This document shows, piece by piece, positions 1 through 64,000 of a stretch of 64,000 nt of DNA (within the stretch, counting starts at the first letter, position 1; each line of letters starts with the position of its first letter). The notes under the pieces were generated by a model. The model was not told the origin of the DNA. It did no database searches and was given only the letters and a program-made list of their open reading frames with translations. Source of the stretch: Prolixibacter denitrificans (GTDB taxonomy: Bacteria > Bacteroidota > Bacteroidia > Bacteroidales > Prolixibacteraceae); assembly GCF_003014495.1 (NCBI RefSeq), contig NZ_PYGC01000003.1, forward strand, positions 62,001 through 126,000. The letters are read 5' to 3'. The position numbers and the translations under genes were made by a program.

Positions 1-65
1 ATTGAAAACAATCTATCGGGACCTTTCGAATATATCCCTCTTCTGTTTCTATAACCACAATTGTT

Positions 66-1343
66 CTATTTCTCCAATTTCATTCTAAATGATTCTATTG
101 ATAACCTAAATAAATGTTTGATTTCTGTTAATGCTGTCTCTGTGAATCCTTCAACGTCGGCAACTGAACCATTGTAGTATGTATGAAATTCGTCATTATC
201 TATTTTATACATTAAAGCTATCTCGCTCAAAGTAGCTTCAATTTTATGATGGAGAACCACAACTGGTTTCGGTATTTCTGGTCGATGGATACCGAAATGA
301 ACTTTATGTATAAGGTCTGTTTCTTGAAATCCACTGCTGCCATATGCTACTAAACCAGCTTGAGATAAATATTTACTGAATTCACCACTCAGTTTCTCTG
401 TCAGTTTTGATATTTTGTTACTTATCTCAGTTCTATAAGCAACATCAGAGTTCTCAATTGTGGCCCTGAGATTCTCGATGTCATTAATAAATTCATCACC
501 TTCATTTTCATTTGGGTCAATATTCATAATCGCATTTCTTAAGGATTCACAGTTTTGAAAACGAAGTTCTAACCTAGGTTGAAAACCTACATAAAATATT
601 CGTTTCAGCTTACTCCATCTTAAATCAGATAATGTGTCCTCTGTGAAAATACTAAGGTTTCTTTCATGAGGTAATTTACCTTCAAAATCCTGGAGTTGTC
701 TTGGTGCAACTCCCGTTAGCACATAAAAAAGAACACCTAAAAGCATTGTTAGATCTGTTGCTTGTGCCTTAATTGAACTGCCTGCGCTTAATTCAGGCAT
801 TCTCAAAAAACGATTACCCAATTCTTGACCTAGTTTGCTTTTAAAATCCTCTTCATCGAAATATGCTAAACCAAAATCAACCAGAACAGGATTATTTATA
901 TTTTGATTTAGAAGGATAATATTGTCAGGCTTTATATCTCTATGAAGCACATTTAACTTATGAAAACTATTTAAGGCATCAATTAATTCCAACGTAACAC
1001 AAATAGCATCATCTAAACATAAATTCCCATTTCTTTGAATAAATTCAGTTAATGTTGGACCTTCAATCCATTGCATTATAACCCAAAGTTTTTCCGATGC
1101 GTCTTGCCAAGAATTTACATTATGCTCAATAACCTTTGGAGTATACTTACCATCAAGCATCAACAGAACATTCGTTTCTCTGTGGAATCTAAATCTTCTT
1201 TCGGTTGACTTCAAATGCTCAGGATGTAATTCTTTTAAAGCACCAACACTTTCATTATTGATGTTAATAACCTTTCTTATCGAACCTTGTCCACCCGAAA
1301 AAACTTTATCATCTTTAATTTTCCAATTTTCTTCCCAATTCAT
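66..1343 (-). CDS. Hanks-type Ser/Thr protein kinase with C-terminal extension
   Basis: A 425-residue cytosolic kinase. Visible are a glycine-rich loop (GGQGSI, residues 17-22), the ATP-binding Lys37 in ALKEL, a likely alpha-C Glu56, the catalytic HRDIKPDN (134-141) and DFG (156-158). About 140 residues after the kinase fold have no recognisable domain and no membrane segment, so it is not a PASTA-type receptor kinase. The ATG follows an intergenic repeat whose own ATG sits 11 bases upstream. The gene is AT-rich compared with the next gene and stands alone. Substrate unknown; family call firm. Confidence 0.9.
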   Translation of the reverse strand: MNWEENWKIKDDKVFSGGQGSIRKVININNESVGALKELHPEHLKSTERRFRFHRETNVLLMLDGKYTPKVIEHNVNSWQDASEKLWVIMQWIEGPTLTEFIQRNGNLCLDDAICVTLELIDALNSFHKLNVLHRDIKPDNIILLNQNINNPVLVDFGLAYFDEEDFKSKLGQELGNRFLRMPELSAGSSIKAQATDLTMLLGVLFYVLTGVAPRQLQDFEGKLPHERNLSIFTEDTLSDLRWSKLKRIFYVGFQPRLELRFQNCESLRNAIMNIDPNENEGDEFINDIENLRATIENSDVAYRTEISNKISKLTEKLSGEFSKYLSQAGLVAYGSSGFQETDLIHKVHFGIHRPEIPKPVVVLHHKIEATLSEIALMYKIDNDEFHTYYNGSVADVEGFTETALTEIKHLFRLSIESFRMKLEK

Positions 1344-1350
1344 TTTCTGT

Positions 1351-1440
1351 CTTCATGTTGTTGGATTTTATGGTGCATCCAAGTTAACAAAATCTTTTCG
1401 GTTTTCGATGGATGGAGTTTTGGAGTGGTGAGATGGTTGG
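1351..1440 (-). repeat. Intergenic leader repeat, copy 1
   Basis: In gene direction it has a C/T-rich tract, then CATCCATCGAAAACC, GATTTTGTTAACTTGG and CCAACAACATGAAGAC, ending just before the kinase start. It shares this order with copies near 2231, 3369, 5385, 7269, 8319, 9655, 13079, 19036 and 19857. GTTAACTTGG may act as a Bacteroidota -7 box; no TTG-type -33 box is seen at the usual distance. Confidence 0.75.
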
Positions 1441-1443
1441 CGT

Positions 1444-2184
1444 TTACGATTGACGATTCTTCGGAGCCGTTTGATAGATAACGGGCATTTGTCCCTTCCA
1501 CTTACTCCATACGTCATTGTTGGTAATCAGTTCAGCCATAAAATGACCGACATTGATCCGGCTGACCGTTCCGGCATTAAAAATCGCACTTCGTGTGGGT
1601 GAAGGATGAACCTCGTATCCGGTGACCTGGTCTTCGTTTACCAAACCATCGGGACGAACCGCTACCCACTCGATGAAACTGTTTATTTGCCCCATCTTCG
1701 TCCGTAAATAATCGGCTGCCTTTTCATTATCGACATGTGGAGGTAACAATAACCGGAGGATGGCGATGACCAACCGTTGCCCCATCGAAACGGGTTCGTT
1801 TAAGTCGCGGTTCCGGTTGCCGGTCGTGTTCATCAATACAAATTTCACGGGCTTACCCGGTGCGTTCTTTTCAATGGCATGACAAAGGAGGATGACAGCG
1901 TCGGTCACCAGTCGTCGGGGTTTTCCGTATATCCCTTTCCAATTCGGATGATGGCCTAAACACGAAGCGACGGCATCACAATCGCGGATGTATCCGGCCA
2001 TTTCATCTACCGTGATTTCGGATACGCTGGCTTGAATGACGGACAGTTGGTCGTTGGTTTTCCATGTCTCGGGCAATTTCTCAGGCGAACGAACAATCAC
2101 CTTTACTTTTTGCCGGGAATTGAGCAGTTGCTCCACCAGATGTTTTCCGGTTGCTCCCGTTGCTCCAACGACTAATGTTGTCAT
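1444..2184 (-). CDS. NAD(P)-binding SDR-like protein (NmrA/atypical SDR)
   Basis: A 246-residue single-domain Rossmann protein. The dinucleotide-binding motif GATGATG lies at residues 7-13 right after the first beta strand, as in atypical short-chain dehydrogenases and NmrA-like NAD(P) sensors. No YxxxK catalytic pair stands out, so it may be a sensor or an isomerase-type enzyme rather than a classical dehydrogenase. It is monocistronic, flanked by leader repeat copies on both sides, and richer in GC than the kinase gene. The start is the only ATG in front of the Rossmann motif. Confidence 0.85.
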   Translation of the reverse strand: MTTLVVGATGATGKHLVEQLLNSRQKVKVIVRSPEKLPETWKTNDQLSVIQASVSEITVDEMAGYIRDCDAVASCLGHHPNWKGIYGKPRRLVTDAVILLCHAIEKNAPGKPVKFVLMNTTGNRNRDLNEPVSMGQRLVIAILRLLLPPHVDNEKAADYLRTKMGQINSFIEWVAVRPDGLVNEDQVTGYEVHPSPTRSAIFNAGTVSRINVGHFMAELITNNDVWSKWKGQMPVIYQTAPKNRQS

Positions 2185-2230
2185 ATCGTATGTTTATTCA
2201 TTCATTGAAATAAGCGTCCTATTCTACCAG

Positions 2231-2295
2231 ACACCATCAAGTTAAGGAAATTTGCCGGGTTTTGGGTGGGTGGGGGTTTGGAGGGAGCGGTGTAG
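2231..2295 (-). repeat. Intergenic leader repeat, copy 2 (partial)
   Basis: It keeps the C-rich tract, CCCAAAACCCGG and the core AATTTCCTTAACTTGATGG, but lacks the CCTAACAACCAACAAAATG tail. It lies about 47 bases upstream of the SDR-like gene on the minus strand. Confidence 0.6.
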
Positions 2296-2310
2296 GTTGG
2301 CAGTGATAAA

Positions 2311-2369
2311 TTGTAAGTTGTCGTTGCCATTCAAAGCCTAGGGTACGAACGCTGCAAGACAACTTACAA
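2311..2369. repeat. Inverted repeat with 12-bp perfect arms
   Basis: TTGTAAGTTGTC (2311-2322) pairs with GACAACTTACAA (2358-2369). The stem continues inward (TTGC/GCAA) past one extrahelical G. It starts 7 bases after the stop of the PLD-like gene, so it may be a terminator. The bulged stem also recalls the arms of attC recombination sites. Confidence 0.55.
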
Positions 2370-2375
2370 GCAATT

Positions 2376-3122
2376 TTATTCTTTTATTTCGGCTATAATA
2401 TCTTCAGGCCAAACAATGAATTTTCCATATGCACCTTCTTTTTGTTTTGCTCCAAGCTCATTCCCTTTTTTTGTAGCAAACCAATCTTCTTCCTTTTTAT
2501 ACATTAATTTATTGTCCACTAGCCATGAATTAATTTTTCTACTACTAATTCCAATTGCTTGAGATATTTCTTTAGTTGTTAACAATTTTGAATTTGAGAA
2601 GACTTTCTTGATTTCAGAATCATTTTGTCCATTCATAATTCCGTCAGGTTCATTCTGATCAAGTGTCTTTTGCGGAGCTTGCACGTAAGAAAAATCTTCA
2701 CTGTTATGCATAATTGACTCAATATCATTTGAGGCATCTTCATAAACTTCTTTATCATTCTCATTTGCTGTATCAATCAAAATCCCCATTTCTCTATTAT
2801 GTTGCTGAGAGAACTCATATAAATTCATTGAAGCAATTATCATTTTATTCTCATTTAAGTAACATTTTGCATGAAGATTCTTTGAAAAATATAGTCGAAC
2901 ATATTTTAATTTTTCCAAATAACTCATTTCCGCTGGGGCAAGTTCTTGTTTGCCAAAAATAATTCTAACGTCTACTTTCTCTCTTTCCTTATCATTTAGT
3001 AACTCTTTCATGTTGTCAGAGAGTTTTAAGTACGGACTTATTATATACAATTCTTTTCGTGCTTCTCTAATTAAGTTTTCTAATTCTGCCGTAATACTAG
3101 AGGTTCTTAAATACTTTGCCAT
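2376..3122 (-). CDS. Phospholipase D-like (HKD) domain protein
   Basis: 248 residues with one HKD-type motif: H84 and K86 in LHAKCYL, followed by ASMN (97-100) and E112. The N-terminal strand-helix pattern fits the PLD superfamily. A single HKD motif is typical of small bacterial nucleases that dimerise to form the active site. The last ~70 residues look like a winged-helix or SAP-like DNA-binding part (a TTKEISQAIGIS segment near residue 180). It is AT-rich and monocistronic, downstream of leader repeat copy 3. A DNA-cleaving role is inferred, not shown. Confidence 0.75.
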   Translation of the reverse strand: MAKYLRTSSITAELENLIREARKELYIISPYLKLSDNMKELLNDKEREKVDVRIIFGKQELAPAEMSYLEKLKYVRLYFSKNLHAKCYLNENKMIIASMNLYEFSQQHNREMGILIDTANENDKEVYEDASNDIESIMHNSEDFSYVQAPQKTLDQNEPDGIMNGQNDSEIKKVFSNSKLLTTKEISQAIGISSRKINSWLVDNKLMYKKEEDWFATKKGNELGAKQKEGAYGKFIVWPEDIIAEIKE

Positions 3123-3515
3123 TTTTTAGTTTTTTATCTGATTTTATTTTTAAACCTTATCTGTTATTGAATTTAGCGATTTGTCAATTTTCTTGAAATA
3201 CACTGGTCCACTTAATAGATTAGCTCTCACTGCAAAATTGTTTACACCGATGTGGCAAATCGTCGTGCACTTATTTTTCTTTTAGCTAGATGAAAAGATC
3301 TTCGTTCAATGCAAATGGGAAATTCTTTTTCTGTAGTAAAGATCGGATGTTGAGTGGTCAGATTCTCTATCTTCATTTTGTTGGCTGTTAGGGCTCGCTA
3401 TTTAACAAAATATTTTGGGTTTTCGATGGCTGGGGTTTCGGGGTGGAATGGGTTCGGTTGATAGATCGAAAAAAGCTTCGCTGTATATGACAATTTGTTT
3501 TGCATAACTTATTAA
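3123..3515. other. Intergenic stretch with repeat copy 3 and a decayed leader ORF
   Basis: No intact gene is seen. On the minus strand, reading on from the repeat at 3369-3457, an ATG opens a short frame that begins MKIENLTTQHPIF and runs about 32 codons. It resembles the short frames that follow repeat copies 6 and 9. Confidence 0.5.
3369..3457 (-). repeat. Intergenic leader repeat, copy 3
   Basis: Minus-strand order: C-rich tract, CCATCGAAAACCC, AATATTTTGTTAAATAG, CCCTAACAGCCAACAAAATGAAGA. The core TAACTTG is mutated here. It lies 247 bases upstream of the PLD-like gene start. Confidence 0.7.
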
Positions 3516-4232
3516 TCATGTTGTATAGAAGAAATACCAACCATCTTTAAATTTAATCAGTCGAACAATTACAAATCCATATGGTGGCAATTCATCTCCT
3601 ACTTTTAATTTCTTTTTAAAGGATTTAACGTAACCATATTCGTTATCAACAAATCCGTCTACTGTCAAGATTAAATAATCATCTGTCCGATTCAGTGAAA
3701 TTATATCTGAATCGATCATCCTCCTTTGAATATCTACAATCTCATCAATATTCAGGTTCTGTTTTTTGATATAACCTCCAAACGCATTTTCAATCTCTTT
3801 CTTCGTTATATATTTTAAGTCATTTGATAATGATTCATCATTTAAGCTTTTTTGGTAACGAAGCATATCAGTTAAATCATACACATTAGCTTTAGTACTT
3901 TCTTTTTCAATAACTTCTAAATTGCCCTTATTCATCAAATAATGAATATGGTGCCCCAAACTGAGCTTAGGAAATGCAGCAGTAAAGCTAAAAGCAACAA
4001 TAATCAAAGAGAGTGGTAGATATGAATAAAGTTTCTTTGAGCCATTCAGTGGGATGGTAACTATGGATAAAATCATCCCAATTACCGTTAATCCCATTAG
4101 CAACAATACATCTAAAAAAGGTCCAATAAGTATCGAATATTGTAAATCAAAAACACAAGCCAACAAAATCACCAGGCTTACTGCCATTGCCATAGATTTT
4201 ACAATGTTACTAATCACTTTTCTTATGGTCAT
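3516..4232 (-). CDS. Membrane protein of unknown function
   Basis: 238 residues, family not recognised. Three hydrophobic segments lie near residues 13-30, 35-60 and 72-90. A soluble C-terminal ~140 residues follows, rich in charged residues and beta-strand-like at the end (LILTVDGF, FVIVRLIKFKDGWYFF). The last part resembles the exported, beta-rich tails that often read 'kdGkWyi'. It is AT-rich and monocistronic. It lies directly downstream, in gene direction, of the attC-like element at 4257-4400. Confidence 0.65.
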   Translation of the reverse strand: MTIRKVISNIVKSMAMAVSLVILLACVFDLQYSILIGPFLDVLLLMGLTVIGMILSIVTIPLNGSKKLYSYLPLSLIIVAFSFTAAFPKLSLGHHIHYLMNKGNLEVIEKESTKANVYDLTDMLRYQKSLNDESLSNDLKYITKKEIENAFGGYIKKQNLNIDEIVDIQRRMIDSDIISLNRTDDYLILTVDGFVDNEYGYVKSFKKKLKVGDELPPYGFVIVRLIKFKDGWYFFYTT

Positions 4233-4256
4233 ATTTCATTGTTCATTAATAATTAC

Positions 4257-4400
4257 ACACAACGGTTTGTGTAAGTTGCGGGGCGGATTTCGGAAAGCGT
4301 CCCTGTCCGAAGGACACGGAACTGCGAAACGAGCCCCGAAGCCTCGGGGCACAGTTGGCGCACCACTGAACCCCGACCTGCAATATGTACTGTGTTAGAC
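4257..4400 (-). repeat. attC-like imperfect inverted repeat
   Basis: In minus-strand reading it begins GTCTAAC, which fits the integron R'' consensus RYYYAAC. The left arm ACAGTACATATTGCAGGTCGGGG is followed by a central part with two small GC hairpins, then a right arm CCCCGCAACTTACACAAACC and GTTGTGT. The right core departs from GTTRRRY at one position. The arms pair with bulges (GTAAGTTGCGGGG against GCAGGTCGGGG). At 144 bp, just 3' of the 4410-5198 gene, its size and place fit an attC site. No integrase gene lies in the window. Confidence 0.45.
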
Positions 4401-4409
4401 ATAGTTTTT

Positions 4410-5198
4410 TTATTTTGTCACGGTAAATTCTTTATAAAACTTAAATCTTTCAAGTTCTCCACTTGAATTAGGTATCTGAACTACTCCTTTGAATCCATGT
4501 TTTCCTAGTTTATTAATTTTCTCTCTGTAAATACCTTTACCGTCAATCGCATCAAGATAAAATGTTCTTTTATTGTCTGGTCTTATTGCATTTAGCACAC
4601 TGTCTGGCTGTGAAAAGTCTGTAACTATCATAGATGGACAAATTGTTGTGTCTTCGGCTGCAAGAATTATACTGGCTTGATATATATCGCCAACTTTAAT
4701 ATTGTCCGAAGAATCTACGACAACTACACTTAGTTTATTGAATTTATAATAATCAGCTTCAATTCTATTAAATAAATAACTTACAAGTTCATTCTCTAGG
4801 TTGAGAAGGTCTAATCTTATTATTTTTTTATTGTCTAATGATTTGAATGTTTTGAATCGATTAGGGATAATAATCTCTTTGATGTATTCAGAATTGAAGT
4901 ATGAAATCGATTTTATGGATTCATTCAAATTTATTAAGCCATCATTAATTGCTTTCAAATTTCCTTGGTCAACAAAATGCAGTAAGGAATCAAATGTCGT
5001 GTCCAAAAAAGAAGCGACCTCAAAATATGGTCTAGCCATTTCAGGATTTAATAGTAATTTCTTCTGAATCTTTGAAAGATTATACTTAATCTTCTCATTT
5101 ACAATCTTCGATTCATTTTGAAAATACCGACTCTTATTATTCTTACACGAATAAAAAATTGTGAATCCGATTGTCAATATTAAAATATACTTTTTCAT
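4410..5198 (-). CDS. Lipoprotein with GldM-like beta domain
   Basis: 262 residues. The N-terminus MKKYILILTIGFTIFYSC is a lipoprotein signal with Cys18. A helical middle (about residues 25-150) leads to a beta-rich end. There, KVGDIYQASIILAAEDT and the later GKGIYREKINKLGKHGFKG resemble the repeated beta domains of GldM, the type IX secretion/gliding component. At half the length of GldM it is probably a stand-alone relative or decoy, not GldM. It is AT-rich, monocistronic, and followed by the attC-like element. Placement in the envelope is firm; function is not. Confidence 0.65.
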   Translation of the reverse strand: MKKYILILTIGFTIFYSCKNNKSRYFQNESKIVNEKIKYNLSKIQKKLLLNPEMARPYFEVASFLDTTFDSLLHFVDQGNLKAINDGLINLNESIKSISYFNSEYIKEIIIPNRFKTFKSLDNKKIIRLDLLNLENELVSYLFNRIEADYYKFNKLSVVVVDSSDNIKVGDIYQASIILAAEDTTICPSMIVTDFSQPDSVLNAIRPDNKRTFYLDAIDGKGIYREKINKLGKHGFKGVVQIPNSSGELERFKFYKEFTVTK

Positions 5199-5551
5199 GT
5201 ATGTTCTTTCAAAATTATGGCTTACTAGTGTGTATCAACATTGCTGTTACGCGCCCTTATTGGGAAGTATTGCGTACGTTATAATTTGGCGTTGCCAAAA
5301 GCATTATTGATTGCTGCTTCCCCATACAATCAGGAAGCAGTCCTGCTACGTCACAAGCCTGATGGTAATTGGTCGAAATTACTGTCTTCATTTTGTTGGA
5401 TGTTTGGTGCATCCAAGTTAACAAAATCTTTCAGGTTTTGATGGGTGGGGATTTAGGGAAAGGGAACAGCTTGAATTAGCAGAACCGGAAGCACGGGCAG
5501 AACGCTTCATTGTTGACATCAGTCTACCTACCTATGCCTTTTATTCAATAA
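5199..5551. other. Intergenic stretch with repeat copy 4
   Basis: No supported gene. The minus strand reads on from the repeat at 5385-5466 into a frame of about 44 codons starting MKTVISTNYHQACDVAGLLP. Its IHHWDCDLAELLP-like middle matches the frame after copy 6, which marks it as a decayed relative. Confidence 0.45.
5385..5466 (-). repeat. Intergenic leader repeat, copy 4
   Basis: Minus strand: CCCCACCCATCAAAACC, GAAAGATTTTGTTAACTTGG, ATGCACC, ATCCAACAAAATGAAGAC. The core is identical to copy 1 over GATTTTGTTAACTTGGATGCACC. Confidence 0.75.
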
Positions 5552-7096
5552 TTAGTTCAATCCTAAAAAGCCGCGCCACAACTTTTGTTGAAGATCAGTT
5601 TTACCCAACTCATGAATTAATCGCAATTGTTTATTATTGGTACTTGCCTGAATTCCGGCAAACTCCAGGTATTTATTTAATGGAACTTCGTCTGTTCCAT
5701 TTATATAGGCATTCATAAATCCAGTGAAGTCAGTATGAGCAAGTAAATTGGCTTGATTTAGTATGTCCTGGTTGCCAATTAAGGTATCGGTTCCTGCTGT
5801 TTCTTTGTAGAAAAATTGCATCAGGTTATCTAAACTGTGAGCATTCTCGGTGTTATGCCTAATTTGCATATCGATACAGATTCCGGCAAACAGACCACCT
5901 CCATAAACAAGTCCCCAATGGTTATCCTTATCAAAACCTGAAGCAGCATCAGCCGGAGCAATCTTTCCCAAACCTTTGTCATTGATATATCGCTTATAAA
6001 ACAATTGATTCAAGACGCCTTTAATTGCTTCTTCATTTACTAGTTTGGCATTATATAGTGCTTTGAGTGTGTAGTAATTTGTGATCCCTTCCTTAAACCA
6101 ATCCGTACGGGTGTCTTTAAATCTAATTGATTTGCCATTCCAAAGGTGAAAGAATTCATGAGCAAACAGAAACCAGCTTATTATCTGTTCTTGTGGAGCA
6201 GCTTCCGGGTTTAGAAACAGACTAATGTTATCACCGATTACTTCACCATCCATTTCTTTTGATTGATTGATGACGACCAATACATTGGATAATTTACCCC
6301 CGGAGGAATTTTTGGGTAAACCTCCCATAAGATTTATGTAATAATCTAATATTTTGTTAGCCGCATCAACATAGTGCTCTTTATTCTTTGCAATGGTATC
6401 ACCTCCAAGTACAAAGTTTAGATTAAATTCATCGCGGGCAATTTTAACTTCCTGTTGAGTACCGGCAACTATGAATGATTCTAAAAGTTGGGTTTGATTG
6501 GCGACCATATAGGTTGTGTTCTCCGGATCTACGCTTTCCCAGGGAGTGGATATCTCCCAATCGTCAGGTTTCTTAAAGAGCACTTCTATATCTGTTTTAA
6601 CGTCACCATTGATAATAAACAAAGAGCGACCAGATGCCGTGATACCCCAATCTCTTACGAATGCCACCCCATCGATTCCACCAGGCCAATTTTGTTTTTC
6701 ATGATCAATAAGTACATGATAACGGATGATGATTTCCTGCCCCTTATGCACATTATTCACTATCCAGGCAGTTGAATCTCTTTTGTGTAATTTAAGCTGC
6801 TTTCCATTTTTAACATAAGCACACAAATCATGAATATACTGGGGCCATCTATAGGGCATTGGTCCATTATCACTCATTTTCAAGAGTGAATCCTTAAGTG
6901 TTATTTGTGCTTCAATTTTTACAAGTTTCGGGGTTGTTTCAGAAAACTCCAGACGATATTGGTCAGGTGAATTATTGGGTTTTTGCACCGAATGGGAACC
7001 ATTATGCGGCACTAAAATCACATTTGCCTCCGCAAAATGGGTACTCAAGGCAAACCCGCTTAGAATCATTAGAAATAGTAATTTCGTTTTTTCCAT
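5552..7096 (-). CDS. M61-family (glycyl aminopeptidase-like) secreted metallopeptidase
   Basis: 514 residues with a signal peptide ending near ALSTHFAEA (residue 24). A beta-rich N-terminal half leads to a zinc site HEFFH (313-317) followed by LWNGKSIR, and the third ligand Glu336 in WFKEGITNYY. That HExxH-LWN arrangement is typical of peptidase family M61. A C-terminal PDZ domain found in many M61 members is absent, so this is the short form. It is monocistronic, between leader repeat copies 4 and 5. Likely periplasmic peptide trimming. Confidence 0.85.
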   Translation of the reverse strand: MEKTKLLFLMILSGFALSTHFAEANVILVPHNGSHSVQKPNNSPDQYRLEFSETTPKLVKIEAQITLKDSLLKMSDNGPMPYRWPQYIHDLCAYVKNGKQLKLHKRDSTAWIVNNVHKGQEIIIRYHVLIDHEKQNWPGGIDGVAFVRDWGITASGRSLFIINGDVKTDIEVLFKKPDDWEISTPWESVDPENTTYMVANQTQLLESFIVAGTQQEVKIARDEFNLNFVLGGDTIAKNKEHYVDAANKILDYYINLMGGLPKNSSGGKLSNVLVVINQSKEMDGEVIGDNISLFLNPEAAPQEQIISWFLFAHEFFHLWNGKSIRFKDTRTDWFKEGITNYYTLKALYNAKLVNEEAIKGVLNQLFYKRYINDKGLGKIAPADAASGFDKDNHWGLVYGGGLFAGICIDMQIRHNTENAHSLDNLMQFFYKETAGTDTLIGNQDILNQANLLAHTDFTGFMNAYINGTDEVPLNKYLEFAGIQASTNNKQLRLIHELGKTDLQQKLWRGFLGLN

Positions 7097-7268
7097 TTTC
7101 GGTAGATTAGCATTTCTTACTTAGACCACGTAATTGGAAAAATGGTTACAGCATTTCTTGTTAATTGTTGCACAACGGTTTATATCTACTAAAACGACGC
7201 TATATCTTCCATATGGGCGTGATTGGTGTACCACTGGTGCTGAATTGTCAAGTAGTCAGTTTTTCAAT

Positions 7269-7353
7269 TCTCATTTTGTTGGTTGTTAGGATACATCCAA
7301 GTCCAGGAAATCTTTCGGGTTTCCGATGGATGGGTTTCGGGCTGGGGAGATGG
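7269..7353 (-). repeat. Intergenic leader repeat, copy 5
   Basis: Minus strand: CCATCTCCCCAGCCC, ACCCATCCATCGGAAACCC, GAAAGATTTCCTGGACTTGG, ATGTATCCTAACAACCAACA then AAATGAG. The TTAAC of the core is altered to CTGGAC. Confidence 0.75.
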
Positions 7354-7547
7354 TCAAAAGAGGGAGTTCCCAACCCCCAAATTGATTGGGGGTGAAGAAT
7401 GATTTATCCGGCGTTGCCGGAAAAGGACTACAAAAGAAATAGTTGTTTTTCAATGTGGCTAAACCACCATTGCGCTCGAAACAGCAAATGTATTTCAATC
7501 ATGTCCGTCACACGATCGCAATCTCACGCACGTTTCCCTACCCGGGG
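7346..7547. repeat. ~200-bp direct repeat, unit A
   Basis: About 88% identical by eye to 8402-8605 and in the same orientation. Both units contain the hairpin CCCCCAATCAATTTGGGGG, the stretch GAAATAGTTGTTTTTCAATG and a closing GTTTCCCTACCCGGGG. Both units directly adjoin a leader repeat copy, so the true repeated block is about 280 bp and brackets the SnoaL-like gene. Confidence 0.85.
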
Positions 7548-7595
7548 CTCATCCCTCCGGGATTTAGTCACCTAATTGGCAGGTATGTTTACAGT

Positions 7596-8084
7596 TCATT
7601 CAACACCGATACCTTTCAAAAATGTATTCCAATCCCAATAATCCCGGTTTTTACTGATTCGGTTATTTTCTATGTCCATTACCGATACGCCTCTCACTTC
7701 GAAATGCTTATTGGTGGCCGGAATATTCATATTCGCCCACCCCACGGTATTGGTACCGGTCCAAACCCATTCCACCATCGCCATATTTTCACTGGCTATC
7801 ACATCAACTATTTCGAAATCAGAATCAGGAACTCCTGCTATCGTGCGATCAAAATAATCAGCGATTGCTCTTTTCGTATTAAATTTCCTTCCGGTAGCCA
7901 CTTCTTCATACAAACAACTGTCGGCAAAAAGAGCGGTCAGGTTACCCGAATCGTGGCTTGACCAGGCATCAAGAGCGGCTTTGGCTAAAGCTTCATTATC
8001 ACGAATCTTCTGACTACTTTCATTACACCCGAACAAAAACATCAGTATGACAACAGCGATGGGGAAACTAATTTTTCTTTTCAT
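7596..8084 (-). CDS. SnoaL/NTF2-like lipoprotein
   Basis: 162 residues. The signal sequence ends in a lipobox with Cys20 (LFGC). The rest fits the alpha+beta cone fold of SnoaL/NTF2-like proteins: an ALDAWSSHDSGNLTALFADS helix-turn near the start, FNTKRAIADYFDRTIAGVPD in the middle, and paired strands MAVEWVWTGT and FEVRGVSVMDIENNRISKNRDYWD. These proteins bind small molecules or act as cyclases or isomerases. The gene sits between two copies of a 280-bp direct repeat, so it may be a mobile or duplicated unit. Confidence 0.8.
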   Translation of the reverse strand: MKRKISFPIAVVILMFLFGCNESSQKIRDNEALAKAALDAWSSHDSGNLTALFADSCLYEEVATGRKFNTKRAIADYFDRTIAGVPDSDFEIVDVIASENMAMVEWVWTGTNTVGWANMNIPATNKHFEVRGVSVMDIENNRISKNRDYWDWNTFLKGIGVE

Positions 8085-8318
8085 TTTATTATCGTTTTAA
8101 GTTAGGATTCACGAAAGCTTGTTAACCAGCATGTATCACACACAGCTGCGATTTTTCTTTTAACCAACTTTTGGGTGTCATGCTACTGTCAGAACCAAGG
8201 GCACGACAACACCTGGTATGCTGAGTGGTAAAAAACGATGGGAATGGCTGCTCCTCCACGCCAACGGGAAGGAGTTCTGCCAGGTCGCAATCCCAGTGAT
8301 GAATGGTTGGTTTTTCTG

Positions 8319-8400
8319 CTCTCATTTCACTGGCTGTTAGTACAGTTACAAGTTAACGAAATTTCTCCGGTTTTCCGATGGGTGGGCGGGAAAGGGATGG
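8319..8400 (-). repeat. Intergenic leader repeat, copy 6
   Basis: Minus strand: CCCGCCCACCCATCGGAAAA, then AATTTCGTTAACTTGTAAC, then ACTAACAGCCAGTGAAATGA. Confidence 0.7.
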
Positions 8401-8401
8401 T

Positions 8402-8605
8402 GAGGATGGCCAAAAGGGGGCGTTCCCAACCCCCAAATTGATTGGGGGTGAAGAATGGTTTATCCAGCTTTGCCGGAAAAGAACAAGCCAAAAGAAATAG
8501 TTGTTTTTCAATGTGGCTACACCACCATTGCGCTCGAAACAGCGAATGTATTTCAATCATGTCCGTCACACGATCGCTATCTCACACACGTTTCCCTACC
8601 CGGGG
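8402..8605. repeat. ~200-bp direct repeat, unit B
   Basis: Second unit, matching 7346-7547 in the same orientation, with the same CCCCCAATCAATTTGGGGG hairpin. The two match up to CCTACCCGGGG and then diverge. Confidence 0.85.
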
Positions 8606-8866
8606 ATTTAACTCAGGCGGCGCACTACCCCACCCCGATATTTCGGGGCCTAAAGGGGCTTTTGGCATTTCATATCAATGCCATTACGTGCCGCGCAGGG
8701 AAATACAAGCATTATTCGGTTTGGAACATGCGCCTCTTTTCCATTAGGGGCAATGACTCAGGTGGCGAAAAATGCGTGAGTCAGTTCCGGATGCACATCC
8801 CGGGCAGGAGGAACACTTTGACTTGTTCCGACAGCTATCGGGGTGAACACTAGGCAACGGTGTTCC

Positions 8867-9586
8867 TTAGTAGATTCCCGGAAACAAGCGGTAACGTACG
8901 CGGCGGGTATAATCGCGATATCCCGGCAGTTCTTCCTGTAGCGTCCGGTCTTCCAGGCGGGTCCGTATCACGGCAATGATCAGGGCCACTATCACTGGAA
9001 TGATGGTCCAAACGGAGCCCAATGCCAGTACCATGCCGGGCAGCGCCAGGATATTCCCGGCATACCCCGGATGCCGCACAAAGCGGTACGGACCGCTGTC
9101 ACACACCCGGTGTCCCCGGTCGGTCTGAATACGTACCATGGTTGAAAAGAATCGGTTTTCGACCATGGCCCATCCCCCGAATGCGTAACCCAACGCAACC
9201 AGGAGGAAGCCTATGATGTTGAGCCATACCGGAAACTGGGGTGACCACCCTAAGCGGTGATCGAGTCCCGCCACGATGTATAAGGGGAATGATATGGTCA
9301 GTATCATTAACGGAGCCAGTACTTTGTCCCATGATTTCACATCCTGGTCTTTTCCAAATTTGCCCCGTTCGGCCAGCAATCCCGGATGCTTTCTTTCTGC
9401 CCACAACCGCGGACCGATGGCCGCTACCGTTATCAGCGCTGAATACAACCACCCCTGCCACCACCCCCAATCCCATCCGCTTATCATGAGCACCAGCGGT
9501 ACCAGGAGATACGTGATGATTAATCCAGCCAAATACTGGGGGCTTACTGATTGAGGTGCCTTTTGATCGACTGTTTTCGGTGCCAT
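8867..9586 (-). CDS. Isoprenylcysteine carboxyl methyltransferase-like (PEMT/ICMT) membrane enzyme
   Basis: 239 residues with about five membrane segments (near 18-36, 48-62, 88-106, 119-142, 182-207). The SAM-binding signature GPYRFVRHPGYAG at 165-177, and the C-terminal LEDRTLQEELPGYRDYTRRV, are characteristic of the bacterial ICMT/PEMT-like methyltransferases. The physiological substrate of bacterial members is mostly unknown. A clear purine-rich site (GAGGAGGAA) precedes the ATG and overlaps the end of a 19-codon leader frame (MRTKKLTGYRSVW...) that starts in repeat copy 7. GC-rich and monocistronic. Confidence 0.85.
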   Translation of the reverse strand: MAPKTVDQKAPQSVSPQYLAGLIITYLLVPLVLMISGWDWGWWQGWLYSALITVAAIGPRLWAERKHPGLLAERGKFGKDQDVKSWDKVLAPLMILTISFPLYIVAGLDHRLGWSPQFPVWLNIIGFLLVALGYAFGGWAMVENRFFSTMVRIQTDRGHRVCDSGPYRFVRHPGYAGNILALPGMVLALGSVWTIIPVIVALIIAVIRTRLEDRTLQEELPGYRDYTRRVRYRLFPGIY

Positions 9587-9654
9587 AGCGATTCCTCCTC
9601 ATTCAACGGTGTGTCTTTGCAATCCAGACAGAACGATAACCGGTCAGTTTTTTC

Positions 9655-9740
9655 GTTCTCATTTCGCTGGTTGTTAGGACATAACTAAGTTAACGAAATC
9701 TTTCGGGTTTTGGGAGGAGGATTGGACTGGTGAGATGGGG
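9655..9740 (-). repeat. Intergenic leader repeat, copy 7
   Basis: Minus strand: CCCCATCTCACCAGTCC, CCCAAAACCCGAAAGATTTC, GTTAACTTAG, GTCCTAACAACCAGCGAAAT then GAGAACG. Its ATG opens a 19-codon frame that stops in front of the methyltransferase ribosome site. Confidence 0.75.
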
Positions 9741-9864
9741 AAGATTGTGAATATAGCATCCTAAGATGGCAGTACGGTCCCAACGCTGACCAAGAGAATT
9801 TTGTTCCACGCAAAGGACGCCAAAGAAATTCGCAGAGAAAAGAAATATCCATGGATACACTCGG

Positions 9865-10908
9865 TTACGATTTTCTTTGTCTTCTGATAATCCTGACAAC
9901 ACGGTTGTAGATAATTTCCGCTAAATTCCAGTCATATCCATCAAAGTTAGTCGTATTATTGAATTGAATGACCACCGTGTCGATGTCTTTGAAGTATTTG
10001 GCAATCGTCTGGTAGCCGGGAACCAGACCAGTATGGTTATAACGATAAATGGAGGAATAGATTTCCTGCTCCTTTTTATCGGTAAACAGAGAGCCATCGT
10101 TTAACGCCCGTAAGAATGTTCCCACATCCTGTGCGGTAGCTATCATGGAGCTATAATCGGTATCTTTTATATCCTGCTTGACACCGACATAATAACCACT
10201 CATCAAATCGTTCATATTCACATCATGAATTGAACCGAACGTGTGTTTTAATCCGAGCGGATCCAGTATGCTCTTCTTGATGTATTGGAATTTGCTCTCT
10301 CCCGTCACCTTTTGAATGATTTCACCTATCAACAGATAATTGGTATTGGAATACTCATAGTCTTTTCCCGGTTTAAAGTCTGCCGGCAAGTCGAGTACCC
10401 TTTGAAGCGCTTCCTCACTGGTTTTGGGTGGATTGGTCCAAAAATTAGGCGTGCTGGTCAGGTTGGGAATTCCACTCCGATGCTCCACCATCATTCGTAA
10501 GGTAATTTTATCGGCATATTGAATTCGTCCCACCAGTTTGGGCATGTAATAAGCCAACGTACTGTCCAATGACAAACGTCCGGCATATACCAATTTCGTG
10601 ATAGCAACGGCATCATATAATTTCCCGACGCTGGCAATCTTGAACAGGGCGTGCGGGTCGGCCGGTATCTTCTTTTCCCTGTCCTTCCAGCCGGCTGCAT
10701 AAAATGCCGGTGGTTTGCCTGCCTCGTCCACATAGGCAATCATCCCGTCAAATCCATATTGAATGCCCTCCTCCAGCTGTTCCTGAATGGTGTCGGGCAG
10801 CGGTCTTATCCAGGCTCTGACCAAAATCCAGGGTACAAAAAACAAAGAGATCGCGGTTCCGACAAATAATAGGATTCTGATAATTCGTTTGGTTTGTTTC
10901 TTTGTCAT
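9865..10908 (-). CDS. Serine hydrolase, class C beta-lactamase/DD-peptidase fold
   Basis: 347 residues with an N-terminal membrane anchor (about 9-34). SxxK is S93-V-G-K96 and YxN is Y186-S-N188; a KTG-like triad appears replaced by HTG in a RYNHTGLVPGY segment. This matches the PBP4*/EstB/AmpC-like 'beta-lactamase' Pfam group, whose members are often esterases or D-amino-acid peptidases, so true beta-lactamase activity is doubtful. Monocistronic. Likely periplasmic, tethered to the inner membrane. Confidence 0.85.
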   Translation of the reverse strand: MTKKQTKRIIRILLFVGTAISLFFVPWILVRAWIRPLPDTIQEQLEEGIQYGFDGMIAYVDEAGKPPAFYAAGWKDREKKIPADPHALFKIASVGKLYDAVAITKLVYAGRLSLDSTLAYYMPKLVGRIQYADKITLRMMVEHRSGIPNLTSTPNFWTNPPKTSEEALQRVLDLPADFKPGKDYEYSNTNYLLIGEIIQKVTGESKFQYIKKSILDPLGLKHTFGSIHDVNMNDLMSGYYVGVKQDIKDTDYSSMIATAQDVGTFLRALNDGSLFTDKKEQEIYSSIYRYNHTGLVPGYQTIAKYFKDIDTVVIQFNNTTNFDGYDWNLAEIIYNRVVRIIRRQRKS

Positions 10909-10958
10909 GTTGTCAAATTGGTCAGTTATTGAATTGCCTCAAGATAAAACATTTTTGC

Positions 10959-11885
10959 TTATGAATGCTGAATACCCTGCGTTCCGACCATTTCAGCAGT
11001 AACAATAGTAACAATCATCCCTTTCGCCTCCAGCAAGTCAATCTGATTCTTTGGCACCGGATTTCCAATCAGGTTCACATACTCCAGATTTTCTAGTTCC
11101 AAAAGCGGCGATATATCATCAATCTGGTTTCCTGACAGGTCAACCACTTTCAGATTGACCAGGTTGCTTAGCGTATCGATATATCCAATCTGGTTATTGG
11201 CCAAATACAATTCTTCCAGACTTTTTAAATTCCAAAGATTTTCAATATCGGATATCGAGTTGTTGGAAACATCTAGTATTTTCACATGAATACAGTGTTC
11301 GACACCATCCAGCGTCTCCAATCCACTGTAAGCCATTTCAAATTCTTCGAAATCTTCGAGGTAATAAAACGGAAATTCGATGTTTACCCTTCCATACTCG
11401 CGCATCTTCACCAGGTTGTAAAACGACCTTTCGTAGTCAGCGGTCCCGACTTCATACGCTTCCTCATTCTCCTCATCGGCATCTTCAAAACCAAAACCTT
11501 CGTCCGGATTCACATCCCAGGCATATTCCGGATGGTAGTCAATATCTTCATCGATTTTTGTAACGACAACAGAATCAATATCGTCCATCAATAGGATATG
11601 AGAATGTCTGCGGAGCCTCGCGTAGTCGTTTTGCTCGTACAGTTTTTTAATCTCCCGGCGAAACTGCTCTCCTCTGTCGGGATGATACAACATGACCAGT
11701 ATGGAGAAACACCGGGCATCTTTCTCCTCGTCAATGGAAACATATTCCGATATCCGGTTGGCCATTTCCCGGATCTTACGGTAATTCCGGTTTTTATAAA
11801 GCACAATGAGTTTCCCTGTAATGACGTTCAGGTTTTCGTTGGAATATGCTTTTACCAAATTGTGATAGAGTTCTTTTATGTCCAT
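10959..11885 (-). CDS. Leucine-rich repeat protein
   Basis: 308 residues. The first ~130 residues are helical and charged, with a strongly acidic linker around 120-150 (DEGFGFEDADEENEEAYE). About five SDS22-type leucine-rich repeats follow (pattern LKSLEELYLANNQI, LVNLKVVDLSGNQI, LENLEYVNLIGNPV). No signal peptide, so likely cytosolic and involved in protein-protein contact. The short acidic N-terminal part has no family I recognise. It lies 50 bases upstream of the serine hydrolase gene and could be co-transcribed with it. Confidence 0.75.
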   Translation of the reverse strand: MDIKELYHNLVKAYSNENLNVITGKLIVLYKNRNYRKIREMANRISEYVSIDEEKDARCFSILVMLYHPDRGEQFRREIKKLYEQNDYARLRRHSHILLMDDIDSVVVTKIDEDIDYHPEYAWDVNPDEGFGFEDADEENEEAYEVGTADYERSFYNLVKMREYGRVNIEFPFYYLEDFEEFEMAYSGLETLDGVEHCIHVKILDVSNNSISDIENLWNLKSLEELYLANNQIGYIDTLSNLVNLKVVDLSGNQIDDISPLLELENLEYVNLIGNPVPKNQIDLLEAKGMIVTIVTAEMVGTQGIQHS

Positions 11886-11941
11886 ATTTGGCTGTAGGTT
11901 GCGGGTTGGGTTGGTCTTCGGGCCGGTGGAACGATTGAAGT

Positions 11942-13003
11942 CTACTTTTCTAAGTTATCTTTGTCAATCTGCTCTTTGATACTATTCTGAAGTCGCTCCT
12001 TCAAATCTTCATTTCTCTTCATCAAGGATTTCGTCTTTTCAATCTCTTTGTCATCCTTCAAGTCCTTCAGTTTATCTTTTAATGCTTCCTGCTTTTTCTC
12101 TATCTCTTTAATATAGTCCTTTTTAGTTTCAATTTTTCCCGATTCGATGGCTTCATCAAATATCAAATCTTCCGGAGATTTTTCTTTAACCGGTTCTATT
12201 TTCTTAATAACCTGCGTAGGGATGAATTCTTTTTCGTCCACACGTCGTTGGTTCATAAAAGTCGGTGATACAATTTCTATTTTTTCTTCGTGAAGTCTAT
12301 CCATGACATGCGCGTTAAGAAGTGAACTCGTGCTGAAATAGCTACTACTGTCCTCTAAAAAACCATGAATTTTGTATACGACTGAAAAATCCCCCAAACT
12401 GGTAATATAGACATAAGGGTCAGACAGTCCGGCTGAAATCGCTGCCTCTTTTAGTGCCTTTTCAATATTATCCCGCGATATATCGTATCCTAATGAAACG
12501 GACGCGGAAATCACAGTGTTTGTCTTGCGTATCAATTTAACAGGATTGCTGGCAACATAGAGATTGGGAATCGATATAAAATTGCTGTCTTCGAGTTGGA
12601 TTTCCGTATGAAAAACACTTTTCTTAATCACCCTACCCTGTAAGTCTCCAATTTTTATCAGGTCTCCATTCCTAAAACGGTTCATGGATTTGTTCATAAT
12701 CCCAGCTATCAGGTTGCCTAAAACGGTGGTTGAACTTAAAGCAATCCCTGCACTAATAATTATTCCAAGAAAGCCCAAGATTTGTCCTTTCAGTGATTTA
12801 TCAATTGGCAAGACCAGAATAAAAACCAACAGACCGATGAGAACCAGGAAAAATGAAATAGCCCCTCTGGTAATATTTCCATTTGATGCCGTTGATTTCA
12901 TTCTCTTAAAAATCCACGAGTTGAAAACCAAAAGGACGACTAAAATCAGTAAAACAACTGTCGGTTCAATAAATGATTCAAATATGTTTTCCATCTTCTC
13001 CAT
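11942..13003 (-). CDS. MscS-family small-conductance mechanosensitive channel
   Basis: 353 residues. Three membrane segments (about 10-30, 47-65, 72-95) lead into the MscS pore helix and beta domain: GISVTTVLGNL-type region at ALSSTTVLGNLIAGIM, then GDLIKIGDLQGRVIKKSVFHTEIQLEDSNFISIPN. The C-terminal ~90 residues are a highly charged coiled coil rich in Lys and Glu that ordinary MscS lacks. It would release osmolytes on hypo-osmotic shock. Repeat copy 8 lies upstream. The coiled-coil tail is the odd part and may mediate partner binding. Confidence 0.88.
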   Translation of the reverse strand: MEKMENIFESFIEPTVVLLILVVLLVFNSWIFKRMKSTASNGNITRGAISFFLVLIGLLVFILVLPIDKSLKGQILGFLGIIISAGIALSSTTVLGNLIAGIMNKSMNRFRNGDLIKIGDLQGRVIKKSVFHTEIQLEDSNFISIPNLYVASNPVKLIRKTNTVISASVSLGYDISRDNIEKALKEAAISAGLSDPYVYITSLGDFSVVYKIHGFLEDSSSYFSTSSLLNAHVMDRLHEEKIEIVSPTFMNQRRVDEKEFIPTQVIKKIEPVKEKSPEDLIFDEAIESGKIETKKDYIKEIEKKQEALKDKLKDLKDDKEIEKTKSLMKRNEDLKERLQNSIKEQIDKDNLEK

Positions 13004-13078
13004 TCTTTTTTACTACTGTGTCCCTTTTCCTTCAACGCACCTGTTCATACCAATCAAAAGTTTTCTTTTCTTATATCT

Positions 13079-13127
13079 TGGATGTTAGGGTTGTAACAAG
13101 TTACCAAAATCTTTTCAATTGAAGGAT
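13079..13127 (-). repeat. Intergenic leader repeat, copy 8 (short)
   Basis: Minus strand: CAATTGAAAAGATTTTGGTA ACTTG, then ACAACCCTAACATCCAAG. Only the core and the CCTAAC part are kept; the C-rich tract is gone. It lies about 75 bases upstream of the MscS gene. Confidence 0.6.
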
Positions 13128-13190
13128 ATTGGGTATTTCAGGTAAAACAACGGTTGGCGATTTATTTTTCGATATGATTTACATCCTGCT

Positions 13191-14084
13191 TTATGTTGTT
13201 ATCAGGGTGATACCGTTTACATCGGCTTTCCCGTTTTTCAGGAATGCATAGGTTATTGGATCAGCCTGGCAGTCAACAAACTGAATCCTTTTCAAGCTTC
13301 GGTTTTTAAAGAACGTGTTGACGATGGTTACGTGCTCGAATTTTACATTTTTAAAGTGACAGTTTTCAAAGGAGCAATCCTCCATAGTGCCATCAAAAAC
13401 GATATTCGTCAGTGATGTATCGTGAAAGGACGTACGACTCCAGCGAGCATGAGAAACCGTATTTTTTTGGAAGTCGCATGATTTCATCGTCGTTCCTGAC
13501 ATATCAGCGCCGGAAAAATCGCAGCCGCTGATGTGGCATCCTGAAAATTCAGCTTCTTTCAGCACACAACGATTAAAGATGTTGTTATCCAAGTGGGAAC
13601 CCCGGATATGACTGCTGTTGAAGTCTGAATCAGAAAAATCGCATCCAACAACATGATTGCCTTTCAGGAGAAGTCCTGACAAATCGGAACCATTAAACAT
13701 ACAGCGCTGCATGTTGGAGCCACTGAATTTCTCGTGCAGATTCTTTAATCCCGAAAAGTCAGCGTCAACCCAGTTGCCTCGTGACATATTCCAGCCAGGC
13801 TTCTTCTCAGGCCCACCAGATGAGGTTTCGTGCGATGAATCCCCCGTTGCTGTTTCCGTTTCTCCCACCGGGAAGCTTTCTGAAAAGTAATTCAAGTCGA
13901 CACCCAGAATCACTGCCAGGCGGTTCAGTGTAACAATGTCGGGCATCGATTCACCACGTTCCCATTTCCCAACGGCCTGTGCGCTGATAAACAATTGTTC
14001 AGCAAGTTGGGCTTGCGAAATGTTTAGCTTCTTTCTGGCTTCAGCAATCTTGTTGCCAATCATCTTTGTTTCCATTTGTGTCAT
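13191..14084 (-). CDS. XRE-type HTH protein fused to pentapeptide repeats
   Basis: About 297 residues from the ATG at 14084; the open frame could extend only to a TTG. An XRE/Cro helix-turn-helix covers the first ~65 residues (ISQAQLAEQLFISAQAVGKW). A short linker leads to about 160 residues of pentapeptide repeats, pattern A(D/N)LXX seen as DFSGADMSGTTMKSCDF and similar. Such a fusion suggests a transcription regulator whose right-handed beta-helix contacts a partner or DNA. Target unknown. Monocistronic and AT-balanced. Confidence 0.8.
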   Translation of the reverse strand: MTQMETKMIGNKIAEARKKLNISQAQLAEQLFISAQAVGKWERGESMPDIVTLNRLAVILGVDLNYFSESFPVGETETATGDSSHETSSGGPEKKPGWNMSRGNWVDADFSGLKNLHEKFSGSNMQRCMFNGSDLSGLLLKGNHVVGCDFSDSDFNSSHIRGSHLDNNIFNRCVLKEAEFSGCHISGCDFSGADMSGTTMKSCDFQKNTVSHARWSRTSFHDTSLTNIVFDGTMEDCSFENCHFKNVKFEHVTIVNTFFKNRSLKRIQFVDCQADPITYAFLKNGKADVNGITLITT

Positions 14085-14292
14085 TTTTATTGTTTTTAAT
14101 CGACACCACAAAGATATTTTGCGTTATCTCCGGAATCAGCCAAAATATAGCTACTATTCGTTGTAATGACACTACTTCTGGTTGTTATTCAGCAACCCTT
14201 GGTTGTTTGTGTAGAATTGGACAGTGCAAAACAGTTATTTCCAGATGGTCGGCTATTGGTGGTTCAGAGATTGAATATGGGCATTTATGAAT

Positions 14293-14898
14293 TCATCTAA
14301 TGAATCGTATTTTCGGTTGGTACCGAGCTTCCTTTTCTTCCTTGATTCGAATGGAGTTGATGATAATCAGAATGAAGTTGTAGGTATACAGGAAGCCGTA
14401 CACGACATATTTGATGGTTGGATTGATCATCAGCGCGGGCGACATATCCTGGGCTTGAGCAAACCGGTAGATCGTTATGCCCGTAAAGGTTACAAAAGCC
14501 AATACCAACAACAGCGTCCAGGTTATCTGGAAGTTTAGTATCTCCCGGATCAGGCTTTTCAGTCCGGCGATTTTCCCTTTTTTGAAAATCCACAGGAACA
14601 GCGGGATGATAATCCCCAGTAAGGGAAAAAGGATAAACCCCAGCGACGAAGCGTTCAAAGCTGACAAAAAGCTTTTATCTGTCTGTTCTTCCCAATCGAT
14701 TATCTCGTCAGGGGTCACTTTTAATGTATTGGCCAGCTTCTTTAACGTGTCGCCTCTTGGCTCGGTCTGCCCGCTTTCAATTCGTTGAATGGTTCGAAGG
14801 CTTAACCCGGTTTCGTCCGCCAGCACTTCCTGCGACAACCCGCTTTTCATTCGAATCTCTTTAACTCTTTCCGACAAATTCATGTTTTTCATTTTCAT
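14293..14898 (-). CDS. HTH (XRE) regulator with C-terminal membrane segments
   Basis: 201 residues. An XRE domain at about 8-62 (SGLSQEVLADETGLSLRTIQ) is followed by four hydrophobic segments near 85-105, 117-137, 150-165 and 168-190. HTH proteins tethered to the membrane are common in Bacteroidota, where they often control a nearby transport or stress gene. The start is the first of three close Met codons (M1, M3, M6); the exact one is uncertain. No obvious target lies beside it. Confidence 0.8.
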   Translation of the reverse strand: MKMKNMNLSERVKEIRMKSGLSQEVLADETGLSLRTIQRIESGQTEPRGDTLKKLANTLKVTPDEIIDWEEQTDKSFLSALNASSLGFILFPLLGIIIPLFLWIFKKGKIAGLKSLIREILNFQITWTLLLVLAFVTFTGITIYRFAQAQDMSPALMINPTIKYVVYGFLYTYNFILIIINSIRIKEEKEARYQPKIRFIR

Positions 14899-14999
14899 TG
14901 ATTTGGTTCAGCTTAAAAATAGGTTGGAACCCTTACGCTGCTTGCGACTATCATGTGACATGTTTACGACAAGGGTGTCATTTTTATTAGCGATAAAGA

Positions 15000-15539
15000 C
15001 TACTTGTCTGTAGTTGCACTTATTTTATCATATTCACGTTTCGTCATTCGGTAAATCACTCCTTTTTGCCCGTTGAAGTCAAATTGTTGCTTGAATGTCA
15101 TTCCTATTTTTTCGAGCACCTGGATTGATGCCTTGTTTTCCGTCATGGCCCGTCCGACTATCTCCTCAATATTCAAGTCTGAGAAACCAAACTCCAGGCA
15201 CCTGCCGGCAGTCTCGGTGGCGTATCCTTTGTTCCAAACGTCTTTGAAAAACCGAAAGCCAATATCATACTCATCGATATCAGGACTGTATTTCAGCCCG
15301 CACCACCCGATAAAAGCATCTGTTTCTTTATCAATGACCGCCAATCGCCCGACTCCATATTTTTCATACTGTTCGTATTGTTTCAAAAATCGCCGGGCCC
15401 CATCAACGGTTTGGAAAGGAACATCTCCAGTATATTTCAACACATCCGGGTCCAGATTCAGACGATAGAAATCTACTGCATCATTGACCGTCAGATTTTG
15501 CAAATAAGTTCTTTCTGTTTCAAGTTTTATCGTTTTCAA
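15000..15539 (-). CDS. GNAT-family N-acetyltransferase (RimJ/RimL type)
   Basis: 179 residues covering one complete GNAT domain of the RimJ/RimL class: ERTYLQNLTVNDAVDFYRLN at the front, a VWNKGYATETAGRCLEFGF motif A region that binds acetyl-CoA, and NKASIQVLEKIGM at motif B. The only in-frame start is TTG, because a stop codon lies three codons upstream of it and no ATG occurs until late in the protein. Substrate unknown. Monocistronic. Confidence 0.85.
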   Translation of the reverse strand: MKTIKLETERTYLQNLTVNDAVDFYRLNLDPDVLKYTGDVPFQTVDGARRFLKQYEQYEKYGVGRLAVIDKETDAFIGWCGLKYSPDIDEYDIGFRFFKDVWNKGYATETAGRCLEFGFSDLNIEEIVGRAMTENKASIQVLEKIGMTFKQQFDFNGQKGVIYRMTKREYDKISATTDK

Positions 15540-15636
15540 TAGGCTTATTTATGTTTGTTCATAGACCTCAAAGACTGGTTAGTAGTTGTCATCCTATGAG
15601 ACATCACCATCCATTATCTTTCGGCCAGTACTGCTC

Positions 15637-16470
15637 TTATTTTATCAAATCAAGATATCTACTACTCATCCACCCCAGAGAATAAGTGGGTTCCTTATTA
15701 TTATCTCCAACTGCATTCCAATCTCTATGAACACCCGAAGTATTGTTATCTATTTTCACAAACCACCAAATCCGGCCAGTAACATCTTTTCTCTCAGCTA
15801 TTGCATAACCTATTGTGTTTTTGGAATAAACATCTATCGTATTACCATAAGCATCAAAGGGTCTGACAATCTCTGTCGTATCATCAATTACAGGTGAGAA
15901 TCTAAGTTTGTATTCCTCATTTCGGATTTTGAACGCAATGGGTCTATCAAAAAAAACGGTTGGAAAAACCATTTCAGGGACATACTCTTCTTTTGACTGT
16001 AATGAGTATTTTATTTTTCCTCCCTGAAGAGTTAGTACGTAGTTTTCGAATACATTGGTGAAGCCTCCACAGCAAGCATAATTATTTATTCTAAGTACCA
16101 TTTTCTCTCCTGGCTGGTAGGTTGATACATCACAAAGTTTGCCAATAACAGAGAGAATACATTCAAAACTGACACCATTTGAGCGGTAAACCTCAGTTAT
16201 CCCTCCATCTATACCTCCCTCTCCTGAAAATAATATATCTTTCAATCCATCCTGGTCAACATCAACGATGTGCAACTCGTTTAGATCAAAAAACCTGAAA
16301 ATATTCTCGGACTCGGTTAATGATTTTATTCGTTCTACATATTCTTGTTTTTCATTCTTATCAGAAATCAATTCCCAGTCTTTAAGTTTAGATAGCGTTT
16401 CGCCATAGTTAAATTGAGCGAAGCAGTTAGTGCTGACCAGAGTTAATAAGATGAATAGTTTTGTCCTCAT
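15637..16470 (-). CDS. Secreted protein with a Ca-binding-like repeat, function unknown
   Basis: About 277 residues from the ATG at 16470; the frame upstream opens only at TTG. The signal peptide is MRTKLFILLTLVSTNCFAQ. A DVDQDGLKDILFSGEG segment near residue 65-80 has the D-x-D-x-D-G form of FG-GAP or dockerin-like calcium loops. CCGGFTNVFENY follows, and an SH3-like end (GRIWWFVKIDNN, LGWMSSRYLD) may bind peptidoglycan. The family is not recognised. Monocistronic. Confidence 0.7.
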   Translation of the reverse strand: MRTKLFILLTLVSTNCFAQFNYGETLSKLKDWELISDKNEKQEYVERIKSLTESENIFRFFDLNELHIVDVDQDGLKDILFSGEGGIDGGITEVYRSNGVSFECILSVIGKLCDVSTYQPGEKMVLRINNYACCGGFTNVFENYVLTLQGGKIKYSLQSKEEYVPEMVFPTVFFDRPIAFKIRNEEYKLRFSPVIDDTTEIVRPFDAYGNTIDVYSKNTIGYAIAERKDVTGRIWWFVKIDNNTSGVHRDWNAVGDNNKEPTYSLGWMSSRYLDLIK

Positions 16471-16607
16471 AGTTTGGCCTTTAACGGTCGCTTTACTTGG
16501 CAAAGATTATTGACTTCCGGCGCATTATACATGCGCGATACAATATACAAATTGTGGACGTATGATGATTCACTCTCCCTTCAAATCAAAGTTTACCGGC
16601 TTCTGTT

Positions 16608-18067
16608 CTAGTCCATCAACTCCAGGTAATTTCTCACAAAATATACCCAATTATCCAGACGATCGTATAATTGTTCCGTTGTAGGATAGGGTATCATCAC
16701 ATCCGGCGAGATTCCGATGTTATCAATGGGATGTTCGGGTAATCTTTTTGAGCGAGTCAATGGATACGTCAGTTTGTAATTCCCGGAAGGGAGTATGACC
16801 GGCACTGCGTTTGAATAATCCAGAACGCCGGCCGTATGTTGATTTCCAAATAACGTCACTTTTTTGCTGTTTTGGGCAGCCAGGAGAAATTGTTCGGCAG
16901 AAGACGCATTTCCATCGTTAATGATGATTCCCACCTTCCGGGGATACCGGTATACTGTATCCCTGATTACTTCTTCATCTCCGCCGTATATGGCGTCGGT
17001 TACAAAACCACCCACATTTTTCTTCATGGCCCGAAGCAAGGCTTCTGCCCATTTGATTCCTTCTTCTCCATCCCTGATGTCCCCATTTTTCAATTCATCT
17101 TCGAAAAACTGTATATTTCCTTTGGTTGCATAATACTCAACATCCTTGCTTTCATATGGATGGGTGTAAATCAGCTCGGCCAGTTTCTGGTAATAGGTGT
17201 CCTGACCACCTCCATTGTACCGGAGATGTCGATGATTAAATTGGGACGGCTTGTGATCTCGTTCCAATGCCGGATAACCACATTATTTGACTCCTCCGTT
17301 TCAAAACCGGGAATGCGCAAATAATAGGTACTGTCGTTTAACGCGGTAGCTACGGGATAGATATTCATCCCGTTGGGATATTCAGCGACATAAGAGTAGA
17401 GAAGCGCCCGGTCTGATATTTCATTGGACGTCTGCCTGACAAACTTCGTATTGTCGTGTATTTCCAGGACGTTGTTATTGATATGCAACGATGCTTTCCC
17501 TTTCAGGGTACGGGAATTAGTTGGATTAAAGGAAGTCATTTCAAACTCATTATTTTCCTGTTTCGAAAATTCAAACATCACCTGATTGCGCTCGTAGTTT
17601 CGATACTGAACTGCCACTCCAACGTAACGGCCCTCTTCTTTTTGAACGATGGCTATCTTTCCCCGAAAGCCGATCCAAATTCCTTCGATTGATTGGCCGG
17701 TGTTATTGATACTGTCCAAATGAACCGGATAAAAACGGATTTGCGTCTCTGCTTTTTCGTTGTTTTTTCGATGCATATTCGCCCGGGTACCGCTTACCCG
17801 CAAATGATAGTCTTTGAACCATTCGGTATAAAGATTGAAATATTTCCGGCAGGAATCGGGATACTGAACAATCCGTTTTCGCAGGTTTTGCTCCAGCTGC
17901 TTCAGGTCCGGCAATGTTTCTTTGTTCACTTTATCGTTGTAACCCGGATAATCGTTTTTAATCTTTTCAACGAGGTAATCGAAGTCTTTTAAGCATTCAT
18001 TTTTCTGTGCGTGTACAACAAATGAGGTTAAAATGCCCATCATTAAAAACAATACTTTTTTGGTCAT
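16608..18067 (-). pseudogene. S41-family (tail-specific/IRBP-like) peptidase, split by a frameshift
   Basis: Two overlapping frames make one ~486-residue protein. The upstream part (17171-18067) has a signal peptide and reaches RPNLIIDISG. The downstream part (16608-17267) resumes in another frame at YNGGGQDTYYQ and carries the S41 catalytic region (INDGNASSAEQFLLA, with the nucleophile Ser in ASSAEQ). Restoring one T at about 17219 would give DISGYNGGGQD, the expected family sequence. So this is a one-base deletion, from a real mutation or an assembly error. Both halves keep coding character, so the loss is recent if real. Confidence 0.85.
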
Positions 18068-18203
18068 AGTTTGGTGGTTTGAAAGTTGTCGAAAGTCTTT
18101 TTTGTCGTCTGTTAGTTAAATGAATATCAGGGCTGTCAATCCATCCCAAAACTTCGAGGGATTCCTGACTTTCATTGGCTGTACTGACTTCTGCCCAGAC
18201 TCC

Positions 18204-18857
18204 TTATTCTATTTTTAATGGAAATGTCAAGATGGTATTCACTTTATCTTTTCCTATGATTAATGGTTCAAAACGTTCTTTCATCACACTGTTAGCTATA
18301 TTCAACTCATTCTTTTTCCCGAGGCTGCCAAGCCATCTAATCCTAATTGGTTCTCCCCCCTTATCGACGAATATTTGAATATGTGCTTTTCCCTCGTTCA
18401 ATTCATCCAGCGCATTTATCACTCTCGATATCTTTTTAGCATTTATTCGAAGAAGTGCAGAGTCCGTCAGATTGAAGAATTCACTTCTAAATCTGGGCCT
18501 GTCAAATGGGTTCGCCGGGTAATCAATAATCTCGTTCTTAAACTTCACTCTCACAGCGCTATCCATTACAGCTCTGTAGCATTCAATCCCTGCTGTTACA
18601 GTACACCCCCGATAAATAAGTTCAATCCCCAGTTGCCTGATTATTAATCTATTTGTGTCAGGTGAAGAAACAATCCCAAATTCATATAATTTGTATTTTC
18701 CTGCTTTCAGGTCGTTAATCGCCTGAAGCTTCATTTTATTGCAGATGCTATCATCCGAATTCGTGATAACGGATTTTGTTGTCACATTTTCCTGTGAAGA
18801 ATTCGCGCAAGACAAAACAATCAGAAAGGCAAGTATTATATTCAAGTATCTTCTCAT
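18204..18857 (-). CDS. Lipoprotein with TonB-like C-terminal domain
   Basis: 217 residues. MRRYLNIILAFLIVLSCANS is a lipoprotein signal with Cys17. The C-terminal ~60 residues (AHIQIFVDKGGEPIRIRWL through FEPLIIGKDKVNTILTFPLKIE) follow the strand-helix-strand layout of the TonB C-terminal fold seen in many Bacteroidota envelope proteins. It lacks the proline-rich linker and inner-membrane anchor of true TonB. It is likely an envelope protein that uses this fold for binding. Monocistronic, preceded by the 62-codon leader frame of repeat copy 9. Confidence 0.65.
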   Translation of the reverse strand: MRRYLNIILAFLIVLSCANSSQENVTTKSVITNSDDSICNKMKLQAINDLKAGKYKLYEFGIVSSPDTNRLIIRQLGIELIYRGCTVTAGIECYRAVMDSAVRVKFKNEIIDYPANPFDRPRFRSEFFNLTDSALLRINAKKISRVINALDELNEGKAHIQIFVDKGGEPIRIRWLGSLGKKNELNIANSVMKERFEPLIIGKDKVNTILTFPLKIE

Positions 18858-19042
18858 TTCTTATCATTGGTCGAATTCGTGTGAACCAACATGATTGTTA
18901 TACCCTCATTCTGAGTTGCATTGAATGTCTTTTTGTGTTGAGTTGTCAAAAACCTTATCCGTTGTTCTTCTCCAATACAGGTGGGAAACTCTTCATCTGT
19001 TATAAAGAGCGAATGATAGCTGTTCAAATTTTTAGTCTTCAT
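18854..19042 (-). CDS. Short leader-type ORF (62 codons) of repeat copy 9
   Basis: Its ATG is the ATG of the intergenic repeat, and its stop overlaps the start of the downstream lipoprotein gene by 4 bases. The product (MKTKNLNSYHSLFITDEEFP...) shares pattern with the frames after copies 3, 4 and 6: M(K/R)-x-(E/K)-N-L near the start, then H, EEFP/ELLP, EEQ, and FLTTQH/FFTTQH. It may be a leader peptide or the decayed start of an old gene. Low confidence that a protein is made. Confidence 0.35.
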   Translation of the reverse strand: MKTKNLNSYHSLFITDEEFPTCIGEEQRIRFLTTQHKKTFNATQNEGITIMLVHTNSTNDKK

Positions 19043-19097
19043 TTTGTTGGTTGTTAGGTCAGTCCCAAGTTACCAAAATCTTTCAATTTTTTGGTCG
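19036..19097 (-). repeat. Intergenic leader repeat, copy 9
   Basis: Minus strand: AATTGAAAGATTTTGGTAAC, TTGGGACTGACCTAACAACC, AACAAAATGAAGAC. Core and tail are well kept; the C-rich tract is replaced. Confidence 0.75.
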
Positions 19098-19190
19098 TTC
19101 AATACGAAATTTGGAGATGAGATCTTGTTTTCTCCTTTAGATAAAACACTGCTCAATCTTCGGGGGCTATTCCGCTTGAATTTCCCCTTA

Positions 19191-19847
19191 TTATTTACAT
19201 CCTTCTAATTCACAGTCTTTCCAATCGATGGGTTGACATTCGCCTCTGATGAGCTTTTTTATCCGTTCCACTCTTTCCCTGTTTCTTTCCGGGTACTTGT
19301 CGATCCTATAGCGGTTGGGATTTAACAACATAGCGGTTAACGATAGGTATTCGTCGTGTGTTAGTTCACTGAAATTCTTTCTAAAATAGAATTTAGCGCC
19401 ATTGGAGAAACCGTGTATCTCGCTTCCGTCATTGTAATTCCCCAAATACGCGTAGCTATAAAACAATTTTAATTGGTCTGCTTTCGAAACGGAAGGATCG
19501 AATACCAGCCGCGTGATGAGCATCAACCGGATTTTCGACAATCCGGGATGGAACTGCTTAAAGTAGAACAGCTTGACCAATCCCTGACTTATCGTCGTCC
19601 AACCGGCACCCGGAGAACGAAAGTCCAGGCCTTTATGCGAATAAAAGCCGGGGTCTTCCACCATTAGCATATCAGCAATTCGCTGTTCACCTATGGAATC
19701 AAGTTCGAGCGTACAGTTTTTGGAGTTCAGCAATCCCTGAACCAGACGATCGGTTTTGGATTTGGCAATGATTAAGTCTATTCCCGGAATTCCGATGATC
19801 AAAAGTCCGAGGACAACAAGCGATATTTTTAACCGTTTGTTTTTCAT
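19191..19847 (-). CDS. Monofunctional GT51 transglycosylase-like protein
   Basis: 218 residues from the ATG at 19847; a GTG farther upstream sits inside repeat copy 10. An N-terminal membrane anchor (about 6-22) leads to EDPGFYSHKGLDF, matching the GT51 EDxxFxxHxGxD catalytic motif, and to WTTISQGLVK, matching the STITQQLVKN motif. SEIHGFSNGAKFYFRKN and LSLTAMLLNPNRY fit the rest of the fold. Such enzymes polymerise glycan from lipid II. The protein is near the size of MtgA but with weaker motif 3, so activity is likely but unproven. Confidence 0.8.
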   Translation of the reverse strand: MKNKRLKISLVVLGLLIIGIPGIDLIIAKSKTDRLVQGLLNSKNCTLELDSIGEQRIADMLMVEDPGFYSHKGLDFRSPGAGWTTISQGLVKLFYFKQFHPGLSKIRLMLITRLVFDPSVSKADQLKLFYSYAYLGNYNDGSEIHGFSNGAKFYFRKNFSELTHDEYLSLTAMLLNPNRYRIDKYPERNRERVERIKKLIRGECQPIDWKDCELEGCK

Positions 19848-19856
19848 ATGAAGTAA

Positions 19857-19899
19857 CTGGTTGTTAGGCTTCACAACAAGTTAAGGAAAATTCTTCAAG
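19857..19899 (-). repeat. Intergenic leader repeat, copy 10 (short)
   Basis: Minus strand: CCTTGAAGAATTTTCCTTAA, CTTGTTGTGAAGCCTAACAA, CCAG. It sits right at the GT51 gene start. Confidence 0.6.
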
Positions 19900-20294
19900 G
19901 ACCGCTCATTGTTAGCTCCGAGACGCTTATACCCTATACCTTACGCCGTAAACCAGACAGAACGCCACGGTCGCTCATGCTATGCGATCTCACAATGACA
20001 GCGGTTGATCGATTCTCTCAACACTTAAAACTTATTCTCCACAACAATAAAACACTGCATCTCAACGTTTTTACATCAAAATATCCGGAATATAGTTATT
20101 AGGAAGTTGCGAAAGCAACCATAGCAAGATTTTAACCGGTACCGGTCGTCGGGCGATCTAACCCCCCAGGTCTTTCGTTTAAGATGAAAGGGCTGCTGAA
20201 GAACGCGAAGAAGGTGGACTTTGCAGCATGTCCCCGGCGACCGGCCGGTTTCCGGATACTCTCCTGGCATTTTCAACTGAATTATTTTGGTTTC
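19900..20294. other. Non-coding stretch, no feature recognised
   Basis: About 395 bases without a supported gene. A 66-codon minus-strand frame (20076-20276) has unnatural composition for a protein (Cys- and Arg-rich) and no start signal, so it is not annotated. Confidence 0.5.
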
Positions 20295-20681
20295 TTATAC
20301 CTTGGGTAGCATTTCCAACAGTGAAGGAACCTGTATAAAGGGCATAAATTCCTTCCATCCCAGTAACGAATAGAGTATGTGAGACACCGGCGCCGCCAGG
20401 ATCGTGAGCAAAAAGTAGGTAAGGGCTTCACTTCGTTTCATACGGAACCAGAAAATGGGAAACAACAAGGTCAGTAGTAACGGAACCGGGTAATATATCC
20501 ACCAGGGCAGTCCAAAACCGGTTGTGTATCGTTCCCATGCCATGCAAACTATGGCCAACAAACTTAAGACCAACAATACCATCAACTGCTTCGTTGGATT
20601 GGGATACCGCTGACGCAACGAGAATCGTACCATCAGGATGATGACGATGACAGATACAATGGTGAGCGAACTGAATTCCAT
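20295..20681 (-). CDS. Small four-segment membrane protein, unknown function
   Basis: 128 residues, almost entirely hydrophobic, with segments near 5-20, 32-46, 57-77 and 88-108. No family recognised. The Arg/Lys-rich loops (LRQRYPNPTKQ and FRMKRSEA) give a plausible inside-positive topology. Upstream lies a GTAACTTATT sequence related to the core of the leader repeat. Monocistronic. Confidence 0.65.
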   Translation of the reverse strand: MEFSSLTIVSVIVIILMVRFSLRQRYPNPTKQLMVLLVLSLLAIVCMAWERYTTGFGLPWWIYYPVPLLLTLLFPIFWFRMKRSEALTYFLLTILAAPVSHILYSLLGWKEFMPFIQVPSLLEMLPKV

Positions 20682-20822
20682 ACGGTTGGTTTTTGGTTAA
20701 TGGTCATTTGAAATCCTGCCTCGTTGAATAAGTTACGGAATTTCAATGAAACGTTGTATGAAAGTCACTCTTGGGATCGTCTTTGTCACGATTTGATCAT
20801 ATTACGTAAAGAAACCGGTTGC

Positions 20823-21194
20823 CTATTTCCGGATGGAGATCACGATGCAGAAACCATCTGGATCGACATACGTCATTCCGTTTGCTTTCCAATAAGGGTT
20901 GGCCGGTTCTACCGGGTGAAAACCTTTGGTTTGGATTTGTTGGTTCAACTCTGTGTATTCCTGCCCCGTTTCTACATAAAATACCAGCAGGTCATCATCG
21001 TCGGGATGATGGTTGGGCGCCTCACCTGATTTCGTGTATTCGAGGTGCCAATCGGCTCCGTCCTTTCCCAGGAAGATGCCATCGTATCCATCGTGATCAT
21101 GGAATCCCCCTAATTGTGCCAATCCCACCGCATCGCAGTAAAATTCAATAAGCGGTGCAAAATCGTTCGTGTGCCGGGCTACGCGTAGTTTCAT
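20823..21194 (-). CDS. VOC/glyoxalase-fold protein
   Basis: 123 residues spanning one complete vicinal-oxygen-chelate module pair: MKLRVARHTNDFAPLIEFYCDAVGL begins the first beta-alpha-beta-beta-beta half and YVDPDGFCIVISIRK ends the second. Metal-ligand type His and Glu are present (H8, H-D-H near 33-35, E near 75). Many such proteins are small-molecule lyases or antibiotic-binding proteins; here no substrate can be named. Monocistronic. Confidence 0.82.
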   Translation of the reverse strand: MKLRVARHTNDFAPLIEFYCDAVGLAQLGGFHDHDGYDGIFLGKDGADWHLEYTKSGEAPNHHPDDDDLLVFYVETGQEYTELNQQIQTKGFHPVEPANPYWKANGMTYVDPDGFCIVISIRK

Positions 21195-21240
21195 CTGTTG
21201 CTAAGTTATTTTATGGGAGTAACAGATGAGAGAGTTGGAG

Positions 21241-21291
21241 GTTTCAGGTTATGCTTCGCTGTTTTTATTGTTCCTGTAGTTTCTGTTGCTA
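21241..21291. repeat. GTT-rich intergenic repeat, copy a
   Basis: TTTCAGGTTATGCTTCGC followed by TTGTTCCTGTAGTTTCTG. Related stretches occur near 22596, 26669, 32528 and 61892. Confidence 0.5.
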
Positions 21292-21397
21292 GAAGAGTTT
21301 TAAGTTTTAGGAGTTAAGTTTTAAGACCAGAGACGCCAGAGGAAAGACATTAGACTTTAGACCTCTTTATTGTTCATTACTCATTGCTTTGAGTGTT

Positions 21398-22549
21398 TTA
21401 CACCTTTTCCTTCTCCAGCTTAAATAATTGAAATTCCAGCAAATCGACATTGTAATTCGGATTGTACGGATTACTCAATGACAAATACAATCCATCTTTC
21501 GTGATGAAATACCCATTCATATCGTATACATCGGTCGGGAAAACCGTTTCCCCGATGACGTTCATATCTTTGTCCAGAATGATAATGGAAAAATCAGGAG
21601 GATACCGGATGAGGTCCGTAGACGATCGTTCTTCGGTTACGCCATGTTCCTGCACCGCAAACCGGTAAAAGACATCCCGGTAGGGATCGGCCACCAATTT
21701 TGAATAATGAGGATTCAGTCCTTTCATGAAACGATATTTACCTTTTTCCACATCGATGTATTTGCTTTTGGCCGGATATGACTTCCAGTTTTTCGCATCA
21801 TCGGAGACGAACACATCGTCATAATACATGAAATTCAGATAAAATCTGCCCTTCTCAATAAAGAACCCAAAGAACGGCGGATAATATTTGCTGGTCCAAA
21901 AGTCTTTCGGTAAACCAACATCCACCATCCGGGCAGTCTTCGCAGCCGTATCGAGCTCAGCAACCATCCGGACTTTTTCCGGCGCAATGCTTTTATAATT
22001 GCTTTCGTCAAAACCCGGATAAAAAGGGATATATAATTTCGAATCCTTAAAGCCCATGCGCATATTCTCCAGCGAACGAGAATTGGGGGCATACACCATT
22101 TGGTCCTGCTGATACTTTGAATAGTCAATCGTCGAAGTTCGCTTCCCTTCCTGGTTGATGATGAACAGCCTTCTCTGGAAATTGGATGTTACGCAGATAC
22201 TGTCATAACTCAGTACCTCGAAGCCATTAGCATCTCCCACGCCATTAGGTCCCCGTGGTTGCAGCTTAATGATGTTGACCAGCTTTTCCGAGTCGAGATT
22301 AAAAACGCAGATCTGGCTGGTATAACCGCTCAGGTAAAACAGGTAGTGGGAAGAATCGGGCGAGGTGTAGGGCTGTAAACAAACGGACCGATTAACTATC
22401 CATTTGTTCAGTTGAAAGGTGAGCTTTTTATCGGCCGCCTTCAGCTTAGCGACATAATGAGCATTCTCCGAAGCATCATTCTTTCCTGCCCGATTTGAAT
22501 GGCACGAAACAAAAATCAAAAGGATTAGGATGATAAATAATGGTTTCAT
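21398..22549 (-). CDS. DUF4221-type beta-propeller lipoprotein
   Basis: 383 residues. MKPLFIILILLIFVSC is a lipoprotein signal with Cys16. The body is beta-rich with repeated strand patterns and a LQPRGPNGVGDANGF segment typical of the DUF4221/6-bladed propeller proteins of Bacteroidota. Likely surface or periplasmic lipoprotein with a binding role. Monocistronic. Confidence 0.75.
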   Translation of the reverse strand: MKPLFIILILLIFVSCHSNRAGKNDASENAHYVAKLKAADKKLTFQLNKWIVNRSVCLQPYTSPDSSHYLFYLSGYTSQICVFNLDSEKLVNIIKLQPRGPNGVGDANGFEVLSYDSICVTSNFQRRLFIINQEGKRTSTIDYSKYQQDQMVYAPNSRSLENMRMGFKDSKLYIPFYPGFDESNYKSIAPEKVRMVAELDTAAKTARMVDVGLPKDFWTSKYYPPFFGFFIEKGRFYLNFMYYDDVFVSDDAKNWKSYPAKSKYIDVEKGKYRFMKGLNPHYSKLVADPYRDVFYRFAVQEHGVTEERSSTDLIRYPPDFSIIILDKDMNVIGETVFPTDVYDMNGYFITKDGLYLSLSNPYNPNYNVDLLEFQLFKLEKEKV

Positions 22550-22595
22550 TGGTTTTCTGGTTTGAGGTTATATGTTGGTAATTTCACGGTTACAC

Positions 22596-22682
22596 CATTT
22601 CAGGTTTCAAGTTTCAGGTTGCGCTTCGCGGTTGCAAATGTTCCTGTGGTTCCTATTGTTACTGTTGTTCGGTTCTTACCAT
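22596..22682. repeat. GTT-rich intergenic repeat, copy b
   Basis: Best copy: TTTCAGGTTGCGCTTCGCGG, TTGCAAATGTTCCTGTGG, TTCCTATTGTTACTGTTGTT, CGGTTCTTA. It lies downstream of the 22853-23335 gene and upstream of the DUF4221 gene. Confidence 0.6.
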
Positions 22683-22852
22683 TAGCATTGTTATTGCGGT
22701 CGCAAACAACACCTGTTTTTCAATCCACACCATCTCACGACTGCTTCCCTGGGTGCGTAACTTCTTTTTCTACAATCCTGCCATCCCATCGGGATTTCTC
22801 ACTTTCCCATCTTCTCTCCCTCTCAACTTCTCCTATTCAGCGTTTCGTGGTT

Positions 22853-23335
22853 CTATAATTCCGCTAAGGAAATACCCAACAATACATGGCTGTGTTGCGC
22901 AAAATACATCTCTACTTCGTCGCCTTCGCTGACTTTATCGAAAAATTCTCTGGAAACATCATAAGCTGCCTGGTTGATAATCAACTGAAATTTATCGATG
23001 GATTTCATTTCCTGATTCGATAACGTACCACTTCCGGCTTCATGACCGGTATGTTTCATTTTTCCGGTGACTTTCTCTATCCTGACGGTTCGGTAGCCCG
23101 CTTCCAGGTCCCGGTTCAAATCACGGTTGACCCGATGCAATGTCATCCAGCTCAATCCGATAATAACCATATCAACAGCTACTAACACGGTATGCTGATG
23201 AATGATATCTGTCATCGACAAATCAATGAAGTTAAACAGGATTCCTGCCAATAAAATCATCCCGGCAAAAACATAGCCGTTTCGTTTTTCATACTTCAAA
23301 AAGCGGATGTCTTCTTTGGTTAGTCTTCTTTTCAT
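22853..23335 (-). CDS. Membrane protein with two N-terminal segments, unknown
   Basis: 160 residues with two hydrophobic segments (about 22-38 and 47-64) and a soluble tail of about 95 residues. The tail, with FQLIINQAAYDVSREFFDKVSEGDEVEMYFAQHSHVLLGI, resembles beta-rich SH3-like or OB-like tails on small membrane proteins. No family recognised. It is 34 bases from the next gene upstream (23370-23891), so the two may form one transcript. Confidence 0.65.
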   Translation of the reverse strand: MKRRLTKEDIRFLKYEKRNGYVFAGMILLAGILFNFIDLSMTDIIHQHTVLVAVDMVIIGLSWMTLHRVNRDLNRDLEAGYRTVRIEKVTGKMKHTGHEAGSGTLSNQEMKSIDKFQLIINQAAYDVSREFFDKVSEGDEVEMYFAQHSHVLLGISLAEL

Positions 23336-23369
23336 GGGTTAGCAATTAGTTGGTTTCTTGATTGAATAT

Positions 23370-23891
23370 TTATAAAACTGCTCTTCTGGATTTCGGCAAA
23401 GCTTGTACCCGTTTATCTTTTTCTATTATCTCAGAGAATTGCTCAAAGAGCTTCCTTAGATTTCTGGCTGCTTTAGTTTCCGACCAGGTGTTTTCCTCCC
23501 AATTAATTGTGCACGTAACGGTGTCAAGTGTAAATTTCAGGTTAAAATCCGGACTTGGATCGACAATCACCTTTGAGGTTGGTCCATAGTCTTGAGGATA
23601 TTGATAGATATCAATATCACACATCACATCGTAGATATGCTTCTTTTCTTCATTCGTCAATCGAAAGGGAAGAACTGTATCCTTATTCCAGTCCAACGCA
23701 ACAGTTAACTTTTGATGATAGGTATCGAGAATGTATGCTCCCTCGTAGTAGTTCGCTACAAAATTAAAGTCTTTTGGCATTTGTGACTTGTAGTCAAAAC
23801 TTTTCTGTTCCACTAAGAGGAGTGCGATGCCGAACAACGTAAGGATGCTAATCAAAATTATAAGCCAACGTTTTCTTGCCCTGGAATTCAT
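23370..23891 (-). CDS. Membrane-anchored protein, unknown function
   Basis: 173 residues with one N-terminal hydrophobic anchor (about 8-27) and an extracytoplasmic domain. The domain has paired strands (FNLKFTLDTVTCTINWEENTW) followed by a C-terminal helix (AARNLRKLFEQFSEIIEKDKRV). No family recognised. Probably first gene of a two-gene transcript with 22853-23335. Confidence 0.6.
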   Translation of the reverse strand: MNSRARKRWLIILISILTLFGIALLLVEQKSFDYKSQMPKDFNFVANYYEGAYILDTYHQKLTVALDWNKDTVLPFRLTNEEKKHIYDVMCDIDIYQYPQDYGPTSKVIVDPSPDFNLKFTLDTVTCTINWEENTWSETKAARNLRKLFEQFSEIIEKDKRVQALPKSRRAVL

Positions 23892-24136
23892 AGTTGGTTA
23901 GTTTAGGCTATTGAAGATAATAAATTTTGAGAAATACATGCGACTTCTCGTGAAAAATAGTACTTCGGCCACAGCCTCCAGACGACGAGATACATGTGCT
24001 GCAGTACTTTTCTATTGAAAGCGATAGATTACCAGCAGCAGTATCACAATTCAATTTGACAAGCAAAAGAGTAATAAGTTGGCAAGCGGTCTCCGTTAGA
24101 CGGGGAATAAAAGGGGAATCAATCAACACGCTTCTT

Positions 24137-25048
24137 TCAATTCACATTCCGGTACTCCGCCGGGCTCATTCCGGTTTTGGACTTGAATATCTTGCTGAAA
24201 TGTTGCGGGTATTCGAAACCGAGACTATAAGCTATCTGGCTGATGGATTCCGTCGAATTGAGTAAGCGGGTTTTCGCCTTATCGACCACGAAATAGTGAA
24301 TGTGTTCCTGCGCGTTACGGCCGGTTTCTTTCTTTAATAAGTCACTCAGGTAGTTGGGCGACATGCCCATTTCGGTGCCACAATACCTGACCGTCGGGAT
24401 ACCTCCCTCAACCGGTTTCTCTTCATTGAAATAGCTTTTCAGCAATTGCTCGAAACGGGTCACGATATCTTTGTTCAGGTTGGTTCGAACGTAGAACTGC
24501 CGATCGTAATACCGTGTACAGTAATCCAGTATCAACTGAATGTTGGAGATAATCAGCTTCTGGCTATGTTTGTCGATGTTTTGCTGATACTCTTTTTCGA
24601 TTTTGCTCACCAGCTCCTGAATCGTTTTCTTTTCATCATCCGAAAGGTGCAGGGCTTCGAACACATCGTAGGAGAAAAAGGAATAATCATCGATGCTTTT
24701 GCCCAGTTCCGACTTCCGTATCAAATCGGGATGAAACAGGAGCGTCCATCCGTCGGCGGCATCACCCTCCCTAATTTCATGAATGGTAAAGACTTGTCCC
24801 GGGCCGGTGAAGATCATTGTTCCTTCCCGGAAATCGTACGAATTACGTCCGTACTCAAACGAGCCGGGCGAACACATCTTCAGGGTCACCTGGTACATAT
24901 CGAGCGACACGCGCTGGTTGGCGTACTGATTCTCCCGCCACTCGGTATCGTGGTGATGCAGCACCGAAACCAACGGGTGTTTCGGCTTGTCGATTCCCAG
25001 CAGCTCGTGTACCTCACTTTTCGTCTTTACATGGATGATGTCTTTCAT
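24137..25048 (-). CDS. AraC-family transcriptional regulator
   Basis: 303 residues. The first ~190 residues form a cupin-like sensor domain. The C-terminal ~100 carry the double helix-turn-helix: ISQIAYSLGFEYPQHFSKIFKSKTG is the AraC signature, ending SPAEYRNVN. The start overlaps the stop of the upstream NAD(P)-binding gene by four bases (ATGA), so the regulator is translated from the same transcript and likely controls it. Inducer unknown. Confidence 0.9.
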   Translation of the reverse strand: MKDIIHVKTKSEVHELLGIDKPKHPLVSVLHHHDTEWRENQYANQRVSLDMYQVTLKMCSPGSFEYGRNSYDFREGTMIFTGPGQVFTIHEIREGDAADGWTLLFHPDLIRKSELGKSIDDYSFFSYDVFEALHLSDDEKKTIQELVSKIEKEYQQNIDKHSQKLIISNIQLILDYCTRYYDRQFYVRTNLNKDIVTRFEQLLKSYFNEEKPVEGGIPTVRYCGTEMGMSPNYLSDLLKKETGRNAQEHIHYFVVDKAKTRLLNSTESISQIAYSLGFEYPQHFSKIFKSKTGMSPAEYRNVN

Positions 25049-25707
25049 TGGGCGGCTAATTCGTTCAAATCCTTATTCGTCAAATATTTATTTTCCCGGG
25101 GAAACCGAAGCGTATTGATCATCGCTTTCCCAAACTTTGTGGTCGTGGTGATGTTTTTGGATTTCTTCAGCAATGGAAAAAACGGGCTCAGGATGACATG
25201 CATGTAACTGTACCAATTCGTCCTCGATTTGATGCCTTTTTCAGGCAAAATGGTTCCCAACCGCACAGCGTAAGCATCCTTAAATCCTTTACCCAACACC
25301 ATGTTCTCGGTTTTCCCCTTCACCCGTGCCCACATGATCTTTCCTTTTTCGCTGCTGTCGGTACCGGCACCTGAAACGTAATTAAAAACCATGCCGGGAT
25401 TAATTTCATACAACACATCAGCGAAAGCTTTGGTGACGTTAAAAGTAATTTGATGATAAGCTTCTTCACTCATACCCAGCGCCGAAACACCCATGCAAAA
25501 GAAACAGGCATCATAACCGTTGAGCTGGCCTTTGATGGTTTCCACCCGCAGAAAATCCGGTAGCAACAGCTCTTCCAGTTTTGGGTGCTGCATCTCCAGC
25601 GAATGCCGGTTAACGACCAGCACCTTTTCAATATGCGGACTTTCGAGGCATTCCAGCAAGACAGCCTTACCGACCATGCCCGTGGAACCGGTGATGATAA
25701 CGTTCAT
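25045..25707 (-). CDS. NAD(P)-binding epimerase-like protein (HTATIP2-type)
   Basis: 220 residues with a Rossmann start MNVIITGSTGMVGKAVLLECL (GxxGxxG at 7-13). MGVSALGMSEEAYHQITFNVT and MVFNYVSGAGTDSS are typical of the HTATIP2-like atypical SDR group found in Bacteroidota. It is the first gene of an overlapping pair with the AraC regulator. The SDR at 25765-26544 lies 57 bases upstream, on the same strand, so a three-gene unit is likely. Substrate unknown. Confidence 0.85.
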   Translation of the reverse strand: MNVIITGSTGMVGKAVLLECLESPHIEKVLVVNRHSLEMQHPKLEELLLPDFLRVETIKGQLNGYDACFFCMGVSALGMSEEAYHQITFNVTKAFADVLYEINPGMVFNYVSGAGTDSSEKGKIMWARVKGKTENMVLGKGFKDAYAVRLGTILPEKGIKSRTNWYSYMHVILSPFFPLLKKSKNITTTTKFGKAMINTLRFPRENKYLTNKDLNELAAQ

Positions 25708-25764
25708 TATCTTTTCTGTTTTTTCATCTTAAAGATCGTTTATTTCAGGGTAACCTGAAAACAG

Positions 25765-26544
25765 TTACTTCACCTCCTGCATCTGGCGGATTTGTTTCAA
25801 TACCATCTTTTTGGGCAAAAAGGGAATCATGGGCAGCATCATTCTCATGGTAAACGGCAGTCCCGAAACAACATCCAGCTTACCCTTTATCATTCCGCTG
25901 TAACCATCTTCCGCTACTTTCCGCGCACTCGTTGCATTTTTGAACATCTCCGTTTTTTCCAGTCCCGCAACTCGCCCAAATTCAGTTTCGGTAGCACCGG
26001 GCATCAGGGCGGTGACCGTAATGTGGGTATCACGCAGTTCTTCGGCTATCGCGTTGCTGAAGAACGTAACATAGGCTTTGGTAGCAAAATAAACGGCTTG
26101 CATCGGACCGGGCATGAAGCTGGCCGTTGACGATACATTCAAAATCTTACCCTCGTTTCGCTTGACAAATTCCGGTAAGAAAAAGCGGGTTAAGGTGGTG
26201 AGAGCAACGATGTTCAGGTTAATCATCGACAAGTCCTTCTCCCACTCCCGCTCGTGGAATTTACCTCGTCCGCCAAAGCCGGCATTGTTGATTAAATAAT
26301 CGACTTTCCATCCGGCGCTTCTCACCTCTTCGTACACTTCCTCCGGTGCACCGGGTTGCGTCAGGTCCTTTGCTATGACCAGCACATTGCTCTGGTGTTT
26401 CAGTTCCAGGTCACTTTTCAGTTGTTTCAGCTTGTCCTTGCTACGCGCTATCAGAATAACGTCGCCGCCTTTTTCGGCGTGAATGGTTGCCAACTCTTTT
26501 CCAATACCTGTCGACGCTCCGGTTATTAAGGCTACTTTCTTCAT
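25765..26544 (-). CDS. Classical short-chain dehydrogenase/reductase
   Basis: 259 residues with the full classical SDR set: TGASTGIG cofactor loop (7-14), NNAG (about 89-92), catalytic Ser in VSSTASF, and YFATK as the YxxxK pair. Length is normal. Most likely an NADP-dependent reductase of unknown substrate. It leads the likely unit with the atypical SDR and AraC genes. Confidence 0.9.
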   Translation of the reverse strand: MKKVALITGASTGIGKELATIHAEKGGDVILIARSKDKLKQLKSDLELKHQSNVLVIAKDLTQPGAPEEVYEEVRSAGWKVDYLINNAGFGGRGKFHEREWEKDLSMINLNIVALTTLTRFFLPEFVKRNEGKILNVSSTASFMPGPMQAVYFATKAYVTFFSNAIAEELRDTHITVTALMPGATETEFGRVAGLEKTEMFKNATSARKVAEDGYSGMIKGKLDVVSGLPFTMRMMLPMIPFLPKKMVLKQIRQMQEVK

Positions 26545-26668
26545 CTCGAATTCTTTTTAATGATTACAATACAAAAGTAGCCCAGCCAAATTTTTGACGA
26601 CGTATACGTATTCCTGATTGATGAATATATTTTACAGATGTGAAGAGGTTTTCAGGTTGGGCTTTGCA

Positions 26669-26738
26669 GTTTCAGGTTGCGCTCTGAGGTCACTGTCGTT
26701 GAATTTGTCTATGTAGCTTCTGTTGTTCGGATTCGATG
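26669..26738. repeat. GTT-rich intergenic repeat, copy c
   Basis: TTTCAGGTTGCGCTCTGAGG followed by TAGCTTCTGTTGTTCGG. A diverged copy of the family at 22596 and 61892. Confidence 0.45.
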
Positions 26739-26826
26739 GCAGATTCTTCACGAAATCTTCCCGAACCATCGGTGCTTCCTTTCTCATCTTCTCCCCCTCT
26801 CATTTTCTCAAATCCATGTTTTCCGC

Positions 26827-27918
26827 TCAATTTGCATTCACCAAATGACTGGTTTCCCGAATCGATTTAATGGTACTGATGAATTCCTCTTCGTATTTGG
26901 GCGCAACACTTTTGGTCATATCCATGTAAATCTGAACTCCTTTATTCTCCTGCGTGATAATGTATACCATGTAGAGTAAATGTTCGAGTTCCGCGCTGGA
27001 CGCATCGGTATAATGGCATTTGAAGATGTATGAATTTTTAATCGACAAAGGATAGTCTGCGTCATTTTCCTGGGTTAGTATTTCTTCGGTTTCAACACCC
27101 TGCTCCTTTATCGGTGTTTGCTTTTCGATGGAGAATTGGGTGACATCCTGTTTGTACTGACTGGCGTCTTCTATATAAACCATTATCGAAGGAGTGATGG
27201 GCCTACCGACCGAATCAATAACGGCTTCCCTTCTGAAAACATATTGTGTTTTAACACCCGAACGCTTATCAGCCAGACTCCAATGCGAATTGGGAAGCTT
27301 GATGTATAGCCCCGCTTCCTCCAACTGATACTCTGTTTTAAATTCATGGGTACCGGCCATATCTCCTGCTTCAGTAAAAAATTTCCAGGTTCCCGTGCGG
27401 TCCCCATCCCTAAATTCTCCTTCGGCGAACAAACTACCTTCATGCCGGTAAATCCGGGTCAGGCCTTCCTGCAAGTCGTTCCGGAAAAAGGTTTCCATCG
27501 AAAGCTTTCCGTTGTCGTAATACTCCTTGTATTCCCCTTCCAACTTACCGTTCTCATAATTCTCGATAGCTTCCAGGTTGCCGTTTTCATAATACCAGGT
27601 ATGTTGGCCCACCTCTTTATTGTCGTCATAATTTCCTTTGTGCAAAAGCTTTCCGTTGGGATAGTAATATTCAAAAAACCCGGTCTTTATCTCTGGCTCG
27701 CGGGACGACACGTGCCCAACCATCTGCACTTGGTTATTTTCGCGGTAATAATCAGTGCGCAGCCATCCATTCTTCTCTTTCTTATCGATTCGGTAAAAGG
27801 CGCTGTTGTTGTGGTTGGATACCTTCCAGTTGGCATCGAAATAGATGGTATCTGCCTCCTGCCCCGACGCCCAGAGGCTCGTAACAAATAACAGCAATAG
27901 GGTTATTAGGCGGTTCAT
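26827..27918 (-). CDS. Secreted YwqK/MORN-like repeat protein
   Basis: 363 residues. The signal peptide ends near LWASGQ (residue 20). Five to six repeats of about 23 residues follow, of the form YYPNGKLLHKGNYDDNKEVG, the MORN-like variant of the YwqK/'toxin-antitoxin system' family. A C-terminal ~130 residues (from about 230) is a separate beta-rich domain (TPSIMVYIEDAS..., YIITQENKGVQIYMDMTKS). Despite the name given to the family in databases, no toxin partner is adjacent. Role in the envelope unknown. Confidence 0.8.
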   Translation of the reverse strand: MNRLITLLLLFVTSLWASGQEADTIYFDANWKVSNHNNSAFYRIDKKEKNGWLRTDYYRENNQVQMVGHVSSREPEIKTGFFEYYYPNGKLLHKGNYDDNKEVGQHTWYYENGNLEAIENYENGKLEGEYKEYYDNGKLSMETFFRNDLQEGLTRIYRHEGSLFAEGEFRDGDRTGTWKFFTEAGDMAGTHEFKTEYQLEEAGLYIKLPNSHWSLADKRSGVKTQYVFRREAVIDSVGRPITPSIMVYIEDASQYKQDVTQFSIEKQTPIKEQGVETEEILTQENDADYPLSIKNSYIFKCHYTDASSAELEHLLYMVYIITQENKGVQIYMDMTKSVAPKYEEEFISTIKSIRETSHLVNAN

Positions 27919-28164
27919 GTTGTTTCACAATTAGGTGATAGGTTCATTGACACACTTGCCGACAGAATCGGATTTGCTTCTTTATCGTCGCACACTTAGG
28001 TTTTCACTCCTTAAGATACTAAAATATTGAGGGGAATAACAGACGAGAGTGACTGTTTTACAATATGATAAGATAACCAAGAGAGGTTTCTGTTGGTTCT
28101 GTTCTTCGGAAGGATGCGCACTTTTCATCTCATAGTCCTTTTGGTTTCAGACCAGATTCAGGGT

Positions 28165-28893
28165 CTAATGAAGGACATTATCTGCCTTTTGGGTGATGAG
28201 CGTCATCGCTTTGTTCTCCTCCTGAATGTCCACCACTTCGAAACCGGTGAGTTTCAGGAAGAGCAGGATTTCGTCTTTGGTGAAGGCCCGCAATGTGGTC
28301 TGGTCATCATGTTCGGTCTTTTCACCGTTACTCTCGATGATGTACCGGGCCTGCCAGTTCCAGGTCCAACCGGTTTCGAGGTTCTTTTCGAGCTTGCTGA
28401 TTCGCTGAATCGTTTTGTTCGGCAACTCGATGGTTTGCTCAAAATCGCCGAAATTCTCGAAGATACCTTGGGCTTCGAAGACACCGAAGACGAACAGCCC
28501 ATTTTCTTTCAGTGCGCTGTGAATTCCGGTAAGAGTGTCGACGATTCCCTTGTTGTCGGTGACATAGGCCAGCGAGCGGCCAGTGATAAGCACCGCGTCG
28601 AACTGTTGGTCAAAACGGAGGTGGCGCATGTCGCTTTGAACGAAAACATCCTGCTGCACTTCTTCCCGGGCAATGTCCAGCATCTCTTTGGCTACATCCA
28701 ATCCGGTGTAATCGTATCCGTTGGCTAGGAACCGGCGGGCCAGCATGCCCGAACCGCAGCCTACCTCGAGAATCTTTTGGCAATGATTCTTTCGCAGGAG
28801 GTCATCGTAGAAACGAAACTCTTCATCGTAATCGAAGATGTGTTGGTACATCTCGTGGTACACGCGGGCCAGTGTGGTATAGAGTTGGGTCAT
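28165..28893 (-). CDS. Class I SAM-dependent methyltransferase
   Basis: About 242 residues. The SAM-binding motif I is ILEVGCGSGMLARRF and the post-I acidic residue is in YDYTGLDVAKEML. The frame is open upstream to an ATG at 28935, but a broken copy of this gene's 5' end at 30280-30352 starts at the position matching 28893, which supports ATG 28893. Substrate unknown. The gene follows a perfect inverted repeat. Confidence 0.88.
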   Translation of the reverse strand: MTQLYTTLARVYHEMYQHIFDYDEEFRFYDDLLRKNHCQKILEVGCGSGMLARRFLANGYDYTGLDVAKEMLDIAREEVQQDVFVQSDMRHLRFDQQFDAVLITGRSLAYVTDNKGIVDTLTGIHSALKENGLFVFGVFEAQGIFENFGDFEQTIELPNKTIQRISKLEKNLETGWTWNWQARYIIESNGEKTEHDDQTTLRAFTKDEILLFLKLTGFEVVDIQEENKAMTLITQKADNVLH

Positions 28894-28934
28894 GGTTTTT
28901 GGGTTGTTCTTCCTGGGAAGGAGAATAAAAAGCA

Positions 28935-28975
28935 TAATATCCTGTGCAATTAAGTTGTAATTGCACAGGATATTA
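28935..28975. terminator. Perfect 18-bp-arm inverted repeat
   Basis: TAATATCCTGTGCAATTA (28935-28952), a 5-base loop, then TAATTGCACAGGATATTA. On the minus strand it follows the rubrerythrin stop and is trailed by TGCTTTTTATT, so it is a good intrinsic terminator. Such long perfect arms could also be an operator for the methyltransferase gene. Confidence 0.75.
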
Positions 28976-29011
28976 CAGTTGAAATAAGATACTATGAAAT
29001 AGTCTCCTACT

Positions 29012-29635
29012 TTAATCGAAATTGATAAATTTTGACTTGTCTGTCATACAGAAGGCACATTTATCATCCACATTTGCCATATCGTATGTGTTACCACAAA
29101 CAGGACAAACAGCGTACCCCGTAGGCAAACCGCTTTCCGATTCCGCGTTTAAAGCGCTCAGTGCATTGGAATAAAAATCATTGTGTTTCTTTTCCGTGTC
29201 CAACGCCCAGGTAAACGACTGTTCCGCTTTCTGAACTTTTTCGGCTTTTGCATCGGCCAGAAATTGAGGATACATTGTGGCGACTTCATACGACTCGCCT
29301 TCTATCGCTGCCTGTAAGTTCTCTGCCGTTGTTTTCACTTCAAATTCCGGTGTAAAATCATCCATCTTTTCGCCTAATGATTCCAAAACCTTGGTATGAT
29401 TGGCTGCATGTACTGCTTCCGCGTTTGATGCGGCACTAAAAAGCATCGCAATTGCATCATGACCTTCTTCTTTTGCTTTCTGAGCAAAGGCTTCATACTT
29501 TTTGCTTGCTGTTGTTTCACCGATTATACCTGCTTTGAGGTTTTCTATTGTTTTAACCGGCTTGGATTGATTACAACTTGTAAAAGCTATTAGACTTGTA
29601 ATAGCCAATACTAAAAATATGCGTACTTTTTTCAT
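29012..29635 (-). CDS. Rubrerythrin-like lipoprotein
   Basis: 207 residues. A lipoprotein signal (FTSC, Cys21) precedes a ferritin-like four-helix domain with the Glu and His pattern of diiron proteins (ETTASKKYEAFAQKAKEEGH, NAEAVHAANH, FTWALDTEKKHNDFY). A C-terminal rubredoxin-like knuckle CPVC...CAFC follows. Rubrerythrins reduce peroxide. A lipoprotein form is unusual since most are cytosolic, and would put peroxide defence in the envelope. It is 24 bases from the DUF2231 gene, likely the same transcript. Confidence 0.88.
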   Translation of the reverse strand: MKKVRIFLVLAITSLIAFTSCNQSKPVKTIENLKAGIIGETTASKKYEAFAQKAKEEGHDAIAMLFSAASNAEAVHAANHTKVLESLGEKMDDFTPEFEVKTTAENLQAAIEGESYEVATMYPQFLADAKAEKVQKAEQSFTWALDTEKKHNDFYSNALSALNAESESGLPTGYAVCPVCGNTYDMANVDDKCAFCMTDKSKFINFD

Positions 29636-29659
29636 TTGAGTTTGAATTTATATTGTTTA

Positions 29660-30088
29660 TTAAAGGGGCATCATATAGTTATAAACCAGCGTTCCGCCAA
29701 AGAAACCTGTTATACCGACTGAAATGGCGCCAAGTCCGTAAAGCGCAAAGGCAAGCCATTTTAAGTCTGAATGTTCTCTTTTCTTAACAACAAGAAAAAT
29801 CCGAATAACGGAAGTAAGAAATAATAAACCCAACGTTATCCAGGCAAACAACTCGTGGGTAGCCTTAACTTCTCCTGCGGCACCTGACATATCGGAGGTA
29901 AATAAAACACCGGCCAGCAAAGCAAAAACGGCCGAAAGTGTACCAACGATTAGCAAGTAAAAACCGGTCTTCGATAAACATGCTTCTTTCTTAAAGACCA
30001 GCGAAGCAAAATCGGCAATAAATCCAATCAAAATTAGTGCGATTGGAAAATGAACTAACATTGGATGAATGTGGCTTACTGAAATCAT
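29660..30088 (-). CDS. DUF2231 membrane protein
   Basis: 142 residues, four membrane helices (about 10-30, 42-62, 81-102, 112-135). HIHPMLVHFPIALILIGFIAD at the start matches the DUF2231 hallmark, whose conserved His residues suggest heme or metal contact. It lies just upstream of the rubrerythrin gene on the same strand, which suggests a shared redox role. The rubrerythrin-DUF2231 pairing is inferred from spacing. Confidence 0.82.
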   Translation of the reverse strand: MISVSHIHPMLVHFPIALILIGFIADFASLVFKKEACLSKTGFYLLIVGTLSAVFALLAGVLFTSDMSGAAGEVKATHELFAWITLGLLFLTSVIRIFLVVKKREHSDLKWLAFALYGLGAISVGITGFFGGTLVYNYMMPL

Positions 30089-30201
30089 AGTTAATTAGTT
30101 TTTAAGTAAATATAACAAATATACTTGTCTAAAGACGGTGATGAATCAGGTTAGTTTTTTATTTAAAATCATTCTTCATTTACCAATGTCCGATACAGGA
30201 A

Positions 30202-30236
30202 ACACTCGTTGACACCGGGGTGCTGCCAACGAGTGT
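30202..30236. terminator. Inverted repeat downstream of the UDG-like gene
   Basis: ACACTCGTTG (30202-30211) pairs with CAACGAGTGT (30227-30236) around a 15-base loop. It lies 7 bases after the 30243 stop, so a terminator is likely, though the T-run is weak. Confidence 0.55.
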
Positions 30237-30242
30237 AGCGGG

Positions 30243-31022
30243 TTATTTCAAGCGGCAGGTTGCTCTAAAAGCGAAACGCTGCATCGTCATTGAAGATGTG
30301 TTGGTACACCTAGTGATACACGCGGGCCAATGTGGTATATAGTTGGGGCATAAATTTTCGTTTTGTTTGATAAAATTCAAATAATCAACTAAATAATTTT
30401 TATAAAACTCGTTTCTATTCCAAGTCGGCTGATGTGCAATCGGATAAATTCTTCTTTGCAAATAGTTTTCAAAGGGTTCGTTACATTTAAAGTCTCTTCC
30501 GGATTTTGTGTCACCAATATAATTCCAGTAATATTTTACTTTCTTGCTATTTGTGTGTATCAATTGAGCTATCAAAGGCTCACCTAGCGTTATTACAAAT
30601 GGATTCCCGAACACAGCGATTTCATTTATAAGAAGATCTATCCAGATTTTGAATTGTCGGGTTAATATTGTCTGGTCGTCGGCTGGAGGAAATCTAAAAA
30701 AGTATTTAAATAGATTTGTTGCATAGATTTCTTTTTCGATATCAATCTCTAAAATATCACACACCTTTCTCAAATATGTCTTTAGACTATTATCTTTATC
30801 CAGATTCAATGTCAAGTTAATATCTCCACGCGATTCTGCTCTTCTTACGGTTGGGTCTTGCCCAATGATAATTAATTTGACATCGTCAGTCCTATCCGCT
30901 TTTGAGAAGGGAAGTAAAAATTCAAAAGTAAAATCTATATCGTTTTTCAAAACAGAATCATCTAACAACGTCTTTACTGCGATACCCAATTCTCTCTTTA
31001 TTCGTAAAATATGGCTTTCCAT
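30243..31022 (-). CDS. Uracil-DNA glycosylase-superfamily protein with aberrant C-terminus
   Basis: 259 residues. IIIGQDPT near residue 51 matches the GQDPY-type motif 1 of uracil-DNA glycosylases, and YPIAHQPTW near 193 matches the second (HPSP-like) region. The end from about residue 224 (CPNYIPHWPACITRC...) is not family sequence: it is translated out of frame from a broken methyltransferase 5' copy. So the natural stop was lost by a junction. AT-rich, probably acquired. Glycosylase activity is inferred. Confidence 0.7.
   Translation of the reverse strand: MESHILRIKRELGIAVKTLLDDSVLKNDIDFTFEFLLPFSKADRTDDVKLIIIGQDPTVRRAESRGDINLTLNLDKDNSLKTYLRKVCDILEIDIEKEIYATNLFKYFFRFPPADDQTILTRQFKIWIDLLINEIAVFGNPFVITLGEPLIAQLIHTNSKKVKYYWNYIGDTKSGRDFKCNEPFENYLQRRIYPIAHQPTWNRNEFYKNYLVDYLNFIKQNENLCPNYIPHWPACITRCTNTSSMTMQRFAFRATCRLK
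30280..30352 (-). pseudogene. Fragment of a methyltransferase 5' end
   Basis: About 73 bases matching the start of the 28165-28893 gene (about 88% by eye). Read in its own frame: MPQLYTTLARVYH, a stop, then VYQHIFNDDAAF, against MTQLYTTLARVYHEMYQHIF in the intact gene. It lies inside the terminal codons of the UDG-like gene but in another frame, marking a recombination junction. Confidence 0.85.
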
Positions 31023-31366
31023 TGTCGCTAAATTTGAGTTCCTAGATCAAGTGAAACGGCTTCCTATATGGCATCGCTAGCGATTTTGAAGTACGTCCTT
31101 ATCAGAATACAATTTACTTAAAATAGAATTAAAAATATTTGCAACTTGCCAGCCCCCAATGCGTCAAATACAGTGTTATGACCTGGCCTTTTTATTTCCA
31201 ATTGTTTTTATGTATTTCAAAATGAATCTTCATGGAGTCTCTTCGTCGGTTTTAGATGCATTTAGAGAGTTAAGATTTAGATAAAGGCAAATGCAAAAAT
31301 ACCCTGCCGGCGATTGTATGCTGACAGGGTTTATATGAGGATGAAAATGCTTTGTATTCTTATTTG
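31023..31366. other. Intergenic stretch with second attC-like half element
   Basis: No gene seen. On the minus strand 31141-31183 reads GGTCATAACACTGTATTTGACGCATTGGGGGCTGG..., which resembles the left half of the element at 4257-4400. No right half was found. Only a terminator (31298-31334) is otherwise clear. Confidence 0.4.
31298..31334 (-). terminator. Intrinsic terminator of the GYF-like gene
   Basis: Minus-strand hairpin ACCCTGTCAGC...GCCGGCAGGGT followed by ATTTTT, 33 bases after the stop of the gene at 31367. Confidence 0.7.
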
Positions 31367-32206
31367 CTAATATGCCGGTTGATGCACGAAGTAGTTCCGC
31401 TTCACCTTCATTAAACCGTATTGCAGGAAAAGGTACGGCAGCATTTCGATGAACAGTACGGTGAGGCCTTCACGCAGGGTTAACGGCGAACTGAGTACGG
31501 CGCTGTCGGTGAAAATCATGAGAAACAGAGCCACAATAACGACCATGAACACCAGGATGCTGTAGAAGAACTGCAGGTAGGCGAAGTTCCGGAAAGCGGT
31601 TACTCCTACCCTTTTCAACAGACTTAGTTTTTGGGCCAGCCGGAGATAATGATAACCGTTCAGAATGAAGGCCAGTACCACTACCAGGATACCATAACTA
31701 TACAGCGTGTTGTCGATAACGCGTCCCCGCTCGTAAGCCATCAGGATGTAGATGGGAATGGAGGTCACGATGACCCAGTTGACATTGATCGCGGGCTTCC
31801 TGATTTCGAGGTGCAGTGAGAGGTATTTCTTCATGCCGGTCAACAACCGGACGAGCGCCAAGAGACTCAAAAACAGCACGAAGCCGTAAAAACGGATATC
31901 ATCCATGTCGAGCATCTGCAGCACGATTTCAACCACCAGCATCAACAGGAATATCCACCCTGATAGAATGTCCGCCCGAATGTACCGGAAAGCTTCGGTC
32001 TCCCGTCCCAGCTTTTTGTCTTCCGCGGGAACGGGTGGCAAGATATCCCGAAAGAGACCAGCCAGCTCTTGTACCTGCATGGCTTTCTCCCATCTGGACA
32101 TTCCCTTTTTCCAGACTTTGGTCGTCTCCTTTATTCTTCCTTCCAGGTCATCCAGGCTAAACGGGCCGTACCGGTCATCGTCAGCTATGTAATACCACTC
32201 TTTCAT
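31367..32206 (-). CDS. GYF_2 (DUF4339) domain membrane protein
   Basis: 279 residues. The first ~50 are a GYF_2 module (MKEWYYIADDDRYGPFSLDDL, later WKKGMSRWEKA), which binds proline-rich peptides in its eukaryotic relatives. Five to six membrane segments follow between about 75 and 265. Such fusions are common in Bacteroidota and often sit with RDD or DUF proteins; none is adjacent here. Function unknown. Confidence 0.82.
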   Translation of the reverse strand: MKEWYYIADDDRYGPFSLDDLEGRIKETTKVWKKGMSRWEKAMQVQELAGLFRDILPPVPAEDKKLGRETEAFRYIRADILSGWIFLLMLVVEIVLQMLDMDDIRFYGFVLFLSLLALVRLLTGMKKYLSLHLEIRKPAINVNWVIVTSIPIYILMAYERGRVIDNTLYSYGILVVVLAFILNGYHYLRLAQKLSLLKRVGVTAFRNFAYLQFFYSILVFMVVIVALFLMIFTDSAVLSSPLTLREGLTVLFIEMLPYLFLQYGLMKVKRNYFVHQPAY

Positions 32207-32876
32207 AAATCTTCATTCCTTGTTCCCGGTCAGTTTTTTCATCCATAATACCGGAGCGCCTGCCCAAAAGGCGTCTCCATTTGCCAGTTTTACCAGGAAA
32301 GGTTTGCTCTAAATTTACCCTGACGTTTTATTCAAAAACGAACAGTATCCGCAATTAGTACACGAAAGTAGTATTTCTAATCTAATTTATTATTCATTAG
32401 GAGACATTTACGCCCAGGCAGGGAAAGCGCTTTTCTCCGTTCACGGAACAGATCGGTACTTTCATGGAAGAAATCGATAGGTTCATCACCAAAACCGGAC
32501 TATTTAGAATGGATATAAAAAGGTTGCGATTTCAGGTTAAGGAGTTTCGGTCGTTACTGTTGTTCGGCTTCGATGAAGGGAGTCTTTGTGGCCTTCGTGA
32601 AAAATCCTCGTGTTCTTCGTGGTAAAGAAAAGGCTCCTCGCAAAATCCGCAAAGGTTTTCGCAAATAGCGCAAAAGGCTTTTCGAAGATGGTAATTGCAA
32701 AGCCCAAATCCTGAAACTCGGATTTATCCTTTTTTACCTCCTGTTTTTGGAGGATTATTAGCTCGTCCGCGCCCGGATGGTTTTCCGGTTGTGCTTGGTG
32801 CATTTTTTAATCCGCTTGATTTTGACATAACAATTAAATTGAAGTTTGTAATAGAGCGATTAACCGTTACAGACAA
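32207..32876. other. Non-coding stretch of 670 bases
   Basis: No supported gene. It holds a GTT-rich repeat copy near 32528-32575 and stretches like CTTCGTGAAAAATCCTCGTG and TTCGTGGTAAAGAAAAGGC that also occur in decayed form near 9800. An 88-codon minus-strand frame (32537-32803) has low-complexity composition and is rejected. Confidence 0.5.
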
Positions 32877-33611
32877 CTAATTCGTATTCATCACGACTCC
32901 CGATCCGGTAATCGTTTGCGTAACGGTTGGGCTTCCTCTGTAGAAAACACTTCCCGAACCGCTGATGCTGATGTTCAGGGTATCGTTAACCGTGACGAAG
33001 CAAACACCGCTGCCGGGAATACTGATGTGGCAATTGTCCGAAACAATCGGGTAAGCGGCAAAATTGCCCGAACCGCTGATAACAACATCCAGGTTCTTCA
33101 AATCGGAAAAATCCTTCGTCCCCATCACGTTTCCACTTCCGGTGATGGTAACCGACAGATTTTCGCATCCGCCAAAAGCATTCATTTCAATGTTTCCGGA
33201 ACCGGTAATGGTTAGCGCCAAATCATCCTGCCCGGTGAAATCGTTCACTTTGATGTTTCCCGAGCCACTGACCAGCAGGCTACTGATCGTTGGTACGGTA
33301 ATGTAAATCGTCAAATCGTAGTTGGTGTAATTCCCGTCTTCGAGCTTTACGGTCCAAATGCCTCCCGACACATTAGTCTCCAACCGGTCGATGATATTCT
33401 GCTGAGCCGACACTTCCACTGTTTGTGTGGCTCCCTGTGTGATAATGATGTTGGCTGCCCCGGCCAAATCGATACCCGTGAAATCAGGAACCGTGATGGT
33501 CTTCGTGACCACCGGCCCTTCGCCGGTTATTCTAGTGGTGTCACTATCGCAGGAGATCAGCAACAGGATAGGCACCATCAGGGCTGTGATGAAAAGTTCA
33601 GGTCGTTTCAT
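32877..33611 (-). CDS. GIN-domain (DUF2807) lipoprotein
   Basis: 244 residues. Lipoprotein signal with Cys21 (LLISC). The body is a right-handed parallel beta-helix marked by repeated GSGNI/GSGSV turns (VSGSGNIKVNDF, ITGSGNIEMNAF, ITGSGNVMGT, ISGSGNFAAY). These GIN or 'head GIN' proteins are frequent Bacteroidota envelope proteins of unknown binding role. Monocistronic. Confidence 0.88.
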   Translation of the reverse strand: MKRPELFITALMVPILLLISCDSDTTRITGEGPVVTKTITVPDFTGIDLAGAANIIITQGATQTVEVSAQQNIIDRLETNVSGGIWTVKLEDGNYTNYDLTIYITVPTISSLLVSGSGNIKVNDFTGQDDLALTITGSGNIEMNAFGGCENLSVTITGSGNVMGTKDFSDLKNLDVVISGSGNFAAYPIVSDNCHISIPGSGVCFVTVNDTLNISISGSGSVFYRGSPTVTQTITGSGVVMNTN

Positions 33612-33744
33612 ATTGGTAACGTTTCAGGTTAACAGCTCGTTGGTCTTTCCATACCTGAATAAAGTTACACAATCCGGCCTCGAAATGCATCTTCCAGGAG
33701 CTCATTTCCGGCTGCCGGGAAATGAAATGACGAGTTCCGGTTGG

Positions 33745-34179
33745 CTATTCCTGTGGGTTCTCGTTGAAGCTAATCATCCAGTTGACACCGAAAGCGTCGG
33801 TGCACATCCCAAAGTAATCGCCCCAGAAGGTGGAAGCCATGGGCATGGTCACATTGCCGCCCTTCGACAGCGCCATGAAAAAACGATCGGCCTGTTCTTT
33901 GCTTTCGGCCGAAACAGATAACGAGAAGTTGTTACCTACTTTCAGTTCGGGGGTCCAGCCACCGGTATCGCTTCCCATCAGGATATTTTCTTTATTGAGG
34001 GGCAGCGCAATGTGCATAATTTTGTTTTGATCGGCTTCCGGGATTTCCACACCATCCTGCGGCGGCATGTCTTTGAAACGTCCAACATAGGCAAACTCGC
34101 CACCAAAAACAGCTTTGTAATGGTTAAAAGCCTCCTCGCAGTTTCCTTTAAAAGTCAGATAGGGATTTACAATTGTCAT
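33745..34179 (-). CDS. PhnB-like VOC protein
   Basis: 144 residues, with MTIVNPYLTFKGNCEEAFNHYKAVFGGEF at the start and the typical GWTPELKVGNNFSLSVSAESKEQADRFFMALSKGG segment. DWMISFNENP-type endings (FGVNWMISF) are the mark of the PhnB/YdeM-like VOC subgroup. Not a true phosphonate enzyme; function unknown. Monocistronic. Confidence 0.85.
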   Translation of the reverse strand: MTIVNPYLTFKGNCEEAFNHYKAVFGGEFAYVGRFKDMPPQDGVEIPEADQNKIMHIALPLNKENILMGSDTGGWTPELKVGNNFSLSVSAESKEQADRFFMALSKGGNVTMPMASTFWGDYFGMCTDAFGVNWMISFNENPQE

Positions 34180-34269
34180 GATCTCAAAGTTTGGTTACAC
34201 AGATAGTTTTGTTCCGGATGATCCATCCGGTTTCATAACACCCTTATCGGATAAAAGTTTGCCGTTTAA

Positions 34270-34809
34270 CTATTTATCCAGCAAACGGAGAAAGTTATCC
34301 ATCAGAGTATTCAACTTTGCTTCAGTCTCCGCATCCGTGATTACACCATTCGGTCCGATTTTCCCTTTCGCTCCTTTGATCAACAAACTTCCATTCGCCG
34401 GAACTGTGGCATCCAGTGTGCTCATAATCAACCGGAGTGATTCGATCGCTTTCTCACCGGAAGCAGCCGCCACAATCAGTGCAACCGGTTTTTTGCTGAA
34501 AATGGTGGTGGAGACCGTCCATTCAATGGCGTTTTTCAGACTTCCCGGCAGGCTGAAAACATACTCTGGTGTACAAATGATAACACCGTCGGAGGTGGCA
34601 ATGCGATTCCTAAAATCGACCACGCTTTCGGGAGGTGTGTCAGTATCTTTGTCGGGATTGAAATGCGGTATTTTATCAATGCCGTCATACAAATCAACCG
34701 TTATTCGACCGCTGTATGTTGCCGCTATTGCTTTCAGCATTGCAAGGTTCACCGATTGCTGTTTGGTGCTTCCTGATATAGCCAGTATTTTCTTTTTAGA
34801 GCTGGTCAT
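34270..34809 (-). CDS. NADPH-dependent FMN reductase
   Basis: 179 residues in a flavodoxin-like fold. ILAISGSTKQQSVNLAMLKAI is the phosphate-binding loop and start helix, and VIICTPEYVFSLPGSLKNAIEW is the flavin contact region of the NADPH-dependent FMN/chromate reductase family. Likely a soluble quinone or metal reductase. It lies 66 bases upstream of the YdeI gene region but on its own spacing. Confidence 0.88.
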   Translation of the reverse strand: MTSSKKKILAISGSTKQQSVNLAMLKAIAATYSGRITVDLYDGIDKIPHFNPDKDTDTPPESVVDFRNRIATSDGVIICTPEYVFSLPGSLKNAIEWTVSTTIFSKKPVALIVAAASGEKAIESLRLIMSTLDATVPANGSLLIKGAKGKIGPNGVITDAETEAKLNTLMDNFLRLLDK

Positions 34810-34875
34810 GCTTTACTACTTCACATCAACAAGATGCAAAACAGTTTTGACGAGTAAAGGTTGGCCGGGAATTCT

Positions 34876-35460
34876 TTAATGAAACTTCTCTCCTTTGGCC
34901 ATCATTTCCAGAATCTGTTGCATACGTTTCTTACGGGTTTCCGGTCTTTTCGCGGTACTCAAACGGTATGCAATGGCATACAGATTGGCTTTGTTCAGTT
35001 TTCGGAAAAACGCCAGTGCCTGTTGATTGGCCGATAAAGCTTTCATAAAATCATCAGGGATGGTCATGTTGCTTTGTGCTTCATAGGCTTGTTGCCATCG
35101 TCCATCGGCTTTGGCGCTTTCCACTTCTGCCAGTCCGGTCGGTTTCATTCGACCCTGTTTCATCAACCGTTCTACATGCCCGGTGTTCCGCTTCGACCAT
35201 TTGCTTCCATTCCGGCGCGGAGTGAATCTTCTCAGCCACGATTCTTCGTCGTATTTCTTCAACTGTCCGTCTATCCAGCCATAACAAAGTGCTACATCCA
35301 GCGCTTCGTCATAAGTCACGGTTTCCTTTCCCGAGTCTTTTTTAAACAATCGCAACCAGATGCCGTCCGGGTTGGTATGGTTCACGGCCATCCAGTCTTC
35401 AAATTCTTTTCCCGATTTGAACGGCAGGATGGGTAGTTCGTTTGGCTTTTCTTTCTTCAT
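34876..35460 (-). CDS. YdeI/OmdA-type protein
   Basis: 194 residues. FEDWMAVNHTNPDGIWLRLFKKDSG and VALCYGWIDGQLKKYDEESWLRRFTPRRNGSKWSKRN are the diagnostic segments of the YdeI/OmpD-associated family. In E. coli and Salmonella, relatives affect resistance to polymyxin and bacteriocin; in Bacteroidota the role is unclear. The C-terminal KRPETRKKRMQQILEMM helix is typical. Monocistronic. Confidence 0.85.
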   Translation of the reverse strand: MKKEKPNELPILPFKSGKEFEDWMAVNHTNPDGIWLRLFKKDSGKETVTYDEALDVALCYGWIDGQLKKYDEESWLRRFTPRRNGSKWSKRNTGHVERLMKQGRMKPTGLAEVESAKADGRWQQAYEAQSNMTIPDDFMKALSANQQALAFFRKLNKANLYAIAYRLSTAKRPETRKKRMQQILEMMAKGEKFH

Positions 35461-35537
35461 TCTGACTTCTCTCGTACCTTCAAAAATAAATGAAATACAT
35501 ATTCATACGAGCAGAATCCAGACTGGTTCCGTTCATA

Positions 35538-35573
35538 AATTAGCAGAGACAAGGTAATTTCCCTGTCTCTGCT
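35538..35573. terminator. Hairpin after the AhpD-like gene
   Basis: AGCAGAGACAAGG and CCTGTCTCTGCT form a long stem, 12 bases after the 35585 stop. The T-run is short, so termination may be partial. Confidence 0.6.
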
Positions 35574-35584
35574 ATCAAGGAGCA

Positions 35585-36037
35585 TTACGGTTGAACCGCT
35601 TCAATCCGGCTGGCTGCACCCGAGACGATTCCTATCCGGTTCCAGGCGTTGATGGTGATAATACCCATGATGATTTGGGCCAGGTACGTTTCATCAAAAT
35701 ATTTGCGTGCGTTGACGATTAGTTCCGGTGGAACATCTCCATGTATCCGGGTAACGGCATCTGTCAGCGCCAGAATGGCTTTTTCTTTTTCATCGAACAG
35801 GTCAGTTTCTTCCCAGGCATCCAGCAAAAAGATACGTTGTGGAGTTTCACCATACTTCATGGCATCCGTGGTGTGCTTGTCGATGCAAAAGGCGCAACCA
35901 TTAATTTGCGATGCCCTTATTTTAATTAACTCACGATGGATATCGGTCAGTCCGCTGTTTTTGAAGTAGTGTTCCAAACCGAGCATGGCCTCGTATGCTT
36001 CCGGGTGTACTTCGGCGATCTTTACATGTGCTTCCAT
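35585..36037 (-). CDS. Carboxymuconolactone decarboxylase/AhpD-like protein
   Basis: 150 residues, one CMD domain. INGCAFCIDKHTTDAMKYGE holds the CxxC and the conserved His of the AhpD-like redox/peroxidase group (thiol-based peroxide and aldehyde stress). It is next to a Crp/Fnr regulator gene 62 bases upstream, a pairing often seen in Bacteroidota, so control by that regulator is likely. Confidence 0.88.
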   Translation of the reverse strand: MEAHVKIAEVHPEAYEAMLGLEHYFKNSGLTDIHRELIKIRASQINGCAFCIDKHTTDAMKYGETPQRIFLLDAWEETDLFDEKEKAILALTDAVTRIHGDVPPELIVNARKYFDETYLAQIIMGIITINAWNRIGIVSGAASRIEAVQP

Positions 36038-36099
36038 GACATTTGCTTTTTGTTCGTCACAAAGTTGGCCATGAAAACACGGAAAAAACTTAAACAGGT

Positions 36100-36684
36100 T
36101 TAAGAAACGGATGAATCAGTCTTTTTTCTGAGTTCACTCAGATATTCAGGCGTCATACCGAGCAAAGATGCCAGCATATATTGCGGTACCCGTTGCACAA
36201 ATTCCGGGTATTTTAGCTGAAAACCGAAAAACATCTCCTCTTTGGAACGACTGTACAACAAACCAATGCGGAATAACGACGCAGCATAGGCCCGTTGCAG
36301 TATTTTTCGAAAATAGGTCTCGAATGCAGGTACCGTGGCGAATAACTTCTCACTGGTTTCATTGTCCAGCGAGATGACCATCGAATCCTCAACAGCCTGG
36401 ATACTATATTGGCTGGGAACGTTTCTGTCCTTGCTCGTATAATCGGTCATCCACCAGTTTTCGATGGCAAACTGAATAGTCCTTTCCATGCCTTGCTCAT
36501 CGGTGAAAAACATCCGCAAACATCCGGACACCACAAAATAGTTGACCCGGCAGATGTCGCCGGTAGTCAGCAACAACTCCTTTTTCAGCACCTTTCGTTC
36601 GCTAACACTTGCCGTAATGAAATCGGCCTGGTCGTCCGTCAATTCGGTAAACTGGCGAATGTGTTGGATCAGCTCCCTGCTCAT
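36100..36684 (-). CDS. Crp/Fnr-family regulator
   Basis: 194 residues. A cyclic-nucleotide-binding beta-barrel covers about 20-115 and the C-terminal helix-turn-helix is MLASLLGMTPEYLSELRKKT. It is short at the end, as are many Bacteroidota Crp/Fnr proteins. It likely controls the AhpD-like gene just downstream. Confidence 0.88.
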   Translation of the reverse strand: MSRELIQHIRQFTELTDDQADFITASVSERKVLKKELLLTTGDICRVNYFVVSGCLRMFFTDEQGMERTIQFAIENWWMTDYTSKDRNVPSQYSIQAVEDSMVISLDNETSEKLFATVPAFETYFRKILQRAYAASLFRIGLLYSRSKEEMFFGFQLKYPEFVQRVPQYMLASLLGMTPEYLSELRKKTDSSVS

Positions 36685-36735
36685 GGATTTTATTTTCCCA
36701 TTACGGAATTGAGAGGGAGAAGGTAACAGAAATTG

Positions 36736-37479
36736 TTATTGATTGGATTCGGCTAACCGGTACGTGTGCCTCAACAATTCGGGGCCGCCGAATGGTCCGT
36801 GTCCGGGAATGACAATGCGGGCGTCCGTGAATTTGTCGATCACCTTTATAATGGTGGCCGGATAGGCTTTCAAATCGCCATCGCCCGTATTGCCCAACGT
36901 ACGCGAATTCATACTCTTTACCAAACAACCGGGAAACAGGATCTTCTCTGACGGAATCCAAACCACAATGTTATCGGTCGCATGGGCCGGCCCCAAGTAA
37001 TAACATTCGATGGTTTTATCTCCTAGTTTCAATTGCAACGAATCTGTGAATCTATGATCGGGAACAGGCAAGCCTTTTACTTTCGCGCTGTCGACGGTTA
37101 TCTGGTTCGCCCACGACGGAATATGCTGCTGTTGCAAATAAGCTAGTCCCCCCATGCAGTCAATATGCCAGTGGTTGGGAACAAAACCGACGACTTCGAC
37201 CTCCATCGAACTTTTGAGCCAATCGACCAACGTCCGGGTCTCTTCTTCGGTTACCGGTGTGTCAAACAGAAATGCCTCCTTTCCGTTAACAAATATCAAT
37301 CCGTTGGAAGAAACTCGTCCAAACGGTGGAATCTCTGCCTGTGAAATATGTACATATGCCCGCTCGGACAGTTTGACCAACACAATGTCATCGGACACTT
37401 TTAGCCGCTGCGCAATTTGCTGCGCCCATACTTGTCCCTGTAAAAAGACCATCAGGGAAATCACCAACCACTTTTTCAT
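36736..37479 (-). CDS. Subclass B1 metallo-beta-lactamase
   Basis: About 247 residues from ATG 37479 (a second ATG lies 9 bases upstream). A signal peptide ends near VWAQ (residue 20). All B1 zinc ligands are present: H103, H105 and D107 in HWHIDCMGG, H166 in GPAHATDN, C185 in LFPGCLVKS, H227 in IPGHG. The enzyme should hydrolyse penicillins, cephalosporins and probably carbapenems in the periplasm. No integron, insertion sequence or other resistance gene adjoins, so it looks resident. Substrate range is inferred. Confidence 0.92.
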   Translation of the reverse strand: MKKWLVISLMVFLQGQVWAQQIAQRLKVSDDIVLVKLSERAYVHISQAEIPPFGRVSSNGLIFVNGKEAFLFDTPVTEEETRTLVDWLKSSMEVEVVGFVPNHWHIDCMGGLAYLQQQHIPSWANQITVDSAKVKGLPVPDHRFTDSLQLKLGDKTIECYYLGPAHATDNIVVWIPSEKILFPGCLVKSMNSRTLGNTGDGDLKAYPATIIKVIDKFTDARIVIPGHGPFGGPELLRHTYRLAESNQ

Positions 37480-37513
37480 ATTTATCATTGGTTACCATTA
37501 GGAAGTTCATTTC

Positions 37514-37867
37514 TTATGCCAGTGCCTGATGAATGGAATCGAGCCGGGCTTTGGCATCCGGTTCCTGACCGAAAATGGAATCAAGCTTTTCGCACGGATA
37601 ATCACTGCAATGAGCGCAATTATCCAGACCTCTTTCCCGGGCACAATTCCGAATATTGCAATTCCGACAACCGGAAAACAGGCGACCTGTTTCAGCCGTG
37701 CAGCCATCACAGTCGGTTACATCGCGCAATTGTATATCGATTCCATACTCCATGGCACATTGTCTGACAATATCTTCGTGCATGGCCTGTTTCCGAATCA
37801 AATCCGTCTCGAGCGTGGCCATTTGAATAGGGCATCCGTCGCAGTGCAATCCACAATAAGCCATCAT
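37514..37867 (-). CDS. DUF3795 Cys-rich protein
   Basis: 117 residues, with a zinc-finger-like set of Cys residues: YCGLHCDGCPIQ, then CDGCTAETGRLFSGCRNCNIRNC and HCSDYPCEKL. This is the DUF3795 family signature. Function unknown; probably metal binding. Monocistronic. Either of two adjacent Met codons may be the start. Confidence 0.88.
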   Translation of the reverse strand: MMAYCGLHCDGCPIQMATLETDLIRKQAMHEDIVRQCAMEYGIDIQLRDVTDCDGCTAETGRLFSGCRNCNIRNCARERGLDNCAHCSDYPCEKLDSIFGQEPDAKARLDSIHQALA

Positions 37868-38071
37868 GATCGTTCTTGTTTAGGTCTCGTTTCTTTTTCC
37901 CGAAAAGGGAAAGCATTTGTTTATTTCAGACGGAGCCGAATTCCTATCTGTTCCGCCCGCCGAATCCTTTCGTCGCTTCGTTTCCCTGCGACTATGAGAT
38001 GGAATAGCTGCAGGTTTTCGTTGATCTGTTGTCAGCCATTCCATTGAAAAAGTTACGTAAAAACTTTGCAT

Positions 38072-38764
38072 TTATCCTAACGGGAATCGGCTCAGTGTTC
38101 TTACTTTTTCCTTCCGGAGATACCAGTCGTTGGTTACCAATTCGATTTCCTTCACCTGAAACGTGCCAAAGTCGAAATCCCGAAACTGTTCCAGCTTATC
38201 CAGGAAAGTATCTTTATGTTGGAGCGGTTTCCGGAAACGAATAACCGTAGAATGGGCAGTCTGCAGAACATACCGTTTATCGATAGATTGCTGCAGTTCT
38301 GATTTCCTGAATTGCTTTCGCAGACTTTCGCGCAACTCATTTAGCCGGTCGTTTTCACTGAATCCCTGAACCATCACTCCCGATGGCGAAGCCGTAATTC
38401 CTTTCATCCGAATTGAAAAAGAATCTTCGCCTGCCAGACTTTCACGAATCAGCTGATTGTAGGACGGTAAATCAATCTGTTCCGGGTGAAATCCGCTGTA
38501 GCAGGAAATAACCGACAAGAGGGTGATATGTAAATCGGAAGTGGGATAATAATACTGCTCAGGCTCTGTCTCTTTCATCATTTCCAGCCAGAGAAGAATG
38601 CGCTTCTTCACCTCGTTGTCCGGACGAATCAACAGGGTTATTCCGCGCCGGTCATCCGACGGAGCATCCAGCAATTCATCCGTAACAACTCCTTCTTCCC
38701 GAATCTTTGCTATCGAATCGGTGTACAATTGACGATAATGCTTTGTCAGTGCAGCTTCATTCAT
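38072..38764 (-). CDS. 2H phosphoesterase-like (2'-5' RNA ligase family) protein
   Basis: About 230 residues from ATG 38764; upstream the frame opens only at GTG. Two HxT-type motifs lie at DLHITLLSV and AHSTVIRF, the pair that defines 2H phosphoesterases (2'-5' RNA ligase and cyclic phosphodiesterase-like). YRQLYTDSIAKI near the start is shared with bacterial members. Likely acts on cyclic or 2',3'-ended phosphates. Divergent from the NmrA gene. Confidence 0.75.
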   Translation of the reverse strand: MNEAALTKHYRQLYTDSIAKIREEGVVTDELLDAPSDDRRGITLLIRPDNEVKKRILLWLEMMKETEPEQYYYPTSDLHITLLSVISCYSGFHPEQIDLPSYNQLIRESLAGEDSFSIRMKGITASPSGVMVQGFSENDRLNELRESLRKQFRKSELQQSIDKRYVLQTAHSTVIRFRKPLQHKDTFLDKLEQFRDFDFGTFQVKEIELVTNDWYLRKEKVRTLSRFPLG

Positions 38765-38985
38765 GTAATCTGGAAATTTAGGGGCTGGCGCTTCTGTCCA
38801 ACCGAATCCGCGAACGGATTTTAAAAGTAGAAAAATTATCGAAAGCTCTCTGTAAAACCTCACACCTAAACCTGCTTGTTTTCTATTTGATTGGCAATTA
38901 AAGACAAAAAAGTATTTATCTATTGCTTTTCGGTCCTAAACAGCGTAACTTATTTATTCTGTATCGTTTAACTAATCATATTATC

Positions 38986-39933
38986 ATGAAAGATCAAAAG
39001 ATTATTGCTGTTGTGGGAGCTACCGGGGCACAGGGTGGCGGACTGGTTCATGCCATTTTAAACGATTCGTCGGGGGAGTTTAAAGTACGTGCACTAACAC
39101 GGAATCCCAATTCCGATAAAGCAAAAGCACTGGCAGAACTGGGAGCTGAAGTAGTAGCTGCTGATGTTGATGACCAACAAAGTCTGGTGAAAGCCTTCAC
39201 CGGAGCGTACGGTGTGTATTGCGTTACGTTCTACTGGGAGCACTTTTCTCCTGAAAAGGAGAAAGCGCATGCAAGATCGATGGCAGAGGCGGCAAAAGAA
39301 GCCGGGGTAAAACATGTCATCTGGTCAACGCTGGAGGATACCCGCAAATGGATTCCGTTAAGCGACAACCGGATGCCTACACTACAGGGGAAGTACAAAG
39401 TTCCACACTTCGATGCCAAAGGTGAGTCGGATGCTTTCTTTGTGAACAGCGGTATTCCTTATACCCTGCTGCACACAGCCTTTTACTGGGATAACTTCAT
39501 TCACTTTGGAATGGGACCGCAGAAGCTGCCAGACGGACGACTGGCGATTACCTTCCCCATGGGTGACAAAAAACTTCCCAGTATCTCAGCAACGGATATC
39601 GGCAAATCGGCTTTCTACATTTTCAAGGCCGGAACAACTTACCTGGGTAAAACAGTTGGCATTTCGGGAGGCAACTTAACCGGGCAACAAATGGCTGACA
39701 GCTTTACCAAAGCACTCGGCGTTAAGGTCGTTTACAATGATGTACCTGCCGATGTGTACAGAGGTTTTGGCTTTCCGGGAGCCGACGATTTAGGAAACAT
39801 GTTCCAGTTTAAAAAAGAATTCCAGGACTATTATTGTGGTTCGAGAGATGTGGATTTTACGAAGAAACTCAATCCGGAACTGCAATCATTTGATGAGTGG
39901 CTGGCTGAAAACAAAGAAAAAATCACGATTTAA
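38986..39933 (+). CDS. NmrA-like NAD(P)-binding protein
   Basis: About 315 residues. The Rossmann motif VVGATGAQGGG is at residues 8-18. HVIWSTLEDTRKWIPL, LLHTAFYWDNF, and TYLGKTVGISGG are typical of the NmrA/HSCARG redox-sensor group, which binds NADP without catalysis in fungi and man; bacterial members may be reductases. The frame could begin at a TTG at 38923, but the ATG is preceded by a clean A-rich region. Confidence 0.85.
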   Translation: MKDQKIIAVVGATGAQGGGLVHAILNDSSGEFKVRALTRNPNSDKAKALAELGAEVVAADVDDQQSLVKAFTGAYGVYCVTFYWEHFSPEKEKAHARSMAEAAKEAGVKHVIWSTLEDTRKWIPLSDNRMPTLQGKYKVPHFDAKGESDAFFVNSGIPYTLLHTAFYWDNFIHFGMGPQKLPDGRLAITFPMGDKKLPSISATDIGKSAFYIFKAGTTYLGKTVGISGGNLTGQQMADSFTKALGVKVVYNDVPADVYRGFGFPGADDLGNMFQFKKEFQDYYCGSRDVDFTKKLNPELQSFDEWLAENKEKITI

Positions 39934-39941
39934 AGGGAATG

Positions 39942-40688
39942 TTATCGAAGTAGTCTGGCCTTACCTTTCCCAATCTGTAATAGTTTTCTTCCTACCAGGA
40001 AAAACCAGAGAAGATACAATGGCCCGGCAACTGCCATCAACAATGTACTGGCTGCCGGGAAAATAAAGCCTGCGAAGATGTGCAAAAAATCGACCCCATG
40101 GGTTACCAGGCCGGTGTAGGCCGTGAGTTTGCTGAATACAGCACTTTTCAGCATCACCCATGAAATAAAGATGCCGCCCAGTTGCGTAAGGATGCTTCCC
40201 ACAATGGCGCCGGTTCCGTGCCACATGTCGGATGCAAAAAGTACTTCCCCGGCAGCAATTAGGCGGCGTTGTTCTTCCGGTGTAACGGCACCGGCATACC
40301 GGTTACTCAGGTATAACCATGAGAATACCGAGGGGGTAGCCAGAAAAAGGGTCACACCAATAAATACCATGATAACCGATAAGGTCGTAATTCCCCGGTT
40401 GGATTCCTTCAGACCAAAATAAAGTCCGGCAAACAGGACATAGTAGAGTGGAATAAATATGACCGTTAGTATGTCAAGGCGAAGCAAGCCGACCAACTTA
40501 TTCTCCTGCAACATGGCAAAACATTCTTCAACCGTCAGTGGTTGGGTACCGATGGTGACCAGCAAAATCATGGTGACTACCGAGTATCCAATCAGAATAA
40601 AGGCTGCGATGCCGGCTATTCTGCAGAGCCTTTTTACCCCTGCATGTCCGGCGATCCATTCCAGTGTCGTTTCTTGTCGGGGCATCAT
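39942..40688 (-). CDS. DUF4386-like membrane protein
   Basis: About 249 residues from ATG 40688; the frame could also begin at GTG 40736. Six or so membrane helices (near 28-48, 72-95, 105-123, 150-165, 175-195, 205-240). GGIFISWVMLK and FAGFIFPAASTLLMAVAGPLY resemble DUF4386-type proteins. Function unknown. It shares a transcript with the 56-residue gene just upstream. Confidence 0.7.
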   Translation of the reverse strand: MMPRQETTLEWIAGHAGVKRLCRIAGIAAFILIGYSVVTMILLVTIGTQPLTVEECFAMLQENKLVGLLRLDILTVIFIPLYYVLFAGLYFGLKESNRGITTLSVIMVFIGVTLFLATPSVFSWLYLSNRYAGAVTPEEQRRLIAAGEVLFASDMWHGTGAIVGSILTQLGGIFISWVMLKSAVFSKLTAYTGLVTHGVDFLHIFAGFIFPAASTLLMAVAGPLYLLWFFLVGRKLLQIGKGKARLLR

Positions 40689-40739
40689 GGTATTGGCTTT
40701 TGCGCTATTCTTGAAGTTTCCTTTGCGGATAACCACTCG

Positions 40740-40910
40740 TTACATTAGATCCAGCTTTCGACGGGATGTGGCAATTAGTGCCAGACCAACAATTCCGATG
40801 GTAATTCTCGCTCCTGTTGGCAGCAAATCAAAAAACATCATCGCCGCTCCTGTTAACGCCAGGACGATACCAAGATAAAACTGAATATTGTTGATAGTCT
40901 TTCGTTTCAT
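40740..40910 (-). CDS. Small two-segment membrane protein (56 aa)
   Basis: Translates as MKRKTINNIQFYLGIVLALT, two hydrophobic segments (about 12-28 and 32-48), then SRRKLDLM. It has an ATG, a stop at 40740-40742 and normal codon content. It sits upstream of the DUF4386-like gene, with 3 bases to that gene's GTG start and 51 to its ATG. A TTTTTTGGTAACTTG sequence near 40985, like the leader-repeat core, may be its promoter. Function unknown. Confidence 0.65.
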   Translation of the reverse strand: MKRKTINNIQFYLGIVLALTGAAMMFFDLLPTGARITIGIVGLALIATSRRKLDLM

Positions 40911-41021
40911 TTTCCTCAGTTTAAGTTTCGGATATGTCGTTCGTTAAGCAATGATTCCCAAATGAAATCTATGATCAAGTTACCAAAAAATGACCAATCC
41001 TCTTAGCGACTTCCCTGAAAA

Positions 41022-42503
41022 CTAACGATGAGTAGCCTGCACTTGTTCCCTTTCTAAACTGAAAGATTCATTCCGCTGCAGCGTAAGAATAACCTGGCCT
41101 ATCAGGAAAATACGGTTTTGCAGCAAAGGATAGTTGATCTTCTCCGGTGTGTCGGTCGGTTTGTGGTAGTCTTTATGCAAACCGGAGAAGAACATCACGG
41201 CCGGGATACCTTTTTCATAAAACTGGTATTGGTCGGAGCGCATGTAGTACCCGGTTAAATCGTGCGAATTGTTGAAAGTATAATCGAAGGAACATTCAGG
41301 AACCCGTTGGTCAACCTTTTCAAAAAGCGCAGCGAGCTTCGGTTGCGTGTCGGTTCCAAGGGAATAGAGATAAGCCTTTTTCCCGATATGTTGAGAATCG
41401 ATGCGTCCAACCATATCAATATTCAGGTTGATCAATACTTTTCCCGGTTCGAAATCCGCTCGTTTTACCTGGTATTTAGCGCCCAACTCTCCCACCTCTT
41501 CACCCGTGGTCGCCAGGAAAATCAGGTTGTATTTCAAGTCCGGAATACCGGAAAACAATTTAGCTAACTCCAGCATGGAAGCCACGCCGGAGGCATTATC
41601 GTCGGAACCGCGGAAATAAAAACGTCCGTCAGTTCCCAAATGATCGTAGTGCGCCATGATGTAAATGGAAGTATCGGATGTTCCCTTCAGCATCCCGATT
41701 ACATTTCGTCCCGTCGTTCGGTTCACTATCCGCTCACATTTCACCCGAACAGTGTTCACCGGACAATCAGCAATCGCTTTAGTTTCGATCAATTGATTGA
41801 GGTCTCTGGCAGACATCTTCATCAAATGGCGAATCTGCATATTGGGAATAATAAATTCCACAAAACCAATACTATTATTTTCAAGCTGTTCACTATCAGC
41901 AAACGTATATCGTTTCCGGGTCATGAAGTTCTTAAAAGTTCTCCGGATGGATTCGAATTGCTTATCGTTGTAGGGATTAGCTAAAATTAACCCTGCGGCT
42001 TTTCTTTTCTCCAGTGCGGCTTTAATATGGTACGCTGAACGCAGGTTCTTTGTAAAAACCAAAACCATTCGGTTTTTTACATTGATTTGCTCCAGATCTT
42101 CAAGTGTTCCGTTACCGCCGAAGACGAGCTCCAGTTCCGTTTCCTCATCTATGGGTTCACGGCTCATACAGGCCGTCTCCTGGAAGTCATCGAGCTTTCG
42201 GTTACGGGCCGTCTTCAAATACGTTTCGCCCCGATAATACTGCACCAGCTTAAAATCGTCGAAGTAGCCGTTGTCTCCTGCTTCAGAAAGGCCGTACTTT
42301 GCAAACTCTCCGGCAATATACCGTGCCGCTTTCATCTGCCCGAGCGTTCCGGTCAGGCGTCCTTCCATCGAGTCGGACGCTAATACTTTAATGGTCTGCT
42401 TTAGCTCATTTTTATCAATTGAAAATCGCTCCGCATCAAGTACCGCTTGTCCATAGACTTGAGTTGACAGGGCAACAAGAAAGAAAATAAGAATTTGTTT
42501 CAT
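41022..42503 (-). CDS. Secreted M28-family zinc aminopeptidase
   Basis: 493 residues with a signal peptide (LVALSTQVYGQ). A PA-like insert is in the first half. The M28 zinc site is complete: HYDHLG, GSDDNASG, TTGEEVGELGA, NIDMVGR and a late His (NSHDLTGYY). It would cleave N-terminal residues from peptides in the envelope or outside. Monocistronic. Divergent from the aldo/keto reductase gene. Confidence 0.92.
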   Translation of the reverse strand: MKQILIFFLVALSTQVYGQAVLDAERFSIDKNELKQTIKVLASDSMEGRLTGTLGQMKAARYIAGEFAKYGLSEAGDNGYFDDFKLVQYYRGETYLKTARNRKLDDFQETACMSREPIDEETELELVFGGNGTLEDLEQINVKNRMVLVFTKNLRSAYHIKAALEKRKAAGLILANPYNDKQFESIRRTFKNFMTRKRYTFADSEQLENNSIGFVEFIIPNMQIRHLMKMSARDLNQLIETKAIADCPVNTVRVKCERIVNRTTGRNVIGMLKGTSDTSIYIMAHYDHLGTDGRFYFRGSDDNASGVASMLELAKLFSGIPDLKYNLIFLATTGEEVGELGAKYQVKRADFEPGKVLINLNIDMVGRIDSQHIGKKAYLYSLGTDTQPKLAALFEKVDQRVPECSFDYTFNNSHDLTGYYMRSDQYQFYEKGIPAVMFFSGLHKDYHKPTDTPEKINYPLLQNRIFLIGQVILTLQRNESFSLEREQVQATHR

Positions 42504-42528
42504 CGGTCGTTTAGGTTAGTGAAAAAGT

Positions 42529-42558
42529 AAAGCTGGCTCCTTGAGAAAAACCAGCTTT
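42529..42558. terminator. Hairpin in the M28/aldo-keto divergent gap
   Basis: AAAGCTGG (42529-42536) pairs with CCAGCTTT (42551-42558). On the minus strand the stem is followed by ACTTTTTC just upstream of the M28 start, so it may be an attenuator of that gene. Confidence 0.45.
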
Positions 42559-42704
42559 CTAAAACTACAAAACTATTATCATATCTAAAAAGATATCTTG
42601 CATATGCAGATTGAAATACACCGGCAAAAAAACATTGCTTACATGTAAACTGTTAAACACAACAGACAGACTTATCTTTTATTGAATATTAGAATAGCAA
42701 TCAT

Positions 42705-43652
42705 ATGATAAAATTAGGAAATACAGATTTACAGACTGCTCCCATCGTATTCGGGGGCAATGTTTTTGGATGGACACTCGACGAAAAAGAGTCGTTCAGG
42801 ATACTGGATGAATTTGTGGATGCCGGCTTCAACACCATCGATACAGCCAATGTATATTCACGCTGGGTCGACGGCAACCAGGGCGGCGAATCGGAAGCGA
42901 TCATCGGAAAATGGATGAAGGAAAAGGGAAACCGCGATAAAGTAACCGTGATTACAAAAGTAGGCTCCGATATGGGGCAAGGACATCGCGACCTTTCGGA
43001 GAAACACATCATGGAAGCAGTAGAGGACTCATTGCGCCGGTTGCAAACCGACACGATCGATTTATATCTCACCCACTGGGACGATGAAAATACACCGGTG
43101 GAAGAAACGCTGGGAGCTTACGAAAAACTTATTAAAGCCGGAAAGGTGCGCTTTATCGGCGCCTCCAATCTTCCGCCCGAAAGGCTGAAAGAATCGATGA
43201 GAGCCAGTGCTGAAAACAATCTGCCTCGCTACGAGGTATTTCAGCCCGAGTATAACCTGTACGACCGCCGGGGATTTGAAGAAGGCGTCGATCCCGTTTG
43301 CCGGGAAGAAGGGTTGGGCGTTATTACCTATTTTTCGTTGGCCAAAGGTTTCCTTAGCGGGAAATACCGAAGCAAGAATGACCTCCGTAAAAGTGTGCGC
43401 GGTGGAGGGGTTGAAGGCTACCTGAATGAACGAGGTTTCCGTATCCTGAAAGCACTGGATGAACTAGCAGCCAAACACGAAGTTTCGCAGGCAGCTGTGG
43501 CACTTGCCTGGCTTATTCATCAGGAGGACGTGACTGCACCCATTGCCAGTGCGACCAAAAGCAGCCATCTGAAAGCATTCTTCGAAGCAGTGCAAATGAA
43601 ACCGGAACCGGAAGATTTGCAGTTGTTACAATCAGCTTCAGCATATAAATAA
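42705..43652 (+). CDS. Aldo/keto reductase
   Basis: 315 residues in the AKR barrel. NTIDTANVYSRW is the motif with the catalytic Asp and Tyr, DLYLTHWDDE and FIGASNLPPERL are the other diagnostic segments. The closing APIASATKSSHLKAF region is typical. NADPH-linked reduction of aldehydes or ketones; substrate unknown. It stands in a plus-strand run with the next two genes but with separate spacing. Confidence 0.9.
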   Translation: MIKLGNTDLQTAPIVFGGNVFGWTLDEKESFRILDEFVDAGFNTIDTANVYSRWVDGNQGGESEAIIGKWMKEKGNRDKVTVITKVGSDMGQGHRDLSEKHIMEAVEDSLRRLQTDTIDLYLTHWDDENTPVEETLGAYEKLIKAGKVRFIGASNLPPERLKESMRASAENNLPRYEVFQPEYNLYDRRGFEEGVDPVCREEGLGVITYFSLAKGFLSGKYRSKNDLRKSVRGGGVEGYLNERGFRILKALDELAAKHEVSQAAVALAWLIHQEDVTAPIASATKSSHLKAFFEAVQMKPEPEDLQLLQSASAYK

Positions 43653-43728
43653 TCTTAAGCCAAGAATTTGAATCCCATGCCATACGGTTTCGTATGCTAA
43701 AAAGAAATCCATCAAACAAAAATTGTAT

Positions 43729-44523
43729 ATGATTAGAAAATTAATGCCCGTCCTGCTGTTTGGACTCCTGTTAAGCAGTTGTAGCCAAAAGCACAAGGAC
43801 CATTCGACAAATGACGACACTGCCGCTAATGTGAAAACGGAAAAAGCGGCCAAACCAAAAATCCTGTTCGTGTTGACCAACCACGATCAGAAAGGTGACA
43901 CCGGCAAGAAAACCGGATTCTTCTTATCGGAAGCTGCTCATCCGTGGGATGTCTTAAAAGACAAATACGTCATCGATTTTGTCAGTCCGAAAGGCGGGAA
44001 AGCACCTGTTGACGGATTCGATTTGAACGATCCGGTGAACAAAGAGTTTTGGGACAATCCCGAAATTCAATACAAAATCAATCACACGTTGAAACCATCG
44101 GAAATCAACCCGGACGATTATGTGGCCATCCACTTTGTCGGGGGGCATGGTGCCATGTGGGACTTCCCTGAAAGTAAGCAACTGGCAGCCATTGCCGCGA
44201 AAATTTACGAACACCATGGCGTGGTAAGTGCCGTATGTCACGGTCCTGCCGGTCTGATAAATATCAAGCTGGATGATGGCTCCTATCTTATTGCCGGGAA
44301 AAAGGTAACCGGTTTTAGCAACGAGGAAGAAAAAGCAGTGAAACTCACCAATGTCGTTCCGTTTTTATTGGAAAATAAACTCAAAGAGCGCGGTGGAATC
44401 TATTCCTGCTCATCCAAGTTCACTGTGCATGTCGTGCACGACGGACGATTGATTACCGGGCAAAACCCACAATCGGCTAAAAAGGTGGGCAAAGAAGTAC
44501 TAAAAGAATTGCAGAAGGATTAA
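43729..44523 (+). CDS. DJ-1/PfpI-type lipoprotein (type 1 glutamine amidotransferase-like)
   Basis: About 264 residues from the ATG at 43729 (a TTG two codons upstream opens the frame). A lipobox LLSSC gives Cys16. GHGAMWDFPESKQL and AVCHGPAGLINIKL show the nucleophile elbow with Cys in VCHGPAG, of the Hsp31/PfpI group. Such proteins handle glyoxal-type damage or act as chaperones; an envelope-anchored form is less common. Ends with a strong terminator. Confidence 0.88.
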   Translation: MIRKLMPVLLFGLLLSSCSQKHKDHSTNDDTAANVKTEKAAKPKILFVLTNHDQKGDTGKKTGFFLSEAAHPWDVLKDKYVIDFVSPKGGKAPVDGFDLNDPVNKEFWDNPEIQYKINHTLKPSEINPDDYVAIHFVGGHGAMWDFPESKQLAAIAAKIYEHHGVVSAVCHGPAGLINIKLDDGSYLIAGKKVTGFSNEEEKAVKLTNVVPFLLENKLKERGGIYSCSSKFTVHVVHDGRLITGQNPQSAKKVGKEVLKELQKD

Positions 44524-44548
44524 CTTCCGGATACGATAGAATATTAAT

Positions 44549-44585
44549 TAAAGCTCTTGCATTTCCCCGCAAGGGCTTTTTTATT
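44549..44585 (+). terminator. Intrinsic terminator
   Basis: AAAGCTCTTGC and GCAAGGGCTTTTTT form a near-perfect stem with a T-run, 25 bases after the DJ-1-like gene. Confidence 0.8.
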
Positions 44586-44725
44586 CCCATCCATATTATC
44601 TAAGATTAGCATATTACCTCATTTTTTTTTTACGTTTTGATGATATTTCGTACAGATTGAAATACTAAAAGGACGCCTCCAAACGTATTCCTGAGAAATC
44701 GATTAACCTAAAAAAACTATCCAAA

Positions 44726-45850
44726 ATGAAAGTAAAGAATCTCTGGAGCGTCCTGTTCATCGTTTCGCTTTTGATAACAAGCTGCAGCGATGACAACAAC
44801 GGCGTCGATGAAATTGAACAAAAGAACAGCGAAGAACTTCTCACAGCTCATCCCTGGAAATTTAAAAGTCAGGAAATTAACGGTCAGACATCTGATTTTA
44901 TTACAAGTAGCCACATTCCATATATTGCTATTTTCAATTCTGATGGAACGTTTGCCATGGCCAATTTTTATCACTACGAAGACAACCTTCCCTGGACTTT
45001 CAATGAAGAACAAATCTATGTAGATGAGCAACTGCTGAACATTGATGAAATCTCGGAAACGAACCTGAAGATTAGTTACACCGACGAAGAAGACGGCGAT
45101 GTGACACTCTACTTCGAATCGGAAGAACCAGCCGACGCCTTCGAGGGAGATGCAATCTATGGCAAGCATTATAAAGTAGCCGAAGCTGTTTTTAATTCGG
45201 AAACTCAAACCATGGAAAATAACCTTTCGCTCTTCCGGTTCCGCGCTTTGATTGAAGATGGAATGGCGACAGCTACCTATGAGAAAGCAGTTAGTCTGCC
45301 CTACACCATTGTCTCCAAGACATTTGTTTTTGTGGAAGAAATGAGCGAAGGATACGAGATGAAAGTGGACACAGAAGGTGATTTGCACCTGTTGTCAATG
45401 GAATATGTTAGTTCTGTTCCCAAATCGACCAATGTAACAGGTACGACTGAGACCGACAACGTTTACACCATGTCATTTCGGTTTACCGAATGTGAACTCT
45501 CCGACTTTCTTACCGGTCCCGACTGGAAACTGACTGAAGTTCAAAAGAACGGACAGGTAACCACCCAAGACTTGCCCATTGACCTCGGTACCATCTGGTT
45601 TATCAACCCGCTCACCCAAAAGATTGAGGAACGACCAACCGCATCGGATGATGTAGCCGAATATTTACTGTGGGATTTTATTGGTACGCCTACTGCCGAT
45701 AACATCCAGCTGGAAGTTACCATCGATGGCGGTGAAGTTTTAACGTTTACAGTTATTCAAGTCAGTTTAACCGAACTGGTTTTTGAAACAGAATATGACA
45801 CAGATACGTACCGTTTTACGTTCTCTGTGGAAAACGAGCAGGACGTGTAA
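44726..45850 (+). CDS. Lipoprotein with two lipocalin-like beta domains
   Basis: 374 residues with signal and Cys18 (LLITSC). Two similar beta-rich halves each begin with (L)LTAHPWKFKSQEINGQ and FLTGPDWKLTEVQKNGQ, which is the 'pWkl...' start of lipocalin-like Bacteroidota lipoproteins. Acidic overall. Probably surface-exposed, ligand unknown. Monocistronic; shares a bidirectional terminator with the next gene. Confidence 0.75.
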   Translation: MKVKNLWSVLFIVSLLITSCSDDNNGVDEIEQKNSEELLTAHPWKFKSQEINGQTSDFITSSHIPYIAIFNSDGTFAMANFYHYEDNLPWTFNEEQIYVDEQLLNIDEISETNLKISYTDEEDGDVTLYFESEEPADAFEGDAIYGKHYKVAEAVFNSETQTMENNLSLFRFRALIEDGMATATYEKAVSLPYTIVSKTFVFVEEMSEGYEMKVDTEGDLHLLSMEYVSSVPKSTNVTGTTETDNVYTMSFRFTECELSDFLTGPDWKLTEVQKNGQVTTQDLPIDLGTIWFINPLTQKIEERPTASDDVAEYLLWDFIGTPTADNIQLEVTIDGGEVLTFTVIQVSLTELVFETEYDTDTYRFTFSVENEQDV

Positions 45851-45905
45851 TCTAATAGTGACTTTCTCAGGTTACATGTTTTTTCTTCAATAATTCAATC
45901 ACCTT

Positions 45906-45945
45906 AACACCAAACATTTTCCTGCAAAGTGTTTGGTGTTATTTT
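45906..45945. terminator. Bidirectional terminator between convergent genes
   Basis: AACACCAAACA (45906-45916) pairs with TGTTTGGTGTT (45930-45940), then ATTTTT. Confidence 0.75.
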
Positions 45946-45963
45946 TGGGATAGTCAGCAACCG

Positions 45964-46986
45964 CTATTTCGTGAAATGCTTCGTCAACACGTCAAATAAA
46001 TTATGGTTGAATGCAGTATCCAGTTCCGGAAGGGTCTTCAAACCAAAGATAAAAGCAATGGCAACCGGGTCAGTACGGTAAGCCGTGTGTCCCTCATAGA
46101 ATCCGTACCGCATAATATAATAAGGCGCCATTTCGCTAAAATGCAGCGAGGTGAGTTTTGCTTCCAGTTCTTTTCGCTGAGCAGTAGATAGCTGACTGTA
46201 GTGCTCGTCCAGGAAGGTCTTTTCTTCAGGAGTCAGAGGGCGACTCACGGTAAAATCGAAACTTCCCTGAATTTCATCCTGAAAGATGGAAACCTGCCAG
46301 CCTTTGCTTCTCTCCCCCTTGAAACTCAATTGATGGCCGTTATAGAATATCACCGATATGTTGTCGTAAAATCGTCTCCAATGCCCTAACTCAACTTCCT
46401 TCAAGACAAGATTCCAGACATGAAAAAGCGGCTTAGCCATCTGCGGATGCGTCAGGCCCATCGCACGTACTGTTTGATTGTCTCCTTTCAGCACCGAGAG
46501 GATATTTTCATCCTTTGCCATAAAACCGGCATAAGAGAACCCGTTGGGCCGACCAATTACGTCAATAATTTCTACCGGGAATCCCGTGATCCTATCCTTG
46601 CCTTCTAACTCTGCTTCATCGTGCAAACCATTCTTGGCCAGCGCCGGGAAATCGCCCTGGTCAACTCCGAGCTGTTGGCCCTTTCCCATCATCCATTTAA
46701 TTTGATTGCTGTAAAGAAGAGGAGTTCCGTTTTCCACCGTTACCCGAACAATCCCGTAGGTCGAATCTTTTTTCATTACCAAAATCGCTTCAGTCCCGTC
46801 TTTAAAAACCGCCGGAGAGACAATATCCGGTTTCGACAGATAGCTCAACGGATAATAATACCAATCCTTGACTTTCAATTTCGACTGCTTCTCCCGTTGT
46901 CCGAACAAAGCTCCGGTTGACAAGACAACGACCGCTAAAAGCAGGCCAAACCGACGTTTCCACCCAAGATGTAAAATACTTTTCAT
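45964..46986 (-). CDS. Secreted protein coupled to a class D beta-lactamase gene
   Basis: 340 residues with a signal peptide (ALFGQ near 30). No family recognised. It has a mixed alpha/beta body, with WQVSIFQDEIQGSFDF and a helical FLDEHYSQLSTAQRKELEAKL near the C-terminus. The start overlaps the stop of the beta-lactamase gene by four bases (ATGA), so both are translated from one transcript and may act together. Unknown function. Confidence 0.7.
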   Translation of the reverse strand: MKSILHLGWKRRFGLLLAVVVLSTGALFGQREKQSKLKVKDWYYYPLSYLSKPDIVSPAVFKDGTEAILVMKKDSTYGIVRVTVENGTPLLYSNQIKWMMGKGQQLGVDQGDFPALAKNGLHDEAELEGKDRITGFPVEIIDVIGRPNGFSYAGFMAKDENILSVLKGDNQTVRAMGLTHPQMAKPLFHVWNLVLKEVELGHWRRFYDNISVIFYNGHQLSFKGERSKGWQVSIFQDEIQGSFDFTVSRPLTPEEKTFLDEHYSQLSTAQRKELEAKLTSLHFSEMAPYYIMRYGFYEGHTAYRTDPVAIAFIFGLKTLPELDTAFNHNLFDVLTKHFTK

Positions 46987-47777
46987 GGTTCTATTATTTT
47001 CAATTCCATTAGAATGTCCTTCGTAATTTTATATCTGGCCTGACTGGTCCCGTTAAAATCATCGGATACGAAATTCATGGCATAGAAATAAGGATGGTTA
47101 TCCTTTTCAACATATCCGACCAGCCACATGATGTAGTCGTTATCATTTAAAACTCCACCACCTGTTTTTCCGCTGAGTGTCCAGTCGTCTCCTTTTTCCA
47201 GCACGATGAGTTTCCTGACCTTGTCAATGGATTCCTTCGAAACCGGTAAATCATCGTAATAAAACTTCCGTAGAAAAGCGATTTGCTGATTGGCGCTAAT
47301 GCGAAATTCTCCGGCCAGCCAAAACCGGGTAGGAGGACCGTTCAGATTCTTATTTCCATAGTCAAACGCCCGCACATATTTCCGGTATTTGTCTATCCCT
47401 ATCTTTTCGGCAAAGCCGGTATAAACCCATACACAGGAGTATTTTATCGCTGTTCTCAAAGTCTGATCATGGTTCCATTTCTTAACAGGCCACTCGTGTC
47501 CATTCCAGGGAATCACTTGCTCGGTGTCGGAAACAACACCTTCTTCCAAAGCTATCACCGAGTGGGGAATTTTGAACGTCGAAGCGGGAATAAACCCAGA
47601 ATCGCATATTGCAGGATTGTAGCGGATTAACTCATTGTTCGCTTCATCAAACAACACAAAACATCCGTTGACACCATACCGGTCGAAGAAAGGTTTGAAA
47701 TTTCGTTCGGTTATCTTTTGGGCGTAACCTAAAGAAACAAGTGATAAAAGGAAAAGCAGGCTCAGTAAATTTTTCAT
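46983..47777 (-). CDS. Class D (OXA-type) beta-lactamase
   Basis: 264 residues. Signal peptide MKNLLSLLFLLSLVSLGYAQ. Full class D set: S66-T-F-K69, S114-C-V116, Y140-G-N142 and K204-T-G206. A conserved W lies near residue 199. It should hydrolyse penicillins, probably oxacillin; carbapenem activity cannot be told. It is the first gene of a coupled pair with an unknown secreted protein. Chromosomal with no mobile element near. Confidence 0.92.
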   Translation of the reverse strand: MKNLLSLLFLLSLVSLGYAQKITERNFKPFFDRYGVNGCFVLFDEANNELIRYNPAICDSGFIPASTFKIPHSVIALEEGVVSDTEQVIPWNGHEWPVKKWNHDQTLRTAIKYSCVWVYTGFAEKIGIDKYRKYVRAFDYGNKNLNGPPTRFWLAGEFRISANQQIAFLRKFYYDDLPVSKESIDKVRKLIVLEKGDDWTLSGKTGGGVLNDNDYIMWLVGYVEKDNHPYFYAMNFVSDDFNGTSQARYKITKDILMELKIIEP

Positions 47778-47806
47778 GGTAAGTCGTCGGTCTATTCAAC
47801 TTCTGG

Positions 47807-48349
47807 TTATTCCTTCAGTGGATCATCTTCCAGAATGGCATAATGATAATTGTCGATCCATTTTCCCCGAATAGGCAGGATCTTACGGCGTAAACCTTCG
47901 CGGACCATGCCGCACTTTTCCAGTACGTGGATGGATTTGATGTTTTCGGTGGCCACACCGGCTTCCACTTTGTGTAAGTGGAAATCTTCAAAGCCGGCTT
48001 TTATCAACCTTTTCGCCACTTCCGTTGCATAGCCGTGTCCCCATTGAGCCGGAAGCAGTTTGTAATATATCTCACCCAGGCGGAATTTATCTAACGACAG
48101 CGAAAAACCGGCTAGTCCAATGAATTCGCCGGAGTCTTTCAATACTATTTTCCAGGTGTATGATTTACGCGGTTTGTCCGTTTGCTCTTCAATTGCCGGA
48201 CGTATCAACTCTTCGGTTTCCAGCCTGTCTCTGGGTATCCCGATGGTGTTGAACTCATCGACAGCAGGGAAAGAGTGCAACCGGTGAATATCATCCAGAT
48301 CACTCCAGTTAATTTCCAGCAATTGCAATCGTTGCGATTCGAGTTTCAT
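47807..48349 (-). CDS. GNAT-family N-acetyltransferase
   Basis: 180 residues, RimJ/RimL-like. AQWGHGYATEVAKRLIKAGFEDFHLHKVEAGVATENIKSIHVLEKCGM covers motifs A and B. FIGLAGFSLSLDKFRLGEIYYKL is the usual middle. Its closest in-window relative is the gene at 15000. Target unknown. It lies 29 bases upstream of the beta-lactamase start and could be co-transcribed with it. Confidence 0.88.
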   Translation of the reverse strand: MKLESQRLQLLEINWSDLDDIHRLHSFPAVDEFNTIGIPRDRLETEELIRPAIEEQTDKPRKSYTWKIVLKDSGEFIGLAGFSLSLDKFRLGEIYYKLLPAQWGHGYATEVAKRLIKAGFEDFHLHKVEAGVATENIKSIHVLEKCGMVREGLRRKILPIRGKWIDNYHYAILEDDPLKE

Positions 48350-48431
48350 GATTTACTGTTCAGTTGAAAGGTTTGATTTGCTTAAAGATAATCAGGAAAA
48401 TATGGATATACAACGGAGGTTCATCATTCAT

Positions 48432-49205
48432 TTACTGCGCTTGGTAGGAAATTCCGTATTTATCGAACAATTGCTGCAGATAGGCCACGCTGCCAATGAC
48501 GCCTAATTTTCCTTCCTGTCCGGAAATTAGCCCCACCAGGTAGCCGTTTCGGTCAATCACCGGAGAACCACTTCTTCCTTCCCCTCTCACATTCCGGGTG
48601 AGTGTCTGCACATAAAAGTAGTTTCCCATGTTCTTAAAACACTGCATTTTTATCAGCTTCGGATAACGATTATCCTTTTGCAGTGCTCCCCAGCCTACCG
48701 CAAAAACAACCTCGTTGGGACGGACCGGTGTATAGCGAATTTTGAGTGGATAAATATTTTTGTTCTTTTCCTGAAGAGAAAACAGAATCCAATCCCTATC
48801 CTTCAGTGTATTAAATTGTCCGATGGGTTCATTAGATGACTGATTGATAAGCTTTTTTATTTCTACCTGCTGCTCCGGCCGGTTTTTCCGATACATTTTC
48901 CATGACACAAATTGAGGCCCCAAATCGATGGAAGATAGTCCCTGGTTGATCTCAAAAACCATGAACAGGTGTTTACAACTAACGGCCAGCGTATCTTTTC
49001 CGGTGTCAACCAGAAATGCATTGGCAATTCCATGAAAGGTGGTGTCGGTAAAGGCGATGTCATTGGTCAGGGCAAAAGCTGGCCAATCTTTTACGGGTTT
49101 CGCCATCCAGCTTTCTTTGGCGACCTCTTTTTTTTCATTACATCCGCTAAAAATAACCGACAATAGGACGGACAGAACGAGCAAGTAAATAGGTTTTGTT
49201 TTCAT
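48432..49205 (-). CDS. Trypsin-like (S1) serine protease lipoprotein
   Basis: 257 residues. Lipobox with Cys22 (IFSGC). The catalytic triad can be placed: His in SCKHLF, Asp in KDRDWILFSL, and Ser in GEGRSGSPVIDRNG. This is the short trypsin-like fold of Bacteroidota envelope proteases. Monocistronic. Substrate unknown. Confidence 0.82.
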   Translation of the reverse strand: MKTKPIYLLVLSVLLSVIFSGCNEKKEVAKESWMAKPVKDWPAFALTNDIAFTDTTFHGIANAFLVDTGKDTLAVSCKHLFMVFEINQGLSSIDLGPQFVSWKMYRKNRPEQQVEIKKLINQSSNEPIGQFNTLKDRDWILFSLQEKNKNIYPLKIRYTPVRPNEVVFAVGWGALQKDNRYPKLIKMQCFKNMGNYFYVQTLTRNVRGEGRSGSPVIDRNGYLVGLISGQEGKLGVIGSVAYLQQLFDKYGISYQAQ

Positions 49206-49270
49206 TGGTTTGACATTTTTCTGAATTCCCGGCAGGGATCTATTCGTTATCTCAGATTATCCATAAAGAA

Positions 49271-49319
49271 AATGGCTGTTGTACTTCGCAAATAAAATTA
49301 CGAAAGCATAACAGCCATT
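49271..49319 (-). terminator. Hairpin after the S10 peptidase gene
   Basis: AATGGCTGTT and AACAGCCATT arms around a long loop with an inner pairing (CTTTCG/CGAAG). On the minus strand it is followed by TTCTTTA. Confidence 0.6.
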
Positions 49320-49342
49320 CCAAGTTTTATTGTCGATGCTCT

Positions 49343-50908
49343 TTAATGCGTATCCTGAATGAATTTCGCCGTGTTATCGTGTAGTTCCTTCAGGGAAGGA
49401 ATATGCAGATAAACCATGTGCCCCGACATGTAGTAATGGTAAGAGATATTCTTCTGTAAAGCTGCAGGCATGGGCAAATGCCGCATTTCGTATACTCCTT
49501 CGAAGTACGGCGTGGCCAAATCGAAATAACCCATGTTCAGCATCACTTTCATTTTCGGATTGTAAATCATCGCCCGGGCCAGGTCTGGCATCACGTTGGG
49601 GAAAATTTTCCTGCCGCTTCCCGGTGCCTGATGACGTGAATCCCACTTGCGACCGATTCCATCGCCAAACGGCTGATAAGGTACATCTTTCCTGAATTTC
49701 AACGTCGAATGCAAATAAGTGTTCGCAGTAGCGATGTAGATCCCGGAAATGGCTTTGTCCATCGGGTCGAAGGCGGGACGTTTGCTCAACGGATCGACCA
49801 TATAGCCTGAGAAGCGGGTATCCAAACGTCCGGTTACCTTATCTTCCTTTGCCAGCAGATTCTTTTCAAATCCCGGTCCGGTTACACGCAGGTTGGCTTT
49901 CTTAATGTAATCGACCGGAAGGCCTGTATATTCGTGCAGTTTTTCTGCCGTTTGGTTGAAGGTTGCAGAATCAATCGTCACACCTTTGCTGAGTGCAGAT
50001 GCAAAATCTCCGAGTGCGAAGTCTTCTACCTTCCGGAGAAGCGGTTCCAGCTTTTCGGGCTGATTGGGAAGTTTGTGATGGTACCAGGCTGTAGCCGTCA
50101 TACTCGGCAAAACCAGTTGGTGGGCAATTTCGTTACCGGGATTCAGGGCAGCCATCCCCGAAACGTTATCGTAGTTCAAAATCTGCGAAAGCATGATCAC
50201 ACCATTCAAATCGATGCCATGATTCTCGCCCAGGTAGTAAGCAACCACTGCCGAACGGAACGTTCCGTAACTTTCGCCGAACAAATACTTCGGAGAATTC
50301 CACCGGCTAAAAGTGGTCAGGAACTGTGTAATGAACGAAGCAAATGCATGTCCATCCTGGTCGATGCCATAAAAATCTTTCGGATCGCCGACTCCTCCTT
50401 TGTCTTTCCCGATAAGCTGGCTATATCCGGTTCCAGGAGCGTCGATAAACACCAGGTCGCTGGCATCGAGCAAGCTGTAGTCATTGTTTACCAACGAATA
50501 AGGCGCTGAAGTCCGCGCTGTGTCAGCCGCATCGACACGCTTGGGTCCCCATGCACCCAAATGCAACCATACCGATGCACTTCCAGGGCCACCGTTATAA
50601 ATAAATGTCACCGGCCGGTTAGCAGGATTGCTTTCGCCCGACTTAAAATAAGCCACGTAGAACATGCTGCAGGTTGGTTCCTCTTTTTTGTTCTTCAGGA
50701 CCAGTGTACCAGCTACCGCCTTGTAATCAATCCGCTTCCCCTCAACGGTCACCGTTCCACTCGTTACCGATTTCTGCGGGCGGGTCAATGTTGTGTCTGG
50801 TTTTACAGGAGTTTGGGAATGTTTGGACTCATTTGGATTTTGAGCCGACAAATCCATCGCTGAAAGCATCACGACAATCAGGACGGAAAGAATCAAGTTA
50901 AACTTCAT
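49343..50908 (-). CDS. S10-family serine carboxypeptidase-like protein
   Basis: 521 residues with a signal peptide (LSAMDLSAQ). NGGPGSASVWLHLGAWGP and FGESYGTFRS hold the oxyanion loop and nucleophile Ser; Asp (YFDLATPYF) and His (SGHMVYLH) complete the triad. Bacterial S10 carboxypeptidases are secreted, with unknown targets. Followed by a terminator. Monocistronic. Confidence 0.9.
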   Translation of the reverse strand: MKFNLILSVLIVVMLSAMDLSAQNPNESKHSQTPVKPDTTLTRPQKSVTSGTVTVEGKRIDYKAVAGTLVLKNKKEEPTCSMFYVAYFKSGESNPANRPVTFIYNGGPGSASVWLHLGAWGPKRVDAADTARTSAPYSLVNNDYSLLDASDLVFIDAPGTGYSQLIGKDKGGVGDPKDFYGIDQDGHAFASFITQFLTTFSRWNSPKYLFGESYGTFRSAVVAYYLGENHGIDLNGVIMLSQILNYDNVSGMAALNPGNEIAHQLVLPSMTATAWYHHKLPNQPEKLEPLLRKVEDFALGDFASALSKGVTIDSATFNQTAEKLHEYTGLPVDYIKKANLRVTGPGFEKNLLAKEDKVTGRLDTRFSGYMVDPLSKRPAFDPMDKAISGIYIATANTYLHSTLKFRKDVPYQPFGDGIGRKWDSRHQAPGSGRKIFPNVMPDLARAMIYNPKMKVMLNMGYFDLATPYFEGVYEMRHLPMPAALQKNISYHYYMSGHMVYLHIPSLKELHDNTAKFIQDTH

Positions 50909-51055
50909 TTGTATCTGTTTAAGTTAGCAATAAGCTTTTGTCAAAAAAGGTTGGTGGTTAGTTTCCCGATGATTTAGTTCTTTAAAAATAGTTTTTTTGC
51001 CGAATAGTGTGGCATCCAGTTTCAGCGAAAGCAAATTAAGCACCCCATTCACACA

Positions 51056-51094
51056 AAAAAAGAGGACACTAAAAGCATCCTCTTTCTCTATATA
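51056..51094 (-). terminator. Intrinsic terminator
   Basis: Minus strand: AAAGAGGA ... TCCTCTTTTTTT, 21 bases after the VIT1-like stop at 51115. Confidence 0.8.
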
Positions 51095-51114
51095 GTCAAC
51101 AAATACTGTTCAAA

Positions 51115-51996
51115 TCAAACGTCGATGCCGAACATGATCCGGACAAGATAACCCAGACCGAACGATATCAATCCAACCACGGTACTCAGGATAACCATTT
51201 CCCAGAAACGTTTCCGGAAAGGTTGATCGTTGGCGACCGAGATGTAATAACTATAGAGGAACACCACCAATACCGAATCGACAACGGCGACTATCAGTGC
51301 CACAAAAGGTGAGGTAAACAGCAGGTAGGGGACTACCAGGAAAACAACAGCAAAAACATAGGCGATACCGGTAAAGATGGCAGATTTTACAGCACCTTCA
51401 TGGTTACCTTCCGACTTATTCGACAGATATTCCGACGAAGACATCGACAGGGCACCAGCCAGTCCGGTGATGATGCCGGCCAACGCTACCAAACGGGTAT
51501 TCTGCAGGGCAAAAGTCAAACCTGCCAGCGTTCCCAGAATTTCCACCAAAGCGTCATTCAATCCCAATACAATCGAGCCGATGTACTTCAGCTTATCTTC
51601 CTCCAGTAGATCGATCAACTGAGCCTCGTGATCATTCTCTTCTTTACTGATGATTTTGGCCTCAGGAATTTCAGCCGCAATCTCGTTGTAGTTGACCTGC
51701 GCGTTCTCCTCCCCTTTTTCCATCAGCTTAATGCCGAATGTGATGCCAAAAATCCGGGCTATCCAGTAAAATTTCCAAATCTTCCACTTACTCGGAGCCA
51801 CTTTCGTTTCGGTGTACTCCTTCCAGATTTCATAATGCTTGTGCTCATCGTCGGCAATGCGATTCAACACTTCGGCATTATGCGGGTCTCGCTGTTTGGC
51901 AGCCAGCTGCTTGTAAATATGATATTCGGTAATTTCGTTTCCCTGGGCGACCAGCAATTGGCTTCTGGTTTCGGAGGACAATGGTTTACGTTTCAT
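51115..51996 (-). CDS. VIT1/CCC1-type transporter with N-terminal rubrerythrin-like domain
   Basis: 293 residues. The first ~100 are a ferritin-like module (NEITEYHIYKQLAAKQRDPHNAEVLNRIADDEHKHYEIWKE) with Glu and His ligands. Five membrane helices follow, with LKYIGSIVLGLNDALVEILGTLAGL the VIT1 hallmark. VIT1/CCC1 proteins export Fe(II) or Mn(II). The fused domain should sense or bind iron. Clear metal-export gene, with its own terminator. Confidence 0.9.
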   Translation of the reverse strand: MKRKPLSSETRSQLLVAQGNEITEYHIYKQLAAKQRDPHNAEVLNRIADDEHKHYEIWKEYTETKVAPSKWKIWKFYWIARIFGITFGIKLMEKGEENAQVNYNEIAAEIPEAKIISKEENDHEAQLIDLLEEDKLKYIGSIVLGLNDALVEILGTLAGLTFALQNTRLVALAGIITGLAGALSMSSSEYLSNKSEGNHEGAVKSAIFTGIAYVFAVVFLVVPYLLFTSPFVALIVAVVDSVLVVFLYSYYISVANDQPFRKRFWEMVILSTVVGLISFGLGYLVRIMFGIDV

Positions 51997-52106
51997 CGAT
52001 GTTTTTGGTTCTTTTGATTTGAGGCAAAACTACATAATGTTTGGAAAAAGCTGCTGTGTTTTCGGTTTCGTTTCGCTAAAAATCTCATTAAAAATCTCTT
52101 CTGATT

Positions 52107-52142
52107 TAAGGATGTCATCCCTTCGAAGGGATGACATCCTTA
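52107..52142. repeat. REP-like palindrome 1 (36 bp, perfect)
   Basis: TAAGGATGTCATCCCTTC joined to its exact reverse complement, 2 bases past the RAYT gene stop. It differs from the other three copies only in its centre. Confidence 0.9.
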
Positions 52143-52144
52143 GC

Positions 52145-52729
52145 TCATTCAAGCATCAATGCTTTCTTCTCTTCATGGTAATAATTATGGAAGCTCAGGA
52201 AATTCTCCTTCCCACCAAACAGGTCAAGGACTAATCGTCGGTTTAAATTTGTTGGCAAAGAGCTTGTCAATGCCTGGTAGGAACTAAAACGGTAATTCAG
52301 GAACTGCTCACTAAGTCCATGCTTCACTGGATTATGATGAATGTAAAACGTTACATACTTCAAGTAGTCTTCATCTTCAATCAATAACCTTTTAAAGGGG
52401 CGTGAGAAAAGACTTCCTTTTATTCCGTTTTGCTTTTTTATGGCCTGAGAATAGGTAATAAATAATCGCCGAAAGTGTTCTGAAACTACTTTTCCTACAG
52501 TATTTGAATCACTGATCCTTCTTTTGGTCTTTATGAGTAAATGAAAATGATTGGGCAGTAAGCAATACGCCAATGTATCACAATACGGCCCTAAATACTT
52601 GCTATACTGGTTCAGAAAATATTGGTAGTTGTTAGGAGTATAAAACAGGTTCAGGGAACCATTCCCCCGGTTAAAAATATGATAATACCGATCGCTTTCA
52701 ATAGGTGTGTTTATGTTGCGGACAGGCAT
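52145..52729 (-). CDS. REP-associated tyrosine transposase (RAYT, Y1_Tnp)
   Basis: About 194 residues from ATG 52729; the longer frame would start with TTG. YYHIFNRGNG is the front signature, H-F-H in NHFHLLIK is the HUH metal site, and the Tyr in YIHHNPVKHG is the catalytic one. RAYTs cut at palindromic REP sequences. Here the gene is flanked by palindromes 1 and 2, its likely substrates. Whether the enzyme is active cannot be told. Confidence 0.92.
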   Translation of the reverse strand: MPVRNINTPIESDRYYHIFNRGNGSLNLFYTPNNYQYFLNQYSKYLGPYCDTLAYCLLPNHFHLLIKTKRRISDSNTVGKVVSEHFRRLFITYSQAIKKQNGIKGSLFSRPFKRLLIEDEDYLKYVTFYIHHNPVKHGLSEQFLNYRFSSYQALTSSLPTNLNRRLVLDLFGGKENFLSFHNYYHEEKKALMLE

Positions 52730-52767
52730 TGTCTTTTTGTTATTCAATTTACAAAATCTGATTCATT

Positions 52768-52800
52768 AAGGATGTCATCCCTTCGAGGGATGACATCCTT
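52768..52800. repeat. REP-like palindrome 2 (33 bp)
   Basis: AAGGATGTCATCCC, loop TTCGA, GGGATGACATCCTT; 38 bases upstream of the RAYT ATG. It is followed by a T-run, so it could also terminate transcripts. Confidence 0.9.
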
Positions 52801-52864
52801 TTTCGCCGGCGTTTTTTTAATGGCGCGTTTTTAGGAATCTTCTCAGACTTCAACATAAAAAGGC

Positions 52865-53467
52865 TTACTTTTCTTCGCTTAAGTCATTAATCCGATAGGC
52901 GAAGCTATGGCCATAGCGTCCCATGAACGTGCCTCCGAAGTTCTTATCTGCTACATTAAATAACCGAGGCAACTGAAGTAAGCCAGCTCCTTCTGCTTGT
53001 TCAATATACAGATGAAGCACAGATACGTATAGACCTGCTACAGAATTCAAACAATTTTTTAATGAAGCCTGCTTAAAATGCTCATGACGCTGATGCTTCA
53101 CTTTATTATTAGCTGTCCACCATTCAGGAGGACCAGATTTTTGCCACGACTCCCACGGGGTTAATTCCAAGCCTTGGGTAGGTATTATTACCTTAAAATC
53201 TTTGAAGTCCGCAAAATAGCTAGTAATCAAATCATGGTATTGATTAATATTTCCCGCTGTAGAATGTTCATCTATGGCAATGCACAATTGCTTCAAAACA
53301 ACATCAACCTCGGCGCTTGCAGCCATAAGTATTCTTGCAATCTCTAAAGAAAAAGTCGAGTCGTTATCTTTCGAAAAATCTACATATCGCTGTAGCTTAT
53401 ATAAATCCTCTTCTATAGAAAGAAAATAATTCCAGTGAATCAGTGTTTTCTGACGTTTTATACCCAT
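52865..53467 (-). CDS. HEPN-like protein
   Basis: 200 residues, helical, no signal. The segment WWTANNKVKHQRHEHF near 135-150 resembles the WWxAYNxVKHxR box found in several HEPN-type bacterial proteins. HEPN proteins are often RNases in toxin or defence systems. Here the catalytic RxxxxH is not clear, so it may be a non-catalytic member. AT-rich. It lies next to the HNH gene, 49 bases apart on the same strand. Confidence 0.55.
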   Translation of the reverse strand: MGIKRQKTLIHWNYFLSIEEDLYKLQRYVDFSKDNDSTFSLEIARILMAASAEVDVVLKQLCIAIDEHSTAGNINQYHDLITSYFADFKDFKVIIPTQGLELTPWESWQKSGPPEWWTANNKVKHQRHEHFKQASLKNCLNSVAGLYVSVLHLYIEQAEGAGLLQLPRLFNVADKNFGGTFMGRYGHSFAYRINDLSEEK

Positions 53468-53516
53468 TTGTTTTATTAAATTTTATGACTGAGTCAGTTT
53501 TCTGTATTCCTACAAC

Positions 53517-54170
53517 TTAGTCTAAACGACCATAATCAGGTAAGAATCTCTTAAAAAAATCTCTAACCATAAATTCTGCATTTCTTTGTATCTCCTCTGC
53601 CCTATCTTCCTCTTCTTTGAAAAGCACATAGGTAACTCTTGGCTTTACCTTTGATACTTTGTATTCTCGACTACTAGGTTCCATATGAATGAAAATCCAC
53701 GGTTCATGGTCATGATTATGTCCACTGCCATAATCCTCCGGTGCAAATTTCTTCCGTTCTACTAAATATTCATTCAAATCGTACACAGGGATTTCAATTT
53801 TTTCGTGCAATGAAGTGTGGCATTTTTTGCATAAAGTAATCAAATCGTTATCACAATATTCCCATACCTTTCTATTATCGATATACCGTTTGTGATGAAT
53901 CTGCATTACCGGTAGAACCAACCAATCTAGCCCAAATTCCATTTCTATCGTTATACCAGTTCTTTGAGATGATAAACGATATAAGCTATGTCCCGGACTT
54001 GATTCATATTCATGTAATTCTACAGTCCCATCTCCATATCGACAAGTTTCCACCGTCCCCAAAGAGGGATTAAAGGTTCCGCAAATCTGACAGGTAAAGT
54101 TGTCTCGTTTCAGAATCTTTTCTCTTTTTAACAACCATTCTTCTGACGCAAAATCATTTTTATTCATCAT
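53517..54170 (-). CDS. HNH endonuclease
   Basis: 217 residues. The nuclease has CQIC (about 33-36) and KCH as a zinc pair, with MQIHHKRYIDNRKVWEY and NDLITLCKKCHTSLHEKIE as the HNH core (first His in IHHK). C-terminal ~60 residues unknown (HDHEPWIFIHMEP...). DNA cleavage is likely. AT-rich, next to the HEPN-like gene, on the same strand, so one unit with it is likely. Confidence 0.85.
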   Translation of the reverse strand: MMNKNDFASEEWLLKREKILKRDNFTCQICGTFNPSLGTVETCRYGDGTVELHEYESSPGHSLYRLSSQRTGITIEMEFGLDWLVLPVMQIHHKRYIDNRKVWEYCDNDLITLCKKCHTSLHEKIEIPVYDLNEYLVERKKFAPEDYGSGHNHDHEPWIFIHMEPSSREYKVSKVKPRVTYVLFKEEEDRAEEIQRNAEFMVRDFFKRFLPDYGRLD

Positions 54171-54757
54171 TGAAATATTTATCGATGATATTCTGCAGGT
54201 CTGGTATTTGAATAAATGCGTTTCAATTTAATCAATTTATGAGTCTACTGAAATAGATTAACCTGAAGCAAATGTGTTTTTCCCTTCTTCCCAATAGATT
54301 ATTAGCCAGGAAAAATTGCTGCAACCTAATTTAGATAAAAAGCTTTCGAGCAAACCCGTTTGCCTTCTCTTCTAAATAAATTGTCGCTGAGCAAGTGTGT
54401 TTCGTCGATATTCTAAACAGATTTCTGACGAGCAAACCTGTTGAGCGCAATTTCTTAATGAACCATACCTAAAACATGACCGCTGAAGTATATACCAGAA
54501 GATATTTCATAAAACCACTCCCTCTTTCTTTGTAAAAGAAAAAATTAATACCATTTTATTTTAACTGAGAATAAATTAGCAAATGATACTATTAATTCCG
54601 GCCAAGTATACTATCTTTAATCACGACCTCAAACCAATGACCATGACAAGACCGACAATTAAAGACCAGACTATCAAATCTATTGCAAAAATCTCCAATT
54701 CAATAATCACTAACAGAAAACTATCTGTTCAACTTCTGCCTGACTAAATTTAATCTC
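54171..54757. other. Gap with a 41-bp tandem repeat
   Basis: No supported gene. The left half holds the tandem repeat; the right half (54470-54757) is AT-rich and shows nothing clear besides a likely promoter area for the DUF6261 gene. Confidence 0.6.
54225..54470 (+). repeat. 41-bp tandem repeat, six degenerate units
   Basis: Units start at about 54225, 54266, 54307, 54348, 54389 and 54430, each exactly 41 bases on. Shared words: GAGCAAACCTGTTT / GAGCAAGTGTGTTT near the start and TCTAAATAAATT / TCTAAACAGATT near the end. The first unit has a 15-base shift in its front part. It lies between the HNH and DUF6261 genes, which diverge from it. Confidence 0.8.
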
Positions 54758-55486
54758 ATGAGTCAAATTAATCATTTATTAACCTCGGCTATCGTCGCCG
54801 AGACGGCTGATATAGCCAATCACGTAGGCATCGCAATTGATAATGCCACGTTAACTGACGAATACCTGAATGGTGAAAATGTAAAACTAAAGGCAAATTC
54901 GGTTTTAATGGTTCAGGGCATAGGCGCTGAACGCGGAAAAGAGCTGAAAGAAGAATTAGATGCCGCCGATGCCCGCAGGGATGCATTGTTTTCCGCATTG
55001 ATGCATTTTCTCAGAGGGTATCAGCGATGGAACAAAAACTCGACGGGCGAGGCAGCGGATGTTCTCTATTCGATTGTCAAATCGCACGGTTCCAATATTC
55101 CCCGACTGAGTATTGAGAAAGAAAGTGCCATGCTTGATTCTATCCTAAACGCGTTTCAAAAGGAAGAAGCCGCGCAGGCTATCACCACACTAAACCTAAC
55201 CGAACTGGTTACAGACCTGCAAAGTGAGCAGGCACATCTCCAGGAAGTTTATCAACAATCGGCCGAACTGGAATCGGAAAAGCCGGAAGTAGTAGCCCCG
55301 TCCAGTATCAAACGCGAAACGCAGGTCATTCTGAATGGCATCATCGACTATTTGAATGTAATGAGTAAAGCCAACGCTGCCGTTTATGGTACGCTGGCAG
55401 CTACTGTGGCAGAGTTAGTGAATACTTTGAATGAAAAGATCAAAGCTCGTTACAATTCGAACAATACATCCACCGAGAATAGTTAA
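54758..55486 (+). CDS. DUF6261 protein
   Basis: 242 residues, all helical, without signal or membrane segment. MSQINHLLTSAIVAETADIANHV, FRGYQRWN and KRETQVILNGIIDYLNVMSKANAAVYGTLAATVAELVNTLNEKIK fit the DUF6261 family, found in several copies per Bacteroidota genome. Function unknown. The 41-bp repeat upstream and REP palindromes on both sides suggest it is a cargo of the palindrome module. Confidence 0.75.
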   Translation: MSQINHLLTSAIVAETADIANHVGIAIDNATLTDEYLNGENVKLKANSVLMVQGIGAERGKELKEELDAADARRDALFSALMHFLRGYQRWNKNSTGEAADVLYSIVKSHGSNIPRLSIEKESAMLDSILNAFQKEEAAQAITTLNLTELVTDLQSEQAHLQEVYQQSAELESEKPEVVAPSSIKRETQVILNGIIDYLNVMSKANAAVYGTLAATVAELVNTLNEKIKARYNSNNTSTENS

Positions 55487-55530
55487 ATCAATTGTTTAAC
55501 CGGCAGAAGTAAATAGTGGATTGGAAAAGT

Positions 55531-55563
55531 AAGGATGTCATCCCTTCGAGGGATGACATCCTT
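55531..55563. repeat. REP-like palindrome 3 (33 bp)
   Basis: AAGGATGTCATCCC, TTCGA, GGGATGACATCCTT, identical to palindrome 2, 45 bases after the DUF6261 stop and 66 before the KAP ATG. Confidence 0.9.
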
Positions 55564-55628
55564 TTCACTTAATCATAAAATTGGAATTTCCTTATTACCT
55601 TAGACTCAAACAAAAAATTGAAAACCTC

Positions 55629-57449
55629 ATGCCTTTATTAAGATTTTCCAAAGACGATCCATCTCATACTATTGAAATCAATCAGGATGATCCTTTTCTG
55701 AAAATAACCAAAGCAATAATAACCAATCGCTCTGATGACGGTGAAATCCCCTCTGGTATCTCAGCACAGCTTTTCAATCACACACCAGAAGGTTCCGGGA
55801 CCGAAAATATTTCATTAAACGAATCGACCGACGAACAAAATGTTTTTCCAATTAATCAAGTACTCGTTGAATCAAACGATTTCCAACACCAGAAGGTGAA
55901 ACTGGAAATTGATGAGAACGAAATTAACGGCGCAACTCTCGAACTCCATTATGAAATCAAAAATCTGGATGTTTCCATTGAAAGTCCGTGGAGAGAATTT
56001 AAGAAGCATCTGGAGGAAGGCGGTAACAACCGGATTCTCTTTTCTGCTCCTTACGGACAGGGAAAAACAACTTTCCTGAAAGAATTCTTCAAAAAGGAAA
56101 ATGAAGATAAAAAGCTATATGAAGTTTTCCATCTCTTTCCAGTAAATTACGCTATTTCGGCTAACGAGGATATTTTTCGCTACATCAAAACCGAAATACT
56201 GTTTCAATTGCTGGGGCGCGATGTTGAGTTTGATAAGGAAAGGTTCACCTATTTGCAAACCTTGCCCAAATTCGTCTTCAAAAATGCAGACCGGATTTTA
56301 GCTCCGTTCTTAAAAGCGATACCCAAGATTGGCGAAAGTGCCTTTGGAGTTTATGAAAATCTGCGTGAATTGACACAGGAATATTTTTCAGAGCATGACC
56401 GACTTCAGATCGACGATAAAGATGCCGCCGAGAAATTTATTCAGAAAGCCTATGAAGAGGAAGGTTCCATCTACGAAGACAACTTTTATTCCCAGCTCAT
56501 CCGCCAATTACTGGAGCAACTGGGAGAAAAAAGGATAAAGACCGTTCTGATTATCGATGACACCGACCGGATGGACCCGGACCACATTTTCCGGATACTA
56601 AATGTTTTTGCTGCACATTTCGATTCGCCAAATTATGAAAATGGAGATTCCAATAAATTTGGCTTCGATAAAATTATCGTGGTTTGTGACTACGACAACC
56701 TTCACAAAATTTTCTGCCATAAATATGGCGCCAGCACTGATTTTGCCGGATATATCGATAAGTTCTATAGTAAACAAATTTTTCGCTACAATAACGTTGA
56801 TGCCATAATTAACTACGTAGAGAAAATTCTTCCAGGTCAATATAGAAATGAGGAAAACTTCAAATTTCTCTTGTCCGAGTTAACCAAAACCAATTCGATC
56901 TCGCTCAGAGAAATTCTCAATCAAAATAAAGTCAAAGATGTGTCCGACATTGACTCTCTTCTCAGTGTTCCAAGAATGACTGCTGAAATTAAAAATACAT
57001 TCATGATAGGCTTCTTTCCGGCTATTACGTTCCTTTCAATCATATTCAGCAAAGAGATACTGATAGAGAAACTAATTAAATGTCAGAGTTCAATAATGAA
57101 AACTGATCTCGTAAATGAGAATATCTATAATTATCGTTCAAAACGACTAATAGCAGAAATTATATTAGCAGAAAATATGCCGGGAATAAGTGACAAGAAA
57201 ACATATCAATTTAGTACGAATGGCAATACATTTGGGGCGAATATAATGCTAACGGATCTAAATCAAAATTACCATAGTGATTATTATGAATATTATAGCA
57301 TAAATCAAATTTGGGAAAATAAAGAGCAGGAAGAGGATAAAGAACAAGAAAAAGTATTCAATGGAAAAGAATTCTACGATTTGGTTATTCTGGCTGTTGA
57401 ACGTTTTTTTGAACTTAACATTCAGTTGAAAAGAAATTCACTTCGTTAA
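55629..57449 (+). CDS. KAP-family P-loop NTPase
   Basis: 606 residues from the ATG at 55629 (the longer frame starts with TTG at 55581). Counted from that TTG, Walker A is APYGQGKTT (156-164) and Walker B is VLIIDDTDRMD (322-332) with the DDxDR form of the KAP group. KAP NTPases are often membrane-linked and occur in phage-defence islands (AVAST-like or other). Here no clear transmembrane insert is seen except a hydrophobic stretch at about 475-490. It is bracketed by palindromes 3 and 4. Function in defence is inference. Confidence 0.82.
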   Translation: MPLLRFSKDDPSHTIEINQDDPFLKITKAIITNRSDDGEIPSGISAQLFNHTPEGSGTENISLNESTDEQNVFPINQVLVESNDFQHQKVKLEIDENEINGATLELHYEIKNLDVSIESPWREFKKHLEEGGNNRILFSAPYGQGKTTFLKEFFKKENEDKKLYEVFHLFPVNYAISANEDIFRYIKTEILFQLLGRDVEFDKERFTYLQTLPKFVFKNADRILAPFLKAIPKIGESAFGVYENLRELTQEYFSEHDRLQIDDKDAAEKFIQKAYEEEGSIYEDNFYSQLIRQLLEQLGEKRIKTVLIIDDTDRMDPDHIFRILNVFAAHFDSPNYENGDSNKFGFDKIIVVCDYDNLHKIFCHKYGASTDFAGYIDKFYSKQIFRYNNVDAIINYVEKILPGQYRNEENFKFLLSELTKTNSISLREILNQNKVKDVSDIDSLLSVPRMTAEIKNTFMIGFFPAITFLSIIFSKEILIEKLIKCQSSIMKTDLVNENIYNYRSKRLIAEIILAENMPGISDKKTYQFSTNGNTFGANIMLTDLNQNYHSDYYEYYSINQIWENKEQEEDKEQEKVFNGKEFYDLVILAVERFFELNIQLKRNSLR

Positions 57450-57456
57450 TTAGCTA

Positions 57457-57489
57457 AAGGATGTCATCCCTTCGAGGGATGACATCCTT
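57457..57489. repeat. REP-like palindrome 4 (33 bp)
   Basis: Identical to palindromes 2 and 3; starts 7 bases after the KAP stop and is followed by TTTTT, so it may also terminate the KAP transcript. Confidence 0.9.
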
Positions 57490-57636
57490 TTTTATACAAA
57501 CCTTCCTCTAATTGCCCAACCTGAAACATGAAACTTTCCAACCTGAAATCTCTCTTGTCCGATTTTGTCGGATAATTGTCCTTGCGGACAGGATGGAACG
57601 ATGTATCTTTAGCTTGCCATATGAAAAGAGAAGGCC

Positions 57637-58695
57637 ATGAAGAAGGAAGAGAACACCCCCGTTAAGCATATCGTTATCCTGGCGTCGCCCAACACGTCGC
57701 TGCTGGATGTAACCGGTCCGATGGAAGTTTTCGCGAAAGCGAAACAGTACCTGCCCGAATTTACCGACCAGCCGCCGTTTGTTTACCAGCTGCATGTGGT
57801 GACCAACACCCGGGAATTGCAGGTGACCACCTCCACGGGCCTGCCCATTGGGTGCGAAAGTACCCTCTTCGATATCAGTTATCCCATCGATACCTTGCTG
57901 ATTGCCGGCTATACTACCGGTTTGCAACTGCTCGACCAGCGCATCGAGGCAGATGAGCTGCCGCCGCACATTTCCGACGTCAGTCCGGGCAAAGAGACCG
58001 TACACTGGTTACGGACACACTGGAAAAATATCCGCCGCATTGGCTCGGTGTGTACCGGCGCTTTCCTGCTGGCCGAAGCCGGTATCCTGGATGGCCGGGA
58101 GGCTACCACTCATTGGCATCGTTGCCAGCTGATGGCTACCATGTACCCCGAAGTAAAGGTGAACCCTGATCCCATCTTTGTGAAAGACGGTCCAGTGTAT
58201 ACTTCGGCCGGGATTTCCACCGGAATGGACCTGGCCCTTTCGCTGGTAGAAGAAGATTACGGCCGTGACGTAGCGCTTTACGTCGCGCGCATGCTGGTGT
58301 TGTATCTCAAGCGGCCGGGCAACCAGTCGCAGTTTAGCGTGGTACTGGCTCAGCAGGAGGTCGATTACAATCCCATCCAAACCATCATCGATTGGATTCC
58401 GGAACACCTGAATGATTCCCTTTCAGTAGAAAAACTGGCCGAACAGGCATCCATGAGCCCGCGAAATTTCTCCCGTGTCTTCGCCCGAAAAACCGGCATT
58501 ACTCCGGCACGTTATATCGAAAAGGTGCGCGTGGAAACAGCCCGGCGCCGGCTCGAAGAATCGAACCTGACGCTGGATGAAATTTCCGGCGAATGCGGTC
58601 TGGGAAGTGCCGATACCCTTCGGCGCCTGTTTCTACGGCATCTGAAAACCTCGCCCAGTGCCTACCGGCGAAGTTTCCAGACAGCTGTACGATGA
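57637..58695 (+). CDS. GlxA-type transcription regulator (DJ-1/PfpI + AraC)
   Basis: 352 residues. A DJ-1/PfpI-type sensor (about 10-190, with SVCTGAFLLAEAGILDGREATTHW) precedes an AraC-type double HTH (about 245-345, with MSPRNFSRVFARKTGITPARYIE). A good ribosome site (GAGAAGG) precedes the ATG. GlxA-type proteins control small-molecule catabolism or resistance. It converges on the MFS gene and may control it. Confidence 0.9.
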   Translation: MKKEENTPVKHIVILASPNTSLLDVTGPMEVFAKAKQYLPEFTDQPPFVYQLHVVTNTRELQVTTSTGLPIGCESTLFDISYPIDTLLIAGYTTGLQLLDQRIEADELPPHISDVSPGKETVHWLRTHWKNIRRIGSVCTGAFLLAEAGILDGREATTHWHRCQLMATMYPEVKVNPDPIFVKDGPVYTSAGISTGMDLALSLVEEDYGRDVALYVARMLVLYLKRPGNQSQFSVVLAQQEVDYNPIQTIIDWIPEHLNDSLSVEKLAEQASMSPRNFSRVFARKTGITPARYIEKVRVETARRRLEESNLTLDEISGECGLGSADTLRRLFLRHLKTSPSAYRRSFQTAVR

Positions 58696-58697
58696 AT

Positions 58698-59918
58698 TTA
58701 CCCCGGGCAGGAAGCGCTTTTCAAGGCTACTTGCTTTCTTCGTCCCCGCACGAACGAGACAAACACGATGCTGATGCCGCCTACTAAGATGAGGTCGTAC
58801 CAGGCAAGGCTCATCAATTCCGTCACGGGAATAAAGAGCAGCAACAGGTAGGTGATTCCCGAAAGGAGAATATAGGTAAACCCGCCGACCAAACCACCAG
58901 CTATCCCGGCCATTTTGGGGAACCGGCTCAAACTGTAGGTAAATGAGTTATTGAAGATGAAAGCCGACGCCATCACGATGAAAAAGGTAAACCCGATAAG
59001 CGTATACAAGTTGGGCGCTATCCGGAAGAACAGTATCATCAGGGCGAGCGTGGTAAACTGTACGATGTTGGCAATGAAAATCTTTTTGTTCAAATCGATT
59101 TTGATCAGCGCTTTTCCCAACAAATTTCCGCTGAGCCATCCCAGTCCGACAACCAGCAGCGAATAGCCTACCGTGACCGAATTGTAGTGAAAGGTATGCT
59201 CAATCAGGAACGGACTGGTGAGCGTGAATATCATCGCGACTCCGTATGCGAGACCGGATAAGGTGATACTTAGAATAAAATCGAACGTTCCCAGCATCTT
59301 TGAATAGTTCGCGGCTATTTGCCGGAAATGAAATTTGGCAGGCGCATGCAAAGTTTCTCCGCTGAAAATCCAGTCGAGAATAAAGCCCACCATGGAAGCA
59401 GCTCCCAGGAAATAAAAGTTGTACTTCCATCCAAAGCTGGTTTGCAGGTAACCGCCGATAAACGGTGCCGTAATCGGGCCGATGGACCATACGATAGTCA
59501 GCACACTGAGGGCATGTTTCAGTTTGTCACCATTAAACATATCCACCAGAAAAGCTCGTTTGGCAACCAACACAATGCCAATACTGACGCCTTGAATCGC
59601 CCGGAGAATATAAATAACGTGAATATTCGGGATGGCTGCAATAGCGAAGCTGGAGAGTGAAAATATCAGCAACGAAATCAGATTGAGCCGGTGCCGGCCA
59701 AAGCTGTCGAGCAAAATACCGACAAAGAGCTGGCTAATGCCATAAAACACCAGGTAGATACTCACCGAAGCCTGCATGTTTAATACACTAACGTGTAAAT
59801 CGCGGGCCATGGCCGGCAACGAAGGGGAATACAAATCAACCGCGATTCCCGACAGCGGTGCGATGGCGTATGCCAGAACGGTGGCAAAGCCTTTATATTT
59901 TTCCTGAATCATTTTCAT
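58698..59918 (-). CDS. MFS exporter (Bcr/CflA type)
   Basis: 406 residues, 12 membrane helices. Motif A is FVGILLDSFGRHR between helices 2 and 3. The motif near helix 5 (IGPITAPFIGGYL) marks a drug:H+ antiporter of the 12-segment family, Bcr/CflA-like. It exports drugs or metabolites. The ends of this gene and the GlxA-type regulator gene lie 3 bases apart. Confidence 0.9.
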   Translation of the reverse strand: MKMIQEKYKGFATVLAYAIAPLSGIAVDLYSPSLPAMARDLHVSVLNMQASVSIYLVFYGISQLFVGILLDSFGRHRLNLISLLIFSLSSFAIAAIPNIHVIYILRAIQGVSIGIVLVAKRAFLVDMFNGDKLKHALSVLTIVWSIGPITAPFIGGYLQTSFGWKYNFYFLGAASMVGFILDWIFSGETLHAPAKFHFRQIAANYSKMLGTFDFILSITLSGLAYGVAMIFTLTSPFLIEHTFHYNSVTVGYSLLVVGLGWLSGNLLGKALIKIDLNKKIFIANIVQFTTLALMILFFRIAPNLYTLIGFTFFIVMASAFIFNNSFTYSLSRFPKMAGIAGGLVGGFTYILLSGITYLLLLFIPVTELMSLAWYDLILVGGISIVFVSFVRGRRKQVALKSASCPG

Positions 59919-60061
59919 ATCTGTAAGTTGGCTGGGCTGAACGAAATCATTGCGTATTTGAGAGCACGATCCGGTCAGTCAGCGAAGTCTTTGGTTTATT
60001 GTAATGTCACTGAAATGTTGCACAGAAAGTGCAATGTCGTCTTTACTGTTGTCTGCTGTGC

Positions 60062-60610
60062 TTATTGCCCTTCTAAAAATTGACTCGTTGTTTTTACGGT
60101 CGCATAAAAATAGTTGAGAGCTGCCAGGAAACTGTTATGAACTTCGTCTGCTTTTACTACTTGTCCGTTGATCTCCTGGTCCCTCGTTGCACAAGCATCC
60201 CCTATTAATGTGATGTTAAATCCGAAATCTTTTGCTGCCCTGGTGGTCGAGTCAACACACATGTGAGTCATCATCCCGCAAATAACTAAATCTGTTATAT
60301 CGTTACGCTTCAAATAATCAAGCAACTCTGTTTCTCTGAAACTATTGGGAAAATGTTTAACGATTACTTTCTCGTTTTTTAATGGTCGTACATTTTCATG
60401 AATCTCAGCCCCTGGTGTATCGGGCAGAAAAAATGTAGCTGTCGGTCTTGTCGCTATATGCTGAATATGTACGATTGGTAAACTTTCTTCCCTGAATTTC
60501 TCAAGAACCAGCCTGGCATTTCTACTGGCTTCAACCGAACCGACGAGTGACATAGTGCCTTCGTCAAAATAGTCGTTCTGAATGTCAATAATTAACAATG
60601 CTGTTTTCAT
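60062..60610 (-). CDS. Isochorismatase-like cysteine hydrolase
   Basis: 182 residues. The triad is D9 (IIDIQNDY), K (VIVKHFPNSF, near 84) and C118 (MMTHMCVDST). This fits the isochorismatase/nicotinamidase-like family; without the specificity residues, the substrate cannot be named. Monocistronic. Confidence 0.88.
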   Translation of the reverse strand: MKTALLIIDIQNDYFDEGTMSLVGSVEASRNARLVLEKFREESLPIVHIQHIATRPTATFFLPDTPGAEIHENVRPLKNEKVIVKHFPNSFRETELLDYLKRNDITDLVICGMMTHMCVDSTTRAAKDFGFNITLIGDACATRDQEINGQVVKADEVHNSFLAALNYFYATVKTTSQFLEGQ

Positions 60611-60667
60611 ATGCTTTCTGTCATTATCCTGTCATCCTGATTTCCCGCAACGAGGTGCAGAAAGTCA

Positions 60668-60705
60668 TTAAAAAATACCAGAGAAACGGTTAATGCTTCC
60701 CTGGT
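60668..60705 (-). terminator. Intrinsic terminator of the gap gene
   Basis: Minus strand: TACCAGGGAA ... TTCTCTGGTA followed by TTTTTTAA. Confidence 0.75.
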
Positions 60706-60764
60706 ACCTGTATTCCGTTTGCTTTGAGACTGAATTGACTAAACGCCATTTCAGACAAATTGTT

Positions 60765-61763
60765 TTACAATGCAGCAAAGTAGGCTGCCGTGCGCACCAT
60801 CTGCGATACAAACGACATTTCGTTGTCGTACCACGAAACGGTTTTCACCAATTGCTGACTTCCGGTGGTCACCACCTTCGTTTGCGTAGCATCGAAGAGC
60901 GAACCATAGGAAATTCCGACAATATCGCCCGATACTACCGGGTCTTCGGTATAACCATACGATTCGTTGGCTGCGTTTTGCATGGTCTGATTAATTTCAT
61001 CTACTGTTACCGGTTTTTCCAGCACCGTATAGAGTTCAACCACCGAACCGGCCGCTACCGGAACGCGTTGTGACGAACCGTCCAGTTTGCCTTTCAGCTC
61101 CGGAATCACCAACCCGATGGCCTTGGCTGCACCGGTGGTATACGGCACAATGTTGTTAGCCGCCGCCCGCGACTTTCGGTAATTGACTTTCGGGTCGGGC
61201 GTGTCCATCAACGGCTGCGAGTTGGTGTATGCGTGAATGGTACTCATTTGTCCGGCTACAATACCGAAGTTCTTATTCAGCACATCCGCCATCGGTGCCA
61301 GGCAATTGGTGGTACACGATGCACAACTGATGAGATTATCGGACGGCTCCAGAATATCGTGATTCACATTAAATACAATGGTTTTCAAATCCGGTCCGGC
61401 CGGTGCCGAGATAATCACCTTTTGGGCTCCGGCTTTCAGGTGCGCGGATGCTTTTCCCGGCGAAGCAAAGAATCCGGTACACTCGAGTACCAGGTCGATG
61501 TTCATCTCTTTCCAGGGCAATGCTTCCGGATTGCGCTCGGCCAGTACTGTTATGCTTTTTCCATTGATCACCAGGTTGTCGTCACCTGATTTGACATCGG
61601 CATCGAAAGTCCCCTGGGTCGAATCATATTTCAACAGGTAAGCCAGCATTGACGGTGCGCTGAGATCATTTACCGCCACCACTTCCAGTTCCGGGTGGTT
61701 CTGCATTTTGCGGAAGGCCAATCTCCCGATTCGACCAAATCCATTGATAACAACTCTAATCAT
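60765..61763 (-). CDS. gap: Glyceraldehyde-3-phosphate dehydrogenase, type I
   Basis: 332 residues. NGFGRIGR (7-14), catalytic C150 in SCASCTTNC, and a D33 in VNDLS that marks NAD use. The other active site His lies in STIHAYT. Full-length glycolytic GAPDH. It has its own terminator and is likely highly expressed. Confidence 0.95.
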
Positions 61764-61891
61764 ACCTTGCTCATTTTTAATAGTTCAACTCAACGGATTC
61801 ACTGTGTTCGTCCGTGTTCTTTTTACATCCGCAAGGTATGCTGTTCTCGACTTGTCTGCAATGACAACTTTCCGACAGATTCAGCCACAAA

Positions 61892-61962
61892 AGGTTTCAA
61901 GTTACGCTAGCAGTTTCTGTTGTTGTAAATGTTTATGTTGTTACTGTTGTTCGGTTCTTATC
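61892..61962. repeat. GTT-rich intergenic repeat, copy d
   Basis: TTTCAAGTTACGCTAGCAG, TTGTAAATGTTTATGTTGTT, ACTGTTGTTCGGTTCTTA. Same end (ACTGTTGTTCGGTTCTTA) as copy b at 22596. Confidence 0.6.
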
Positions 61963-62056
61963 AGCAACACCTTCTTTGGATTTTCAATGAAAACTCCGCA
62001 ACAACATCCTGCAGAACGATAAAAACAACAGGAACTATAGGAACAATAGGAACCTT

Positions 62057-62980
62057 TTATTCCTTTCGCGCTTTGAGCTCGGCGGGAACCAAACAGGAAT
62101 AGACAAACTGATTGACCGGCACATCGACATTGAACTGGCTGGCGAGTTTAACCACTGTGCCGTTCTGGTATTCCAGTTCTGAAGGATTGCCGGCCCAGAT
62201 ATCACGAGCTAGTGACGTTGTGGAATCAGGAGCGAGTGAGTCGATAAAACCAACATTCTTTTTCACGAAATCTTCACCGAAAGGAATTCCCGCTTCACGC
62301 GCCAGGGTCACAATCTCGTTGAGCAAGTCGACCATGAGTTTTCGCGTTTCGGGTATCGAACGAAGCTCACCGTAGTTGGTATTGGTGATGGCCATCAGGC
62401 CGCTCACACAAATAAAGATGAACTTTTTCCATAGCTCCATTTGAATATTTTCAGCAACGGTTGCCTGGATGCCGGCTTTCTGCATCACTTCCTTTAGTTG
62501 CTGTACCCGTTTCGATTTGGTATTATCAGCCTCACCGAATATAATTTCGGGGGTATGCGCAAAGTGATTGATGACTCCGGGAGCCTCCACCTTACTGATG
62601 ATTTTGCATAAACCGCAGATTACCGGTTCTGCTCCGATGGCTTCGCGCAGTTCGTCGTACGTTAGTAAACCATTTTGCAAGGGCAAAATGACCGTCTGTT
62701 CGCCAATGAGACCATCCAGCTGAACCGCCATATCTTTCACCTGCCAGGCTTTCAGTCCGATGATAATGAGATCGACTTTCCCGATTGTTTCGATATCGTC
62801 TGTAGCCTGCACATTGTCTAAGTGAAAATCGCCCAGCACACTTTTCACCGTCAGACCAACGGTCCGCATGGCTTCGAGATGGGCGCCCCGGACCAGAAAG
62901 GTTACCTCATTACCGGCCTGGGCCAGCCTTCCACCAAAATATCCTCCAACTCCTCCTGCTCCGATTACCGCAATCTTCAT
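62057..62980 (-). CDS. panE: 2-dehydropantoate 2-reductase
   Basis: About 307 residues from ATG 62980. NAD(P) motif GAGGVGGYFGG is near 7-17, and KAWQV with LPLQNGL are the ketopantoate-reductase marks (Lys near 175: MELWKKFIF). It makes pantoate for coenzyme A. It lies 19 bases downstream of the HAD gene's stop region, so one transcript is likely. Some members are other 2-hydroxy-acid reductases. Confidence 0.85.
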   Translation of the reverse strand: MKIAVIGAGGVGGYFGGRLAQAGNEVTFLVRGAHLEAMRTVGLTVKSVLGDFHLDNVQATDDIETIGKVDLIIIGLKAWQVKDMAVQLDGLIGEQTVILPLQNGLLTYDELREAIGAEPVICGLCKIISKVEAPGVINHFAHTPEIIFGEADNTKSKRVQQLKEVMQKAGIQATVAENIQMELWKKFIFICVSGLMAITNTNYGELRSIPETRKLMVDLLNEIVTLAREAGIPFGEDFVKKNVGFIDSLAPDSTTSLARDIWAGNPSELEYQNGTVVKLASQFNVDVPVNQFVYSCLVPAELKARKE

Positions 62981-62999
62981 CACAGCTGTCCTTTCTGTT

Positions 63000-63989
63000 T
63001 TACTTATTTGGTTGGTTAAATACCACTTTGAAATCTTTTTTCATACTAACAATGTTCCATCCGTGTGTCGACATGGAATCTTTCCAAGCGGGACAAGGTG
63101 TACCGTGCCATGGACTATATTTATATTCCCGTTTGGCATCGTCGTGGTTCAACATGAACGAAATGTTGGGCAACGGATTGGCCGAAGCCATGCGGAACAT
63201 GCCCCAATCACCGGTGGTATTTCCAAAAGCAAAAACAGGGGCCTTCCCAATGTGACGATAGATGTTTACCGCTTTGCCGTTGTTATTATTCGATGGCTTA
63301 AATATGGCAGGTTCCAAAACAAACTCTGTTCCTTTTCCGGGGTGAAAGACGGGCTGCATCGCCTGGCTGGTACCAATCAAATGGTTGCGATCGAAGCCCA
63401 GCGCTTTGGGACAAACGCTCCACATGAGTCCCTGCAGTGAGCCCGAAACGACATACACGTTAAACTGGTTAACTTTCAAATACGAAATCAGTTCCAACAT
63501 AGGTGGATAAAACATTTTGGCCAGCGGAATATGATAATCGCGATTCATGGCCGTATCCAGGTAGGCTTTGGTGAACTTCACATACTTTTCATTATCCCAA
63601 CCTTTAAAGGCATTCATGATCATGGGCTGAATAGTTGGTCCCCAATGATTGGTTACAGATGTATCTTTCGGATTGACTCTCAGTTTTTCAGCATAACGAT
63701 ACACCGGATTTTGCAGGAGCGAACTGTCTTTGTCTGCCTGTAGGCATAAGCCCTGTACAGCACTGTACATCTCAAACCAAAGTGGAGCCTCACAAGCGAG
63801 CGTTCCGTCCATGTCGAAAACCGCAATACGATCCTTTACCGGAATTTGCGGCACTTTATTCGTGACAAAGTCAATAATTTTCGCTTTTTCGGGAGTGTTG
63901 TTCCACGATGGCAGCGGATCGGTTTTGGTTGGTGCACAACTAGTGGCCATTCCTAGTAGCAGGATGAATATCCAGGCATTTCGGTACAT
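63000..63989 (-). CDS. HAD-family phosphatase lipoprotein
   Basis: About 329 residues from ATG 63989. Lipobox with Cys18 (ATSC). HAD motif I is FDMDGT (58-63); motif II Ser/Thr is in VYVVSGSLQGL, and motif IV in FGNTTGDWGM. Phosphoserine-phosphatase-like, anchored in the envelope; acts on a small phosphate ester. Window ends 11 bases past its start. Confidence 0.82.
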   Translation of the reverse strand: MYRNAWIFILLLGMATSCAPTKTDPLPSWNNTPEKAKIIDFVTNKVPQIPVKDRIAVFDMDGTLACEAPLWFEMYSAVQGLCLQADKDSSLLQNPVYRYAEKLRVNPKDTSVTNHWGPTIQPMIMNAFKGWDNEKYVKFTKAYLDTAMNRDYHIPLAKMFYPPMLELISYLKVNQFNVYVVSGSLQGLMWSVCPKALGFDRNHLIGTSQAMQPVFHPGKGTEFVLEPAIFKPSNNNNGKAVNIYRHIGKAPVFAFGNTTGDWGMFRMASANPLPNISFMLNHDDAKREYKYSPWHGTPCPAWKDSMSTHGWNIVSMKKDFKVVFNQPNK

Positions 63990-64000
63990 CAAAGTTTTCA

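Follow-up and report, generated by a model that had tools for sequence, protein, structure and literature searches.

A promoter-like unit recurs before unrelated genes in a probable chromosomal integron cassette array, now largely decayed, in Prolixibacter

Introduction

Most cassettes of a large integron array are a long way from its only Pc promoter. A promoter unit that recurs before most array genes would be a natural solution to the problem of expression at such a distance from Pc. Gene-less cassettes with promoter activity have been described in the superintegrons of Vibrio, where most of the 29 tested were active (PMC11014356), and oral integrons likewise contain promoter cassettes that have no ORF (PMC6557892). 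In the Bacteroidetes proper, the yield of IntegronFinder 2.0 was limited to In0 and one complete integron (PMC9024848), and a full-text search of the literature on Prolixibacter and integrons retrieved no relevant paper.

Here, we analyze a stretch of 64,000 nucleotides from the genome of Prolixibacter denitrificans (the window; contig NZ_PYGC01000003.1, positions 62,001 to 126,000), in which ten gaps before unrelated minus-strand genes had been predicted to hold copies of one directional repeat, either a mobile promoter-leader or the boundary of gene cassettes. The results presented below agree with both parts of this proposal: integron-type crossover points delimit the unit, and it stands where gene cassettes meet, the content of these cassettes varying from species to species. 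Like the promoter cassettes of Vibrio (PMC11014356) and of oral integrons (PMC6557892), it is cassette-sized, lacks a clear gene, has integron sites as its bounds, precedes gene cassettes and presumably acts as a promoter in the sense direction.

Results

All ten copies were recovered at their predicted places and in the predicted orientation by alignment, by direct repeats and by a search with R1, a sequence-only covariance model built from the ten window copies aligned on the minus strand. They are all located on the minus strand, belong to one family (R1 E-values of 5e-18 to 5e-8) and each precede a minus-strand ORF by ~7 to 280 nt. In the alignment of the ten copies on this strand, the best-conserved part of the unit is GATTTTGTTAACTTGG-N6/7-CCTAACAACCAACAAAATGA, the 6-7 nt in between being variable. 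The full formula of the original prediction, namely a C/T-rich tract followed by CCATCGAAAACC, GATTTTGTTAACTTGG and CCTAACAACCAACAAAATG, holds for part of the copies and fails in the rest: CCATCGAAAACC and the C/T-rich tract upstream of it are present in only some of them, the copies at 13079, 19036 and 19857 having no CCATCGAAAACC, those at 1351 and 5385 carrying the variants CCATAAAATCCAAC and CCAAACATCCAAC, and that at 2231 having no CCTAAC tail. The cores near 20730 and 40985, which had been proposed as relatives of the unit, are not matched by R1 and have only GTAACTTATT / GGTAACTTGATC in common with it.

The core of copy 1 (1350-1415, minus strand, as are all coordinates of copies that follow; R1 61.3 bits, supported by cross-species alignment) is fused nearly directly to a protein-kinase gene (66-1343), and in the cross-species alignment the homology to other species stops just past ATGAAGACAGAAAAT. 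Copy 2 (2230-2274; 31.4 bits) is truncated on its downstream side and precedes an NAD(P)H-binding gene (1444-2184; Pfam) that is conserved in three species, while copy 3 (3370-3433; 55.4 bits) stands before a PLD-like gene (2376-3122; Pfam). The next four copies consist of a core and a leader, the end of which is marked here by an arrow. Copy 4 (5226-5448, core 5385-5448; 58.1 bits) has a leader that ends in ...GATACACACTA↓GTAAGCC and is followed by a gene with a GldM-like domain (4410-5198). In copy 5 (7177-7334, core 7268-7334; 63.5 bits), the leader end ...GATATAAACC↓GTTGTGCAAC, which is similar to the leader end at a second locus described below, is followed by a peptidase M61 gene (5552-7096). 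Copy 6 (8127-8385, core 8321-8385; 59.6 bits) ends in ...GATACATGCTG↓GTTAACAAG ahead of a SnoaL-like gene (7596-8084), and copy 7 (9608-9718, core 9656-9718; 60 bits), the leader of which is short, ends in ...GACACACC↓GTTGAATG ahead of a methyltransferase gene (8867-9586). Copy 8 (13072-13132; 49.5 bits), one of those without CCATCGAAAACC, is found before a mechanosensitive-channel gene (11942-13003; Pfam). Copy 9 (18870-19099; 59.6 bits) combines a core at 19036-19099 with a leader of ~165 nt and is followed by gene 18204-18857. The most diverged member, copy 10 (19853-19911; 37.2 bits), overlaps an alternative GTG start of a transglycosylase gene (19191-19874; Pfam). Taken together, the Pfam content of the window array is a mixed bag of kinase, PLD-like, M61 peptidase, SnoaL, methyltransferase, beta-lactamase-like, LRR, MscS-like, GNAT and transglycosylase genes.

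One whole attC site and one half site were identified in the window array. The whole site (4257-4401, minus strand; R'' GTCTAAC ... R' GTTGTGT) lies between genes 4410-5198 and 3516-4232, and the intergenic stretch 4235-4380, which covers most of it, gave z = -2.7 when folded as single-stranded DNA. The half site, GCAAAACAAATTGTCATATACAGCG (3479-3503, minus strand), is found at the 3' end of gene 3516-4232 and resembles attC left halves by eye. These remnants point to a mostly decayed, fossil chromosomal integron cassette array in which most attC sites are gone, and the integron reading of the window array leans mainly on the relatives.

Searching the genome and its relatives with R1 recovered the repeat in Prolixibacter only: of 120 genomes sampled from the taxonomic family, 4 had it, as did 4 of 26 near relatives. 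An exact-pattern scan of all genomes found only P. bellariivorans (G002; NZ_KK211332.1) and one contig of an uncultured Prevotellaceae. The array occupies one chromosomal locus, which carries 10 units in the window's genome (G000), 5 in G001, 15 in P. bellariivorans (two of them weak) and 2 in G003. The flanking genes are conserved in the four species, and the array genes lie nearly all on one strand. When gene content was compared at the copies, largely different genes were found between these conserved flanks: for most array genes, the other species lack an equivalent at this locus, and shared ones (such as the NAD(P)H-binding, methyltransferase and beta-lactamase-like genes) have different neighbours. 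The points at which cross-species identity switches are less sharp in the window array than in P. bellariivorans.

The boundaries of the unit are best seen in the relatives. On the 3' side, leaders taken from the relatives and from the second locus fall into two types, seven of them (type I) ending in ...ACACATATAAACTA↓GTT and three (type II) in ...GATACATACTA↓GTT. Over the last 20 nt, type I leaders are pairwise 70-75% identical and type II leaders 60-80%; the value decreases to 50-63% in the 20 nt past G↓TT and is ~20-40% thereafter. For the seven leaders of type I, these two later values are ~55% and ~30-40%. On the 5' side, where the end of the unit coincides with attC ends in P. bellariivorans, three units of this species follow three different attC sites, and their identity rises from 24-29% before G↓TT to 96% exactly from G↓TT on. 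The data for the two sides thus place the unit exactly between two integron crossover points. Inspection of the leader ends revealed no convincing R'/R'' pair by which the unit itself could be excised.

A second, smaller locus is present in three species (G000 C7:2583, G001 C1:1856422, G002 C5:183645) behind a gene that we take to be exonuclease-like from its first residues. Here, core and leader are ~90-93% identical in the three species and are followed by different cassettes or genes in each, which are separated by conserved stretches of ~140 nt with attC architecture. The R''-L''...L'-R' architecture of attC was likewise seen at loci L046, L050, L086 and L087 and in P. bellariivorans. A strict attC scan that demanded seven uninterrupted complementary bases gave few sites above background, and a test of R'/R'' complementarity was used in its place. 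The cassettes start with G↓TTRRRY, and the first 9 nt are the exact complement (9/9) of the R'' box at their own 3' end. Such exact 9-nt pairs were found in chained walks through 11 cassettes, three from the window's genome, four from G001, one from G002 and three from two array modules of P. bellariivorans, as compared to 4 of 587 (0.7%) random GTT[AG] positions. When junctions were set by the end of leader homology only, 5 of 12 had an exact complement in their own downstream DNA, a level reached by permuted junctions in 7 of 20000 trials. Exact R'/R'' complementarity, cassette after cassette, is a mark of integron cassettes. Within the window array, the tested sites did not show it.

The original prediction would have been reduced to a normal promoter had its profile matched most gene starts. 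Across the 4.73-Mb genome, R1 matches only 21 places at E<=1, and the unit is therefore not a general promoter. In agreement with this, GTTAACTTG is found in none of 113 other upstream regions of the genome, and the reading of the unit as an ordinary promoter was rejected on the absence of the core from these regions. TAnnTTTG, the usual -7 box of the Bacteroidota, is enriched upstream, being present in 17 of the 113 regions vs 3 internal ones. CCATCGAAAACC has 11 exact matches in the genome, and the element followed at none of the six matches inspected outside the window, so CCATCGAAAACC alone is not diagnostic. The core of the unit consists of a -7-like TAACTTG, a short A-rich leader and an ATG. 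Its TAnnTTG is one T short of the usual box, which counts against a promoter reading. The same core also stands before the ATG of a family of IntI-like recombinase genes, which fits a promoter and start-codon region. Judged by these motifs, the unit would drive transcription from a start presumed to lie between GATTTTGTTAACTTGG and CCTAACAACCAACAAAATGA and expected ~7 nt past TTAACTTGG.

Several other interpretations of the unit were tried and rejected. Some copies have an open ORF of ~40 aa (e.g., MKTVNSTIHLRACDLAEQLPIW...) that is interrupted in others; a conserved leader peptide was discarded because several copies have broken frames. When four copies were folded as single strands, the result was no better than for shuffled sequences (z -0.76 to +1.28), so the unit does not behave as an attC hairpin. 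The inverted repeat ATTTTGTT/AACAAAAT in the core showed no covariation beyond shuffles (83.8 vs 83.4% paired). No match to Rfam was obtained in window positions 1-22000, which disposes of a riboswitch or a known RNA leader there.

An integron integrase (TIGR02249, 355.7 bits, above the curated cut-off) is encoded in the window's genome at C5:110033, on a different contig from the window array. Its extra domain was recognised as an extra region aligned to 2a3v. Among the 120 family genomes, 5 carry an integron integrase; it is present in G000, G001 and G002 and absent from G003, the genome with only two units. No attI, attC or array was recognised in the neighbourhood of intI, the L009 sequence included. 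The catalytic set of IntI comprises R135, K160, H267, R270, H293 and Y302. Compared to V. cholerae IntI (2a3v), along whose sequence the numbering was checked by counting, the Prolixibacter integrase carries R135K, K160N and H267Y in all three species and keeps R270, H293 and Y302. Since three catalytic residues are replaced, it may be inactive. The cassettes may owe their insertion to this variant IntI, if it is active, or to another recombinase; alternatively, the insertion may be old.

Discussion

Our results suggest that membership in a gene-capture array of the integron type explains why the promoter-like unit recurs before unrelated genes. The best explanation, to which we assign a probability of roughly two in three, is a cassette (or Pc-attI unit) that carries a promoter but practically no gene and that has been amplified through a chromosomal integron array. 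Such a unit would measure ~150-350 nt. It would begin with a C/T-rich tract at the 5' side, followed by the promoter-like core, and a leader of 50-170 nt would connect this core to an attachment site that ends in CTA↓GTT. With a G↓TT crossover point on both sides, cassettes can sit directly behind the unit and attC sites can flank it. Recombination of the integrase type would place gene cassettes at the downstream G↓TT, and the unit itself would have been amplified along the array, presumably either in cassette form or through tandem duplication of a segment with Pc and attI. In this way, most genes or short gene groups would have a promoter of their own and would not have to rely on one distant Pc, and solitary units elsewhere in the chromosome may act, or may have acted, as further landing sites.

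A narrower version of this explanation, which we rate at somewhat less than an even chance, takes the unit as an attI-Pc landing pad whose copies arose by segmental duplication and behind each of which an integrase encoded by a distant intI would have inserted cassettes in trans. The solitary copies at orthologous sites, with cassettes only behind them (including L046), argue for it, as do the core shared with the start regions of the IntI-like recombinase genes and the failure to find in the unit a convincing R'' matching its own start. Against it, the unit of P. bellariivorans starts exactly at the R' of preceding attC sites, which is expected of an inserted cassette. Duplication of attI together with its right flank can give the same picture, and landing pad and cassette are hard to separate. 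A bolder proposal, which we regard as tentative and rather doubtful, is a distributed integron, in which one integrase would serve in trans promoter-attI units that are scattered and also reiterated in one array, so that a captured gene would land behind its own promoter. The enzyme would be either the variant IntI (R135K, K160N, H267Y), which would then work with a changed set of catalytic residues, or an IntI-like recombinase with the shared core at its gene start.

The variability of the locus might also have been produced by homologous recombination, with RecA-type crossing over within dispersed promoter-leader copies and attC sites that came incidentally with a few cassettes. The lack of most attC sites from the window array, an integrase without three canonical catalytic residues, and identity changes at differing positions of the element, after GACAGAAAAT at the NAD(P) gene and upstream of AAACCCGAAAG at the methyltransferase gene, would all agree with this. 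We consider it unlikely, as crossing over of this kind predicts neither the exact change at G↓TT (5' side, three units) and at CTA↓GTT (3' side) nor the exact R'/R'' pairs. Strong conservation past the presumed start (CCTAACAACCAACAAAATGA) before unrelated genes could instead reflect a regulon, in which a shared promoter or RNA leader co-ordinates genes under one regulator with no link to mobility. This appears very improbable, given that the genes behind the copies vary by species, the frame of the small ORF is not kept in all copies, no Rfam family was matched and pairing did not exceed that of shuffles (83.8 vs 83.4%). Repeated, dispersed and partly diverged copies are also what a MITE-like small transposable element carrying a promoter by chance would leave, an origin that we find scarcely credible: inverted-repeat ends or a target duplication were not noticed in the sequences read, the orientation in the array is constant, and the ends are integron crossover points.

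An integron array in Prolixibacter adds the Bacteroidota, a phylum in which integrons have hardly been reported. It also raises the question of how cassettes come to differ between species whose integrase misses three canonical catalytic residues.

The Prolixibacter unit differs from the promoter cassettes of Vibrio and of oral integrons in that one family is reiterated 5 to 15 times in the larger arrays, before most genes or gene groups. It also differs in occurring in a genus of the Bacteroidota, in that an R'/R'' pair of its own is not evident, and in that its promoter activity is deduced from sequence. As in known cassette arrays, the genes are bounded by attC sites, lie on one strand and vary among relatives, and the integrase is located elsewhere or absent. 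Unlike in these known cases, a Prolixibacter genome has several arrays with the same unit at the head of each, and the repeat they share is promoter-like rather than a uniform attC. The unit further resembles the Pc-attI platform of classical integrons, since it combines a promoter with an attachment site, cassettes enter at G↓TT and transcription would run in the cassette direction; in contrast to that platform, it exists in many copies distant from intI, and no neighbourhood of intI and attI was found. The reiteration of one promoter unit through an array in the Bacteroidota, together with solitary landing sites elsewhere, appears to be new.

Repeats and cassettes associated with the units

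The contig that contains the window also carries another unit, behind which lie about five gene cassettes bearing attC-like sites (L046:10498-15100, C3:200497 onward). As in the other arrays, the integron integrase gene intI is absent from this stretch. Within the window, two copies of a ~200-bp repeat (7349-7547 and 8405-8605, 91-97% identical) each lie 5' of neighbouring units, and related sequence is also carried by P. bellariivorans and by G001, another Prolixibacter genome with units. Degenerate intergenic tandem repeats of ~20 nt were observed at L034:1560-2000, L037:360-720, L036:560-860 and L043:1270-1480, three of these four regions being located immediately 5' of solitary unit copies elsewhere in the chromosome.

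A second, more AT-rich core subfamily (TATTTTGTTAACTTAGTGAGCATTAACGACCAACTAAATGAAGA) is found 5' of other small genes (L084:4169, 6246 and 9543; L085:4742; L088:4707 and 7228). The core tail CCTAACANCCAACAAAATGA has an exact match in an uncultured Prevotellaceae contig (L076:2568-2587), which may be due to chance.

At window positions 16608-18067, one protein extends across two overlapping ORFs; its P. bellariivorans counterpart is a single 485-aa ORF (L080:3737-5194). Frameshift, decay or sequencing error are alternative explanations for the split.

Tyrosine recombinases and the integron integrase

An IntI-like tyrosine recombinase missing the integron extra domain was identified at C6:1-350, C16:1-350, the ends of C24 and C27, and, in the Prolixibacter genome G003, at C1:431051, 1278319 and 215996, where translation gives 386 aa. 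Three copies (C6, C16 and G003 215996) have a putative core-like promoter region 5' of the start. G003 also contains more than 10 near-identical 294-aa tyrosine recombinase genes (C1:438796-484539, 1284187-1292863, 1866855-1872685 and 2623571), several spaced ~2.5 kb apart, which probably constitute a recently expanded mobile element.

The integron integrase ORF of the window's genome lies at C5:110033-110971 (L009), with counterparts in L094 and L095. Such ORFs are intact and conserved in three species, in which the catalytic positions, with V. cholerae IntI as the reference, are R135K, K160N and H267Y.
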